A stretch of 64,000 nt of DNA, taken from positions 28,405,813-28,469,812 of the forward strand of contig CP137671.1 in the NCBI GenBank assembly GCA_037976565.1. Direction: 5' to 3'. The DNA is from Mesocentrotus franciscanus. Lineage: Eukaryota; Echinodermata; Echinoidea; Camarodonta; Strongylocentrotidae. The position numbers and the translations under genes were made by a program. Below, one piece after another: positions 1 through 64,000 of this stretch. Positions within the stretch are counted from its first letter, which is position 1. Each line of letters begins with the position of its first letter. The notes below the pieces were generated by a model. The model saw only the letters and a list, made by a program, of their open reading frames with translations, was not told the origin of the DNA and did not search any database.

Positions 1-1494
1 CTTGTCAACATCGAGACGAACTTCATCATGGTCTTCAGATGATTGAAGTGGACATAGAAAGGTCGAAGGCATCGAATATTGGTTTGTTTTCTTGGTGAAG
101 CTAGTAGCGCCTTTGACGTCAGCCACTGAGGAATACGTGCTGTCTATATCTGGTGTCATCGAAACAGGGTGGTCGACAACTCGCTTTCCATCGCTTTTGT
201 CTTTGCACTCATCTCCTTTACCCTCTCCTTGAACAAAGCCATCGACGATAGGAATGTTGCAAGTAGAAATGCTATTTGCTGGACTGGACTCTTCCATGTC
301 AGAATGTACCCGGAGGGTTCGAGGGTTAGCACGATCTTCGTGACTGGACTGCTTCGCCTCTCGATCTGAAATTTTGGTGTCTATTTTTGGCAAGTGCTGA
401 TTAGAGACAAACCCATGGACACTGGTGTCGATGCTGGGTCGAGGCTGGAGTCGAGAGAAGGTTGTCATTTCATTAGATCTTGAATCAACGTTGTCTTCCT
501 CTGCAGCTAAACTCGTTGGAGCATCAGTTGAACTATTCTCTCTCACGCAATATTTATCTTTCCGTAGAAAGTTATAGTAGCATAGTACGATCTTGCTTTG
601 AGGTGCCGGCTGTATCGATTGGCTAGAGACACTCGTTGAGAGGATACCATTCCCTTCAGTTGGCCCATCTGTAGTTGCCCGTGGATCAATTGTTACATTC
701 ACGCTCAAGGTTTCACATCGTAGTACGTCAGTCGAATTGATAGGTTGTTTGCTCCTGCTGGAGGATTTAGCTAAAGTTAAACTGTGGCAACCTTCGTACT
801 CTGTTAAGTCTAAAATATCAATGCTGTAAATCTTATACGAGGACTCATTCGAGGAATCATTATTTCCAAGACATAGGAATAAAATGTAATTGCTCATATT
901 ATCGAAACTAAACGGCAGTACCTCGCTACTAGCATTGTTCCACCATGTAACTGAAGTGTTCTCATTCGTTACGCAACAACTAAGCTGTGTTTCCACACTT
1001 TGATTGTACTCTACTAGATGGAGTTGTGGTGTGGGAAAATTACATCTTTTTCTTTCATTGCTTCTTCCATGAACAACAACACAAACATAGTCAACATCTA
1101 CCATAGCTTTAATATCAATATAAACACTGAATTCGTGGGTCAGGTTAAAATTGCTATATAGCATACGATCTGGACCCCGATCTTCAAATAGCAACTGATT
1201 TCCGGCTAAGAACTCTGCATGTTCGTTGTTACTGACCTGTGTCCACTGACAAGCCAGTTGAACCTTCCCTTTCTTTCTGTCCAGACGAGTGATGCAGGTG
1301 CTATTACTGCTTTCAACAACGGTCAAATAAAGTATCAGTGGTGTACAACTGCTTTCAGTTCCCTCATAAAGAACGATCAAATGTTGTCCAGAATCTTCAT
1401 CTTGGGCAGGTCTAATCAGTACTTCAAACGTGTAGTTTTGGAGCGATTCAATGTTCTGTGCAGTGGATCCGCCCATTTCTTTTTTTACTATCAT
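1..1494 (-). CDS. R1: beta-type Ig-like receptor, open frame without signal peptide or TM helix, cut by window start
   Basis: Reading from the first in-frame ATG (1494-1492), just after two stops, the frame is open for 498 codons to the window edge. It encodes the beta ectodomain with strands such as the CQWTQV motif and paired cysteines, then a tail with the peptide DSTYSSVADV. That fits the ITIM consensus SxYxxV (Tyr codon 133-135). Relative to R7, about 590 bp carrying the start, signal peptide and first half of domain 1 are deleted; sequence that lies upstream of R7 (about 34370) is fused directly to mid-domain 1 at about 1450. The position of the membrane helix is also altered: between the ectodomain end (DPRATTDGP) and the tail (LRKDKYCV) there is only a polar Ser/Gln/Pro-rich linker, where R7 DNA can encode a clear helix. 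As read, the product would be cytosolic. It may be a decaying copy that happens to be open, or an upstream exon may supply a leader. The C-terminal part of the tail lies outside the window. Confidence 0.7.
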   Translation of the reverse strand, partial: MIVKKEMGGSTAQNIESLQNYTFEVLIRPAQDEDSGQHLIVLYEGTESSCTPLILYLTVVESSNSTCITRLDRKKGKVQLACQWTQVSNNEHAEFLAGNQLLFEDRGPDRMLYSNFNLTHEFSVYIDIKAMVDVDYVCVVVHGRSNERKRCNFPTPQLHLVEYNQSVETQLSCCVTNENTSVTWWNNASSEVLPFSFDNMSNYILFLCLGNNDSSNESSYKIYSIDILDLTEYEGCHSLTLAKSSSRSKQPINSTDVLRCETLSVNVTIDPRATTDGPTEGNGILSTSVSSQSIQPAPQSKIVLCYYNFLRKDKYCVRENSSTDAPTSLAAEEDNVDSRSNEMTTFSRLQPRPSIDTSVHGFVSNQHLPKIDTKISDREAKQSSHEDRANPRTLRVHSDMEESSPANSISTCNIPIVDGFVQGEGKGDECKDKSDGKRVVDHPVSMTPDIDSTYSSVADVKGATSFTKKTNQYSMPSTFLCPLQSSEDHDEVRLDVDK

Positions 1495-2619
1495 AAGCAC
1501 TTATCAATTTTCAAACTAGGCGGAGTTTGCTTCACAATGGCACACGAAACATATCTTACCATGAAACCGAAAGGTTTATATCACATTTATCGTATTGTTC
1601 TGTCACCGATGTAGGAATTATACTTTACAACCTTCTTATCTTAGAAATGATTAATTGATGTAAATAAGAGATTCTCCGTTGGCAATAATTGTTCATGATC
1701 ATGATGAAGCATCGAATCATTATAATGTTCTTGAAACATCTATCAATTCTACTTCCTATTTGGTATGATTGAAAACCAAGTGAAATCCACCCATGATATC
1801 TGAATGTTAATATGATGAATATGATGATTATGCTTACATTGAATGAATCTCTGTGATTGTTATTTGTTACATATTCTTTCTTTATTGATGTTCTTAGAGA
1901 AATTAAGTATCATGTATCACAAGAATAGCCAAATGCTTTCACATTCCTCCTATACAACTATAGTATTATTTTAACCAAGATAACAAATTCAATATATAAA
2001 GGACATTTTAATTCGGTTGCTAACTAGTACCTATTAGAACCGAAACTCTTCTCTTTGTGGATTCTTTATATATTGTATCTTGATATCTTATTTTATCATA
2101 TTTTAAATTAGTACTTATCAACCACAACCATTAATTATAACAGTTATTCGAAATTGGTTTAAGTAACCCTGAAAAAAATCAAATGGCAAGAAAGGTCTGT
2201 TTTCAAACGTGAAAGTCAAAAACTAAACAAAACTAAAAAATGTCTTGTGATCACAAGACATCTACTTTTAATAATGAATCACAAAATCCCAAGGTAAGAG
2301 TCTTTAAACAATCACAAATGGTCATAAAGATTTCTTTGAGTATAGAAAGTAATAAACCACTTCATGTTTTATGGTGTAGATCTGTCGAGCCTCAGTGCAG
2401 TTTTCAAAGGGATCAAATCGAAACTATATACTAATAAATGGCCATTTAAAGGAGTCAGTGAGAAAGACGATGGGTCCTCGATATCACGAATATATTGTAT
2501 AAAACTGTTTGTGTGATCCCCACTTTTTTAACGCTGTTTGTGTACTAGGAGGGTCTCGGATGCGTTTTTTCTCCAGAATTCTGATAATGCATACATCATG
2601 AATCAAGCATCATCTGTAC

Positions 2620-2775
2620 ATTTGTATTTATTTATTTATTCATTTATTTACATGCATTTATCCAAATTTCCAAGGTTACATAAAATTACGGCACGGCAAT
2701 CCATTTTATTTCATTTACTTTATTTAAGCACGGGGGCCTACCTCAGCCCGAGGCCTGTCCTTCCGTAGGGCCGTG
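2620..2775 (-). repeat. Retroposon 3'-end-like repeat with hairpin and TTTA-rich tail
   Basis: The plus strand shows a run of TTTATTTATT-type simple sequence, then CCAAGGTTACATAAAATTACG, then a GC-rich segment (GGGGGCCTACCTCAGCCCGA) that folds back on itself and ends in CCGTGC. The same module recurs at 35285-35445 and 48470-48612, at the paralogous places in blocks II and III. Its tail part recurs at several other sites. This looks like the 3' end of a LINE or SINE, in reverse orientation, that was already present before the block duplications. Confidence 0.5.
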
Positions 2776-3331
2776 CATACATAGAAAAGAACATTCATCA
2801 TTAAGATTACATATATACAAAATGATAATAATGGATCAAATATTTACAACAAATACATATATGTAATAAGGGGGAAAACATGAAATATACTTTACTCATC
2901 AATATTTCTTTCATTCCACGTACATATTTAGGTTACGTTTGAAAATCACAGAATTATGATGATGCACCTTTGAGCTCTGGCCAGATCGAGTTCCAATATT
3001 TAACTGAACTCTTTTTCTCAAAACATATTTCTAATTTGTGCAATGAAAAGTTGTATGTTCAATTTGTTATGTTATAGTTAGACCGCTTAAATTCAAATAT
3101 ATCTGACAAGTAATTTGGGCAACTACGATTCGCGATCTTGTACATCATATCAAGAGTATGCTTGTTTTTTTTAATGCCTTCTGTAAGTCAATTGTTACCA
3201 TACCAACAATGTCACCTTTATCCATACAATCCAGCCAATCTTCTGTAACAGTAAAAAAGGTGGTCCCTGTTGAATGATGAGGCCTAATTCTAGATTACGT
3301 CACGTCAGTAATAGTATTTAATGATAAATAG

Positions 3332-3491
3332 TGTTACGAATATGCAAATTCGGAATATGCTAACTCCAAGTGATGATCGAGATAGTAATAAACCACGAAT
3401 GAAAGGTAACAAATCGTCTCGATTTTTATTGTATTGATTTTATTCTGATGTTGTTATAGGGATAATCTAAACTAATTACCCCGACCCAACA
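3332..3491. mobile_element. Solo-LTR-like insertion, 160 bp
   Basis: The segment starts TGTTACGAATATGC and ends CCGACCCAACA, so it has TG...CA ends, and it is flanked by ATAG on both sides (3328-3331 and 3492-3495). Blocks II (about 35998-36010) and III (about 48975-48985) have the empty site, reading straight from AATGATAAATA into CCATATA. TG...CA ends with a 4-bp duplication fit a solo LTR of a Ty3/Gypsy-like element. The length is short for an LTR, so a non-autonomous element is possible. Confidence 0.6.
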
Positions 3492-3829
3492 ATAGCCATA
3501 TAAATGATTGAAAATAAGCTTCTCGAGTATTTTTGCTAATACAGACAATATTGAGATGGCCTATAATTTCCCATTTCTTTCCCATCTCTTACAACTTTTG
3601 AACACAGGTATTTTTTTCCCTGTTTGTATCGTTAGATTTGAAATATTCGTTAAGGGTTTCGAAAATGCGATTGCTATTGGTATTAACCGAAGTAAAGGAA
3701 TATTGTCACTTCCTGATGTTTTCTTAAGTGGGAAAATTTTGAAGTATTAACATTCAGTTAAATAAAGCCAATACATCACAAAAGCTAGTCAATGCTTTTT
3801 TCAGTTCACTAGGCCTATACAGTAGTATA

Positions 3830-3925
3830 TTCATTAATTTATTCATGTATTATGTATTTATTAATGTATTTATTCATATGCATTATTACAATGTAAAAGG
3901 TAACATCGAATTACGGCACGACAAT
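3830..3925 (-). repeat. Retroposon tail repeat
   Basis: TTTATT/TCAT-rich simple sequence is followed by a degenerate copy of the AAGGTAACATCGAATTACGG word shared with the 2620-2775 repeat. The paralogous copy is at about 36340-36470, where the simple-sequence tail is longer. Confidence 0.4.
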
Positions 3926-4345
3926 AAAATATATACATTCTGTAAATGAAGCCAATACATTATATAGATATTTTGACTGCTATGAGAGGCATGGCAGAAT
4001 GCAATTCCCCGAGGGTCAGTATAGAAACAGCAATGCCTCGAATATTAAATCAGTCCATATATTTGTTATATACCGAATTCACAAAAAAAGTCTACAAAGA
4101 ATTCTGGCCTAATCCTTTTCTTGAGTAAAGATTGGTTAAAACATCACAGAAAATCTGAGAGACTGTTAATCTTTGCTGGAAAGTTGCCTGAATATTACGA
4201 TCATTCGGGAATCGCACACACTAAGCGACCAAATCGCACACGCACTGTTTGGTATCCGCGCTCGCACAAAGAAACATTTTACCCGTAAACCAATGGGGAT
4301 CTCGACGGCACAATTTATTTATGCGGGCCGTTTACCCTGGAACCG

Positions 4346-4470
4346 GGGCATGTGGGCATCTTTAAAAAAACTATTGACCGGTAGCCGGGCATGCGGGCAT
4401 CTTTTAAAAAACTATTGACCGGTAGGCGGGCATGCGGGCATCTTCAAAAAAAATACGGACTGGTAGGTGG
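4346..4470. repeat. GC-rich 41-bp tandem repeat, three units
   Basis: The word GGGCATG recurs at 4346, 4387, 4428 and 4469, an exact 41-bp period. Each unit contains an A-rich tract and the word CTATTGACCGGTAG or a near copy. It is much richer in G and C than its surroundings. The same array, with periods of 40-41 bp, is at 36897-37020 in block II; block III lacks it. A plus-strand open frame through it (4173-4418) is not supported. Confidence 0.7.
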
Positions 4471-4599
4471 GCATGGCTAAAATCACGACTCCAATATCGA
4501 CCAATCAGATGGCTAGATTTCTAAAGAGAGGTATATAACAAAAGCTACTCAATGCTTGCCCCGGTCACTAGTCCTACACAATATAATACTCATATATTC

Positions 4600-4740
4600 A
4601 TATATTAATTTATTTATTCATTTATTTATTTATTCATTTTATTTGTTTTAATTTATTTATTTTTTTATTCATCTATTTATTTACCTGCATTATCAAAATA
4701 TCCAAGGTTAAATAAAATTACGGCACAGCAATTAAAAATA
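4600..4740 (-). repeat. Retroposon tail repeat
   Basis: A TTTATT/TCAT simple-sequence run is followed by the words CAAGGTTAAATAAAATTACG and GCACAGCAAT, shared with the repeat at 2620-2775. The paralogue is at about 37140-37290. Confidence 0.4.
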
Positions 4741-6279
4741 TACATTCAGTTAATCAAGCCAATAAATTACAAAAGCTAGTCAATGCTTGCCCTTTTCAGT
4801 AGGCCTACACAATATTATATTATGTTCATTTATTTATTAATCGATTTACTTGTGAACTTATATTTTAAAGAGTAGCCTTGTCAGTAAAAAGTTTGCTTTC
4901 CACAATGGTCCTGTTGGTCTAGATTAAGTTATATACAATATGATTCAAGATTAAAATTACAGGAAAAAATGTTTGCAACATTCTATATAATTATATGTAC
5001 CAAATAATGATTTTTAGGCAAACTAAAAATAATATATCAAAAATGAAGGCGAATTCAAAGACTTCCGTTTAAAAAACTACCCCCCCACCAAAAAAAAAAA
5101 ATGTACATATATATATATATATATATATATAGCTATATATATATATATAAGGAAATAAATAAGCAACAACAGAAAAAGGTCTAACCATACGTTTTAGAAA
5201 TAACATCATTACGAAAAAAATGAGTGATGTGGAGGGAGAAAAACGATTTGATTACAAAAATAGCAATATATGTCATGATTTGATTATATTTCATCGTTCT
5301 GTCGATGATATTTATATATATGAGCTTTAAATTGGATTATGATAACAAATAATCTGTATACGAATAATCTGCAAACTCCATGTAAATGGCTTAATAGATT
5401 TTGAACGATAATACCTAATAATTTGATACAGATGATAACGACTAATAGTATATGTCATAAATTACAGCGTACGTTTTATTTGAATATGAATGAAGTATTT
5501 GCATTTTATATTATGGTTTTAAACCACTATACTGGACATGGATTTCTTTCAAATAGTTTTCTTCAGTGGTGTCTCTTATTACACCACATTTTTAAATATT
5601 TTGAAAATACATACTTACTCTAGTTGGTAGTCAAACTATTTCTTTGTCATTGATAATGATAAATTCATTGTCATTTTCACTCATAAGTCCAAGGAATCGT
5701 GTGTGTTTTTTAACTCGTTTATCCAGAGCTGTCCCGGTTTAATATCTTCAAGATTATACATGTTTATTTAAAAAACACCTTATCGTGTTGTATTCACAGT
5801 ACACAATAATTTAAAATCCACGAAAATAAAGAAATAGATACATATTTAAACTCACTCTCCTCTCAGGAGAGCTGAGTCTCAGACATTCTGAAATCACACG
5901 TTAGTACATTATCTTTATCTATATCATCATCATCATATATTACAGTCGTAATTTATATTTGTTGTAAATGTATATATGTTATTATGAACCTTGTAGCCAT
6001 GTGAAAAAAAAATTCTGAAAGGGTTAAAAAGAAGAAAAAAATATTAAATTCCTCATATGCTACTACTTTATACAAATAATAACTTAGCCGGATTGTAAAC
6101 TATGAACCCTTTACAAAGATAATGTGTGACAATGATTATTCTCTATTATTACAAGATTCATCAATTTCTGTTTTGTAGAATATTCCCCACGTTTTATTAT
6201 ACGCCAGTAATATCATTCGTGTCTACGAGTTTGCATTAAAACTATCAGCAATTATCCATTTATTTATGACGTGACGTTG

Positions 6280-6620
6280 CGTTATTAATAATAATAATAG
6301 TAATAATAATAATAATACATTTATAGAGCGAAGAAACTATCCAACATTAAGTATATATTCTGCTGCGCTATATACAAGAGCTCCTGATATGCTTAGATTT
6401 ACAGTTAATTGAAAAGATGTGCTTTCAGTTTTGATTTAAAGATATTTACAGATGGTGATCTCCTGACTTCTAATGGTAAGTTATTCCAGAGTTTTGGGGC
6501 TGGACAAGCAAATGCTCGATCACTTAGCGTTATTTTTGTTTTGATAGATGGGATCTGCAGCAACAAAGTATCTCGGGAACTGCGCAAGTTGCGTTCGAAT
6601 TAATTAAGTTTGAAATTATT
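6280..6620 (-). mobile_element. 5'-truncated LINE 3' fragment (block I copy)
   Basis: On the minus strand, 6587-6405 encodes a peptide containing the motif PKLWNNLPLEVRRS and ending KAHLFN. That matches the extreme C-terminus of LINE reverse transcriptase ORFs, including the two larger LINEs in this window (PQLWNNLPQCIK at about 63020; PKLWNGLPEDIK at about 51180). The ORF end is followed by GCGC-containing sequence and a TTATTA-rich tail on that strand. Block II has the same insert at 38870-39208. Block III has the empty site at about 53098-53112, reading directly GCGTTATTGGCTTTATTG. Confidence 0.75.
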
Positions 6621-6714
6621 GGCTTTATTGAGTTATGAGGTGATTCAACTTTTTAAGGCAATGAGCCCATACAACATTAAATGAAAGCTTTTTTGCACTT
6701 TCGTTATTTTGGAT

Positions 6715-6830
6715 ACAGTTTACGGACGATATCACTATCGCATGACGCGTGGAAAGGAGCACCTTTCACTGACACCCTCCTGCTGGTGTTAGGCAAACGA
6801 CGCCTCGTGTAAAACGGGTTTAATTAATAA
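6715..6830 (-). other. Downstream region of R2 with degraded polyadenylation signal
   Basis: This is the single-copy version of the 90-bp unit that is repeated four times downstream of R10. At the position where R10 and R8 have TTTATT on the plus strand (AATAAA in the sense), R2 has GTTATT, so the canonical signal has been lost. That fits a decayed gene. Confidence 0.45.
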
Positions 6831-6833
6831 AAC

Positions 6834-8902
6834 TCAATTGACATGATTAAACATGATTGGCAACAGGCCATCATTTTGAGCTCGAACCCTTTCCCAGAAT
6901 TCTTCATCAGGTTGCCTCGGGTCATCATAATCCGACTCCGAGGACGTCGTTTTCTTAGTCTTTCGGCTCATGTCTGGTTTGGCGTAAAGGAGTTCCACCT
7001 CTGCTCTTTGACTAGGTATGATGTCTGTCGAAGAAAGTTGTGGCGATGTCTTTGGAGCACCTGCTGAAGATGAGCACGCCTTGCTTACCGAATATGGGTC
7101 GAAAAGGTCTTCCTGGTGGCAAGGTAGTGGGTTTGATACTTGAGAATCTTTGGCCTTTGTATTTGCAGTACCACCTTCGACATTATCTAAAGAACAATAC
7201 GTATTGTCTAAGCTAGGTGCACTTGGAACGACTACACTTGCAGTATGTTCATAATGATGGTCAACGCTTCTGTCACCTGGAGCAGAGTAATAAGTCGTTG
7301 GTGGACACTCTCCTGCAGTATGAGCTTGCTCTTTGGCATTGTGCTTGGTATGGACATAGGGCCTGCACATCAAGTCCTGCCTTGCAGGGAGTATCGGGAC
7401 GCTCGTATGACTTTCCGAACAGGAGCCTGAGGAGGGCACGGTTGCTCGATTCGGATCAGGCACTTCCCTGTCCGATGTTTGGCGACAGGAGACATCTCGG
7501 CTCGGTCGAGAGACTCCAGATGACGCGGTCATTTCAACAGATTCAACAACGGTGTTACCAAAGTTGGTAGCTGAATTCATTCGGAAACTGATGTTTCTCT
7601 CGCTTCTATGGTCACATCGCTCTTTTCTTCGGATTTTAAACAGGAATTTGCCGAAATGAACACCTATGCTCAACGTTAAAGCAAAGCCTGTAATCACAAC
7701 AATAGGAATCAAGATATTTTGTTCACTTCCAATGCTGCTCTCATCTACATGTACATGTGCATCGTCACTGAAATCGATAAGCTCATTCGGACTTGCTGTA
7801 GTTGACGTCGCTGGTGTAATTGTAGCGGATAGAGAACGTCCTTTTGAAATATTATCCACGTAAACGGTAAGTATTTGACATTGAGAACCGTCGCTAGAAT
7901 AGTTGGAAGCATTTGGGTCTCTAGATGCATTCGTTAAAACGGAAATGATATTAAGATTTTTCTGTATGTCAAAATTCAGATATCCCATGCTTCTTATTAC
8001 AAGCATATTTGAGTCATCTCCCTCTTCACCGCAGAGAAAAATGGGAAAACTTGCAGAAATGCTTTCAGTAGAATTAAACCTCTTTAGGGAGCTGCCATCA
8101 ACAATGAACCACGATGTATTACAGCATTTAAATGTTGCATTCTCGGATTTAGTTAAATTGCTCTGAACTAAATCGCCAGGTTCTGTACGAAAGTGGCATA
8201 CCTTGCTTTTGCTTGTTTTACCATCAAAAACCTCACACTTGGTTGGTACAGTGCTTGCATCATTCAGCTTTTCAGGACGAAGAAAAATGCTATTTTTGTT
8301 GGTTATATATATTGACCATCCAAATTCGTCTCAGAAGTTTTGTGTTCATACAGCACCTGATCCCCTGCTACAATTCTTGCTCCGTCCCCATCGTTTACCT
8401 GCAGCCATCGACACGACATTTGTAATTTCCCACGTTTCTTGTCGAAGAATGTTTCGCAAATAGGCTTTGTCTCTTCGATTGTTAAATTCAATCGGTAAAT
8501 TAAACATAGTGGTCGTCCACGTTCATACAAAGTCACTTTATGCGTCCCAGTATCATTTTCGTCTGTAAGCATAATCAACATTTCATAATTATTTCCCCCT
8601 TTTTGGTAGTAAGTCAACCTATAACGTCCAGATTGTAAAGAAATGTTGTTAATGATGGTCATATTAAACGGAAGTTGAAATTCTGAGTCTGGAATATTCC
8701 ACACAGGGTATTGGTCTGCTAGTTGGTCGCGTACAGTAAAGTTGACATGGATGGTTTGCCCGTTGATTGCGACCACAGATTCTTCCTGTTTGTTGCTACA
8801 TCAGAAAATTTCATTACTTGAAAATGTCTGATGCAAATGTACTTGTAAAATAAAAAGGCTTAAAAATACCTTAACAGCCGGTGTAAGCCGTTCAGGAAAC
8901 AT
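6834..8902 (-). pseudogene. R2: alpha-type Ig-like receptor pseudogene
   Basis: It aligns end to end with the intact R10. The start codon (8902-8900) and signal peptide (MFPERLTPAVKVFLSLFIL) are kept. In the motif FWC that opens domain 1 the tryptophan codon is TGA (8801-8803). Domain 1 and the start of domain 2 are then open from 8776 to the word DGQY, where a 1-nt loss (about 8306) shifts the frame and creates an immediate stop. From 8306 to 6834 the rest is one open frame: end of the ectodomain, membrane helix (IPIVVITGFALTLSIGVHFG), and the full tail with DNTYCSLDNV, PILPARQ, LLYAKPDMSRKTKK and SDYDDP. A 23-bp deletion at the normal end removes the stop, so the frame runs about nine codons further. 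It carries two disabling lesions in an otherwise well-preserved gene. Confidence 0.85.
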
Positions 8903-11330
8903 TTTGCCGTCGTATAGTCCCAAATCTAACTTGAAAATGGAAGTGGAATACATAAGATGGTGTACAACAATTCTTAAACGACTAGATAGCTTGTTGTTAT
9001 TAATGGATCTAATATCTATGATCCTAATAATTATCGTCTCGCTGCAAATAAATGTTACCTGACAAAAAGGGCGGAGCCTGTTGCAATCAGGAAATATTTT
9101 TTTCTTTTATCATATATATCACCTCAAGTAGTGATTCGCTGAATGGTTATGCTAAATGGAATTGATATTACCTAAATCAGTTTCGGTAATAACGTACAAG
9201 ATTCATGGGTAAACAAAATGAAGGAAAGCTAATTAACGAAAGATCTGTTTTTATATCTGAAAGGAAAATGGAAAGAAAAAAAAAAGAAACAGAAAGAAAA
9301 GGAAAAAAATACGAAGTGGTGTTCTGTCATTACAATTTAAGGGCCTGAACAATATCTTAAAACTCAAAGGTAAAATTAGTATAAACAAAAGCTTTGTATC
9401 ACCTTTCTTGAGAATCGAAACTAATTAATTTCTCCCTCTCTTATGTCAAGGCAAGGCAAAGTGTACTTTCTTATTGAATCGAACAACACCTTCAATATCT
9501 TAACATGTTTAATGGACGAATACATTAATTTGTTCTGATACTTAATAGATAGGATAATACGCGATGCTTTGTCTGGAAATATCTGCGGATTATTACTTGT
9601 TGGAGAGAAGGTGAGTTCTGGTAAAGATGAAAGATGATTTTTGAGTTTTATCATTACTTGTATATCAGTACGGAAGAATACACTAGTCGAAATCTCTTCT
9701 GTAAAAAAAAACCCCTCATAAACGAAATATGACAAGAAATAGCTGAAGAGTTTTAGTGGTACAAACATTTGTGTGTAATCCCATATACCAATTTCTGTGT
9801 GCAGTGCATGTGACCTTCAGAGGTTGAATCAATTTCTGTTATTTTTGGTCTTTCAAAAACCTCACAGTACACACCAATTCTTCTGTACTGCTTTTGTAAT
9901 TGATTCCAGTCAGGTTTTTCTAAACAATGTAGGCCTAAAGCCTAGACGAGTACTCAACTTTATCTAGACTACCTTCTATCATGCAAACACGTTTTTATTA
10001 TGACTCCAATCCGAGGCATCTTTTAATGAATATCAACTTCTTGCTTCGCTTTAGGCAAAGGTAATTTTACATCAAACTATTTATAACACAAATAATACAA
10101 TAACGTTATTTGGTGGTCTGGCAATCCAAACACTTGGAGACCTATTAAAAAAAGGACAAACATGTCACTTGAAAGCTCATAACTCTGAGGGCGACAAATT
10201 TAAACCCAATAAAAGCATCAAGTATGTGCGTTGCAGCTCATCAACAGCCATAGACTGATCAGTAATTTAGACTAGGCTCAAAGCTTCATGACATTTTGTG
10301 CAAGTGACAAAATAGAGTCTGTGCAGCGCACACTAGTCGGTGTCTATATTTGTGTGTACAGCATATCAATAACATTCATTGGATTCTACATATATCCTAC
10401 CTGTAGATTGGGTATGTGCAAAAGATAATGATACATGTATTCTGTCATACATCAAAAAACAAAATTATAATGATTTAGTCGTAACTTGATTATTGATTTA
10501 ATACGGTTGACCAAGAAGGACTATGAACCCCTTGGCCTTCCAATGTCGAAGGAGAATTAGTCTAGAATCTACATCTGATGTAATGAGTAGCTATTGTTGG
10601 TCGACTTCCAATGTATTTTCGATTTTTCTAAAATTTCTTGGTTTATTATATGTGTAACATATTTATAACCATGATACATATTCTGCAGTTTTGAAGTTTA
10701 AATACTATTTGATACCAAAGTGTGCATAATCAATGTACACATACACGAATATACGGCTCCTGTATTATCGATATTTATTATGTACTGCTTTGATAAGTTG
10801 GACAGACATTTAATTAGAAGCCATATATGGTTTCTATGATGACGGTACAGATCGTAATACAACGAAGATAAACCTACGGGTCTTAAATGATTAAGGAACT
10901 ATCTGTCATTACGAAAAGATGAAATTAAGAAAGCTTAAAATGATTAATTGAGTAGCTAATGATAAAAAATATATGCCTGTGTGTGAGACAGAACCTAGTA
11001 TTATCTGGAACATTAAAACAACTCAGTGTCCTTTCGATATTTTGTAACCTAGAATAACATCATGACCATTAAAAAATCAACTCGACTGCAAAACTTAATT
11101 TAATATTTTAGAAACTACATTGGTATTGGTAAAAGTAAAAACAGGATTTGAAGGTAGAATAGTCAAGGAGGTTTTAAAGCAGATTACAAAAACATAAAAC
11201 AAATCGGATTCAGCGTAGGTTCTTTGAGGCAACGTTACAACTGCTTACATATAATTTAGATCTACATGTATATGGCATATTATATTTGTAACGATAATAC
11301 CAAATATGTTAATACAAATTATAATGACTA
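8903..11330. other. Upstream spacer of R2
   Basis: It is collinear with 41513-43985 and 55671-57720. The proximal part includes a counterpart of the R10 promoter: GGGCGGAGCC at about 9068 and an AT-rich TATA-like stretch at about 9108-9120, both more degraded than in R10. The remainder is AT-rich with no supported gene. A minus-strand frame at 9421-9768 has a counterpart in block II (42136-42384) but does not stay open across it. Confidence 0.5.
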
Positions 11331-11333
11331 ATA

Positions 11334-11680
11334 GGGGAGGGAAATTTTAGTGAATGTCAAAAATGACAGCGTACGTATTATTAAATGAATCTGTGTGAAG
11401 CATTTGCATTGTTGGTTTTGATTTTAAGACCACGATACTGAAATTCATTTTTTGTCAAATAATCTTCTTAAGTGGGGTCTCCTATAAAAGACGCAAATTT
11501 TAGTTGGTTTGCATGTGGGATTTGACACCATTCCGGTGCTTACCCAATAACAGGTGTTGTCAGTAACAAATGATACAAATTATAATGACCAAGAGGGGAG
11601 GGGAATTTAAGTGTATGTCAAAAATTACTGCGTACGTATAATTATATAAATATGAATGAAGTATTTGCGTTGTTGGAAGA
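11334..11680. repeat. Dispersed repeat, two adjacent copies
   Basis: Two partial copies (11334-11480 and 11570-11680) share TATAATGACxAATAGGGGAGG, AATTTTAGTGTATGTCAAAA and ACAGCGTACGTATAATTATATGAA. Further copies lie at 5440-5600, 37980-38150, 52260-52400, 57720-57830 and 58460-58560. The element is AT-rich with no coding potential and looks like an old MITE or retroposon. Here it occupies the place where a gamma receptor coding region would be expected. Confidence 0.5.
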
Positions 11681-11681
11681 G

Positions 11682-12290
11682 TCTAAAGCCAATATTGTCG
11701 ATATCAAACACATAACAATAAAAATCAAGGCGAGTTCCTTAGCCTCCTGTGTACCAGTCTACGCATATGAAGTACGAGTCGCGTAAGTCACCACAATAAG
11801 AATTATATAGCGGAGGAGGTGCAATGGTATCTACAAGCGTTATTGTTTTCTGTAGAGAGAAGCTTACCCGTGATGAATTTAAAAAAAAAGATCATGGAGA
11901 CAAAGAGGTCGAAAACTGTAAATGACTGATGGAATGATGAAGAGCGGGGCGAGAACTTCCTTGGCGGGAACGACGCACTGTATCAAAGCCAGATGAAGAA
12001 ATGGGCGATCAAATCAATAAGTGTTTTAAAGCCTTTTCAACAGCCTTTCAACTCTAACAAGTTGTATCTCATTTTATCATTAGTTAAATGATAGCCAGCC
12101 TAACCGAAAATCGTTTCAGACATAGATGAGACAGATGGTTTCCTTGAATGGGTATTATATGCTTTTGACACCGCGTTCAATTTATCTTCATAACAAATTA
12201 TAACCATGCCATTGTTATAAAGCCGAAGGTGACATCAAACTGATTTTCCGTATATATCTTAGTGAAGCTCAGTACCACATCCTTACATTT
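11682..12290 (-). pseudogene. Orphan gamma-receptor 5' flank, promoter without gene (block I)
   Basis: This stretch matches the 5' flank of R6 (29265-29930) and the relic at 58557-59200. Shared words include GGAAGAGTCTAAAGCC (R6 GGAAGAGTCCACAGCC) directly at the R6 start region, ACGCATATGAAGTACG, and the TATA-like GAATTATATAGCGGAGGAGG (11801-11820). The sequence that should be the start of the coding region is replaced by the dispersed repeat. It is therefore a gamma promoter and 5' UTR left behind after loss of the gene. Confidence 0.65.
11801..11820 (-). promoter_or_regulatory. Conserved TATA-like box with CCTCCTC element
   Basis: On the sense (minus) strand it reads CCTCCTCCGCTATATAATTC. 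The same combination precedes R6 at 29391-29410. At the block III relic (58681-58700) the TATA core is mutated (CTATCTAGTT) while CCTCCTC is kept. Confidence 0.45.
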
Positions 12291-12433
12291 TCAGAAAAAA
12301 GGAGTTCATGGTTGATAGGTTGTGTTTTCCTCCTTGATTTAGAACCGGTGAGTAGTATATTGTGTTTGCTATAAATGACGACCAATGAGCATCATTCAAA
12401 ATTGAAAAGACTTGTGTTTTCACGATTGATCTA

Positions 12434-13268
12434 GAATCTAATCCAGGGGGAGGGCAGGGGGGCACAGCGCCTCTTTTTAAAATGCCCCTATTAAAATCTG
12501 ATAAATGCCCCTATTAAAATCTGATAGGTGTCCTTTTGCTTCAACAGATGCCACATTTCCATTCTCATCACTGCCTTTTTTCACCTTTGTTGAGTGTCCC
12601 TTTTCAGGTGCAAGAAGTGATCCATTTTCACATCTGATAATTGCCTGTTCTACTTTAACACGTGCACATTTTCTTTTTTTAACAACTGTCCTTTCCCCTT
12701 ATGATAAGTGCCTACTTTTCCTTTGTTTATAACATGCACCCCTAATTTAATGCGACTTAGAGCCCCTTTTTTCTTTAATCTTCTCTAGAGCTCGATTGCT
12801 ACCATTGCTACGCTTGCTAAGCTTGCTTGCATTTATACTTGTTATCATTATGTTACTTATGAAAACAAATTGTCATTCTTTCGCCATTAAATTGTTCTTA
12901 AAACTCATCAGGGTTTGTTTTTTGTCCTATATATGAGATGTAATTTTTCGCACTTCGACCTCACAAATCTTAACATGTTTGCTCGCTCGCTTCGCCCGCT
13001 CGGAATTTAATATTCAGACCATCATACCCAACTGCAGAGTATGTTGCTTCAGCAATATCTTGTACCACGTAAAGAGAGAAACAAATATTGATGTCGTCCC
13101 TGGTAGTGTAATTACAATCATGACGATGTAGGGGGTATATACCAACGTCTAAAAATGGTGTATGTTTACTTGAAGGTTTCCCTTTGTAGGTGCCCTTTTC
13201 CCCCAAAAGGGCCCTTTTTGTTGGTGCCCTTCCTCCCACACTTTGGAAGACGCTCCGCCGCCCCTGCA
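12434..13268. mobile_element. Unclassified insertion with degenerate subrepeats and G-rich ends
   Basis: Flanking words that are nearly adjacent in the related flanks at 29930-30175 and 59200-59430 (CTAGAATC...; GAGGGACTCAT) are separated here by about 830 bp. The left end is G-rich (CCAGGGGGAGGGCAGGGGGG) and the right end is C-rich (GCTCCGCCGCCCCTGCATTA), so the two ends are loosely inverted. From 12480 to 12740 there is a degenerate tandem repeat of about 22-25 bp built on TGCCC...TTTT...TCTGATAA. No transposase is visible. It may be another non-autonomous element with a foldback tendency. Confidence 0.4.
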
Positions 13269-13282
13269 TTATAGGGACTCAT

Positions 13283-14650
13283 TTATTCCAATTACTGCCT
13301 GTGTTCTATTGGTGAAAACATATCAGTTGCACCTGTGTACATTGTTCTATTAAGACCCCGTGCACACATATCAAGGATGAGAAATATTAGATCTTGAGTT
13401 TCGAGGTGCTGGTATCATGTATTTGTGTTCCTGCATGGAACACTGCGCGTAGCGTATTCAGATGTACGCCACCTGCGGTGAGATTTAGGGAGACCGTTTC
13501 CATTGGTTAGCACATCAGGGTCACAAATCTTCCAAAATGAATGGTCACTAGTTTCCATTCCTTGATCAACGAAATTGTGCAAATGTATTCAATCATTTTG
13601 ATATGTGGCTGTCAACGGGTTTTCATTTTCTTTTTCTTTCTCTAAAGTTCGCTGCGATCGGATGATAAATTGGTATCAAATGAGTTCTAAGCTTCCTTTG
13701 TTCAAATTACTGGCATTGAGAAAGTGATCTATATATTTTTAGTGCATTGTGCAAACGAATAATAAGTGGTGACCTGACAGGAAGCTCTTCCATTAATGAA
13801 AATGTTGTAATTTAATTTTTGTTTTACGCCGATATGAAAATATGAAGAAGTACCACATATAATTTAACATTGCCTTGGTAATAATAAAGGAGATCAATTG
13901 TAATAACAATCACTAAGAAGGTGATGAAACGACGGAAATGTATATATATATGTCCATGTGCTTCCTCATTATCAATTACATACTTTCATTATTTCGTTGG
14001 TGACTTGGCATTCAGAATAAACACAGATTACAAGTGTATTAAAACATATGATTTTGTTTACCCTCAAGACTCTAGTGATAAACCATTGCCTTTCTATAAT
14101 AATTTCCCATTTACGGGTTATTTTATTTCAATAATCAGACTGCAAGGTAAATGTTTTAGTTATTCCTACATCGGGAAATTTAAGATATTAGTAAAAACGA
14201 TATTGAAGGCATCAATTCAACTTGTTTCATTCGAATATACAACAGAACGGGTCAATCGAATGGGTACCAAACGACCTTTAAATCTCAGCCAGCGCATTAA
14301 ATCTTTAAGCAGACATTTTTAAAGCTCATCCCGATATAACATTGAACTGTTTTGAATAAAATGTTTAATATGCACTATTACAATACACGAAGAAACAGTA
14401 GAGACACATATCATTTGGATACGGTTTTATCGATTTATTATTCATAGCAACGCTAGGTACAACTTAAAAACAGAAATAGAAAATCATATTGATAAGTTCT
14501 TATTCAATTTTGTGTAATGTGTATTGATACAGCAATCTCAATGACAATTGTTCCTTTTTTCTAGCTACGAAACTCTACCCGAATCCACCACTATCACATT
14601 GTTAGACACAACCAAATGATGGAATCAACCTCACATTAAAAATCACTTAA
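13283..14650. other. Intergenic, partly paralogous to the right end of the window
   Basis: The segment 13283-13860 matches 63293-63700 (shared words TTCTATTGGTGAAAA, ATATCAGTTGCAC, GGTTTCGAGGTG). The rest is AT-rich. A plus-strand frame at 13921-14322 (133 codons) has no recognisable domain and low-complexity composition, so I do not call it a gene. Confidence 0.45.
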
Positions 14651-14703
14651 ACCAACATGTTATATCAAAACACAACTCAATTCGGCCAACAACTCTACAT
14701 CAG

Positions 14704-15540
14704 TTATAATAATAATAATAATGATATTACATTTATAAAGCGCCTTTTTATTAGATACAAAGCGCATAAACAAGAAATACTTACAAAGAAAAACAGAGAA
14801 CATTATCGTATGAAGCTTACATTAATTACAAACAAATATTACAACAAATTAGATAAGATGTTTTTTCAGACACTTCTTGAAAACTGTGAGAGTATTGCAA
14901 TTCTTGTGTAAAGGGGGTAAAGAGTTTCAGGGTTTTTTTTTTTTGGGGCAATAACGGAAAAAGCCCTATCACCTATTTGTTTACTAGTTCGAGGGACGGT
15001 AAGTGTTTTACTCCTGGCTGATCGTGTATTATACATGGACGTGTGCGAATGGAGTAGATCAACTAGGTATGCTGGGGCCTGATTATTGAGACACTTGTAT
15101 TAAAGTGAGAGTTAAGGTCTTATGTATGATAGGATTATTAACGCGAAGCCAGTGAAGATCAGTGATGAGAGGGAGACGTGGACACATTTTGGTTTACAAT
15201 GAATTAGCCGTGCTGCTTTATTTTGGAGGAGTTGTAGGGAGCTACGATCTCTAAGCGATATACCATGGAGTAGTGAATCACAATAATCTAGACGAAACCA
15301 AACAAGAGATCTTACAACTGCATGTGAAGAATCTTAATTTATGAACTTCCTAATGCTACTGAGGTTAGGCAAGTGGAAATTAACAGATTTTGATACATTT
15401 GATACATGGTCTGACATATTAATAAGCTTGTCAAAGGTAACACCTAATATGCGAACAGATGGTGAAGGTGAAATGATGGGTGCTTTCGGGATGCCGCAAT
15501 CATAAATTCTGTCTTGTCCTGATTAAGTTTCAGTTATCCA
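14704..15540 (-). mobile_element. Decayed 5'-truncated LINE fragment
   Basis: Read on the minus strand from 15540, and allowing for stops and shifts, the sequence encodes recognisable pieces of a reverse-transcriptase ORF C-terminus: LNQDRTEFMI, MSDHVSNVSKSVNFHL, RLDYCDSLLHGISLRDRSSL, LLQNKAARLI and QIGDRAFSVIAPK. It ends in an ATTATT-rich tail at 14704-14725 (ATAATAATAATAATG on the plus strand), just after the words TTATAAAGCGCC. The architecture is that of a CR1/L2/Rex1-like element. It is old, with many disruptions. Confidence 0.7.
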
Positions 15541-15559
15541 TCGTCAAACATAATAGAAA

Positions 15560-16110
15560 ATGGACATAGACTGCCATGTATGAGACAAACTTAAAACTCA
15601 ATTAGCATTATCGATGCTTTATCCATTGTTATCCGCTAAACATTGTCATTATATATCTTACAGATTCTTACTTCTCCGATCCATACCCCTAATTCGTGAT
15701 AGTAATCACATCTTTCCAATAGTAAATGTCTATTCCTCTAACATTCCGTTTTATTTTATATTGTATCTGTAGTCTGTGCGCGACGCCTACACTCTGAAGA
15801 CCGTTCATGCATATTTATATTCACACAAATGGGTGTGGCTACGTCTCCTTAAAGCGTCAGGCTAGTCTGAAGGAATAATCTGATTCTTCTCAGTTGTTTC
15901 AAATTTGATACAGCGCTTTGGTAGATAATCCATCATCAGACAAAACACATTTATCGAAACCGAATAACAAGCAAAAGTTTACATAATATGTTCTTACATG
16001 TTACAGAAAATTGTGCATCCTAACATATTGAAGTGTACATTTATCAAAATTTATGGACACGTGAATTCATTTACAGTTTGGCACCACATGTAGACGCATT
16101 CAATCACTGT
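15560..16110. other. Relic of a beta-receptor 3' flank
   Basis: This stretch matches the 3' flank of R7 (30790-31995): GTCTGTGCGCGACGCC/GTCTGTGCGACACGCC, GACCGTTCATGCATAT, TTTCAAATTTGATA and finally GGCACCACATGTAGAC, the word that lies at the very end of the R7 gene. The match stops at about 16106 and no receptor coding sequence follows. It therefore looks like the 3' flank of a beta gene that has been lost. Confidence 0.5.
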
Positions 16111-17615
16111 GGAGGCGGGGTCTCATAAATAATGTATCTTTCTTTCGTTATGATCATTAAACATCTTAAGTCTTTCCTACTATTGCATCTAACTGATATC
16201 ATTACCACTGACCAATCAAAACCATTTCAAAACTATGGACTCGTTTACGTCAAGTTTAAAGTGTCATTCTGATTTGAATACAGTAAGCCCTTCAAGTAAA
16301 ATAAAATGAAGATAAATTAATCATCTTGATTGACGTTTGAATGGTACTTGTAATAAGAACTATCCCGTGCTGAAACCAAAACTTCCGATTTATCCAAGGT
16401 TGATTATTGATTAAAATTCATTATCCAGCCGTGGTTCATTATTTACTGCGTTATTACTATTGTTGATCTTTTGAAAAGAAAACCTTAAGACCATATTTTT
16501 GTTGCGTGATTTGGCACAATTATAATGAAACATAATCAAATTGGAAAACAATCTTCCCTATTTAGCTGGTTAAGAATTTAACAAATTCCTTACCAAATTT
16601 CCGTGATAATTTTACCTATTCTGTACAAATAATAATTAGGACAATTGAGACGAGAAATCCTATAACCTATAGAGCTGTTTCGCTGTCAATCATGATCAAT
16701 TATATGCTATGATATACTTTCCAATACACATAATACTGAGACCAAATTGTATTTCCCTTCATCTCATCCTATGAACAGGCATGGAATGAATTTATAGGAA
16801 TTGCTAGTAGGTGTGATACAAAAATATGATTTAGCGGAATAGAGATATTATACGATATCATAAATTGAATATTATAAAGGATAAACTTTGATTACAAAGA
16901 TCCTGAGCATGGCGGCATGGCCTTTCACATATCTCCTAAACGTAGGTCGCGAATGATTCCGACACTTTTCTGACCACACTCTTTAAAAAGACGTACAAAA
17001 ATAGAACCTTTTCCTGTCTTTATAAACTCAAGGGGGTTCTCCAGTGGAAGCGTTGGAAGTGTAATAAGGTTCTTGAAGAAATTAACCACCGACTTTCTTT
17101 GATATCATTGCGCCGCACAGAATGAATAAGAGATTTTAAATTCATAATCGCTATCAATCTGATAGAATGAATAAGAAACGAATAATTAATGAATGACAAG
17201 TTTGCCAAGAACCAAGACATCAAGATATAGAAGTATTCACCCTCATTTACTTGCACATGGTTATCAATTCTATTTTCACGAATAGGTAAAAAACATCACC
17301 TTTCCCAAATGTTTGGGTTCCTAAAAGAAACCTTTTTGTTACTATCAAACCATTTGCATTAACGTTAGTGATACTTGCAGAACCTTTGACTGTTTAAGGT
17401 TCTTAGGAGGAGTATCGTTCTACATGTATTAAGAACCACTGCGCAATATCAAGAACCCTTTCAGAAACATTTCTTCTAAGAGTGCACTCCCATAATATCC
17501 GTTATCCATTATAATATATTATATAATGATAATGATACTATACTTACTATCTTTCATATTGACCACATTACAGTTTATCACCTTCTATCATGCCTGGTGT
17601 CTACCAAACCCGTAC
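16110..17615. other. Spacer downstream of R3
   Basis: AT-rich with no supported gene. It holds a 43-bp fragment of a receptor tail in inverted orientation (16906-16948). No obvious AATAAA-type signal for R3 stands out close to its stop. Confidence 0.4.
16906..16948 (+). repeat. 43-bp inverted copy of the R4 cytoplasmic-tail coding sequence
   Basis: These 43 bases are an exact reverse-complement match of 21177-21219, which encodes the peptide HGGMAFHISPKRRS in R4. Here the sense strand is the plus strand, opposite to the whole receptor array. The match stops abruptly on both sides. I checked the two segments base by base. Confidence 0.85.
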
Positions 17616-17617
17616 TC

Positions 17618-19051
17618 TTAAGCCCTTCTATAATACAACACGAATGCTATGAGGCTTACACCATTGGCTATGGTCGATACTACCAGTACTGATATAAGCC
17701 AAGTTTTCATGGAAACCGTTTTCTTACAGTTTCCTTCAGAGTTTGATAAGGTATTCAAAGCAATTTCCGTCCCCTGAGAAGAGACACGGTTTTGGTGTCG
17801 ATATTTTCTTAAAACAATGTAGTAACAGTTGACAGCGCCAGTTGCCAGGCAGAATATTATAAAAAGCACTAATATTACCCGAACCCATGTCAGGACTTTA
17901 TTTGCCACTTTATAAACTTCTGACGACAAAGTAGTTTCTATTGTTTCAGCATTAGTGGTTATCGTGTTCAATTCTTTATTTTCATCCGGATGTTGTACGT
18001 TTTTCTTAATGTTTGTAACCTCAAAAAAGATGTTCTTACACCTTAACTTCTCATCAGAATTGTTACTTCCTTCAGTTCGGCCTAATGCTGACAAAGAAAT
18101 GTTGTACTGTTTCCCTTCTGCAAGATTAACATTTCCAATGCCATGTACTAACACCGTGTTATTTCTACTCTGTACACCGCAGAAGAAAGAAACGTGTCCC
18201 ACATGGATAAAGGATAACATGTCACTAAGAATGAGTGGAATCAAATTGTTACCATTACTGTACCAAAACTTGATAGCGTCGGCAACTTCTGTGGTGCAAC
18301 ATTCAAACACAGAACGCAGAGTTTGGTCTTGTATTGGAAGAAATGTACACGTCTTATTGACAGATCTTTTGCTATTAGAAATAAGACACATGCTCGGTAC
18401 AAATCGGTCATCATGTAGGTTTTCAAGAGGAAGGTATACGCTGAATTTGTTGGTCGAATTAAAATCGCCATCAACATTCATCTTCGGAGTCTCATACTCA
18501 GACACAACCTGATTTCCTGTCAAAAGTTGTACTTGATCCCCTAAGTTGACCTGCACCCACTCACAAGACATATGTACTCTTTGAGTTTCTTGGTCAAACA
18601 GGGTTGAACAAATAGGTTTTGTACCTTCAATGATTAAATTGAAAATTGCAATGGTACAAGTCATTTCTGCCCCATGATGCAATTTAACGACGTGCTTTCC
18701 CGAATCACTCAATTCAGTAAATGCAATAAACAAATCAATATCATTCTCTCCCGTCTCTTTTGTCAAACTATAACGGCCTTGATTAGCAGATGTTCTGTCG
18801 ATATCGTCTAATAGCCGATTATCAAGTGTTTTCCATTTTGCCCACACTAAAGATTGATTCTCAGTCAATGGATCTGTTAGATTAAATCTCACAGAAACAT
18901 TTCGTCCGTTGACTTCTTTCAATGCTCTTTCTTGCTTGTCACCACACCATAATAAATCACCCTCACAAAACGTCATTTGGAACACAGTTAGAAAAACGAT
19001 GGAAATGATTGGAGAGATTTTCCATTTTAGCGCGAAACGATCTTGAGGCAT
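17618..19051 (-). CDS. R3: gamma-type Ig-like receptor with two hydrophobic segments and no signalling tail
   Basis: The frame is intact and single-exon, 477 codons from the ATG at 19051. An in-frame GTG lies five codons upstream, but related genes start at the aligned MP/MS methionine. Residues 1-29 form a signal peptide (IISIVFLTVFQM). The ectodomain has family landmarks: LLWCG, a DSGKH motif in place of the Ig DSGxYxC, ICSTLF, HMSCEWVQV, FECC and LRCKNI, with several N-x-S/T sites. A first membrane helix lies at about 386-414 (VRVILVLFIIFCLATGAVNC), with an arginine at its outer edge. About 35 residues follow, then a second hydrophobic helix at about 450-472 (WLISVLVVSTIANGVSLIAF), and the protein ends YYRRA. 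The tyrosine tail of its paralogues (YAKP box, ITIM-like site) is missing. It could be a decoy or a paired receptor without its own motifs. The function is unknown. Confidence 0.85.
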   Translation of the reverse strand: MPQDRFALKWKISPIISIVFLTVFQMTFCEGDLLWCGDKQERALKEVNGRNVSVRFNLTDPLTENQSLVWAKWKTLDNRLLDDIDRTSANQGRYSLTKETGENDIDLFIAFTELSDSGKHVVKLHHGAEMTCTIAIFNLIIEGTKPICSTLFDQETQRVHMSCEWVQVNLGDQVQLLTGNQVVSEYETPKMNVDGDFNSTNKFSVYLPLENLHDDRFVPSMCLISNSKRSVNKTCTFLPIQDQTLRSVFECCTTEVADAIKFWYSNGNNLIPLILSDMLSFIHVGHVSFFCGVQSRNNTVLVHGIGNVNLAEGKQYNISLSALGRTEGSNNSDEKLRCKNIFFEVTNIKKNVQHPDENKELNTITTNAETIETTLSSEVYKVANKVLTWVRVILVLFIIFCLATGAVNCYYIVLRKYRHQNRVSSQGTEIALNTLSNSEGNCKKTVSMKTWLISVLVVSTIANGVSLIAFVLYYRRA

Positions 19052-20400
19052 GGTAGAGGAGTCCACACAATCTTAGCTTGATATAGAAACGCTGGCCTTT
19101 ACACCAAGTCTTCAGGACAGTTACCAGAATAGGTTCACGATTGTGCTATATGGAGTTTGGAAGAGCGTTCTCCGACGACTAGATTCGGAATTGAAGTGGA
19201 ATGTGGAAATGAAGAGATGTGCGGTTATATTCGAAAGTATTAGAGAGAAATAAATAGAAGAGTATGAATTGTTTTAATATATATCAATGTAATTGATGCG
19301 TAATACGTGATATGATCAGAGAGGCAATTGGCTAAATGTTTAAAATTACTCTCGTTTATAATAGGGAGGAGCCAACGAAATGACTACCTGCGAGAGTGCG
19401 TACATCCTCCCAGGCAACTATGGTGCTTTCAGTTCCTGTTCATCTCTCGTTTGGAAACTAGTTTAGTCCAACAATAATTTAAAACAAAAGAAGTGGTTTT
19501 GTGATAGGTGGAGTCTATGAATCGACATAACATGGCATCATCCCAAATATTATCATCCTATCTTTTTAATTAATGAAGACACAGAGAATGGAAAATGAAA
19601 CTAGAAGTTAATGATTGATTTGACCAGCACTCATACATAATTTCTCAATTGTTCTCATTTAAATCGTATGTAAAGAAATTTGTACTTCATCAGGAAAATT
19701 AATCGTGTTCTCAATGACGATAGAATCATATTTACGATGACGTCGATAGAGCTTTAGCTGAGAATGGTCCCTACAAGGGATTATTTTACAACAAGACTCG
19801 CATTTGATTTATTATATTCAATGTGTTAAGAGATTGCTATAGCGTTCAAAATAATCGGCATAACTCTTTCTGTTTAGCCGATATTCCACGGTGCGATAAA
19901 TGTCACGCAAATCTGTGAAATAATTTTAAAAACTTGCAATCTGAGTATTACATCAAGATTGAATGATCTTAACCAAGATTTCTATATGATTTTCATATGA
20001 TAAGCATAATCTTAAGCTGTTAATGTGTTTGCTTGTGTAGTACCTTAAAAGATGGAACAGTTGCATAAAGCAAATAACCGTTTCTGTTATCGACACAGTT
20101 TGTTGCTGGCTATGTCATAAGGCCTAGTATGAAAATGTAATGTATGTCTTTATATCTCACAGGTTATAGTATATCATCGGCTTCATTCGCCATTGACGCT
20201 AAGACCTTAATGTGCATCTAAATGAAGACGTTAATTATAATGTTCTTTTTTCTTCATATTACTACTCTCGTTATAATTATATCATATACACTATATTGTG
20301 TATCCATTATGCATCTGTTTAAAGTATCCATTTGTGAAGAAGAGACTACTAAACCAAATATATTATGTTTACTCAAATAGTGAAAAAAAGAAATCGCAGA
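19052..20400. other. Spacer between R4 and R3 (5' flank of R3)
   Basis: Just upstream of R3, 19355-19380 reads TTATAATAGGGAGGAGCC on the plus strand, so the sense strand has GGCTCCTCCC followed by TATTATAA. That resembles the CCTCCTC plus TATA arrangement before R6. No gene is visible in the rest. Confidence 0.4.
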
Positions 20401-20407
20401 ATTTTCT

Positions 20408-22874
20408 CTATTGATAAAATGAGTGGACAGATGTGTTCATGTATAAATCGTCATCATTTATAAATGCATCGATGGCATTTGCAGCGCTGTTGCCGTAAAT
20501 GTGATTATTTCTAAGGAGAGATGGGTCATCTAAACTTCCAGTTAGAAGTAGAATGTCTGGGCACAGTTCCTTTTCATCATGGCCAACACCCAAACAAGTG
20601 ACCCTTGCCCGATCAGGAAGACCCTTGTCTTCCTCAGGGACTGATTCAAGAGACTGATTTGGGACTCCGACTACCTTCTTGGTCTTCCGGCTCATGTCAG
20701 GTTTGGCGTACAATGTTTCCACATCTGATGTCGGCCCTGTTACGTTGTCCATTGATGAGTTATCATTTTTTAGCTTTGGCTTAACGCGTGGAGAAGATGT
20801 ATTATTGGCACTAGTTCCCTCATCAAGTGCAGTGCTCCGGTAACCGGATGATTGGACGATCCATGTCACGGCTTTTACTGCTTCTGGTAAAATGTTCACA
20901 TTTGCAGGAATGTCATTGGTGTCATTGACGTCACTTACAGAACAGTATGTGGTAACGAGACTTTGCGCATCAGCCCCGGAAATATTTGCACTGGTATCTC
21001 CTTCCCTGGTTTCGCTTCCAATATCTTCCACAAGCTTTTCCTTTACACCAACTTCACCTCCTCGTTGTCCAGGATGATGAGCTTTGCGGATCTCGTCCTT
21101 ATCCATCCATCCACCATGTCCACGTCGTAGAGGGGGTTCTGGCGGACTGTCCTGATGTACTGGACTACATATCTGTGACCTACGTTTAGGAGATATGTGA
21201 AAGGCCATGCCGCCATGCTTAGAATCTATCCCATTCACCGAAGTGCGAGATGATAAGGTCCCCGCTTAAACTGAATCTCCATCTGTTGATTGAATCTTGT
21301 TCATGCTTATCCCGTGTGACCGCTCTCTTTTGACTCGATATTGATACTTGATTACAAATCGTTTGTAACATTTGCTAAAGCAGATTCCAAATCAGAATAC
21401 TATGCTTAACATCAGTGCAAGTGCCGAGGTTATCCCTATGTAGATTAACGGTTGTTCTGTTTCCTCGTCAACGTCCATAGCAGTCGTATTTATCACTTCA
21501 CTCACGACACAATTTGACGAGGAGTCATTCTCTTGAGATTTCAAAAATATAGAAGGAGCGTGTGTTGTAGTTAAAGTAAGAGATGGAAGTGCAAGAACTG
21601 AAACATTAACAGAGATCGTTTGACATCGTGCATTGTCTGTGGAATTTTCTCCTTGGCTCTGCATTTCATGAATTTCAGCTGAAACTGAAATGTTGTAGTG
21701 CCCTTCTTGTAAATGTAAAGTTATCATGCGATGGATTTTCATTAAAGAGTGCGCAACATTTTCCCCACAAAGAAAAACTACGAACTCGCCTTCGGTTATT
21801 ACGTATTGTTTTGTGGCACTGATTGTTGACAGACTGGTGTCAGCGTTGTCCCACCATGAAAGAGGAATGCTCCTGTTCTTAACGCAACAATAAAATATCA
21901 AAACGTCATCTCGGTGATATTGAATGGTGTGATGTTCAATTGGAGGAAAAGTGCACGTGTTGCGCACATTCATCCTTTCATTAGATATTACACACTTGCT
22001 TGGCACTCCTTTGACATTAAACACGTCTTGAATATCAGCGAACACACTGAATTTATGATGCAATGTACACCGGTTTTGCAAATTCACCATTGTCACCTCA
22101 TGTTCTGCTTCTAGTTAGTTCCTCCTTTCTCGTGCTATTTCTATAATATTTGTCGTCTCATTGTACATTTTTTGTAATATACGTATTCATTGTATTATGT
22201 TTTGCATGATAAATAAAATCATCATTTCACATGTTCATATAAAACCCGATTTTTCGCCAGTAATTGTGCCAGATCTTCATCGTTGCCGAGCAACCATTCA
22301 CATGTCATCTGCAGAGTCTGATTCTCTCTGCGGAGATGTGTTGTACAGTTTGGACTTTCATTAACGACAGTCAATTCCAGTATCAAAGCTGTACAGATAA
22401 TATTTGCGCCATCAAAAAGTGTAATAAAATGAGTTCCCGAATCCCTCTCTACAGCATGATAAATAATTAGTTCAAAGTCCGTTTGGTTGAATCTGTTTTT
22501 CAACTCGTATCTTAAGCTTCTAGTCTTGTTTTCCTGGTTCTTCGAACATTGGATAGAATCGGAGCACATCTCACTAGGTGCCGATGCCGGCTTGATCCAT
22601 TTAAGGTATCGTTTACGGATAATGGTTTCTTAAGATGGAATAGAACCGAAATCTGTTGGTCTTCGACAGCATGAACTGTTTCCCATCGGTAATTACAGAC
22701 ATCGTCTTCAGCAAATGACTGGTTGATCAGAGCTTGCACACAGAAAACGAATGGCGATGATTTCAAGAGGAGGCTACCAGGCATTTGCAACATATTGAAG
22801 GATGTGAGATTTTCTTTGAACCTTTGAAGAAGCAAATTCCACATAATGTTGATATCTACGGATTTAACTCTCAT
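20408..22874 (-). pseudogene. R4: gamma-type Ig-like receptor pseudogene
   Basis: The start codon is at 22874, with a signal-peptide-like stretch (SSPFVFCVQALINQSF). A 1-nt loss near 22600 (sense word GATACCTTAAATGG) shifts the frame in domain 1. A 131-bp insert bounded by GAACATG repeats lies at 22106-22236. Downstream of it the ectodomain is open to the membrane helix (YIGITSALALMLSIVF), where a TGA (21392-21394) interrupts. A TAA follows at 21266-21268 in the same frame, and then the tail is open to 20408. The tail keeps VTTYCSVSDV (ITSM-like TxYxxV), TLYAKPDMSRKTKK, NHIYGNS and DLYMNTS. Four lesions make a functional full-length product unlikely. A shortened product ending at the TGA would be membrane-anchored without a tail. 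Confidence 0.8.
22099..22236. mobile_element. 131-bp insertion in R4 flanked by a 7-bp direct repeat
   Basis: The word CATGTTC occurs at 22099-22105 and again at 22230-22236. Removing one repeat and the intervening DNA rejoins the reading frame exactly where the family has the YEH...MNL segment. The insert is AT-rich and lacks terminal inverted repeats. On the sense strand it contains AACTAAC, a good branch-point-like word, and GT...AG pairs that would splice it out in frame (GTGAAATG ... ACATGAG). A small transposon footprint, a templated insertion or intronisation are all possible. Confidence 0.6.
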
Positions 22875-22889
22875 CGCAACTCACAAGAT

Positions 22890-23900
22890 TCGATAACCTA
22901 AAACTTCTACCGAGCAATGATGCAATTAAAGTGATGTGCACTCGACCATAGTGGTAACCAAACAAAATTGATCACGTTTCAATGAAGACCACAACCAGCG
23001 CATTATTTTTTTTCCTTTCCGGAGTGTGGATTTTTTTGAGAGACGATCGTCTACTCTTGCAGCAATAAATCATCTTGTGGTAGGACTTGACATGTAGTTA
23101 AAAAAGAATGATAACATAGCATGACAATTTCTTTGATTGTGTTACTCGCCTCTTAATGTCTAAATCTCTCTTATTCTGCAGTGAACGAAACTCAGGATAT
23201 CTTATCACAAAACCGAAAGTGTCTCGAGTCTTTTTCAGAATTGATAACCTTGCCAACAAACTAATCAATCTTGTACTACCTTTATCAATTTGTCAAAAAG
23301 GTTAAAGAACTAAATAGTTATAACGGCAAATTTTGCAATAATCCTTTGTGTAATATAATTCTATAATTCAAATAGAGATATCTTATTTGTGAGAATGATA
23401 AAATAGATCATAAAAACGATTGTAATTTTATTTGTTGTGCCAAATGGCCTATAACGTGTTTAAAAGCCATTCTACGACACATACATATAAATGAAAGGTT
23501 TACTCTCATATGGGGGATTTTAATGATAAATCACTTCGTCAGAACCTGCAAACAAAAACCAGAATAAAGTGTCATCATGCAGAAAGGTTGGATACTGACA
23601 AATACATAATATGCCAATGATTTAAACTGATTTTTCTTGAATTTGTTTTCGAGCACAGCTAGAATGATAGTGCATGATCCTTATCATCTCAACATCTTAC
23701 AACTGCCTGTTGTGATTAATTTGCTGATTATTTATGATAATGATAGATAATACGAATATAGCAGAAAGTAAAAAAAGCCTTAAAACAATTAAATATGTTC
23801 ATAATAATAACATGGAAATAGCGTTACAATTTAATTCCCTATTTTATTTCCATTGTAAAAGTGCTTAACATGGGCATAGGACAAACAAATGTAGTACACT
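22890..23900. other. Spacer between R5 and R4
   Basis: AT-rich. I see no gene and no clear repeat other than poly-T runs near 23000. The R4 promoter should lie around 22900-23060, but no convincing TATA element was found. Confidence 0.4.
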
Positions 23901-23941
23901 ACTGCAAGAAAATAAGATGTACAAAGTGCTGAACACGACTC

Positions 23942-25940
23942 TCATGGACAAGTATGACCCGGGTCATTCTTGTACAGATCGCCACCATTCTTCGATCCAG
24001 AAGAATGAACGTTCGAGTTGATACCATATATGTGGTAATTCTCCAAGACATGTGACTCTTGGCTATTCTTCTTGGCGAGGATGCTTTGAAAGAATTCTTC
24101 CCCAGGGACCCTTGGGTCATCATAATCCGACTCTAGAGACGTCATCTTATTGGTCTTCCGGCTCATCTCTGGTTTAGCGTACAGTGAGTCAGGGTTTGTT
24201 ATAAGCCTCGCGTTAGTGTTATCAATTAATGAATCGTCTGCCTTTGGATCGACCGATTGTGAAGCTGGTTCCTTCCTGTTAAAAGAATAATAATAGCCCT
24301 CATGATCCTCAGTTGATGGAAGGGAACACGGGACAGATGAACGCATGATATTGGTAGCCATCAAACTCGTCTGGACATTATCGACTGTACAATATGTATT
24401 GTCTAGGTTTGATTATGTAGGAATGACTGTATGGGCAGTGTGCTGTCCGATGGTGTTCGCTTTATAGACAGTGTCACATGTAGGCACCTTTACAGTGTCT
24501 TTATCACAGGGATTGTTACGATGGACGGTACATTTCTTATCCAACGCTACCAAATTACGCCGTGAAGGCAAGGTTGGAGGCATGTCCTGCTGGTCAGAAC
24601 ATAATGACAAAGCTCCTTGCTTGGAGCAATTGTCATTCTTGTCTAGTTGGCACTGATGGGTACAGACGTGGTAGCTCAGGAACCCTCTCACGTTGAATAG
24701 GGTGTGTCGACAGGACAGTCATATCTACAGACTCTGCACCTTCGTTAACCACTGCTGCCGTATTAGCCATACCGATGTCTTGATTCATCTCTTCTCTTAA
24801 ACGATACCGCCTTTTAATGAGAAGGTTTCGGTAACATTTGGCGCAACAACCAGAAATGCTGAACATCAATGCCAATGATGATAATCCCACTACTGTATAG
24901 AGTGTCATTAACTGATTTTGGGTAAGTGCGACGTTTGATGCTACATTAGCTGCATCATTTGGTGAATCACTCCCTGAACTATTTTCACCATTTATCATGA
25001 TATTGGAGTTGTTTCCCCTTTCACATATCAGTCGAACGGAAAAATTACATTTAACGTCTTCTTGTACGGGTACATTCATAATGCCTTGAAATATGACATC
25101 TTGATTATCTAACTCTTCCCCACTAAGGACGATTTGCGTGATTACCACCACTATTGTACCAACATGATGCTACAGTTGAGTCTTTGACCTTGCAAACGTC
25201 AAAAACATCACTTTGATTTTGGCCTTTTCCAATCAAAAGTGATTGTATCATAGGAAAATTACATGTTCCATTCTTGTTCCCTTTGTCATTTGATATGGCA
25301 CACTTGGTCGGCATGATCTCTTCGTTCAATATGTTGTCTACAGCAACGTATGCAATCAACTTATGTGAGAAATCAAAATCATCTTTGTAATTCATCCGAG
25401 GTGTCACATATTCATAAATAACCTGATTTCCAGCCACAAGCTGTGCTTGATCCCCTCTGTACACCTACAACCACTGGCATGACATTTGCAATTTACCGCT
25501 TTGTCTATTGAAAAGAGTAGAACAGATAGGCGCTGTACCTCCAATGGTTAAAGTCAGCATTACAATGGTACATAGTGATGGCGAATCGTTTTGCTCAGTG
25601 AACGCAACAACCATCTCGAACTGGGTCCCATTGATCTGACTCAACGTATAACGACTCGTATCAAGAGATGCGTTGGTAATGCATTCCAAAGTACGATTCT
25701 GTAGTTTTTCACATACTAACTCTCCCCTTGTCCACACAAGCGACTGAGGACTACCAATTGTCTCTTTTAGGTTAAACCTAACAGAAATATTCTGTCCATT
25801 CACTTCATGTTTTGACTCTTTATGTTGCTGGTTACACCATAAAGTATCATCTTGAGAAAAAGTCAGCTGGATGAAACATTGCAAAATAAAACAAAGACCA
25901 AAAATAATGTCCGTTCAATAGCGATGCTCCCTTGAGACAT
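23942..25940 (-). pseudogene. R5: gamma-type Ig-like receptor pseudogene
   Basis: The conserved MS start is at 25940 (MSQGSIAIER), but the frame shifts inside the signal peptide near 25890. Domain 1 is then open (TLWCNQQ, EQNDSP) into domain 2, where the CQWLQV motif is cut because CAG has become TAG (25465-25467). Further shifts lie near 25135 and 24660, and a TAA at 24413-24415 precedes DNTYCTVDNV. The pieces still show the membrane helix (LYTVVGLSSLALMFSISGCC), ESVDMT, PTLPSRR, SLYAKPEMSRKTNK, SDYDDP and HIYG. At least five lesions make this a pseudogene. Confidence 0.85.
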
Positions 25941-25944
25941 GGCG

Positions 25945-27240
25945 ATCATTATGAATATTGTTATGTTGTTATGAGTAAAGGCTATTTAATTGAAGTTTTT
26001 TTCTAAAAGTAGTGGTATAAAGGTCCGTTAAATTAAACAGAATTCAGAATGACTAGAGTATGGAGCTCTTGTTCCACGTTTCAGAAGGTAATGTTATAGT
26101 GAGCGACATAAAAGCCTTGATTTACATGATTAGTTTGGAATGATGAAAAAACAGACAACATACTCGCGTAAAAAGAGGAGGGGCTTCACGAAGTCTTTTA
26201 TTATGATCGTCCCCGAAACCACAATGGCCAAACCTAGAACTGGCAATAGTGAATGGATGAAGGGCAAAGATAGACAGTCACTCAAAAGGCAACGAAGGGA
26301 ATGACCTCTTAATAGGAGGAGCCATTGTTTAGAAAATGAACCCTACACAATATTTCCTTGATCTTATTCGTAAGTGAAAGTGCTAATTTCTTTTTCCATT
26401 TTTTGTTCATCTTTGAGAGAAATGGTGATCCATAAGAAGGCACTATGAAGAAACAAAAAAATACTGTCCAAAAATGCTTTCATTTTTCTCACTACACTGC
26501 CTTTTTTCGAACAATGTATTAATGGTTGTTAATTTCCCGTCATCTTTACAACCAGATGTGATTTGTTACTTTCTAACCTTAACCTACAAAAAGGCTTTCC
26601 ATTAAAGAGTGAGGCTTCGAGAACCATTTAAACAATAGGAACATGGTTAAAATCGTCCATATCAACCTAAATTACTTTCAGTTTTATAATTAGCATTAAA
26701 ATATACAGCATTTGCACATGGTGCTCATTCTCGTTAGACAATATATTCTTTCTCTATGCGACGGAATTACATTTTAAAACCAATCAAAGAAAACTCCTCT
26801 AACGAACCATTTTAGTCTAGAATTCAGTAAGAAAGTAAAAATTGTCAACAAAAGTACATTGACCATAATGATTTGTAATTCCAACTTTTACAGACTCGAG
26901 GTGGACTTTCTTATCACGATGTATAAACTGATTAGATTACTAAAATAAAAAGGATACTAACATGGATTAGTAAAATTGTAATATCGAATATAGTATTATT
27001 ACGAGGTAACGTTAATATTACAGGCAAATTAGATGAATGTTTAACTTGATAGATTAATCTGTGCCAAAATTATTTTTGCCTGGATCGTATGTTCCAATGA
27101 CATTATAACCCCCAAAAAAAAAAAAAAAAAAAAAAAACATAATCAAGCTTTCTTTGTTTTAACTCTCTGTTGGAGTATTTTGTCTCTAACTGACTTTGCA
27201 AGGAAAACACGTCAGCATTTACAACCGTACTTCTTGTGCA
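25945..27240. other. Spacer between R6 and R5
   Basis: Purine-rich sense-strand elements occur at about 26175-26190 (AAAAGAGGAGGGGCTT) and 26313-26325 (TAGGAGGAGCC), resembling the CCTCCTC promoter box of other gamma genes. The rest is AT-rich, with a poly-A run of about 23 at 27114-27137. No gene is seen. Confidence 0.4.
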
Positions 27241-27242
27241 AT

Positions 27243-29257
27243 TCAAAGCGTATTCATATACAAATCACCACCACTTGTCGGTTCATCAGTAGGACTTGCT
27301 AGGCTGTTGTCATAGACATGATAATCTTGATCGGTGCTCAGGGCACGCGGATGTAGGCCATCCTCCTGAACCCTTGGGTCATCACAATCTGACTCCGCAG
27401 ATGCCATGATCTTGGTTTTCCGGCTCAAGTCGGGCTTCGCGTAGAGTGCATCAAAGTCTGGAAGTGGTGAGCTTGTAGCCATCAAGACGTCTCTCGATGT
27501 CTTCTCTTGACCTGATGACAGACGTGACTGGTTAATGTTGTAAGATCCATGGTTATGTGCACACGAAGGGATGCATTCGACATCATCCATTGAACAATAC
27601 GTACTATCTGGCCATGGTGTCTTGGCACTGGCCATGCTTGCTTTTTAACACTGGGGTCGCACGCAGGATGGCCGTCAGTGTCACGTTTAAACATTTCTTC
27701 TCGTGAAGGTAGGTTTGGTAGTCCACCTAGCGGTCCAGAACATGGCCCCGTGCCATCCTGTCTAAGACAAGTCTCTTCTTCGTCTGTTGGGCGCTGGTTT
27801 AGTGCAGCTGTCGGGGACCCGGGATCTGCATTTTGTTGGGGTGTTTGAGCTGTGAAGGTCATTACTAGAACTCCTGCATTATCGTCATCCGTTGCCGTTG
27901 AACCTCTATGAGGACCATTCCCCATATCCCTTCTGACAAGATACTGGTCTTTTCCGGGGGTATTGTACATGCAGTAACATTTCGTAATGCAAGCACCAGC
28001 GACGCACCCGAGCCCTAATGCTGCGATTGTAGCCACTGCTATCAAGATACCGACTTGTTTACCTTGATAACCTATGCTTGGTACCGTCCCCGTCGCCTGA
28101 GTGCGGACACATATTTGGTCAGTTACACTTTCTGGAGAGATTCCCTCCCGATCGTTTAACGTCAAATCAAGTCTTGTAAAATTCACCGTGATGATTTCAC
28201 ATTGCTCATCTTCTCTTGAGTTGTTGTGGAGAAGTTTTGGGTCTGTAGCATGTAGCGATAGCGTTGATATTTCGTATTTGGCGTGTTTTCTAACATCCAA
28301 ACTGTTCATCTTAAGAATAGTAATCTTTGACAGTGCTTCGTTTGAACCGCACAGGAAGAAGAGGATACAATCAGCGTCTCTCGCATTGCCTCTATTGTAA
28401 TTTCGTTTAGAATCGACAGATAATTCTTTGCCATCACCGTCGTATACTAGTAAGATGGGTTTTCGGGGCTTGGTAACGCAGCATTCAAAGTCCACATTTT
28501 CCATATGAGTGTATTCAATAGACTGAGGTGTGACCATGGGGAAGTCACACACTTCTCTCGTTTTTCCTTTCCTGTGAGAAACAATACACTTATTAGGTAC
28601 CGTGATTTCATCAAGTATCTCATCAAGACCAACGTATACGCTGAATCGATGCGTCATATTAAAGGAACCGCTGAAATTCAGTTCCGGAATCTGATGTTCA
28701 TACAGGATTTTGTTGTCTACTTCAAAGTGCGCTCGATCCCCTTCGTTCATTTGCAACCATTCACAAGACATCTGTAATGTTCTGCTTTTATCGTTGAGTT
28801 GTGTTAAACATTTCGGTTCTGGAGTTTCAACGGTTAAATTCAGCAGGAGAGCTAGGCAGAGTGGCTGGCTACCTTGGTCAACTGTGACAACGTGATGGCC
28901 TGAATCATTCTGCTCCGTGTATCCAATAAACAAATCAAAGGTAACGTTACTGACTTCCGTCAATCTGTAACGGTCATCTTCAAAATGTCCGTAACCGTCG
29001 TATTCTAAAGGTTGATCGTGTGGTTTTACCCATATTGATTCTCCCTTTCTCCACACCAACGTTTGAATATGAAGTAGTGGATCTTTCAAATATAATCTTA
29101 TGGAAATGTTCTGTCCGCTCCAAACGTCCATCACTTTTTCTTGCACCTTGCCACACCAAAATGTTTTGTCATAAGACAAGGTGACGTGGAAAATGCTTGG
29201 CAAAATAAGAAACGACAAAATCATTCTCCCGGCGAAATAAAAATTATTTGGAGACAT
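27243..29257 (-). pseudogene. R6: gamma-type Ig-like receptor, near-intact with one homopolymer frameshift
   Basis: The frame starts at ATG 29257 (MSPNNFYFAG); an upstream in-frame TTG is not needed. The signal peptide is MILSFLILPSIFHVTLS. The ectodomain has TFWCG, EQNDSGHH, LQMSCEWLQM, FECC and a cysteine-rich membrane-proximal part. The membrane helix lies at about 401-426 (GILIAVATIAALGLGCVAGA), followed by PNLPSR at about 514-519. At an A5 run (27642-27646 on the plus strand) the frame shifts by one. The original frame ends out of phase at 27482, while the continuation in the other frame (27635-27243) carries DSTYCSMDDV, ALYAKPDLSRKTK, HVYDNS and a C-terminal DLYMNTL. The usual SDYDDP has cysteine for tyrosine. 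Only this single-base lesion separates it from an intact gene of about 670 codons, so a sequencing error or a segregating allele is possible. Confidence 0.8.
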
Positions 29258-29390
29258 TTTGGAAGAGTCCACAGCCAAAACTGTCGATATCGCGGTCGTT
29301 ATTTGAATTTAAAAAATAAGCTGGGTTAATATGCCCCATACGCACCGGTTTACGCATATGAAGTACGTGTCGTGCAAGTCACCGCAATCA

Positions 29391-29410
29391 CAATTATATA
29401 GTAGAGGAGG
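29391..29410 (-). promoter_or_regulatory. Putative core promoter of R6
   Basis: The sense strand reads CCTCCTCTACTATATAATTG, with the TATA core at 29394-29400, about 140 nt upstream of the R6 start codon. The arrangement is kept in the gene-less flank at 11801-11820, which supports its being promoter sequence rather than chance. Confidence 0.5.
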
Positions 29411-31990
29411 TTCAGTAATATTTTTTTTTTTTTTCAGTAGAGAGTAGCTTAGACAATTTTTGCTTCACTTACTCTCGATCAACTTCAAAACAAAAAAGAA
29501 AATGGAGACAAAGAGGTAGAAAACTGTAAGTGATTGATGGAATCATGAAGAGCGGGAACTTAATTGGCGGGAACGACGCACTGTAACAAAGCCAGATGAA
29601 GAAATGGGCGAATCAAATCGATAAGTGTTTTCAAGGGCGGAGCATCGTCAGCGACACAGAAGTCGTTTTGTTTAATACAACCGCCTTTTAACCTACAAGT
29701 TGTTTCTCATTTTATCATTGGTTGAATGGTAGCAAGCCTATCCGGAAATAATCTCAGGCATATATGAGATAGATGATTTCCCTGAATGGGTATGATATAG
29801 TGACGCAGCGTTCGATCTATTTTCATAACAAACAAATCATAATGTCCTTATCATGAAACCGAAGGTGACGCCAAACTGTTTACCCGTGTGTATCTCAGTA
29901 AAGCTCAGTACCACATCCGTGTAGTTTCACGATCATTGCTCTAGAATCTTATCTAGAAACATATTTAAATCATACGAGAATAGTAATGCCTCCTAACAAT
30001 TTAAACTTGATCTCTTTCCTCATTTTCATCACAAAAAAAATATCGAGTTCTCATAATGCATTGTGTTTTCCAAACAGTCTTGTTGCGTTTTATTTCATGT
30101 AGATGGATCTCTGATTTCTGTTCCAAACATTCGTCATTTATTGGAATTATATTTAGTATTTAGTTATTAGAGGGACTCATATATTGATATATATATATAT
30201 AACATAATTAAATATGCTTGAAGCAAACTTTCTCACAAATGCACAATTCTTACAAATGCCTAACAAGCATATTTATCCTCCCTATCCCAGTAATGATCTT
30301 TATAACTTCTCAATTATGATACCACTCACCAGTCAATATACAAAATTCAAGATTAAAGAAATATATATTTCATTCTTCTATCAAATGAACATAAAGGGAA
30401 TATATTATTTACAATAGAGGAAAGAGGCGAACTATCCTGACAGTGCGAGGCTTGTGTCAAGGTCAACTTAACAATACAGATATACATATAAATTGCCTAT
30501 CATAAGCTAAATAACATACCTATAAAGAGAGAAAGAGAGAGAGAGAGAGAAGGATAGAAGGGAAAAATGAAAGAAAAAGAGAGGTCAAAGAAATATTACA
30601 GAAAATTGGGCAAGACATCTATAAAAAATATGTGCTATACGAATAATACATACACACGTTATATCTTTATAGTATGAGTTAATGATGGGGGTGAAATTTA
30701 TGTTTTGATATAATGATTTACAGGGTTTCAATTGTTCTAGAGGCCTGGGACCAGTGAAACGGTTCGCATTATCATAACTCTATTCATGTTGTATTTATAG
30801 ATTCCCACTTCCCCTTCCGTACCTCTAATTCGTGATAGTCATCACGTCTTTCTAATCGTTAATGTTTATGACATGCATTTTATTTGATATATTGTATTTG
30901 TAGTCTGTGCGACACGCCCACACTTTAAAGACCGTTCATGCATATTCATATTCGTACAAGTAGGTATGGCTAAGTCTCCTTAAATCGTAAGTTTAGTTTG
31001 AAGGAAATAACTAATTCCACTCAGCTGTTTCAAATTTGATAGAGCGCTTTTGTAAATAATCCTTCTTCAGAAAAAAATACCGAAACTGAATAACAAGCGA
31101 ATATTTTGTCCAAGGCCATGTCAACAATGCTAACAATTTGTATTATCTTACAAGTGTTTTGATTATTGAAATATACTTCCTCAATTGATAAGGCAATTAA
31201 TTTTGGTGTATCTTCATAATTATATTGACTCTTATACAATTTTGAAATGGATAAGAATGTTTCTATTTCAAAAAAGATATGCGCATTTGATTTAATAAAT
31301 ATACGATTCTATCTACTATGCAATCAAGTGCAGCCATATCAATGTATCGTTGTATAATTTTTCAGGTTTCGCATGCTTGACTTTCAAAAAAGACATTATC
31401 TAAAATGATTGGACATTTATACTGTGGTTAAATTGTGAAATCTCAAAATCGTGAAATAGCACAATGCACCAAAGAAAATATCAACATGCAGTATAAGCCA
31501 AAATCGATCTCATCAAACTAAATAACAACGTTCATTCATTAGGTAATCTTAGCTATTGAGATTTAGCCATCTCTTGAAACTGTTTGATTCAAAGACTAAC
31601 CTAAAAGAGGCCGACCTTGTAATCAGGTGGTTGGAGTTGAAATTTTAGCAAAAATGATGAAATTAACAATAATAATAAACAATACTACTACTATGACTAC
31701 TACTTCTACTACTGCTGCTACTACTACTACTACTACTACTATTACTTATACTACAACAACTACTAATAATAATAATACTATTACTACGAGAATAACTACT
31801 ACTACTAATACTGCTGCTACTACTGCTACTATTACTATTACTTCTACTTTTACTTCTACTATTACTACTACGCTTAAGAAAGGATACACATTTTCTTAGA
31901 TATGACATAAATTGTGTATCCAATCCTATTGAAGTGTGTATTTATTCGAATCTATGGACACATGAATTAATGTACAGTTCGGCACCACAT
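29411..31990. other. Spacer between R7 and R6
   Basis: The first 600 bp continue the gamma 5' flank shared with 11820-12430 and 58700-59440. It contains a TA run at 30187-30202, a GA run at 30531-30550, the beta 3' flank from about 30790, and a trinucleotide microsatellite at 31680-31865. No gene is supported. Confidence 0.5.
31680..31865. repeat. Imperfect trinucleotide microsatellite (ACT/ATT)
   Basis: This is a 185-bp run built from ACT, ATT and GCT triplets with occasional interruptions. It gives long but meaningless threonine-rich and serine-rich frames on the two strands. The paralogous 3' flank at about 16020 lacks it. Confidence 0.85.
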
Positions 31991-32009
31991 GTAGACTCCG
32001 TTATACGGT

Positions 32010-34065
32010 CTACATCACTGTTGCCGTACATGTGGCCTGTGTGGTCATCAGTTGGTACAGGTGAGTAGAAGTGATCAAGTGGAGAGATATCGCTTTGACG
32101 AACGTCTCCTGTCGGATCAATTGGACCCTTACCACAGAGATGATCAAGTGCACGACGGGGATAGGTGAGCTTTGTTGGATGGATTGGGACAGTTTTCCCA
32201 CATTCCTGGTTTTCCAGGTCATGTCTGGTTGGGCATACATGGCTTCCAACTCTGCTACAGATCGTATGGTGCTTCTTATTACAGCATCCCCACTGGAGCT
32301 ATGTGCTTTGTCAGGTGAGGTTTCGATCTTGGTGACATCGAGACCTACTCCATCGTGGTCTTCGGATGATTTAAGTGGACATAGAAAGGTTGAAAGTATC
32401 GAAGATTTGTTTGTTTTCTGGGTAGAGTTTGTACCGCCTTTGATGTCAGCCACTGCGGAATACGCGCTGTCTATATCCGGTGTCATCGAGACTGGATGAT
32501 CGACAACTCGCTTTCCAACGCTTTCGTCATAGCACATATCTCCTGTACCCTGTCCTTGAACAAATTCGTCGACGATAGAAATGTTGCAAGTAGAAATGCT
32601 TTTTGCTGGGAAGGACTCTTCCATGTCACAAAGTACCCGAGGGGTTTGAGGGTTAGCACGATCTTCGTGACAGGACTTCATCGCCTCTCGATCCGAAAGG
32701 TTCGTGTCCATTGCTGGTGAGCGTTGATTAGAGACAGAACCATGGACATTGGTTTCGATGCTGGGCCGAGGCGGGTACGATAAGAAGGTTGTCATTTCAT
32801 GAGGTCTTGAACCAACAACGCCATCTTCCTCTGCAACTAAAGTCGTTAGAGCATCAGTTGAACTATGCTCTCTCACGAGATATTCATCTTTTCGTGACAA
32901 GTTGAGTAGCATAGTACGACAAAGATGATAGCAATGCTGAAAGCAAAAGACAGTGTGGCAACGGCTGCTACTGATATCAGCATCACATGAATGTTATCAA
33001 AGCTGGCCCATCTGTAGTTGCCCGTGGATCAAGTGATATATTCACTCTGAGGATTTCACATCGTAGTTCGTCAGTCGAATCTATAGGTTGTTTGCTCTTG
33101 CTGGATGATTTAGCTAAATATAAATTGTGGCTACCTTCGAACTCTGTTAAGTCTAAAATCCCAATCCTGTTGATCTTGGTCTTCGTTGAATCATTATTTT
33201 CAAGACATAGGAAATAAATGTTATTTACAATATTTTGGAGACTATACGGCAGTACCTTGGCATTACCATTGTTCCACCATGTAACTGAAGTGCTCTCACT
33301 AGTAACACAACAATTAATCTTTGTTTCCACACTTTCATTGTACTTTACCAGATGGCGTTGTGGTATGAGAAAATGACATGTGTTTCTTACATTGCTTCTT
33401 TCATGATAAACGACACAAACATAGTCAAAATCAACCAAAGATTCAATATCGATATAAACACTGAATTCGTGGGTCAGAATGAAATTGTCGTCGAGCATAC
33501 CGTCTGGAGTCCGATCTTCAAATAGCAAATGATTTCCGGCTAGGAACTCTGCATGTTCGTTGTTACTGACCTGTGCCCACTGACAGGACAGTTGAACCTT
33601 GCCTTTCTTTCTGTCCAGACGCGTGATGCAGGTGCTATTTTCAACAACGATCATATCAAGTATACATGCTGTACACCTGCTTTTCCCTCCCTCATAAAGA
33701 ACAATGGTGTGTTGTCCAGAATCTTCATCTTGCGCAGGTCTGATCAGTAATTCAAACGTGTAGTTTTTTTAACAATTCAGTCAACTGATAACGTGTACTG
33801 ATAGACGACTCGTTACTTGTATAGTGCAGGGAAATATTGCAGTTCATACTCAATGATGTATGCGGTGCCATCCACATAAGTGTTTGATTTTCCAGTAAGG
33901 GCCCTTTTAGATGAAATTCGACAGATACACATTGACCATTCACTACCTCGACTGATTCAAATTTGTATTTACACGGACTATTTTCAGAAGATGTCCGTCG
34001 GACAAACGTGTTTAGAAAGAAAGTAACAGTACCTTCCATTTGAGGAAACTTTGCCTACTCCACAT
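32010..34065 (-). pseudogene. R7: beta-type Ig-like receptor pseudogene
   Basis: The beta start (MWSRQSFLKWK) is at 34065, as in R9, but a 4-nt deletion near 34020 breaks the signal peptide; an internal ATG at 34039 reopens the frame. A T-run near 33768 has gained a base and shifts the frame in domain 1. Domain 2 onward is open from 33654 to 32983 (VQLSCQWAQV, NCCVTS, LRCEILRVN). The membrane helix (VMLISVAAVATLSFAFSIAI) lies in a different frame between two small indels near 32985 and 32908. The tail (32912-32010) has DSAYSAVADI, a canonical ITIM (SxYxxV), and AMYAQPDMTWKTRN, a diverged YAKP box. At the C-terminus HMYGNS is present but out of frame (about 32016-32034). At least five frame lesions are present. 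Confidence 0.8.
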
Positions 34066-35284
34066 TTTGGTATTTCACCTATCACTTTCGCCTGAACAAA
34101 TGTCTGGTTACAATCGAATCACCGTCAAATATCTAAGGATGGAGAGTGTTACAGGCAAACCCTGTTAACCTCTAGAGAAATAGATGATGAGTCAATGAAT
34201 ATTAAAGCTTGTAAAGGTTAACACGGTAGGGATGTTCCATTGTAAATGGAAGCACATTAAACTGGAATAATATAACAGATGAGCCCGATATTGATGCAAA
34301 AGAAAGTGGAATGCAAAAAATGGCGTCTGGTGGAAATCGCCTCGTTCTGTGCAATCGACCGCCCATTTTTGTTTTTACTATCAGAAGCACTTATCGATTT
34401 TCAAACTAGGCGGGGTTCCATTCACAATGGCACTAGGATGAAGGATGGCACACGCAACATATCTTACCATGAAACCGAAAGGTTTATATCACATTTATCC
34501 TTTTGTCCAGCCACAGACTTAGGAATTATACTTCACGACCTTTTTATCTTAGAAATGATTAATTGATTTAAATAAGAGAATCTCCGTGCTCATTAATTGT
34601 TCATGTTCATGATGAAGCATTGAATCACTATAATGTTCTTGAAACATCTATCAATTCTCTTTTCCATTTAGTATGATTGAAAACCAAGTGAAGTCCTCAC
34701 ATGATATCTTAATATATATGATAAATATAAGGATTATGCTTATATTGAATGAAACTCTGTGATTGTTATTTGTAACATATTTTTCTTTATTGATGTTTTT
34801 TTGGTATAACGCCTAAAAGGAAATTAAGTATCATGTATCAATAGAACAGACAGATACTCTCACAATACGTGAAAGTCAAAAACTAAACAAAACTAAAAAA
34901 TGTCTTGTGATCAAAAGACAATTACTTTTAATAATGAATCACAAAATCCCAAGGTAAGAGTCTTTAAACAATCACTAATGGTCATACAGTTTTTTTTAGG
35001 TATAGAAAGTAATAAACCACTTAATGTTTTATGGTGTGGATCTGTCGAGCCTCAGTGCAGTTTTCAAAGGGATCAAATCGAAACTATAACACCAAGAAAT
35101 GGCCATTTAAATAAGTCAGTGAGAAAGACGATGGGTCCTCGATATCACGAATATATTGTATAAAACTGTTTGTGTGATCCCCTCACTTCTTTTGTTTACG
35201 CTGTTTGTGTAATAGAAGGGTCTCGGATGCTATTTTCTCCAGAATTCTGATAATGCATACATCATGAATCAGGCCTCATCTGTA

Positions 35285-35445
35285 ATTTGTATTTATTTAT
35301 TTATTCATTTATGTACATGCATTTATCCAAATTTCCAAGGTAACATAAAATTACGGCACGGCAATTTATTTTATTTCATTTCATTTATTTCAGCACGGGG
35401 GCCTACATCAGCCCGAGGACTGTTCTTCCGTAGGGCCTTGCATAC
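35285..35445 (-). repeat. Retroposon 3'-end-like repeat, block II copy
   Basis: Same module as 2620-2775, with the TTTATT-rich tail, the AAAATTACGGCACGGCAAT word and the GC-rich foldback segment. Its presence at the same place in all three blocks shows that it predates the duplications. Confidence 0.5.
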
Positions 35446-36896
35446 ATTAAAACAAGAAAATTCATTATTAATAGTACATATACACAAAATAATAATAATG
35501 GATAACATATTTATAAGGACAAATATGGGGGTAATAAGGGGGAAAACATGATATATACTTCACTCATTAATAGCTCTTTCATTCCACGTACATATTTAGG
35601 TTACGTTTGAAAATCACATAATTATGATGATGCACCTTTGAGCTCTGACGAGATTGAGTTCCAACACTTAGGGCCATATTAAATGAACTCAAAACATGTT
35701 TCTAATTTCGGCAATGAAAAGTTGTATGTTAAGTTTTTGTATGTTATAGTTCGACCGCTTAAATTCAGATATATATCTGACAAGTGACTTGGACAACTAC
35801 GATTCGCGATCTTGTACATCATATAAAGGGTAGGCTTGTTTCTTTTTATGCCTTCTTTAAGTCAATTGTTACCATACCAACAATGTCATCATTATTCATA
35901 CAATCGAACCAATTTTCTGTAACAGTCAGAAGAGGGGTCCCTGTTGAATGATGAGGCCTATTTCTAGATTACGTCACGTCAGTAATACTATTTAATGATA
36001 AATAACCATATAAATGATTGAAAATAAGCTTCTCGAGTATTTGTTGCTAATACTGACATTATTGAGATGGTCTAGAATTTCCCATCTCGGATCTCTTACA
36101 ACTTTTGAACACAGGTAGTTTTCCCTGTTTGTATCGTTAGATTGGAAATATTCGTTAAGGGTTTCGAAAAAAACGTTAGCTATTGGTATTAACAGAAGTA
36201 AAGGAATATTGTCACTTCCTGATGTTTTCTTAGGGGGAAAATTTTGAAGTATAAACATTCGGTTAAATGAAGCCAATACATTACAAAAGCTAGTCAATGC
36301 TTTCCCCGTTCACTAGGCCTATACAGTAGTATATTTTATTCATTAATTTATTCATGTATTATGTATTTATTAATGTATTTATTCATTTATTCATTTATTC
36401 ATTTATCTATTTATTCATATGCATTATTACAATGTAAAAGGTAACATCGAATTACGGCACGACAATAAAGTATATACATGTAGATTCTGTAAATGAAGCA
36501 AATACATTATACAGATATATTGACTGCTGTGAGAGGCATGGCAGAATGCAACGTCCCCGAGAGTCAGTATAGACACAGCAATGCCTCGAATATTAAATCA
36601 GTCCATATACTTTTTATATACCGAATTCACAAAAAAGTCTATACAGAATTCTGGCCCAATCCTTTTCTTGAGTAAAGATTGGTTAAAACATCACAAAAAA
36701 TCTGAGAGACTGTCTGTTAATCTTTGCTGGAAAGTTGCCTGAATGTTACGATCATTCGGGAATCGCACACACTAAGCGACCAAATCGCACACGCCCTGTT
36801 TGGTATCCGCGCTCGCACAAAGAAACATTTTACCCGTAAACCAATGGGGATCTCGACGGCACAATTTATTTATGCGGCCCGTTTACCCTGGAACCA

Positions 36897-37025
36897 GGGC
36901 ATGTGGGCATCTTAAAAAAACTATTGACCGGTAGCCGGGCATGCGGGCATCTTTTAAAAAACTATTGACCGGTAGGCGGGCATGCAGGCATCTTCCAAAA
37001 CAATATGGACTGGTAGGTGGGCATG
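36897..37025. repeat. GC-rich 41-bp tandem repeat, block II copy
   Basis: GGGCATG or its variant recurs at 36897, 36937, 36978 and 37019. The array matches that at 4346-4470 in unit number and sequence. Confidence 0.7.
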
Positions 37026-38396
37026 GCTAAAATCACGACTCCAATATCGACCAATCAGATGACTAGATTTCTAAAGAGAGGTATATAACAAAAGCTTTTC
37101 AATGCTTGCCCCGGTCACTAGTCCTACACAATATAATACTCATATATTCATTTATTTATTTATTTATTTATTTATTCATTTATTTTATTTATTTATTTTT
37201 TATTTTTTTGTTAATTCATTTATTTTTTTTTTATTCATCTATTCATTTACCTGCATTATCAAAATATCCAAGGTTAAATAAAATTACGGCAAAGCAGTTA
37301 AAAATATACATTCAGTTAATCAAGCCAATAAATTACAAAAGCTAGTCAATGCTTGCCTTTTTCAGTAGGCCTACACAATATTATATTATGTTCATTTATT
37401 TATTAATCGATTTACTTTTGAACTTATATTTTAAAGAGTAGCCTTGTCAGTAAAAAGTTTGCTTTCCACAATGGTCCTGTTGGTCTAGGTTAAGTTATAT
37501 ACAATATGATTCAAGAATAAAATTACAGGAAAAAATGTTTGCAACGTTCTATATAATTATATGTACCAAATAATGATTTTTAGGCAAACTAGGAATAATA
37601 TATCAAAAATGAAGGCGAATTCAAAGACTTCCATTTAAAAACTACCCCCAAAAAAAAAAAAAAAAAATGTACATATATATATATATATATAAGGAAATAA
37701 ATAAGCAACAACAACAAAAAAGTTCTAACCATACGTTTTAGAAATAACATCATTACGAAAAAAATGAGTGATGTGGAGGGAAAAAAACGATTTGATTACA
37801 AAAAAAGCAATATATGTCATGATTTGATCATATTTCATCGTTCTGTCGATGATATTTATATATATGAGCTTTAAATTGGATTATGATAACAAATGATCTG
37901 TATACGAATAATCTGCAAACTACATGTAAATGGCTTAATATATTTTGAACGATAATACCTAATAATTTGATACAGATGATAACGACTAATAGTGAGAGGG
38001 GGGATTTTTGTGTATATGTCATAAATTACAGAGTACGTTTTATTTGAATATGAATGAAGGATTTGCGTTTTATATTATGGTTTTAAACCACTATACTGGA
38101 CATGGATTTCTTTCAAATAGTTTTCTTCAGTGGTGTCTCTTATTACACCACATTTTTAAATATTTTGAAAATAATACTTACTGTAGTTGGTAGTCAAACT
38201 TTTTCTTTGTCATTGATAATGATAAATTCATTGTCATTTTCACTCATAAGTCCAAGGAATCGTGTGTGTCTTTTAACTCGTTTATCCAGCGCTGTCCCGG
38301 TTTAATATCTTCAAGCTTATACATGTTTATTTACAAAATGCCTCATCATATTGTATTCACAGTACACAATAATTTAAAATCCACGAAAAATAAATA

Positions 38397-38458
38397 AATA
38401 GATACATGTTCAAACTCACTCTCCTCTCAGGAGAGCTGAGTTTGAACATGTATCTATT
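38397..38458. repeat. Perfect 22-bp-arm palindrome with inner hairpin
   Basis: The left arm 38397-38418 (AATAGATACATG...AACTCA) is the exact reverse complement of 38437-38458. The 18-bp centre contains a further CTCTCCT/AGGAGAG stem. At the paralogous place in block I (about 5839-5890) only the inner stem exists and the right side reads GAGTCTCAGACATTC, so the long right arm is new in block II. Confidence 0.85.
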
Positions 38459-38869
38459 CATTCTGAAATCACACATTAGTACATTATCTTTTTATCTATA
38501 TAATCATCATCATATATTACATTGGTAATTTATATTTTTTTTATATGTATGTTTTTTTTTATTATGAACGTTGTAGCCATGTGAAATAAAGTTCTCTGTA
38601 AGAATTTTTTAAATATTAAATTCCTCATATGCTACTACTTACAAATAATTACTTAGCCGGATTGATAACTATGAAACCTTTACAAAGATAATGTGTGACA
38701 ATGATTATTCTCTATTATTACAAGATTCATCAATTTCTGTTTTGTAGAATATTCCCCACGTTTTATTATACGCCAGTAATATCATTCGTGTCTACGAGTT
38801 TGCATAAAAACTATCAGCAATTATCCATTTATTTATGATACACGAATTCGTATGCAACGATGACATTGC

Positions 38870-39208
38870 GTTATTATTAATAATAATAATAATAATAATA
38901 ATACATTTATAGAGCGCAGAAACTATCCAACATTAAGTACATTTTCTACTGCGCTATATACAAGAGCTCCTGATATGCTTAGATTTACAGTTAATTGAAA
39001 AGATGTGCTTTCTGTTTTGATTTAAAGATATTTACAGATGGTGATCTCCTGATTTCTAATGGTAAGTTATTCCAGAGTTTTGGGGCTGCACAAGCAAATG
39101 CTCGATCACTTAGCGTTATTTTTGCTTTGATAGATGGGATCTGCAGCAACAAAGTATCTCGGGAACTGCGCAAGTTGCGATTGTGTTGATTAAGTTTGAA
39201 ATTATTGG
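38870..39208 (-). mobile_element. 5'-truncated LINE 3' fragment (block II copy)
   Basis: Paralogue of the insert at 6280-6620. The minus-strand frame 39173-38991 again ends a reverse-transcriptase ORF (PKLWNNLPLEIRRS, KAHLFN), and the plus strand has the AATAATAAT tail at 38880-38902. The insertion is absent from block III. Confidence 0.75.
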
Positions 39209-39288
39209 CTTTATTGAGTTATGAGGTGATTCAACTTGTTGAGGCAATGAGCCCATAAAACATTAAATGAAAGCTTTTTTGCACTTTC

Positions 39289-39294
39289 TTTATT
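39289..39294 (-). terminator. Putative polyadenylation signal of R8
   Basis: TTTATT on the plus strand gives AATAAA in the sense, about 175 nt downstream of the R8 stop. It is conserved in R10 and mutated in R2. Confidence 0.45.
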
Positions 39295-39468
39295 TTGCAT
39301 ACAGTTTACAGACGATATCACTATCGCATGACGCGTGGAAAGCAGCGCCATTCACTGACACCCTCTTGCTGGTGTTAGGCAAACGATGCCTTGTGTAAAA
39401 TGGGTTTAATTAATAAAACTCAATTGACATGATTAATCATGATTGGCAACATTGTTTAAGATATATGA

Positions 39469-41512
39469 CTACATGCCATCATTTTGAGCTCGGACTCTTT
39501 CCCAGAATTCTTCACCAGGTTGCCTCGGGTCATCATAATCCGACTTCAAGGACTTAGTTTTCTTAGTCTTTTGGCTCATGTCTGGTTTGGCGTAAAGGAG
39601 TTCCACCTCTGCTCTTTGACTAGGTATGATGTCTGTCAAAGAAAGTTGTGGCGATGTATTTAGAGCACCTGCTGAAGATGAGCACGCATTGCTTACCGAA
39701 TATGGGTCGAATAGGTCTTCCTGGTGGCAAGGTAGTAGGTTTGATACTTGATAATCTTTGGCGTTTGTATTTGCAGTACCACCTCCGACATTATCTAAAG
39801 AACAATACGTATTGTCTAGGCTAGGTGCACTTGGAACGACTACACTTGCAGTATGTTCATAATGATGGTCAACGCTTCTGTCACCTGAAGCAGAGTAATC
39901 AGTCGTTGATGGACACTCTCCTGCAGTAATAGCTTGCTCTTTGGCATTGTGCTTGGTATGGACATAGGGCCTGCACATCAAGTCCTGCCTTGCAGGAAGT
40001 ATCGGGACGCTCGTTTGACTTTCCGAACAGGAGCCTGAGGAGGGCACGGTTGCTCGATTCGGATCAGGCTCTTCCCTGTCCGATGTTTGGCGACAGGAGA
40101 CATCTCGACTTGGTCGAGAGACTCCAGATGACGCGGTCATTTCAACAGATTCAACAACGGTGTTACCAAAGTTGGTAGCTGAATTCATTCGGAAACTGAT
40201 GTATCTCTCGCTTCTATGGTCACATCGCTCTTTTCTTTGGATTTTGAGCAGGAATTTGCCGAAATGAACACCTATACTCAACGCAAAAGCAAAGCCTGTA
40301 ATCACAACATGGAAAATCAAGATATTTTGTGCACTTCCAATGCTCCTCTCATCTACATGTACATGTGTATCGTCACTGAAATCGATAACCTCATCCGGAC
40401 ATGCTGTAGTTGACGTCGCTGGTGTAATTGTAGCGGATAGAGAACGTCCTTTTGAAATATTATCCATGTAAACGGTAAGTATTTGACATTGAGAACCGTC
40501 GCTAGAATAGTTAAAAGCATTTGGGTCTCTAGATGCATTCGTTAAAACGGAAATGATATTAAGATTTTTCTGTATGTCAAAATTCAGATATCCCATGCTT
40601 CTTATTACAAGCATATTTGAGTCATCTCCCTCTTCACCGCAGAGAAAAATGAAAAAAAACTTGCAGAAATGCTTTCAGTAGAATTAAACCTCTTTAGGGA
40701 GCTGCCACCAACAATGAACCACGATGTATTACAGCATTTAAATGTTGCATTCTCGGATTTAGTTAAATTGCTCTGAACCAAATTGCCAGGTTCTGTACGA
40801 AACCAGCATGCTTTGGTCCCGTTTGTTTTACTATAAACAACTTCACACATGGTTGGCACAGTGCTTGCATCATTCAGTTATTCAGGACGAAGAAAAATGC
40901 TATATGTGTTGGTTATACTACATTGACCATCCAAATTCATCCCAGAAGTTTCATGTTCATACAATACGTGATCCCCTGCGACAAGTCTTGCTCGGTCCCC
41001 GTCATTCACCTGCAACCATTGACACGACATCTTTAATTTTTCACGTTTTATGTCAAAGAATGTTTCGCAAATAGGTTTTGTCTCTTCGATTGTTAAATTC
41101 AAATGGTAAATGAAACAAAGTTGTCGTCCACGTTCATACAAAGACATAGTGTGTTCCTAGTATCATTTTCGTCAGTAAGCATAATCGACATTTCATATAT
41201 ATTTCCTCCTTTTTGGTAGTAAGTCAAACTATAACGTCTATATTGTAAAGACATGTTGTTCACGATGGACATATTAAACGGAAGTTGACATTCTGAGTTT
41301 GAAAGATTCCACACAAGGTATTGGTGTGCTTCTAGGTCGTGTAAAGTAGAGTTGACATGGATGGTTTGCCCGTTGATTGCGAAAACAGTTTCTTCCTGTT
41401 CTTTGTTACACCAAAACATTTCATTACTTGAAAATGCCTGATGCAAATGTGCTTGTAAAATAAAAAGGCTTAACAATACCTTAACAGCCGGTGTAATCCG
41501 TTCAGGAAACAT
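39469..41512 (-). pseudogene. R8: alpha-type Ig-like receptor pseudogene
   Basis: The start is at 41512 (MFPERITPAVKVLLSLFIL). The signal peptide and domain 1 are open to the word ENDT, where a 1-nt loss near 41155 shifts the frame. Domain 2 (41147-40878) ends at a TAA in place of a lysine codon (40878-40880, word RPE*). The next part (40859-40640) is open with FKCCNTSWF. An A-run near 40650-40657 is 2 nt longer than in R2, shifting the frame just before CGEEGDDSN. The C-terminal 381 codons (40614-39469) are intact: membrane helix (ILIFHVVITGFAFALSIGVH), ESVEMT, PILPARQ, DNTYCSLDNV, LLYAKPDMSQKTKK and SDYDDP, ending NDGM. At least three lesions make it a pseudogene. Confidence 0.85.
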
Positions 41513-43985
41513 TTTGCCGTTGTAAAGTCCCAAATCTAACTTGAAAATGGACGTGGAAGATTTACGATTAAGTACAACATTTCTAAAAAAGGTAAGATAG
41601 CCTGTTATGATGAATGGATCTCGTGATACTAGTATTAGTCATCCTCTTGCTGCAAATAAATGTTACCTGTCAAAAAGGGCGGGGCCTGCTGAAATCAGGG
41701 AATATTTTTGTCTCTTTATTATATCTCCTCATCTCAAGTAGTGATCCGCTGAATGGTAATGCTAATCGAAATGATAATACCTAAACCAGTTTCGGTAATA
41801 ATTTACAAGATTTATAGGTAAACAATATTGAAAGAAAGATGATTAACGTAATATTTGTTTTCATATTTGAAAGTATAAAGGAAAGGAAAAAACAAAACAT
41901 AAAGAGACAGAGAAAAAAAGAGATGAAGTGGTGTCCGGCTATTACAGGTCAAGTGCCTAAACAATTTATAAAACCTCCAAGGGAAATTATTATCAATAAA
42001 AACTTGTGATCACCTTTCTCGAGTATGGAAATTAATTAATGTCTCACTCTTTCGTGTTAAGGCTAAGCGAAGTGCACTTTCTTATTGAATCGAACACACC
42101 CTCCAATGTCTTAACATGTTTAATGAATAATTCCATTAAACTTTTCTTTTCTTATACTTAATAAATAGGATAATTCGTGATGCTTTATCTGGAAATATCT
42201 GCGGATCCTTTTTGAACTTCCCCATTTCTTGGATATCAGTATTGGACGAATACCCTATAGTTGAAATCTCTCCTGACAAAAGGATAGCTCTTAAAATGCC
42301 CTCATAAACTAAATATGACGAGAGATAGCTGAAGAGTGATATTGGTACAAACATTTGTGTGTAGTCCCATATACCGATTTCCATGTGAAGTGCATGTGAC
42401 CTTTAGCAAAATTTAGTCAATTTCCTTTATTTTTGGTCTTTTCAAAACTTAACAGTACACACCAATTCCTTGTGTACATCATGAAGCTTTTATAATTGAT
42501 TCCAGACACTTTCATTCACAGTGTAGGCCTTAGCCTTGACTAGTAGTAAATTTTATCTTAGCAGGTAAGTGCTACTTTCTATCATGCAAACACGTATAGT
42601 CATGACTCCAATCCAAGGTATGTCTTAATGAAAATCAACTTCTTGCTTCGCTTCAGGCAAAGGAATTTCAACATAACACTTTTAATAAAATAACTAGTGT
42701 TATTTGGTGGTATGGCAAAGCAAAATCCCAGAGCCTTAACCCACAAAAAGGTCACTAGACAGCTATTAACTTTGAGGGCGACAAATTTAACGCAATGAAA
42801 AACATCAAATAACAGTATGTCCGTTGGTAAAAAATAGATTGTTGATCAACCAGTTTTTCGTTTCGAATGTACACCAGGATTCTGAACACTTATTTCTCTC
42901 AAGTAATTATGCACCCTCAATTCTTAATTTCATCCTATAGCCTTCATGGCATTATGTATTTGATCTTTTATTCATTGGTTGGATTATTGCAAAATATATT
43001 GCAGCTCAAGACTTGACATTACTTCGCTCATAAAGTAATGCATTGGTATTAGATCATATTGGTACCTTCTTGAAAAGAACATCAGTTAAAGACATCACTG
43101 AAGTTGATATACTTGCTTGCCGTATAAGAACACACAATATTTTCTTAATTATTGTGTAAAGTCACTGTTACCTGCTCGCCAACTTGGATCTTCTTCAAAC
43201 TGAACTTCTGTTATGAGGTAAAAGGTAAATATTGTTATCTGAAAGAAGCGATATGGCACATAAGGAAAAGAGAGAGAAAAACAGAGAGAGGGGGTTGGGT
43301 CTGGGTTGTCACAGTTCATGATAGAGGGAGAGTAAAAATCTGGTAGGAATAGTATGTTTTGTACATGGTTTGTAATAGTTGCAGGTACAAACCGTTTCGT
43401 CGTAATACGTAACAGTGTCTAAAATATGAGACTATGAATACTTCATTGTCTATAACTGCACTACATAGGCTTTGTGTTGCAGTTCATCTACAGTCTGAGA
43501 CTGATCAGTAATTCAGGCTAGGCTCGAAGCTTCATGAAATGTTGTGCAAGTGACAAAATAGAGTCTGTGCAGCGCAGACTAGCCGATGTCTATATTTAGT
43601 GTACAGCATATCAATAACATTTATGAGATTCTACATAAATGCTACCTGTAGATTGGGTATGTGCAAAAGATAATGATACATGTATTCTGCCACACATCGA
43701 AAACTAAAATTATAATGATTTAGTCGTAACTTGATCATTGATTTAACACGGTTGACCAAGTACGACTGTGAACCCCTAGCCCTTCCAGTGCCGTAGGAGG
43801 ATTAGTCTAGAATCTACATCTGATATAATGAGTAGCTATTGTTGGTCGACTTCCAAGTTCCAATGTATTTTCGATTTTTCTTAAATTTCTTGTTTGAATA
43901 TGTGTAACATATTGATAACCATAATACATGATTTGCAGTTTTGAAGTTTAGATACTATTCGATACCAAAGTGTGCATAATCAATG
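41513..43985. other. Upstream spacer of R8
   Basis: Collinear with 8903-10740 and 55671-57720. The alpha core promoter words are kept: TATTATATCT at 41717-41726 and GGGCGGGGCC at 41677-41686. The rest is AT-rich with a short GAGA-rich stretch near 43266-43292. No supported gene. Confidence 0.5.
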
Positions 43986-44107
43986 TAGCGGTTAGCAATT
44001 ATCCCGGTATAACGGCTGGCACAAGCATACTTTACAGTTACTTTTGATAGCAAATCAGCGCTCGTTATTTTCGTGCCTTGTTCCTTTTACTTTCCGTTTA
44101 TCGCACG

Positions 44108-44677
44108 ATCTGTCGCACGATCTTCAAATAGCAAATGATTTCCGGCTAGGAACTCTGCGTGTTCGTTGTTACTAACCTGTGTCCACTGACAAGACAGTTG
44201 AACCTTCCCTTTCTTTCTGTCCAGACGCGTGATGCAGGTGCTATTACTGGTTTCAACAACGTTCAAATCAAGTATAAGTGCTGTACACCTGCTTTTTGCT
44301 CCCTCGTTTATAACGATGAAGTGTTGTCAAGAATCTTCATATTGGGCATGTCTAATCAGTACTTCAAACCGGTAGTTTTGGAACGATTCAGTCAACTTAT
44401 AACGTGTACTGATAGACGACTCGTGACTTGTACATTGCAGAGAGCTGTTGCAGTTCAAACTCCATGATGTATGCGGTGTTACCCACCTAAGTGTTTGGTT
44501 TTCCAGTAAGGGCCCTTTCAAATGAAAGCCGACAGATACATCTTGACCATTCAGTACCTCGACTGATTCAAATTTGTATCCACACGTACTATTTTCAGAC
44601 GATTGACGGACAAACGTGTTTAGAATGAAAGAAAGTAACAGTATCTTCCATTTAAGGAAACTTTGCCTACTCCACAT
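44108..44677 (-). pseudogene. R9: truncated beta-type receptor fragment
   Basis: The start is at 44677 and gives the clearest beta signal peptide (MWSRQSFLKWKILLLSFIL), followed by domain 1 (TCGYKFESVEV, LRWVTPHTSW). In the word EDSG the glycine codon is TGA (44327-44329). Beyond it, in the same frame, the domain 1/2 border and CQWTQV remain recognisable up to about 44108. There the gene is cut and joined to unrelated sequence that begins with a 12-bp tandem word (TCGCACGATCTG). All later domains, the helix and the tail are missing. The junction is the block II/III boundary. Confidence 0.85.
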
Positions 44678-45132
44678 CCTGGTCTTTCGCTTATAACTTT
44701 CGTCTGAACGATTGCCCGGTCACAATCGAATCACCGTCAAATATTTAAGGATAGAGAGTGTTAGATGCAAACTCTGTTAAACTCTAGAGAAATAGATGAT
44801 GAGTAAATGGAGTATTAAAGCTTGAAAAGGTTAACACGGTAGGGACGCTTTATCGAGATCGAGAAAACAGTAAACTAGAATAATATAACAAATGAGCCCG
44901 ATATCGATGCAAACGGAAGTGGAATGCAAAAAAAATGGCGTCTGGTGGAAATCGCCTCGCTGTGTGCAATCGATCCGCCCATATTTTGTTTATCATAAGC
45001 ACTTATTAATTTTCAAACTAGGCGGAGTTTGATTCACAATGTGAGAACCGATCACTTTCCTTTTGTTGGATTGAAATTACAAGTGTATGGCACTAGAAAA
45101 AAGATGGCACAAGCAACATATCTGGCTCGGTG

Positions 45133-45195
45133 TAAAAATGTCAGAGGTAAAAATGTCAGAGGTAAAAATATCAGAGGTAAAAATGTCAGAGGTAA
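45133..45195 (+). repeat. 15-bp tandem array, left end of the foldback element
   Basis: ATGTCAG-type words start at 45138, 45153, 45168 (ATATCAG) and 45183, a period of exactly 15 bp. Confidence 0.9.
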
Positions 45196-45740
45196 TTTTT
45201 TTTTTTAAAGCATGTAACAGGTTGAATATTGGTAATGGTTGTATATTAGGCTTATCGAGAAGATATAACGAAGGATTCTCTGCAGTCATTAATTTCAGCG
45301 CTGCTTTATTTTCTTCTTTCTTTAACTTTTATTTACCTTTCTGCCCGATTATTGCCGAGGGGAGACGGGGGTGTATCCTTCTTTTGGGGGCATAGTGACC
45401 CGGCTGCCTTCCCTCATATGCCTTTGTCTAAGCAAGTGATACTGGTACACTGAGCAAACTTCTGGAAAAAAAGAATGTCTAAAATCGAGTAGTTTGGCCA
45501 TGAATTATAGGCCCAGTTGTGGCTCGATGGTGTAATCATTAAATTAAAAGAAAAGTCATCACAGCCCCCCCAAGAAAAGAGGATAAGATATCACGCTGTG
45601 AGTCCTCACGCCCCCCACTTCACCGTCCCTTCTGAAGATTGATGGACATTTTAACAGCGTAGCAATGACTACTGTGAAATGTAATTTCCTACAAATGCAT
45701 ATTTCCAACAATTTCACTTTCTTGTGGGCTTGATACTTTA

Positions 45741-45988
45741 ATACTTTGATACAAAGCAGAAAGCCGCCCATGCTACATCTAATGCTAACCGCACCATCAC
45801 ATTCCAGAGAAGCGCGCGCTTTGCAAAGAGTTGATCGTCGATCACTGTTGCGGTATAAATAGTCTGGGAGAACATCAATAAGCAGCTTTGATACTCTGAT
45901 ACAAAGCAGAAAACCGCCATTTATGTTACATGTACATCAAATGCTAACCGCACCATCACATTCCAGATAAGCGCGCGCTTTGCAGAGG
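45741..45988. repeat. Direct duplication inside the foldback element
   Basis: The segments 45741-45830 and 45891-45988 are about 90% alike, sharing TGATACAAAGCAGAAA, AATGCTAACCGCACCATCAC and GCGCGCGCTTTGCA. The spacing is 150 bp. Short minus-strand open frames across it have no recognised domain. Confidence 0.75.
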
Positions 45989-46949
45989 TTCTGTTTAAGC
46001 TACATCGTTTTATAATTATTTGTTGTGAGAGATCAAACTCTGAAATTGACAAATATTTATTCATGAGTAACATATCAGAAAGATAGTTTTACTGTACACA
46101 TTTATAGCATCATGATACTGCTTGTAAACATGATAATATTGTTTGCCAGGTGTGCTGGCATACACTGTATACGACAGTTTCCAGCAGGTACATATTCGTA
46201 CAAGTCTACACATTAAACAAAATGCATCATGAATTTGGCAAAAAAAAACAGTTGAAATTGAGGGAATTAAACTGTATTTTTCCCACGTTTCTTAATCACA
46301 AACATGATTTTTTTAAATATAAAGTTACACAGTGTTATGGTCGAAAGCACTTGACAAAATACCTGGGTAGATATGTCTCAACGTTTACCACTTGTAGGCC
46401 CACTATCTGACATTCTTCAAGCGAAGCTTTGATATTGTTTATTAAACCTTTGTACCGGTAATAAAGTATTGATGAGGGGACAAAGCATCCATGTCTTTTT
46501 ATTAATTTTTGCTTGTCATAACAGTCTTTGCTGGGATGGACATGAAGATGGGTCTATTTACTGAATTTGTGGAATTTCTGTGCGATCTTTATAACTGATT
46601 CCCTGTTTTATCTCATTCAATCTTAATATTCTATGTACTTAGGCCTACTTCCTCAAAACCAAATTAACATTAAAACATCAACCAATTTAAAATATCGAAA
46701 TATGATAGAAATTAATATATGCAAACCTGATCACAAAATATAAGTTTCAAATTTATTTTCCACATTGTATTATCCTCAGGACATGTACGAAGTACAATAC
46801 ACAGTCATTTATAAAATATAATATAGACTAGCCCAATAGCTTACGTCTCGACATTTTGTGTGATAAAGTGCTGAGATATTATGACGGCACGAATTTTTAC
46901 CCCTAGATCTACATTTTGTTTGTGTACATGACATTTTTTGTGTGTCTCT

Positions 46950-47159
46950 GACATTTTTACCCCCGACATTTTTTCCTCTGACATTTTTACCTCTGACATT
47001 TTAACCTCTGACATTTTTTCCTCTGACATTTTTACCTCTGACATTTTTACTTCTGACATTTTTACCTCTGACATTTTTACCTCTGACATTTTTACCTCTG
47101 ACATTTTTTCCTCTGACATTTATTCCTCTGACATTTTTTCCTCTGACATTTTTACCTGG
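46950..47159 (-). repeat. 15-bp tandem array, right end of the foldback element
   Basis: GACATT recurs every 15 bp from 46950 to 47145 (14 units, consensus GACATTTTTACCTCT). It is the inverse of the left array. The period is a multiple of three, so both strands have long repetitive open frames (SDIFT and MSEVK repeats) that are not genes. Confidence 0.9.
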
Positions 47160-47171
47160 CACCACATATCT

Positions 47172-49036
47172 TACCATGAAACCAAAAGGTTTATATCACA
47201 TTTATCGTTTTGTTCTGTCACAGACATAGAAATTATACTTCACAACCTTCTTATCTTATAAATGATTAATTGATGTAAATAAAAGATTCTCCGTGGGCAT
47301 TAATTGTTAATCTTCATGATAAAGCATTGAATCATTATAATGTTCTTGAAAGATCTATCAATTCTAATTTCCATTTAATTGAAAACCGAGTGAAGTGGAC
47401 ACATGATATCTGAATATTATTATGATGAATTCATTCATTCAAAATGGTTTATTTCAAATAAAACTTTCATCGCGGCGTTTAGCCGAATTACAAAAGTTTA
47501 CAAACAAAATTAATGACACATAATGTAATATATAACATAACACAACATGATGTAATACGATGACTATGCTTATATTGAATGAACCTCTGTGATTGTTATT
47601 TGTAACGTATTCTTTCTTTATTGATGTTTTTTTCCCCTCAAAAGAAATTATATATCATGTATCATCAGAATAGACAAATGCCATCACAATTCTCGCACTA
47701 AGAGCTATCCCATTTCTCCTATACAACTTCTTCCAAACAAAGTCAGTTTATTGTTTGAGAAGGGAGTGACCAAACGGATTTTACGACATTTTAAAAAGTA
47801 TCATTTTAACCTTGATAACAAATTCAATATTAAAAGGGCATTTTAATTCGGTTGCTAACTACTACCACCTTTCTGCAAAAAAACAATTAAAACTGAAACC
47901 TTTCTCTTTGTGGATTCTTTCTATATTGTATTTTGATATCTTATGTTATCAACTTTAGTACTTATCAACCAAAACCATCGATTATAATAGTTATTCTTAA
48001 TAAGTAACCCTGAACAAAAAAATCAAATGGCAAGAAAGTAATTTCACTAAAGATCTGTTTTCATACGTAAAAGTCAAAAACTAAACAAAACTAAAAAATG
48101 TCGTGTGATCACAAGACATTTACTTTTAATATTGAATCAATAATGGTCATAAAGTTTTCTATGAGTATAGAAAGTAATAAATCACTTTATGTTTTATGGT
48201 ATAGATCTGTCGAGCATCAGTGCAGTTTTCAAAGTGATCGAACCATTTGTTACGTACAATATTATCAAGAAATGAGCATTTAAATAAGTCGGTGAAAGGG
48301 TCCTCGATATCACGAATACATTGTTTAAGACTGTTTGTGTGACCCCCCCCCCCCACACTTCTTTTGTTTACGCTGTATGTGTACTAGAAGGGTCTTAGAC
48401 GCTATTTTTCTCCAGAATTCTGATAATGCATACATCATGAATCAGGCGTCATCTGTAATTTGTATTTATTTATTTATTCATTTATTTACATGCATTTATC
48501 AAAATTTCCAAGGTTGCATAAAATCACGGCACGGCAATTCATTTGATTTTATTCAAGCACGGGGGGTCTACCTCAGCCCGAGGACTGTTCTTCCGTAGGG
48601 CCGTGCATATATACAACAAAGAACATTCATCTTTAATATTACATAAACACAAGATAATAATAATGGATACAATATTTACAAGAAAATACATAAATGTAAT
48701 AAGGGGGGAAACAGGAAATATACTTCACTCATGAATATCTCTTCACTTCCATGTACATAGGTTACATTTGACAATCACGTAATTATGATGATGCACATTT
48801 GAGCTCTGGCGAGATGCAGTTCCAACATTTAGCGCCATATTAACAGAACTCTTTTTCTCAAAACATATTTCTAATTTCGCCAATGAAAAGTTGTATGTTC
48901 AAGCTAAGAGGGGTCCCTGTTGAATGATGAGGCCTATTTTTGGATTACATCACTTCAATAAAACTATTTAATGATAAATAGCCATATATTAAATGATTGA
49001 AAATAAGCTTTTCTTTTTTGTGTGTGCTAATACTGA
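47172..49036. other. Intergenic spacer of block III
   Basis: Collinear with 1560-3520. A 130-bp insert at about 47430-47560 (CAAAATGGTTTATTTCAAAT...) is absent from blocks I and II and looks like a retroposon fragment. The retroposon-like tail repeat is at 48470-48612 and there is a C11 run at 48343-48353. No supported gene. Confidence 0.5.
48470..48612 (-). repeat. Retroposon 3'-end-like repeat, block III copy
   Basis: Same module as 2620-2775 and 35285-35445, here with a shorter spacer before the GC-rich foldback segment. Confidence 0.5.
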
Positions 49037-51269
49037 TCAAATCATGTGTTCGAAACCTCAGGTCATACCTGGCATCTCCGACCATTCTGCTATCTTATGG
49101 AAGCTAAACTTCGCTAAGCCTAGTCGGACCCACTCTACATATGTCAGTCGTAACATCAGAGATATTGACAGAGAGACCTTCGCGAATAGCATTGCTGACT
49201 GCAATATCACTGCTCCTGCTACATGTAGTGTCGAAGAAGCTGTTCATCACTACAAGTTAGAACTCGGGAGGGTTCTAGATGCTCATGCTCCTCAGAGATC
49301 ACGGAAAGTGAGGAATCATGCAGACTGTCCGTGGTATACCAATGACATTCGTACTCAGAAGAGGATACGTAGACAACTGGAGAGGAAATGGAGGGCCAAT
49401 GGCCGACTTCAGACTGACAAAGATCTGTACTGTGCCCAGCGTGACCTCGTAAATTCACTTGTGAAAAGGGCGAAGCGCTCATACTTTGTAGATCTTATTG
49501 AAGACTGTCGGAATGATTCCAGAAAGCTCTTCTCAGTAGCAAACCGACTTCTGAATCGTCGACAGTCATCACCACTTCCAGCCCACACGGACAGCCAGCA
49601 AATGGCCTCTACATTCACCCACTTCTTCCAGACGAAAGTCAAGACCATCTGCGACAGTTTATCACCTGACGAAACACCACACCATCCCCTTACTTCCTCT
49701 TCCTTTGAAGTAATACAACCTACTACCCCTAAGGAGATTATGTCACTCTTACGTAAACTACCCCCCAAATCATGTCAGTTAGACCCTGTTCCCACTAAAT
49801 TATTAATGGACTGTTCCTCCACATTCGCTCCCATCCTTTCTTACATGATTAACTTGAGTTTAGAGCAGGCACATGTTCCTTCCTCATTGAAAATAGCTCA
49901 TGTTACTCCGTTGTTGAAGAAACCTTCTCTGGACCGAAATTCCCTCCAAAATTATCGACCAGTTTCAAACCTACCTTTTTTGTTCAAAATTCTTGAAAGG
50001 GTTGTGTTTTCTCGTCTTTCGGATTATTTTCTGGACAATGATTTGTTCGACCCTTTCCAGTCAGGTTACAGAACCCATCATAGTGTGGAAACACTGCTTG
50101 TGAATGTGTCCAACTATATCCTGCAAGGAATGGATAGGGGTAACTCAACTGCTCTCTTGCTGCTAGACTTGTCCTCCGCCTTCGACACCGTTAATCACAC
50201 TATCCTTTTGAACACACTTAGTTCACTTGGTGTCAAGGGTGAGGCATACAAATGGTTCGAGTCTTATCTGTCATACCACTCTCAGATCGTTTGTATTAAT
50301 GGTTGCAAATCAGTTGCTTTGCCTCTCTCTTGTGGAGTACCACAGGGTTCTGTGGGCGGGCCTACTCTCTTCTCAATTTATTTAATTGGATTGCGACAAG
50401 TTTTGTTACAACATGGCATAGATTATCATATTTATGCAGACGATATTCAACTTATGATTTCCTTCAATTCAGATCAAGCCGCTGCAGAACGAGCCGTTCA
50501 TCGCCTTGAATCTTGCATGGCTGATGCTCATGATTGGATGCTCGCACGTTCCTTGAAATTAAATTTTGACAAATGCAAATTCCTTATATTTGGTTCCAAA
50601 GTACAGCTTAGTAAAGTTAATATCAATTGCATTTCATTTTCTGGCCACATAATTCACTTGTCACAAACGTGTCGCAATCTCGGTGTTATGTTTGACTCAC
50701 ATATGACAATGTCTGACCAAGTTTCTAATATTTGCAGATCAGTAAGGTACCAATTGCGTAATATCGGTTTTATTCGTAAATATTTGTCCAAGTCTGCCAC
50801 CGAAAAATTAGTACATGCTCTGATTTCCTCCCGTCTTGATTTTGGCAATGCCCTCCTAATCAATCTACCCCAGAATCTACTGTCCAAACTCCAGAAGCTT
50901 CAAAACGCTGCAGCTCGTATTGTTTCTCTGACCACCAAGCGTACCCACATTTCCCCAGTTTTGCAGTCGCTACACTGGCTCCCAGTAAAAGATCGCATTG
51001 TTTTCAAAATTGTGTTGCTTACCTTTCATTGCGTTCACGGCTCTGCTCCTCAATACCTTATATCTCTAATCCAAAACTACACTCCTGCAAGACCTCTACG
51101 CTCATCCACTTCCAATTTTCTTGTGACCCCCAAAATTACCAAAACGTGGGGAAAGATCATTGCATACTCTAGTCCTAAATTATGGAATGGCCTTCCTGAA
51201 GACATCAAAAAATGTTTATCTTCTGATTCTTTCAAAACTCATCTCAAAACATTCCTTTTCAAGTCTTGA
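49037..51269 (+). CDS. LINE reverse transcriptase, C-terminal part of the ORF
   Basis: The frame is open for about 744 codons within the element; a methionine at 48993 lies in host sequence. It starts with the last strand of the AP-like endonuclease (SDHSAILW), passes a helical linker (RIRRQLERKWRANGR), then the RT palm and fingers: LPPKSCQLDPVPTKLL, YRPVSNLPFLFKILERVV, QSGYRTHHSVETLLV, LLLLDLSSAFDTVNH, GVPQGSVGGPTLFS and the catalytic HIYADDIQ (YADD codons 50433-50444). It ends with the conserved thumb and C-terminal region (SPKLWNGLPEDI, FKTHLKTFLFKS). No stops interrupt it, so the insertion is fairly recent. Lacking the endonuclease and 5' UTR, it cannot move by itself. Confidence 0.9.
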
Positions 51270-51353
51270 TCGTTTTTCCTGTTTACACGCGCCTTGAGCA
51301 CTCCACAGAGTGGATTTGGCGCGATATAAGTTACATTATTATTATTATTAGTA
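49037..51353 (+). mobile_element. 5'-truncated LINE (CR1/L2/Rex1-like) with open reverse-transcriptase ORF
   Basis: The insertion lies between words that are nearly adjacent in blocks I and II (GCTAATAC...TATTGAGATGG). Its 5' end is cut inside the endonuclease domain, so only the terminal SDHS motif remains (GISDHSAILW). The 3' end carries GGCGCGATATAAG and a TTATTATTATTA tail at 51335-51350. A clear target duplication was not found. Confidence 0.85.
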
Positions 51354-53140
51354 TTGAGATGGCCTATAATTTTCCATATCGAATCTCTTACAACTGTTGA
51401 ACAAAGGTATTTTTCCCTGTTTGTATCGTTAGATTGGAAATATTCTTTAAGGGTTTCGTAAAAACGTAAGCTATTGGTATTAACAGAAGTAAAGAAATAT
51501 TTTTACTTCCTCATGTTTTCTTAGGGGGAACATTAGTTATTTTCATATTTATTTATTTATTCATATATTTTTTTACATGCAAATTTAAAGGTTACATAAA
51601 ATATTACACAGCAATTAAATATATACATTTGGTAAATGAAGCCAATACATTACAAAAGCTAGTCAATGCTTGCGCCTTTCAGTAGGCCTGCTTAATATTA
51701 CATGTATATTATGTTTATTTATTTATTTATTTACTTGTAGATTTATTTATACAGGGTAGCATTGTCAGCTAAAAAAATGCTATCCACAATGTCCCTGTTG
51801 GCCTAGAAAGTATATATAAAATATGATATCAGATTGAAATTACTGAAAAAGTGGTGCTTGCTACGTTCTATAAACATGTACCATATAATAATGTTAAGAT
51901 AAACTACGAATAATCGTTCAAAAAATACAAAGACTTTCGCTAAAAAACCCCCCCCCCCGCCAAAAAAAAAAAATATATATATATAATAATAATAATCAAC
52001 ATCAACCGAAAAAGGTCAAACCATACGGTTAAAAAATAAAATCATTTCGAAAAAAATGAGCGATGTGGAGGGGGAAAAAAAGATTTCAGTACAAAGTAGC
52101 AACATATGTCATGATTTTATCAGTTCTCAACATTTTCCGTTGATATTTATATATTCTTATCACCTTTAAATTGGATTGTGATAACAAATAATCTGCATAT
52201 AAATCGTCTAGAAACTACATTTTAAATGGCTTTAAATAGATTTTCAACGATAATACCAAATATGTTGATACAGATTATAATGACTTATAGTGAGAGGGGA
52301 ATGTTAGTGTATGTCATAAAATACAGCGTAAGTTTGATTTGAATATGAATGAAGTATTTAGGTGTTATATTATGGTTTTAAACCACTCTCATTACACCAC
52401 ATGTTCCAATAATTTGAAAATACATAACTCCTTCTAGTTGATAGTCGAATTCTTCTTTTTCATTGATAATGAAAAATTTGTTGTCAATATCAGTCATAAG
52501 TCCAAGGAATCATTGTTTATTTTAATCTTTTATCCAAAGGCACCCAGGTTTGAGATATTTAAGCGTGTTATTCATGCTCATTGACAAAACACTTATATTC
52601 ACACAATACTTTAAAATCGAAGAACATAACTTAAATAAATATTTATTCATACTGAATCCCCTCTGGAGAGCTGAGTCTCAAACATTTTGAAATCTCAAAT
52701 TAATATCTTATCTATATCAAACATTGCCATATGTTACATTCCTAATACGCTACTACTTACAAATAATTAATGAACTGAATCAATAACTCTGAGCCTTTTA
52801 CAATAATAATGTGTGACAATAATTATTATCTATCATTTGTATGTTCACTGTCAAAAAGCCATTGGAAGCAAAATTTCTATATAATGTTTGCATGTATGGA
52901 CCAATAAAATAATCATGAATCTTGAATCTTAAATCTTTAATCTATTGTTAAAATATTCATCACATTGAGTTTTGTATATTATTCCCCTTGTTTTATGAAA
53001 CGTCACTTATATTATACCTGTCTACGACAGTTAGCATAAAACAATCAGCAATTAGCAATTTATTCATAAAAAACGAATTCATTTGCAACGATAACGTTGC
53101 GTTATTGGCTTTATTGAGTTATCAGGGGATTCAGCTTTTC
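51354..53140. other. Intergenic spacer of block III, distal part
   Basis: Collinear with 3550-6280, continuing directly from the LINE. It contains a retroposon tail (51540-51615), poly-C/poly-A runs (51947-51971), a dispersed-repeat copy (52260-52400) and an insert at about 52845-52965 ending CATGAATCTTGAATCTTAAA that is missing in blocks I and II. At about 53100 it has the empty site for the LINE fragment of blocks I and II. No supported gene. Confidence 0.5.
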
Positions 53141-53186
53141 AATGCATTCCCATGCAACAGTAAATGAAAGCTTGTTTTGCACTTTC

Positions 53187-53192
53187 TTTATT
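53187..53192 (-). terminator. Putative polyadenylation signal of R10
   Basis: TTTATT on the plus strand is AATAAA in the sense, about 445 nt downstream of the R10 stop and just beyond the 90-bp repeats. It is kept at the paralogous place of R8 (39289-39294). If used, the repeats are in the R10 3' UTR. Confidence 0.5.
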
Positions 53193-53227
53193 TTGCATAC
53201 AGTTTACAGACGATATCACTATTGCAT

Positions 53228-53587
53228 GACGCGTGGAAAGCAACCCCATTTACTGGCACCCTCCTGCTGGCGTCAGGCTTATGACGCCTCGTTTATAACA
53301 GGTTTAATCGATAAACTGACGCGTGGAAAGCAACCCCATTTACTGGCACCTTCATGCTGGCGTCAGGCTAATGACGCCTCGTGTATAACAGGTTTAATTG
53401 ATAAAATGACGCGTGGAAAGCAACCCCATTTACTGGCACCTTCATGCTGGCAGCAGGCTAATGACGCTACGTGTATAACAGGTTTAATTGATAAATTGAC
53501 GCGTGGGAAGCAGCACCATTCACTGACACCCTCCTGCTGGCGTCACGCTAATGACGCCTCGTGTATAACGGGTTTAATTAATAAAAC
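53228..53587 (-). repeat. 90-bp tandem repeat, four units, in the probable 3' UTR of R10
   Basis: GACGCGTGG recurs at 53228, 53318, 53408 and 53498, exactly 90 bp apart. Blocks I and II have one unit each (about 6742 and 39329). Most units contain an inverted pair GGCGTCA/TGACGCC separated by six bases, a 7-bp stem. The period is a multiple of three, so the plus strand has a repetitive open frame (53142-53600) that I do not consider a gene. The array starts about 50 nt after the R10 stop codon. Confidence 0.85.
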
Positions 53588-53636
53588 TCAATTGACATGA
53601 TAAATCATGATTGACAACATTTTAAAAGATATATGA

Positions 53637-55670
53637 CTACAGGCCATCATTTTGAGCTCGAACCCTTTGCCAGAATTCTTCACCAGGTTGCCTCGGGTCA
53701 TCATAATCCGACTCCGAGGACTGAGTTTTCTTAGTCTTTCGGCTCATATCTGGTTTGGCGTAAAGGAGATCCACCCCTGCTCTTTGACTAGGTTTGATGT
53801 CTGTCACAGGTTTTGGTGATGTCTTTGGAGTACCTGCTGATGATGAGCACGCCTTACTTACCGAATATGGGTCGAATAGGCATTCCCGGTGATAAGGTTG
53901 TGGGTTTGATACTTGAGAATTTGTTGCTTTTGTATTTGCAGTACCACCTTCGACATCATCTAAAGAACAATACGTATTGTCTGCGCTAGGTGTGCTTGGA
54001 ACGACTACACCTTCAGTGTGTTCATAATGGCAGTCAAAGTTTCTGTCACCTGGAGTTGAGTTATTAGTCGTGGGTGGACACTCTCCTACAGTAAGAGCTT
54101 GCTCTTCGGCATTGTGCTTTGTATGGGCAAAGGGCCTGCTCATCAACTCCTGCCTTGCAGGAAGTATCGGGACGCTCGTTTGACTTTCCGAACAGGAGCA
54201 TGAGGAGGGCATTGTTGATTGATTCAGATCAGGTTCTTCCCTGTCCGATGTTTGGCGACAGGAGACATCTCGATTCGGTCGAGAGACTCCAGATGACGCG
54301 GTCATTTCAACAGATTCAGCAACAGTGTTACCAAAGTTGGTAGCTGAATTTATTCGGAAACTGAAACTCCTGTCGCTCCTACGGTCACATCGCTCTCTCC
54401 TTCGGAGTTTGCGCAGATAATTGCCGAAATGAACACCCATGCTCAACGTAAAAGCAAAACCTGTAATCACAAGAATGATAATCAAGATGTTTCGGTCCTT
54501 TCGCCCACTTCTGCTCTCATCTACAGGTGTAACAAAACTGAAATTGCTAGGCTTATCCTGACTTGCTGTAGTTGACGTGGCTGGTGTAACGGTAGCGGAT
54601 AGAGAACGTCCTTTTGAAATATTATTTATGTAAACGGTAAGTATTTGACATTGAGGACCGTGGCTAGAATAGTTGGAACCATTTTGGTCACCAGATGCAT
54701 TTGTTAAAACGGAAATGATATTAAGATTTTCCTGTATGTCAAAATTCAGATATCCAATGTCTCTTATTGCAAGCATATTTGAGTCATCTCCCTCTTCACC
54801 GCAGAGAAAAGTGGAAAAACTTGCAGAAATTCTTACAGTACTATTGAGCCTCTTAAGGGAGCTGCGATCAAGAATGAACCACGATGTATTACAGCATTTA
54901 AATGTTGCATTCTCGGATATAGTTAAGTTGCTCTGAACCAAATCGCCAGGTGCTGTACGAAACCTGCATGCGTTGGTCCTGTCTGTTTTACTATAACAAA
55001 CTTCACACATGGTTGGCACAGTGCTTGCATCATTCAGCTTTTCAGGAGGAAGAAAAATGCTATATTTGTTGGTTATACTATATTGACCATCCAGATTCAT
55101 CTCAGAAGTTTCATGTTCAAATAAAACCTGATCCCCTGCGACAAGTCTTGCTCGGTCCCCATCGTTCACCTGCAACCATTGACACGACATCCGCAATTTC
55201 CCACGTTCCTTGTCGAAGAATGTTTCGCAAATAGGCTCCGTCTCTTGTATTGTTAACTTCAATTGGAAAATTAAGCAAAGAGGTCGTTCGCTTTCATACA
55301 AAGTCACATTATGCGTCCCAGTATCATTTTCGTTTGTAAGCATAATCGACAATTCATATTTTTCCCATTTTTGGTAGTAAGTCAAACTATAACGTCCACC
55401 TTGTAAAGACATGTTGTTCACGATGGACATATTAAAGGGAAGTTGGCATTCTGTGTTTGGAGTATTCCACACAGGGTATTGGCCTGCTTGTTGGTCTCGT
55501 ATAGTAAAGTTGAAATGGATGGATTGCCCGCTGATTGCGATCACAGATTCTTCCTGTTGCTTGCCACACCAGAACAGTTCATTACTTGAAAATGCCAGAT
55601 GCAATTGAGCTTGTAAAATCAAAAGGCTTACAAATACCTTAACAGCCGGTGTAAGCCGTTCAGGAAACAT
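53637..55670 (-). CDS. R10: alpha-type Ig-like receptor, intact single-exon gene
   Basis: 677 codons from ATG 55670. An in-frame ATG at 55796 exists, but the signal peptide (AVKVFVSLLILQAQLHLAF) begins right after the lower one, which is also kept in R2 and R8. The ectodomain (about 30-390) starts LFWCGK, has ENDTGTH where Ig domains have DSGxYxC, then ICETFF...LRMSCQWLQV (strand B/C C-x-W pattern), FKCCNTSW, FLCGEEG and PQCQIL, with at least ten N-x-S/T sites. The helix lies at about 395-415 (LIIILVITGFAFTLSMGVHF), followed by basic residues. Tail: ESVEMT, PILPARQ (about 501-507, PxxPxR), DNTYCSLDDV (Tyr about 567), DPYSVS (about 602), LLYAKPDMSRKTKK (Tyr about 637) and SDYDDP (Tyr about 656). 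This is probably a cell-surface receptor signalling through phosphotyrosine adaptors. Ligand and family name are unknown. It has no introns, unlike most Ig-superfamily genes. Confidence 0.9.
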   Translation of the reverse strand: MFPERLTPAVKVFVSLLILQAQLHLAFSSNELFWCGKQQEESVIAISGQSIHFNFTIRDQQAGQYPVWNTPNTECQLPFNMSIVNNMSLQGGRYSLTYYQKWEKYELSIMLTNENDTGTHNVTLYESERPLCLIFQLKLTIQETEPICETFFDKERGKLRMSCQWLQVNDGDRARLVAGDQVLFEHETSEMNLDGQYSITNKYSIFLPPEKLNDASTVPTMCEVCYSKTDRTNACRFRTAPGDLVQSNLTISENATFKCCNTSWFILDRSSLKRLNSTVRISASFSTFLCGEEGDDSNMLAIRDIGYLNFDIQENLNIISVLTNASGDQNGSNYSSHGPQCQILTVYINNISKGRSLSATVTPATSTTASQDKPSNFSFVTPVDESRSGRKDRNILIIILVITGFAFTLSMGVHFGNYLRKLRRRERCDRRSDRSFSFRINSATNFGNTVAESVEMTASSGVSRPNRDVSCRQTSDREEPDLNQSTMPSSCSCSESQTSVPILPARQELMSRPFAHTKHNAEEQALTVGECPPTTNNSTPGDRNFDCHYEHTEGVVVPSTPSADNTYCSLDDVEGGTANTKATNSQVSNPQPYHRECLFDPYSVSKACSSSAGTPKTSPKPVTDIKPSQRAGVDLLYAKPDMSRKTKKTQSSESDYDDPRQPGEEFWQRVRAQNDGL

Positions 55671-55830
55671 TTTGCCGTTGTAAAGTCCCAAATCTAACTT
55701 GAAAACGGACGTGGAAGATAAACGATTGTGTACAACAATTCTGAAACGGTAACATAGCCTGTTATGATGAATGGATCCTAATGATCCTATAGTCATCTTA
55801 TTGCTGCAAACAAATGTTACCTGTCAAAGA

Positions 55831-55880
55831 GGGCGGGGCCTGCTGAAATCAGGAGATATTTTTGTCTCTTTATTATATCT
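55831..55880 (-). promoter_or_regulatory. Putative core promoter of R10 (TATA and GC box)
   Basis: On the sense strand AGATATAATA (55880-55871) is followed about 30 nt later by GGCCCCGCCC (55840-55831), and the start codon lies about 160 nt further on. The same pair is kept in front of R8 (41726-41717 and 41686-41677) and is degraded in front of R2. Confidence 0.5.
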
Positions 55881-55884
55881 CCTC

Positions 55885-57720
55885 ATCTCAAGTAGTGATT
55901 CGCTGAATGATAATGATAATGGAAATGATAATACCTAAACCAGTTTCGGTAATAATGTACAAGATTCATGGGTATCCAATACAAAGGAAAGATGATTAAC
56001 GAAATATTTGTTTTCAAATTTGAAAGGAAAAAGGAAAGGAAAAAAATAGGAACAGAAAGAGACAGAGAAAAAAGATGAAGTGGTGTCCTGCCATTACAGG
56101 TCAAGTGCCTAAACAATTTACAAAACCTCCGAGGTAAATTATTATAAACAAAAACTTGTGATCACCTTTCTCGAGTATGGAAATTAATTAATTAATGTCT
56201 CACTCTTTCATGTCTACGCTAAGCGAAGTGCATTTTCTTATTGAATCGAACACAACCTTTAATTTTTTTAACATTTTTAAGGGATAATTACATTAAACTT
56301 ATCTCTGCGGATCATTTTTTAACTTCCTCATTACTTGGATATCAGTATTGGACGAATACCCTATAGTTAAAATCTCTCCTGAAAAAGGGGATAGCTCTTA
56401 AAATGCCCTCAAAGACGAAATATGACAAGAACTAGCTGAAGAGTCATAGAGGTGCAAACATTTTAGTTGTAGTCCCATATACCCATTTCCGTGTGCAGTG
56501 CATGTGACATTCTGAAAAACTGAGTCAATTTCTTTTATTTTTGATCTTTTCAAAATTTCACAGTACACACCAATTCATGTGTACATCATGAAGCTTTCAT
56601 AATTGATTCCAGACATTTTGATTTACAGTAAACTTTCTATCATGCAAACACGTATCATCATGACCCAATCCACGGTATGTCTTAATGAAAATCAACTTCT
56701 TGCTTCGCGTCAGGCAAAGGAATTTAAACATAACACTTGTAATAAAATAGCTAGTGTTATTTGGTGGTCTGGCAAAGCAAAATCCTAGAGCCCTAATAAA
56801 AAAAGGTCACTTGACAGCTCATAACTTTGAGGGCGACATATTTAACCCAATGAAAAACATCAAATATCAGTATGTCCGTTGGTAAAAAAAATGGATTGTT
56901 GATCAACCAGTTCTTCGTTTCGAATATACACCAGGATTCTGAACACTTATTTCTCTCAAGTAATTATACACCCTCAATTCTTAGTTCCGTTCGATAGCCT
57001 TCATGGCATTATGTATTTGATCTTTTATTTATTGGTTTGATTATTGTCAAACATATTGCAGCTCAAGGAGTTGACATTACTTCGTTCACAAAGTATGCAT
57101 TGGTATTAAATCGCATTGATACTTGGTTAAAAAGCTCATTAGCTAAAAAAACAACATTACAGTATATAATTATACTTGCTAGCGTTATAAGAACAAACGA
57201 CCATTACACAATTATTGTGTAAAGTCGCTGTTGCCTGCCTGCAATGTTGGGTCTTCTTCAAGCTGAATTTCTGTGATGAAGTATAAGGTAAGCATTGTTA
57301 TTTAGAAGAAGCGATATCGCACTCTTGGAAGAGAGAGAGAGAAATAAAGAGAGAGAGAGAGAGAGGGGGGAGTTGGGGATTTGGTTCGTCACAGTTCATG
57401 CTAGAGGGAGAGTAACAATCTGGTAGGAATAGTATGTTTTGTACATGGTTAGTAGTAGTTGCATTAACAAACCATAAAATTATGTCACTGTACGTAGCAG
57501 AGTGTCTGAAATATGAGACTGTTTAGACTTCATTGTCTTGGGAACCTACAAAAACAAGCTATGCTTTCCAGTAGGTTCCTGTTTCAATTCATAATTTTGT
57601 ACTTACTTTGTCAACTATATTCTTTATTGTGCAAACAATTGATATGAAATAGAATAAATTCGAATCAATCAATCAATCAATCAATCAACTACACTCCATA
57701 TAATCTGTGTTGCAGCTACT
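55885..57720. other. Upstream spacer of R10
   Basis: Collinear with 41730-43500 and 9120-10330. It holds a GA run (57327-57368) and a hairpin retroposon-like insert (57541-57690). A sense-strand GACAGGTAACA at about 55815-55825 could be a 5' UTR splice donor, but no acceptor is certain. No other gene is seen. Confidence 0.45.
57541..57690 (+). mobile_element. Hairpin retroposon-like insert with AATC tail
   Basis: Starts GGGAACCTAC and about 30 bp later has GTAGGTTCC, a perfect 9-bp stem. It continues through AGAATAAATTCG and ends in (AATC)n. Block II runs uninterrupted from CTTCATTGTCT into AACTGCACT (about 43438-43456) with no insert. A 3' hairpin plus simple-sequence tail suggests the 3' end of a LINE or a SINE. 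Confidence 0.6.
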
Positions 57721-57825
57721 TAACGTGCGTATTATTAAATGAATATGTATGAAGTATTTGCGTTGTTGGTTTTGATTTTAAGACCACGATACTGAAATTA
57801 CTTTTTTGTCAAATACTTTTGTTAA

Positions 57826-58354
57826 AGATACTATGTCCCTTTTCTAGCCAACATCCAATTCTGTAGAACTTTGCAGGAATTATGAATATGTCATGTATGT
57901 CCTATCTGTGAAATTTAAACGTTAGCAGTGTCCTAATATTCAAATTATGCAAGGAAACCTTTTTACTTGCTAGACTTCACTGTCAGACACTATTGATTGA
58001 CTGACTGGCTTTTTGCATCTTTGGTAATAACATACATAAAATGAGCTGTAAAGGGTACATGAGCATTTGTCTACATCAATAACCCACTTCTTGTAATGGC
58101 CAAAATTAAACTGATTGAATCTTTGTGCAGCATAAAACGTACGACCATTCGGTACAATGGTCTGAAAAATCAGACTATTACTTATTGGCTCTATAGCTCC
58201 TAAGTCGATTCGACAACTAATAGTCGTTATTTTCCCACTTAAAGACATTTTCAAGCCCCTTTTTTTAGGGAAGTTCTAAATTAGTATTGTCTTTCAAATG
58301 CCGTTGGAATTTAACCTTTTCATTTTTTTGGCCTGCAAATGGGACATAGTACCT
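57826..58354. mobile_element. 529-bp MITE-like element with TTAA target duplication
   Basis: The ends are inverted: AGATACTATGTCCCTTTT on the left and the complement of AGGTACTATGTCCCATTT on the right, 16 of 18 matching. TTAA flanks both sides (57822-57825 and 58355-58358). Block I has a single TTAA at the same place (about 11474). TTAA duplication is the hallmark of piggyBac-type transposition, though the ends do not begin with the usual CCC. The short minus-strand frame inside (57970-58254) has no recognisable domain. Confidence 0.75.
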
Positions 58355-58556
58355 TTAAGTGGCGTCTCCTATAAAAGACGCTAATTTTAGTGGGTTTCCA
58401 TGTAGGATTTGACACCATTCCGGTGTTTACCAAATAACAGGTGTTGTCAGTAACAACTGTTATAATGACCAATAGGGGAGGGGAATTTTAGTGTATGTCA
58501 AAATTTACAGCGTACGTATAATTATATGAATATGAATGAAGTATTTGCGTTGTTGG

Positions 58557-59440
58557 AAGAGTCTAAAGCCAATATTGTCGATATCAAACACATTACAATA
58601 GAAATCAAGGCGACTTCCTTAGCCTCCTGTGTACCAGTCTACGCATATGAAGTACGAGTCGCGTAAGTCACCGCAGTAATAACTAGATAGCGGAGGAGGT
58701 TCAGTAATAGTTACAAGTTTTATTTTTTTCAGTAGAGACTGGCTTACCCGTGATGAATTTTAGAAAAAAACATGGAGACAAAGAGGTGGAAAACTGTGAA
58801 TGATTGATTGAATGATGAAGAGCGGGGCGAGAACTTACTTGGCGGGAACGACGCACTGTAAAAAAGCCAGGTAAAGAAATGGGCGAATCAAATCGATAAG
58901 TGTTTTCAAAGGCGGAGCGTCGTCAGCGACACAAGTGGTTTTGTTCAATACAACCGCCTTTTAACTCTAATAAGAGTATCTCATTTTATGATTGGTTAAA
59001 TGATGGCAAGCCTAACCGAAAATCGTTTTAGGCATAGATGAGACAGATGGTTTCCTTGAATGGGTATAAAATATTAATGACGCCGCGTTCAATCTATCTT
59101 TATAACACAAACATCATATTGTCCTTACTATGAAACTGAAGTTGACATCAAACTGTTACCTCGTAGTGAAGCTCAGTACCACATCCTTGTTGTTTCACAA
59201 TTGCTCTAGAATCGTATCCAGAAACATTCGCAAATCATGCCAGAAGAGTTATGCCTCCTAACAATTTAAACGAGATTCCCTTCCTCATTTTCATCACAAA
59301 GTATCAAGTTCTCATAAGGCATTGTGTTTTCCAAACAGTTCTGTTGCGTTTCATCTCATGTACATGTATCTCAAATTTCTAATGCAAACATACGTCATTT
59401 GTTGTAATTATGGTAAGTATTTAGTCATTAGAGGGACTCA
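58557..59440 (-). pseudogene. Orphan gamma-receptor 5' flank (block III)
   Basis: Matches the block I relic (11682-12430) and the R6 5' flank. It begins at the remnant of the start region (GGAAGAGTCTAAAGCC) and includes the CCTCCTC box at 58691-58698, but the TATA core is mutated. No gamma coding sequence adjoins it; the dispersed repeat and the TTAA element lie there instead. Confidence 0.6.
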
Positions 59441-59750
59441 TATATTAATGTTTTTTTTTGCAACACCGTGGTGAGTGCGCCTCACAGCTGACCTCCCACT
59501 GCTCTTGCAACTTTCACTTTATTTTCTGATTTCAGCTGGTATTTTGTTTTGAAGTTTATTACCATTCTTATTGTACTAATCTTCTGACATCATATGACAA
59601 TTTTGGAGCTGAAATTTTGCATGGTTTGATGTGATATTCTGGTTTCAATTTTTCAAGTTTTGGGCTGTATTAGCTGTAGCATAGCATTGACTGGGAGCCA
59701 TAGCTTCACTACAGTCTATTGTGGTCCACCCAGGGGGAGCATTGAACACA

Positions 59751-62700
59751 ATGAAAGGGTTCAACATTGGCACCCTCCTTTCACTGGTTCTTTTGTGTTT
59801 GTCAAACACCTTGAATGAGGACATTGCTTCTTCATCTATTCATACATGGTCAGTGAATAGAGGTCATTACTACCACCACTGTCATCATTATACAGGGAAG
59901 AGGATTTTATACTACAGTAATTCAACCTGCACATTTCGTACTGAGTTGACAAAAGCTGGTGATGTACATCCCAATCCTGGCCCCGGGGAAAATGCTGAGG
60001 ATAATGGAGTTTCTTCTGCATCTTCTACAAGGAGTGTTAAACGCAATATCACCCACAGATTGGTGTATAGCAGAGCTGAACTGTTGGATCTACGCTGCGT
60101 GCATCGAATTGACGCATGCACTTGGAAAGCTATCACAACACTTGGGATCTCGAGTAGACGCCCTCGTCACAGGGGCTGCAAAGGAGGTAGACGCATACGA
60201 AGGCATGCTGAAACGGCCGATAAGACTTTCAATAGTTCCCAAGTTCATTGGGACCAATCTGTGGACTCTGGACATTGTCATATGGTTCTTTGGAATGCTA
60301 GATCTCTTAAGAAGAAGATGCACATGGTGTCAGACTTCGTAATTACACAACATGTGGATATCTTGGCACTCACTGAAACATGGCTCACAGGAGATGAACG
60401 TGATGGCCGGGTCTTGTCCGATTTCTCCAATGACCTCCCATCTCATGAGTTAATTAGCTCACCGAGAAGGAATAGATCAGGTGGTGGCGTTGGTGTATGC
60501 CTACATCGAAGCTTCAAAGTTCTTGGAAAGGACTTCGAAACTCTTGAATCCTTTGAATATCTTAACATTCTCATTTCAGCTGACCGTCAAAAGCCTCTTC
60601 GCTTGGTGGTAATCTACAGACCACAGAGAACTATTGATCGACGATCAACATCTTCCATCTTTCTTGATGAATTCGCTACCTTTCTTGAAGGATTGGCATC
60701 TGAACGCAACCATCTTGTGATATGTGGTGACTTTAATTTTCATGTCAACGATGATAAAGATCGAGAGGCTATGTTGTTTCTGGACTTGATTTCGTCAGCC
60801 AACTTGATCCAGCACGTTAACTTTCCCACCCATCAAAAGGGCCATACGTTGGACTTAATTCTTACAAGAGCGTCGGATGATGTGATTTCTAATGTTCACT
60901 CATCACAATTTCTTCCTTCAGACCACTCATCCGTCGGCTGCCAACTTAACATCAAGAAGCCGGATCCTATGAAAATTGACATCAGTTTTCGCAAACTGAA
61001 GGACATTGACATCCAAGCTTTCCGTGAGGATATTCTAGAGTCTGAACTTTATAGATCACCTGCTTCTGGTCTTGACCAGCAAGCTGTTCAATATAACAGG
61101 GTACTTCAAGCTCTACTTGATAAGCATGCCCCTCTGATTACTAGATGTGTAACTGCAAGGCCTCACTCTCGATGGTTTACCGATGATCTCCGTAAGAGTA
61201 AGCAGAGGGTAAGACAACTTGAGAGAAAATATCGTCTCTCCAGAGCCGAAATTGACCGCCAAATCCTGAAGGATGAATGTCGTCTCTACAGCAACCGACT
61301 TGCCATGGCTGAAAAGGAGTATTACTCTGAACAACTTGATGAATGTGATACCCATCAACTCTTTCAAAGAGTTGATCGTTTGTCTTCTACCTCCACAAGG
61401 ATGGTCCTCCCGTCAGATGATGACCCTCGTCTATCTCTTGCCGATCGTTTCTGTAATTTCTTCAGCACCAAGATTGATGTCCTTGTCAGGTCTCTCGAGA
61501 GTCTACCTTCAAGTAATCTAGCCCATATCAGTTTTCGAAGCACTCTGCAATGTTTTGATGCCTTTTCTCCAATATCACAGGGCCAAGTTTGTGGACTGAT
61601 CCTAAAGTCTCGTTCAACTTCCACCCGACTCGACCCAATCCCTACTTGGCTGCTAAAGAAATGCATTAATGAGTTAACCCCGGTTATAACATCTATTGTG
61701 AATGCTTCAATCACCAATGGTCATTTCCCTGATTCTCTCAAACATGCTCATGTGACTCCACTCTTGAAGTCCACGAAGCTGAGTCCTGATGATCTAAAGA
61801 GCTACAGGCCTGTATCTAATCTTCAGTTCTTGGGAAAGACTGTAGAGAGAGTCGTGTTAAAACAAATCCAGGAGTATTTGTCCGAGCATAACCTATATTC
61901 TGAGATGCAATCAGGATACCGGCCACATCATAGTTGTGAAACTGCCCTGCTAAAAGTTTCAAATGACATTCTACTTTCCCTGGATAAAGGCGATGAAGCG
62001 ATTCTGTTGCTGTTGGACTATTCTGCAGCCTTTGACACCGTGAGTCATGATGCCCTTCTAAGCCGTTTGCATGATAGATTTGGACTCAAAGACACAGCCT
62101 TGGAATGGTTTCGATCCTACCTCACTAACAGAACTCAGTCTGTTTTTGTTAGCGACTGTGAGTCACATGTCAGCTCTTCGAACTTCGGAGTACCCCAAGG
62201 ATCTGTTATCGGTCCGTTAGCATTTACACTTTTCTCATCTCCATTAGAGGATGTCATTAAACACCATGGCATATCGTGTATGACTTATGCAGACGACACT
62301 CAAATTTACCTCGTGCTAAAGAAGGATAACCATGCTGTTGCTCTACAAAGACTCAGTGCATGTTTTACAGACATTAAGAATTGGTCCATACAGAATGGAT
62401 TGAAATTAAATGAAAATAAGACGGAGTGTATACACTTTGTTAGCAGACATAGGACTTGTAGTCCGATTGATGATGTATGTCTTGATGGTACTGACATAGA
62501 ATGTTCTACAGGTGCTAGAAACCTTGGGGTCACATTTGATAATAATCTATCTCTGAAGACTCATGTGAACAATGTATGCAGATCTGCCTCATTTGCATTG
62601 CATAAAATCGGTAGCATCCGTCAGTTTCTTACTAAAAAGACCACCCAGAGACTTGTTCAGTCACTGGTCATGTCTCGTATTGACTTTTGCAACAGTCTTC

Positions 62701-63118
62701 TGTATGGTCTTCCTGATGCACAAATTAACAAATTGCAGAGAGTACAAAATTCAGCTGCTAGACTTATTGCAAAGCGTCGTTCACGTGAGTCCATCACTCC
62801 ACTGTTGAGGAGCTTCACATGCTAAGAGTCCGGGAACGAATTGATTTTAAGATCCTCTTGCTGACTTTCCAATGTTTGACAAAAACAGATCCAGTCTACC
62901 TTCAAAGGCTGATATCAGAATACTTACCCTCCCGCAACCTGCGCTCAAACAAGAAATCACTCTTAACAGTTCCTGCCACCAATACCCAGTCTTATGGTTC
63001 CCGAACTTTTTATGCAGCATCCCCTCAACTCTGGAACAATTTACCTCAATGTATAAAACAAGCAGATTCAACAGACAAATTCAAATCCATATTAAAAACC
63101 TACTTTTTTGTTAAATAG
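59751..63118 (+). pseudogene. LINE ORF: 2A-like leader, endonuclease, reverse transcriptase, one frameshift
   Basis: The first ATG is 59751; an in-frame GTG at 59721 precedes it. The N-terminus is hydrophobic (IGTLLSLVLLCLSNTL, signal-like), followed at about residues 71-78 by DVHPNPGP (codons 59961-59984), a variant of the D(V/I)ExNPGP 2A motif. The AP-like endonuclease follows: LWNARSL, ALTETWL, ICGDFNFH, HTLDLIL and PSDHSSV. Then the reverse transcriptase: STRLDPIPTWLL, YRPVSNLQFLGKTVERVV, QSGYRPHHSCETAL, LLLLDYSAAFDTVSH, FGVPQGSVIGPLAFTLF and MTYADDTQ (YADD at 62286-62297). At about 62812 (sense word TTGAGGAGCTTCAC) one G is missing relative to the expected REL motif. The frame ends at 62825 and the C-terminal part (PQLWNNLPQCI, ending FFVK) continues in another frame to 63118. 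Confidence 0.9.
59961..59984 (+). other. 2A-like ribosome-skipping motif in the LINE ORF
   Basis: These codons encode DVHPNPGP. In known 2A peptides the nascent chain is released between the last glycine and proline. Such motifs have been reported at the N-terminus of APE-type non-LTR retrotransposons in sea urchins and other invertebrates. Here histidine replaces the usual glutamate, so activity is uncertain. Confidence 0.6.
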
Positions 63119-63289
63119 CCTTTTCATTTGCATATGCAGCCCCCTCGATTGTCCACTATCTATTATGTATAACTTAATATTTGGCTGTAATTCCTTCTCT
63201 TTCTATTTTTCTTAAGCGCTTAGAGACATATTTTGTGATAAGCGCTATACAAATGTTGTTAATTATTAATTATTATTATTATATATACT

Positions 63290-64000
63290 CCAAATATTGC
63301 TTGCATTCTATTGGTGAAAAAATATCAGTTGCACAAGTGTACAATGTGCTAATTAGATCATGTGCAAACATATGCAGTGAATGGGAATTAACATCGTGGG
63401 TTTCGAGGTGTTTTTATGTGTCGATGAATGGAACTCAGCGCGTCGTGGATTTAGATGCACGCCATCTGCGATGAAATTGGATTGAGACAGTTTTCATTGG
63501 TCAGCACAAACATAGAGTCACAGGCCTTCTATACAAACCTTTGTGAACTCCATCAATAAACCAAATGTTCAAAATTATTTGTTTCCTTTTACTTTCTCTT
63601 TTGCTATGATTAGATGATTAATTTGATCTTTAAAAACTTCTGAGCTTTGAATTTAGCTCTTTTTCAAAACATTGGCATCACGAAAATGATTGAAGCAACT
63701 TTAACATTCGTAATGAATTCGGAAGACAAATAAATGGACAATAAAACTCCAGTGTTTATAGCAATGTTGTATAAAAATACATTTGGCGTAAACCAATCTA
63801 CAAGACCGCAACTATTGTTGCTTGCAAGTTATTCAGATCCTCGTAGAACCTCTTTCGCTCTGATTTATTATTTAAGTCTGGCAAATGTTAGGAGCCAAAA
63901 TATTTGTTCATTTCCATGTACATCCACTTGAAAACATGGAGCGGATGGTGAGGAAGTAGCAAATGAAAACAGTGGTGGTGGTGGTAGTGTAAGTTTTAAA
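63290..64000. other. Right-end flank
   Basis: The segment 63293-63700 matches 13283-13860 of block I. The rest is AT-rich, with a GGTGGT run at 63973-63987. No gene is supported. Confidence 0.5.

Follow-up and report, generated by a model that had tools for sequence, protein, structure and literature searches.

What kind of gene family occupies this locus, and what could its products do in a sea urchin? The minus strand of the 64-kb window (the whole stretch of DNA that was analysed) carries ten related copies, C1 to C10, found by searches with translated copies. We think it somewhat better than even, with a probability of roughly 0.6, that they are members of a sea urchin multigene family whose genes encode, each in a single exon, type I immunoglobulin (Ig) receptors, in which a ligand-binding ectodomain and an SH2-docking tail set thresholds in coelomocytes. 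The type I Ig receptor architecture is well supported, and an immune role is plausible by analogy with known receptor families; the cell type, the ligand and the sign of the signal are putative.

The copies and the history of the array

All ten copies lie on one strand, as the earlier note had claimed. With C10 and C3 as queries, tblastn gave 30 matches at E ≤ 1e-3, none of them on the plus strand; chance is excluded as the source of the copies, since the same queries found no match in the reversed window that served as a control. A query with the tail ORF of C4 gave a single plus-strand match, 19 residues long at positions 16899-16955, which is probably a small repeat rather than a copy. The copies are as follows.

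1..1452, minus strand: C1, gamma-type, truncated at the 5' end and without a signal peptide, tail cut at the window edge
6834..8902, minus strand: C2, alpha-type with long tail, ectodomain with a stop and a frameshift
17618..19051, minus strand: C3, beta-type, intact 477-aa ORF with short tail
20408..22880, minus strand: C4, delta-type with long tail, frame broken several times, 5' end placed approximately
23942..25940, minus strand: C5, epsilon-type with long tail, a stop and frame breaks, 5' end placed approximately
27243..29257, minus strand: C6, zeta-type, ectodomain and membrane helix open, one frame change in the tail
31942..34065, minus strand: C7, gamma-type with long tail, frame breaks
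39469..41512, minus strand: C8, alpha-type with long tail, frame breaks and a stop
44090..44677, minus strand: C9, gamma-type fragment with D1 and part of D2
53637..55670, minus strand: C10, alpha-type, intact 677-aa ORF with long tail

Of the ten copies, C10 (677 aa) and C3 (477 aa) alone are intact; each is one ORF open from Met to stop, which agrees with the claim that complete members are single-exon. Seven copies are frameshifted, interrupted by stops or fragmentary, and C1 is truncated and leaves the window. Of the features ascribed to the family, the fuller copies have a start that resembles a signal peptide, a Cys-rich ectodomain and a membrane helix; C3 has a second hydrophobic helix.

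Introns do not account for the broken copies: an alignment of C2, C8 and C10 spans 2.07 kb and needs few gaps, and C2 and C8 each have stops and small indels of their own. Nor do we favour assembly errors as the cause of all breaks, given the uninterrupted frames of C3 and C10 and of two retrotransposon ORFs (758 and 1034 aa); an individual lesion, such as that of C6, could be an assembly error.

Self-comparison of the window finds a two-gene unit, gamma plus alpha, three times, with pieces 72-89% identical.

1..10737, no strand assigned: gamma-alpha unit A (C1, C2)
32335..43987, no strand assigned: gamma-alpha unit B (C7, C8)
44105..57538, no strand assigned: gamma-alpha unit C (C9, C10), which holds a retrotransposon ORF at 48993-51269

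The single genes C3 (beta), C4 (delta), C5 (epsilon) and C6 (zeta) sit between units A and B, and the array consists of three two-gene units and four single genes. At the DNA level C2 and C8 share 92.5% identity, and each is about 88% identical to C10. Because their stops and small indels are not the same despite this identity, C2 and C8 probably died separately, after duplication. Local expansion with pseudogenes, as the earlier note had it, is indeed what we find, in the form of duplication with decay.

The ratio dN/dS ranged from 0.31 to 1.38 across 11 paralogue comparisons. It was 0.51 and 0.77 for C10 against C2, 0.33, 0.97, 1.03 and 1.38 for C10 against four blocks of C8, 1.02 for C2 against C8, and 0.31 to 0.76 for the gamma pairs; by part, C10 against C2 gave 0.65 in the tail and 0.50 and 0.92 in overlapping ectodomain blocks. 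Since every comparison includes broken copies, these values neither prove nor exclude diversifying selection.

The ectodomain

In AlphaFold2 models matched to the PDB, the first domain (D1) is a V-like Ig domain and the second (D2), whose strands follow directly after those of D1, is a C-type Ig domain, and an Ig-like beta sandwich is present in both predicted folds. Structure prediction had been suggested earlier as a check for a missing Ig fold; D1 and D2 came out Ig-like. Ten cysteine columns of the ectodomain are nearly invariant. D1 is missing the B-F cysteines and has two cysteines in its A and G strands, while D2 has cysteines in its A, B, F and G strands, and within these two domains the cysteines would pair as disulphides. 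The third domain, D3, is probably a Cys-rich beta domain, with a fold that structure matches leave unplaced.

The sequence matches behind this assignment are weak. Single-protein searches of Pfam and of PDB sequences returned nothing above threshold; the best curated V-set profile match had an E of 0.0014 and 19.3 bits, below the cut-off of 26, and V-set was matched below the cut-off in 5 of 25 family members. Profile searches gave weak matches, and in one of them the eight listed were four Ig and four unrelated. With a 406-residue model as query, Foldseek listed 71 matches that reached E ≤ 0.001; most were antibodies, and TM-scores on the query were only ~0.15-0.2. These whole-model scores are low because domain orientation is uncertain, and we therefore relied on per-domain alignments. 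Eight matches at E ≤ 0.001 in a viral structure library were generic Ig-like proteins, at 8-11% identity. For D2-D3, Foldseek gave no match at E ≤ 0.001; weaker matches put CD147, KIR, LILRB1 and NKp46 side by side with C2 domains, UNC119 and aIF2, and D3 was barely covered in the structure alignment to the PDB.

The cysteines bring one known family to mind. CD2/SLAM proteins have a V-like D1 without B-F cysteines and a D2 with two disulphides, and SLAM tails carry the ITSM pattern; for the cysteine pattern we found no source in the open-licence literature. The D1 and D2 cysteine columns of the urchin family fit this definition, as columns in an alignment, and the likeness extends from the D1 without B-F cysteines and the four-Cys D2 to an ITSM-like tyrosine in some members. 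That the family is a distant echinoderm branch of CD2/SLAM is nevertheless quite improbable: every sequence match is below threshold (the Receptor_2B4 profile gave weak matches only, with E of 0.068 and 0.11), the structure match to CD2 is no better than those to many antibodies, the urchin family has an extra D3 and other docking sites, and strict ITSM is missed by 10 of the 16 tails described below.

Relatives, long tails and a short-tail cassette

Protein searches that require shared 5-residue words found 16 distinct homologues (2, then 13, then 1 new among 6): one Strongylocentrotus purpuratus gene model, one Lytechinus pictus protein and 14 ENA contig proteins. Both homologues with organism names (2 of 16) are thus from sea urchins, and the two species belong, in NCBI taxonomy, to separate orders within Echinacea. 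From these matches, the window itself is very probably sea urchin DNA. The S. purpuratus model (P0002, XP_011672742.1), annotated 'NYNRIN-like', carries an alpha-type tail downstream of integrase-type Pfam domains; the L. pictus protein (P0016, LOC135153983), 'uncharacterized' and 689 aa long, shares 47% identity with C3 and 45% with P0003. A search for homologues with a known unrelated function had also been proposed, and the two named ones, an uncharacterised protein and a retrotransposon-fused model, do not speak against the receptor reading. P0003 (716 aa) and P0005 (721 aa) are apparently complete and long-tailed.

A tree built from 19 ectodomains gives support of 100/100 to each of three groups, alpha, beta and gamma; in it C4, C5, C6 and P0016 are long branches with unsure places. 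Because all three groups include proteins from other records, these types are probably older than the local duplications. Searches of the open-licence literature, which omits most subscription journals, turned up no description of such a family; the 2006 inventory of sea urchin immune genes would be among the subscription papers.

We surveyed 16 tails (C1, C2, C4-C8, C10, P0002, P0003, P0005, P0007, P0008, P0011, P0012 and P0016) for three boxes, which lie as follows in C10.

53952..53984, minus strand: box M1, ADNTYCSLDDV, ITIM/ITSM-like
53727..53768, minus strand: box M2, LLYAKPDMSRKTKK, YxxP
53691..53714, minus strand: box M3, ESDYDDPR, YxxP

The M1 tyrosine is present in all 16 tails. It lies in a strict ITIM in four (C1, C7, P0005, P0016), in a strict ITSM (TxYxx[VI]) in six (C4, P0003, P0007, P0008, P0011, P0012) and in neither in six (C10, C2, C8, C5, C6, P0002). 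M2, a YxxP with a basic stretch, is found in 15 of 15 tails, C1 being cut ahead of it. M3 (Y[DC]DP) is found in 10 of 15; Cys replaces Tyr in C6, and C4, C7, P0005 and P0008 are without the box. A terminal YxN is present in eight tails (C4, C5, C6, C7, P0003, P0005, P0007, P0016) and absent from all four alpha tails (C10, C2, C8, P0002); C1, P0008, P0011 and P0012 stop short of its position.

The tail is therefore less uniform than the earlier note had described. The box LYAKPDMSRKTKK, said to be invariant in all ten copies, is exact only in C2, C4 and C10, varies in C5, C6, C7 and C8, and is absent from C3 and the fragment C9, while C1 ends at the window edge before it. SDYDDP occurs in four of the ten (C2, C5, C8, C10), C6 having SDCDDP and C4 and C7 lacking it. 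The ITIM/ITSM-like tyrosine is indeed general, as the M1 survey found, and it is the strict pattern that fails, in C10, C2, C8, C5 and C6. One tail is not common to all ten, as C3, one of the two intact members, has a 54-aa cassette instead.

The tails align poorly overall and the tyrosine boxes are kept: when seven sequences that represent six lineages are aligned, every fully conserved column falls within M1 or M2 or is a single Ser in M3. Motif counts per tail (C10 left aside) were mostly not significant in a shuffle test, with a lowest P of 0.044 (YxxP in P0003). Because the counts are mostly ordinary compared to shuffles, it is conservation that constitutes the evidence for the tail. This is likely a signalling tail, with tyrosines that would be phosphorylated and bound by SH2 partners. 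SH2 domains of Crk or Nck prefer YxxP, that of Grb2 prefers YxN, and those of SAP or SHP prefer the ITSM. We found no source for these preferences in the open-licence literature, and PMC2559891 contains neither YxxP nor YxN.

The short tail of C3 is of a different kind.

17618..17785, minus strand: short-tail cassette of C3, with the second hydrophobic helix, ending in YYRRA and homologous to the C-terminus of P0001

C3 is a beta protein by its ectodomain and first membrane helix, and the cassette of 54 aa, which includes the second hydrophobic helix, begins after VLRKYRH. Other beta proteins (P0003, P0007, P0008, P0011, P0012, P0016) are long-tailed, and P0004 ends soon past the helix. P0001 is an alpha protein by its ectodomain, in which a C3-like cassette replaces helix and tail; it is short-tailed, whereas the alpha copies C10, C2 and C8 are long-tailed. 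The cassettes of C3 and P0001 are identical at 34 of 54 positions but their ectodomains at only 111 of 353, and a recombination or a shared exon is therefore needed. Judged from sequence, one short-tail cassette replaces the long tail in two distant ectodomain lineages, a new observation and an arrangement that resembles paired receptors. The cassette of C3 is possibly the captured last exon of an intron-bearing gene, since its start (ttctcag|gg) looks like a splice acceptor. C3 carries an Arg on the outer edge of helix 1, at a position occupied by Trp in six beta relatives and by Leu in one; the interior of the P0001 helix contains neither Arg nor Lys.

The cassette bears on the idea that the array is largely dead, with working genes elsewhere and the short-tailed C3 a mere accident of recombination. 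We consider this unlikely. Just two of ten copies are intact, dN/dS between C2 and C8 is 1.02, and two hydrophobic helices are odd for a designed receptor, all of which would suit a dead array; however, C3 and C10 have kept full open frames, intact long-tailed proteins exist in other records, and the P0001 cassette is homologous to that of C3, which is therefore no private accident.

Known receptor systems and a model for the family

Paired Ig receptors of vertebrates, as described in excerpts of two papers, are clustered genes with similar ectodomains, different cytoplasmic parts, and birth and death (PMC3533184, PMC2832619); tail-coding parts are exchanged between duplicated genes (PMC2832619), and activating members are marked by a short tail with a charged membrane residue (PMC3533184). 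In clustering, tail diversity, birth and death and tail exchange, the urchin family is like KIR, LILR, PILR, SIRP and CEACAM in these excerpts (PMC3533184, PMC2832619). It differs from them in its single exon, in an ectodomain of three domains that has a ten-Cys pattern of its own, in a tail that mixes ITIM/ITSM-like, YxxP and YxN sites, and in having no consistent charged membrane residue; vertebrate paired receptors gave no above-threshold sequence match to the family. We offer, as a tentative reading, that the locus is a sea urchin paired-receptor complex independent of that of vertebrates, in which recombination has joined ectodomain types to a multi-tyrosine tail or to a dedicated short one, and gamma-alpha pairs are born and die. 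Paired-receptor logic, with long and short tails on related ectodomains, is a testable hypothesis here, no ectodomain type having been seen with both tails in one genome.

Invertebrate Ig arrays offer another comparison. Botryllus FcoR are, as PMC12065747 describes them, clustered type I Ig receptors of 520-610 aa with V-type and C2-type domains and a long tail bearing an ITIM, hemITAM or core YxxI/L/V motif, and both they and the urchin family combine clustering with a long motif-bearing tail. FcoR differ in a sushi domain between the Ig domains and in alternative splicing that swaps the motif, whereas the urchin family is single-exon; sushi is absent among the 16 families listed for 25 of its members. 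Hydractinia Alr is an array of 41 unusual Ig-type receptors (PMC11999971), and the two are alike, by description alone, as invertebrate arrays of unusual Ig-type genes. The urchin family has some features in common with paired receptors, others with CD2/SLAM, and its overall plan with FcoR, likenesses that do not establish membership in any of them.

An allorecognition function may be considered by the same analogy. Members of the family could sit on eggs, sperm or tissue cells and recognise gametes or tissues, in fertilisation or allorecognition, with their diversity arising from sexual conflict or from graft or fusion barriers. Testis-expressed genes are often single-exon, which fits. The known invertebrate Ig arrays with ITIM-type tails, so far as the cited excerpts go, are allorecognition genes (Botryllus FcoR, PMC12065747; Hydractinia Alr, PMC11999971), and sea urchins react to grafts, as an excerpt of PMC2248247 states. 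We regard this reading as somewhat unlikely, as several tyrosine docking sites and tail exchange are more like immune paired receptors.

On the preferred reading, that of an immune receptor family, the ectodomain would bind a ligand on a microbe or another cell, and Src-type kinases would phosphorylate the tail tyrosines of long-tailed members, whose docking set would comprise the ITIM/ITSM-like site, one or two YxxP sites and, in the majority of non-alpha lineages, a YxN at the end. A SHP-type phosphatase or a SAP-like protein might then dock by its SH2 domain at the M1 site, Crk or Nck at YxxP, and Grb2 at the terminal YxN, and together these proteins would set the activation threshold of the immune cell, the coelomocyte. 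Short-tailed members, with the same type of ectodomain and no docking sites, may act as decoys or as adaptor-linked partners.

Sea urchin immunity is usually accounted for by expansions of TLR, NLR, SRCR and Sp185/333 genes. To our knowledge, none of these encodes Ig receptors with a tyrosine tail. Like the array, they are expanded sea urchin gene families, in their case immune ones (PMC1988830, PMC10855680, PMC3567187). The annotation of both named records masks the family, the S. purpuratus model being integrase-fused and the L. pictus protein 'uncharacterized', and the family provides a concrete gene set for work on coelomocytes. If the paired-receptor complex is real, sea urchins would possess an invertebrate equivalent of the leukocyte receptor complex, and the long-tail and short-tail logic of NK-type receptors would have arisen or persisted outside chordates.

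Repeats and retrotransposon sequences

Self-comparison of the window identified three copies, 72-84% identical, of a repeat of ~0.8-0.9 kb, and two long ORFs of non-LTR retrotransposon type were also found.

11468-12293: repeat, ~0.8-0.9 kb
29259-30188: repeat, ~0.8-0.9 kb
58355-59449: repeat, ~0.8-0.9 kb
48993-51269 (+): 758-aa ORF with reverse transcriptase
59721-62825 (+): 1034-aa ORF with reverse transcriptase and an endonuclease/phosphatase-type domain

The second repeat copy adjoins the zeta-type receptor copy C6 on its upstream side, and the 758-aa ORF lies within the gene unit that holds C9 (a gamma-type fragment) and C10 (alpha-type, intact).

Tandem repeats near C10 and C9

53226-53586: 90-bp tandem repeat, four copies, 90% matches, immediately downstream of the C10 stop
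45132-45195 and 46946-47157: 15-bp tandem repeats, unit GTAAAAATGTCAGAG or its complement, upstream of C9

The 90-bp repeats are in frame on the plus strand, inside a 152-aa ORF. The two 15-bp arrays, ~1.7 kb apart, share one unit but are in opposite orientation.

Receptor-related sequences

At the edge of its first membrane helix (17850-17895), the beta-type copy C3 has Arg, where six of seven beta relatives have Trp and one has Leu. In a translated search of the window, the start of the tail ORF of C4 (delta-type) matched 16899-16955 on the plus strand (19 residues, 79%), which is probably a small repeat. The gene model of the S. purpuratus homologue P0002 (XP_011672742.1) combines integrase-type domains with the tail of an alpha-type receptor, and is either mis-joined or a genuine fusion.
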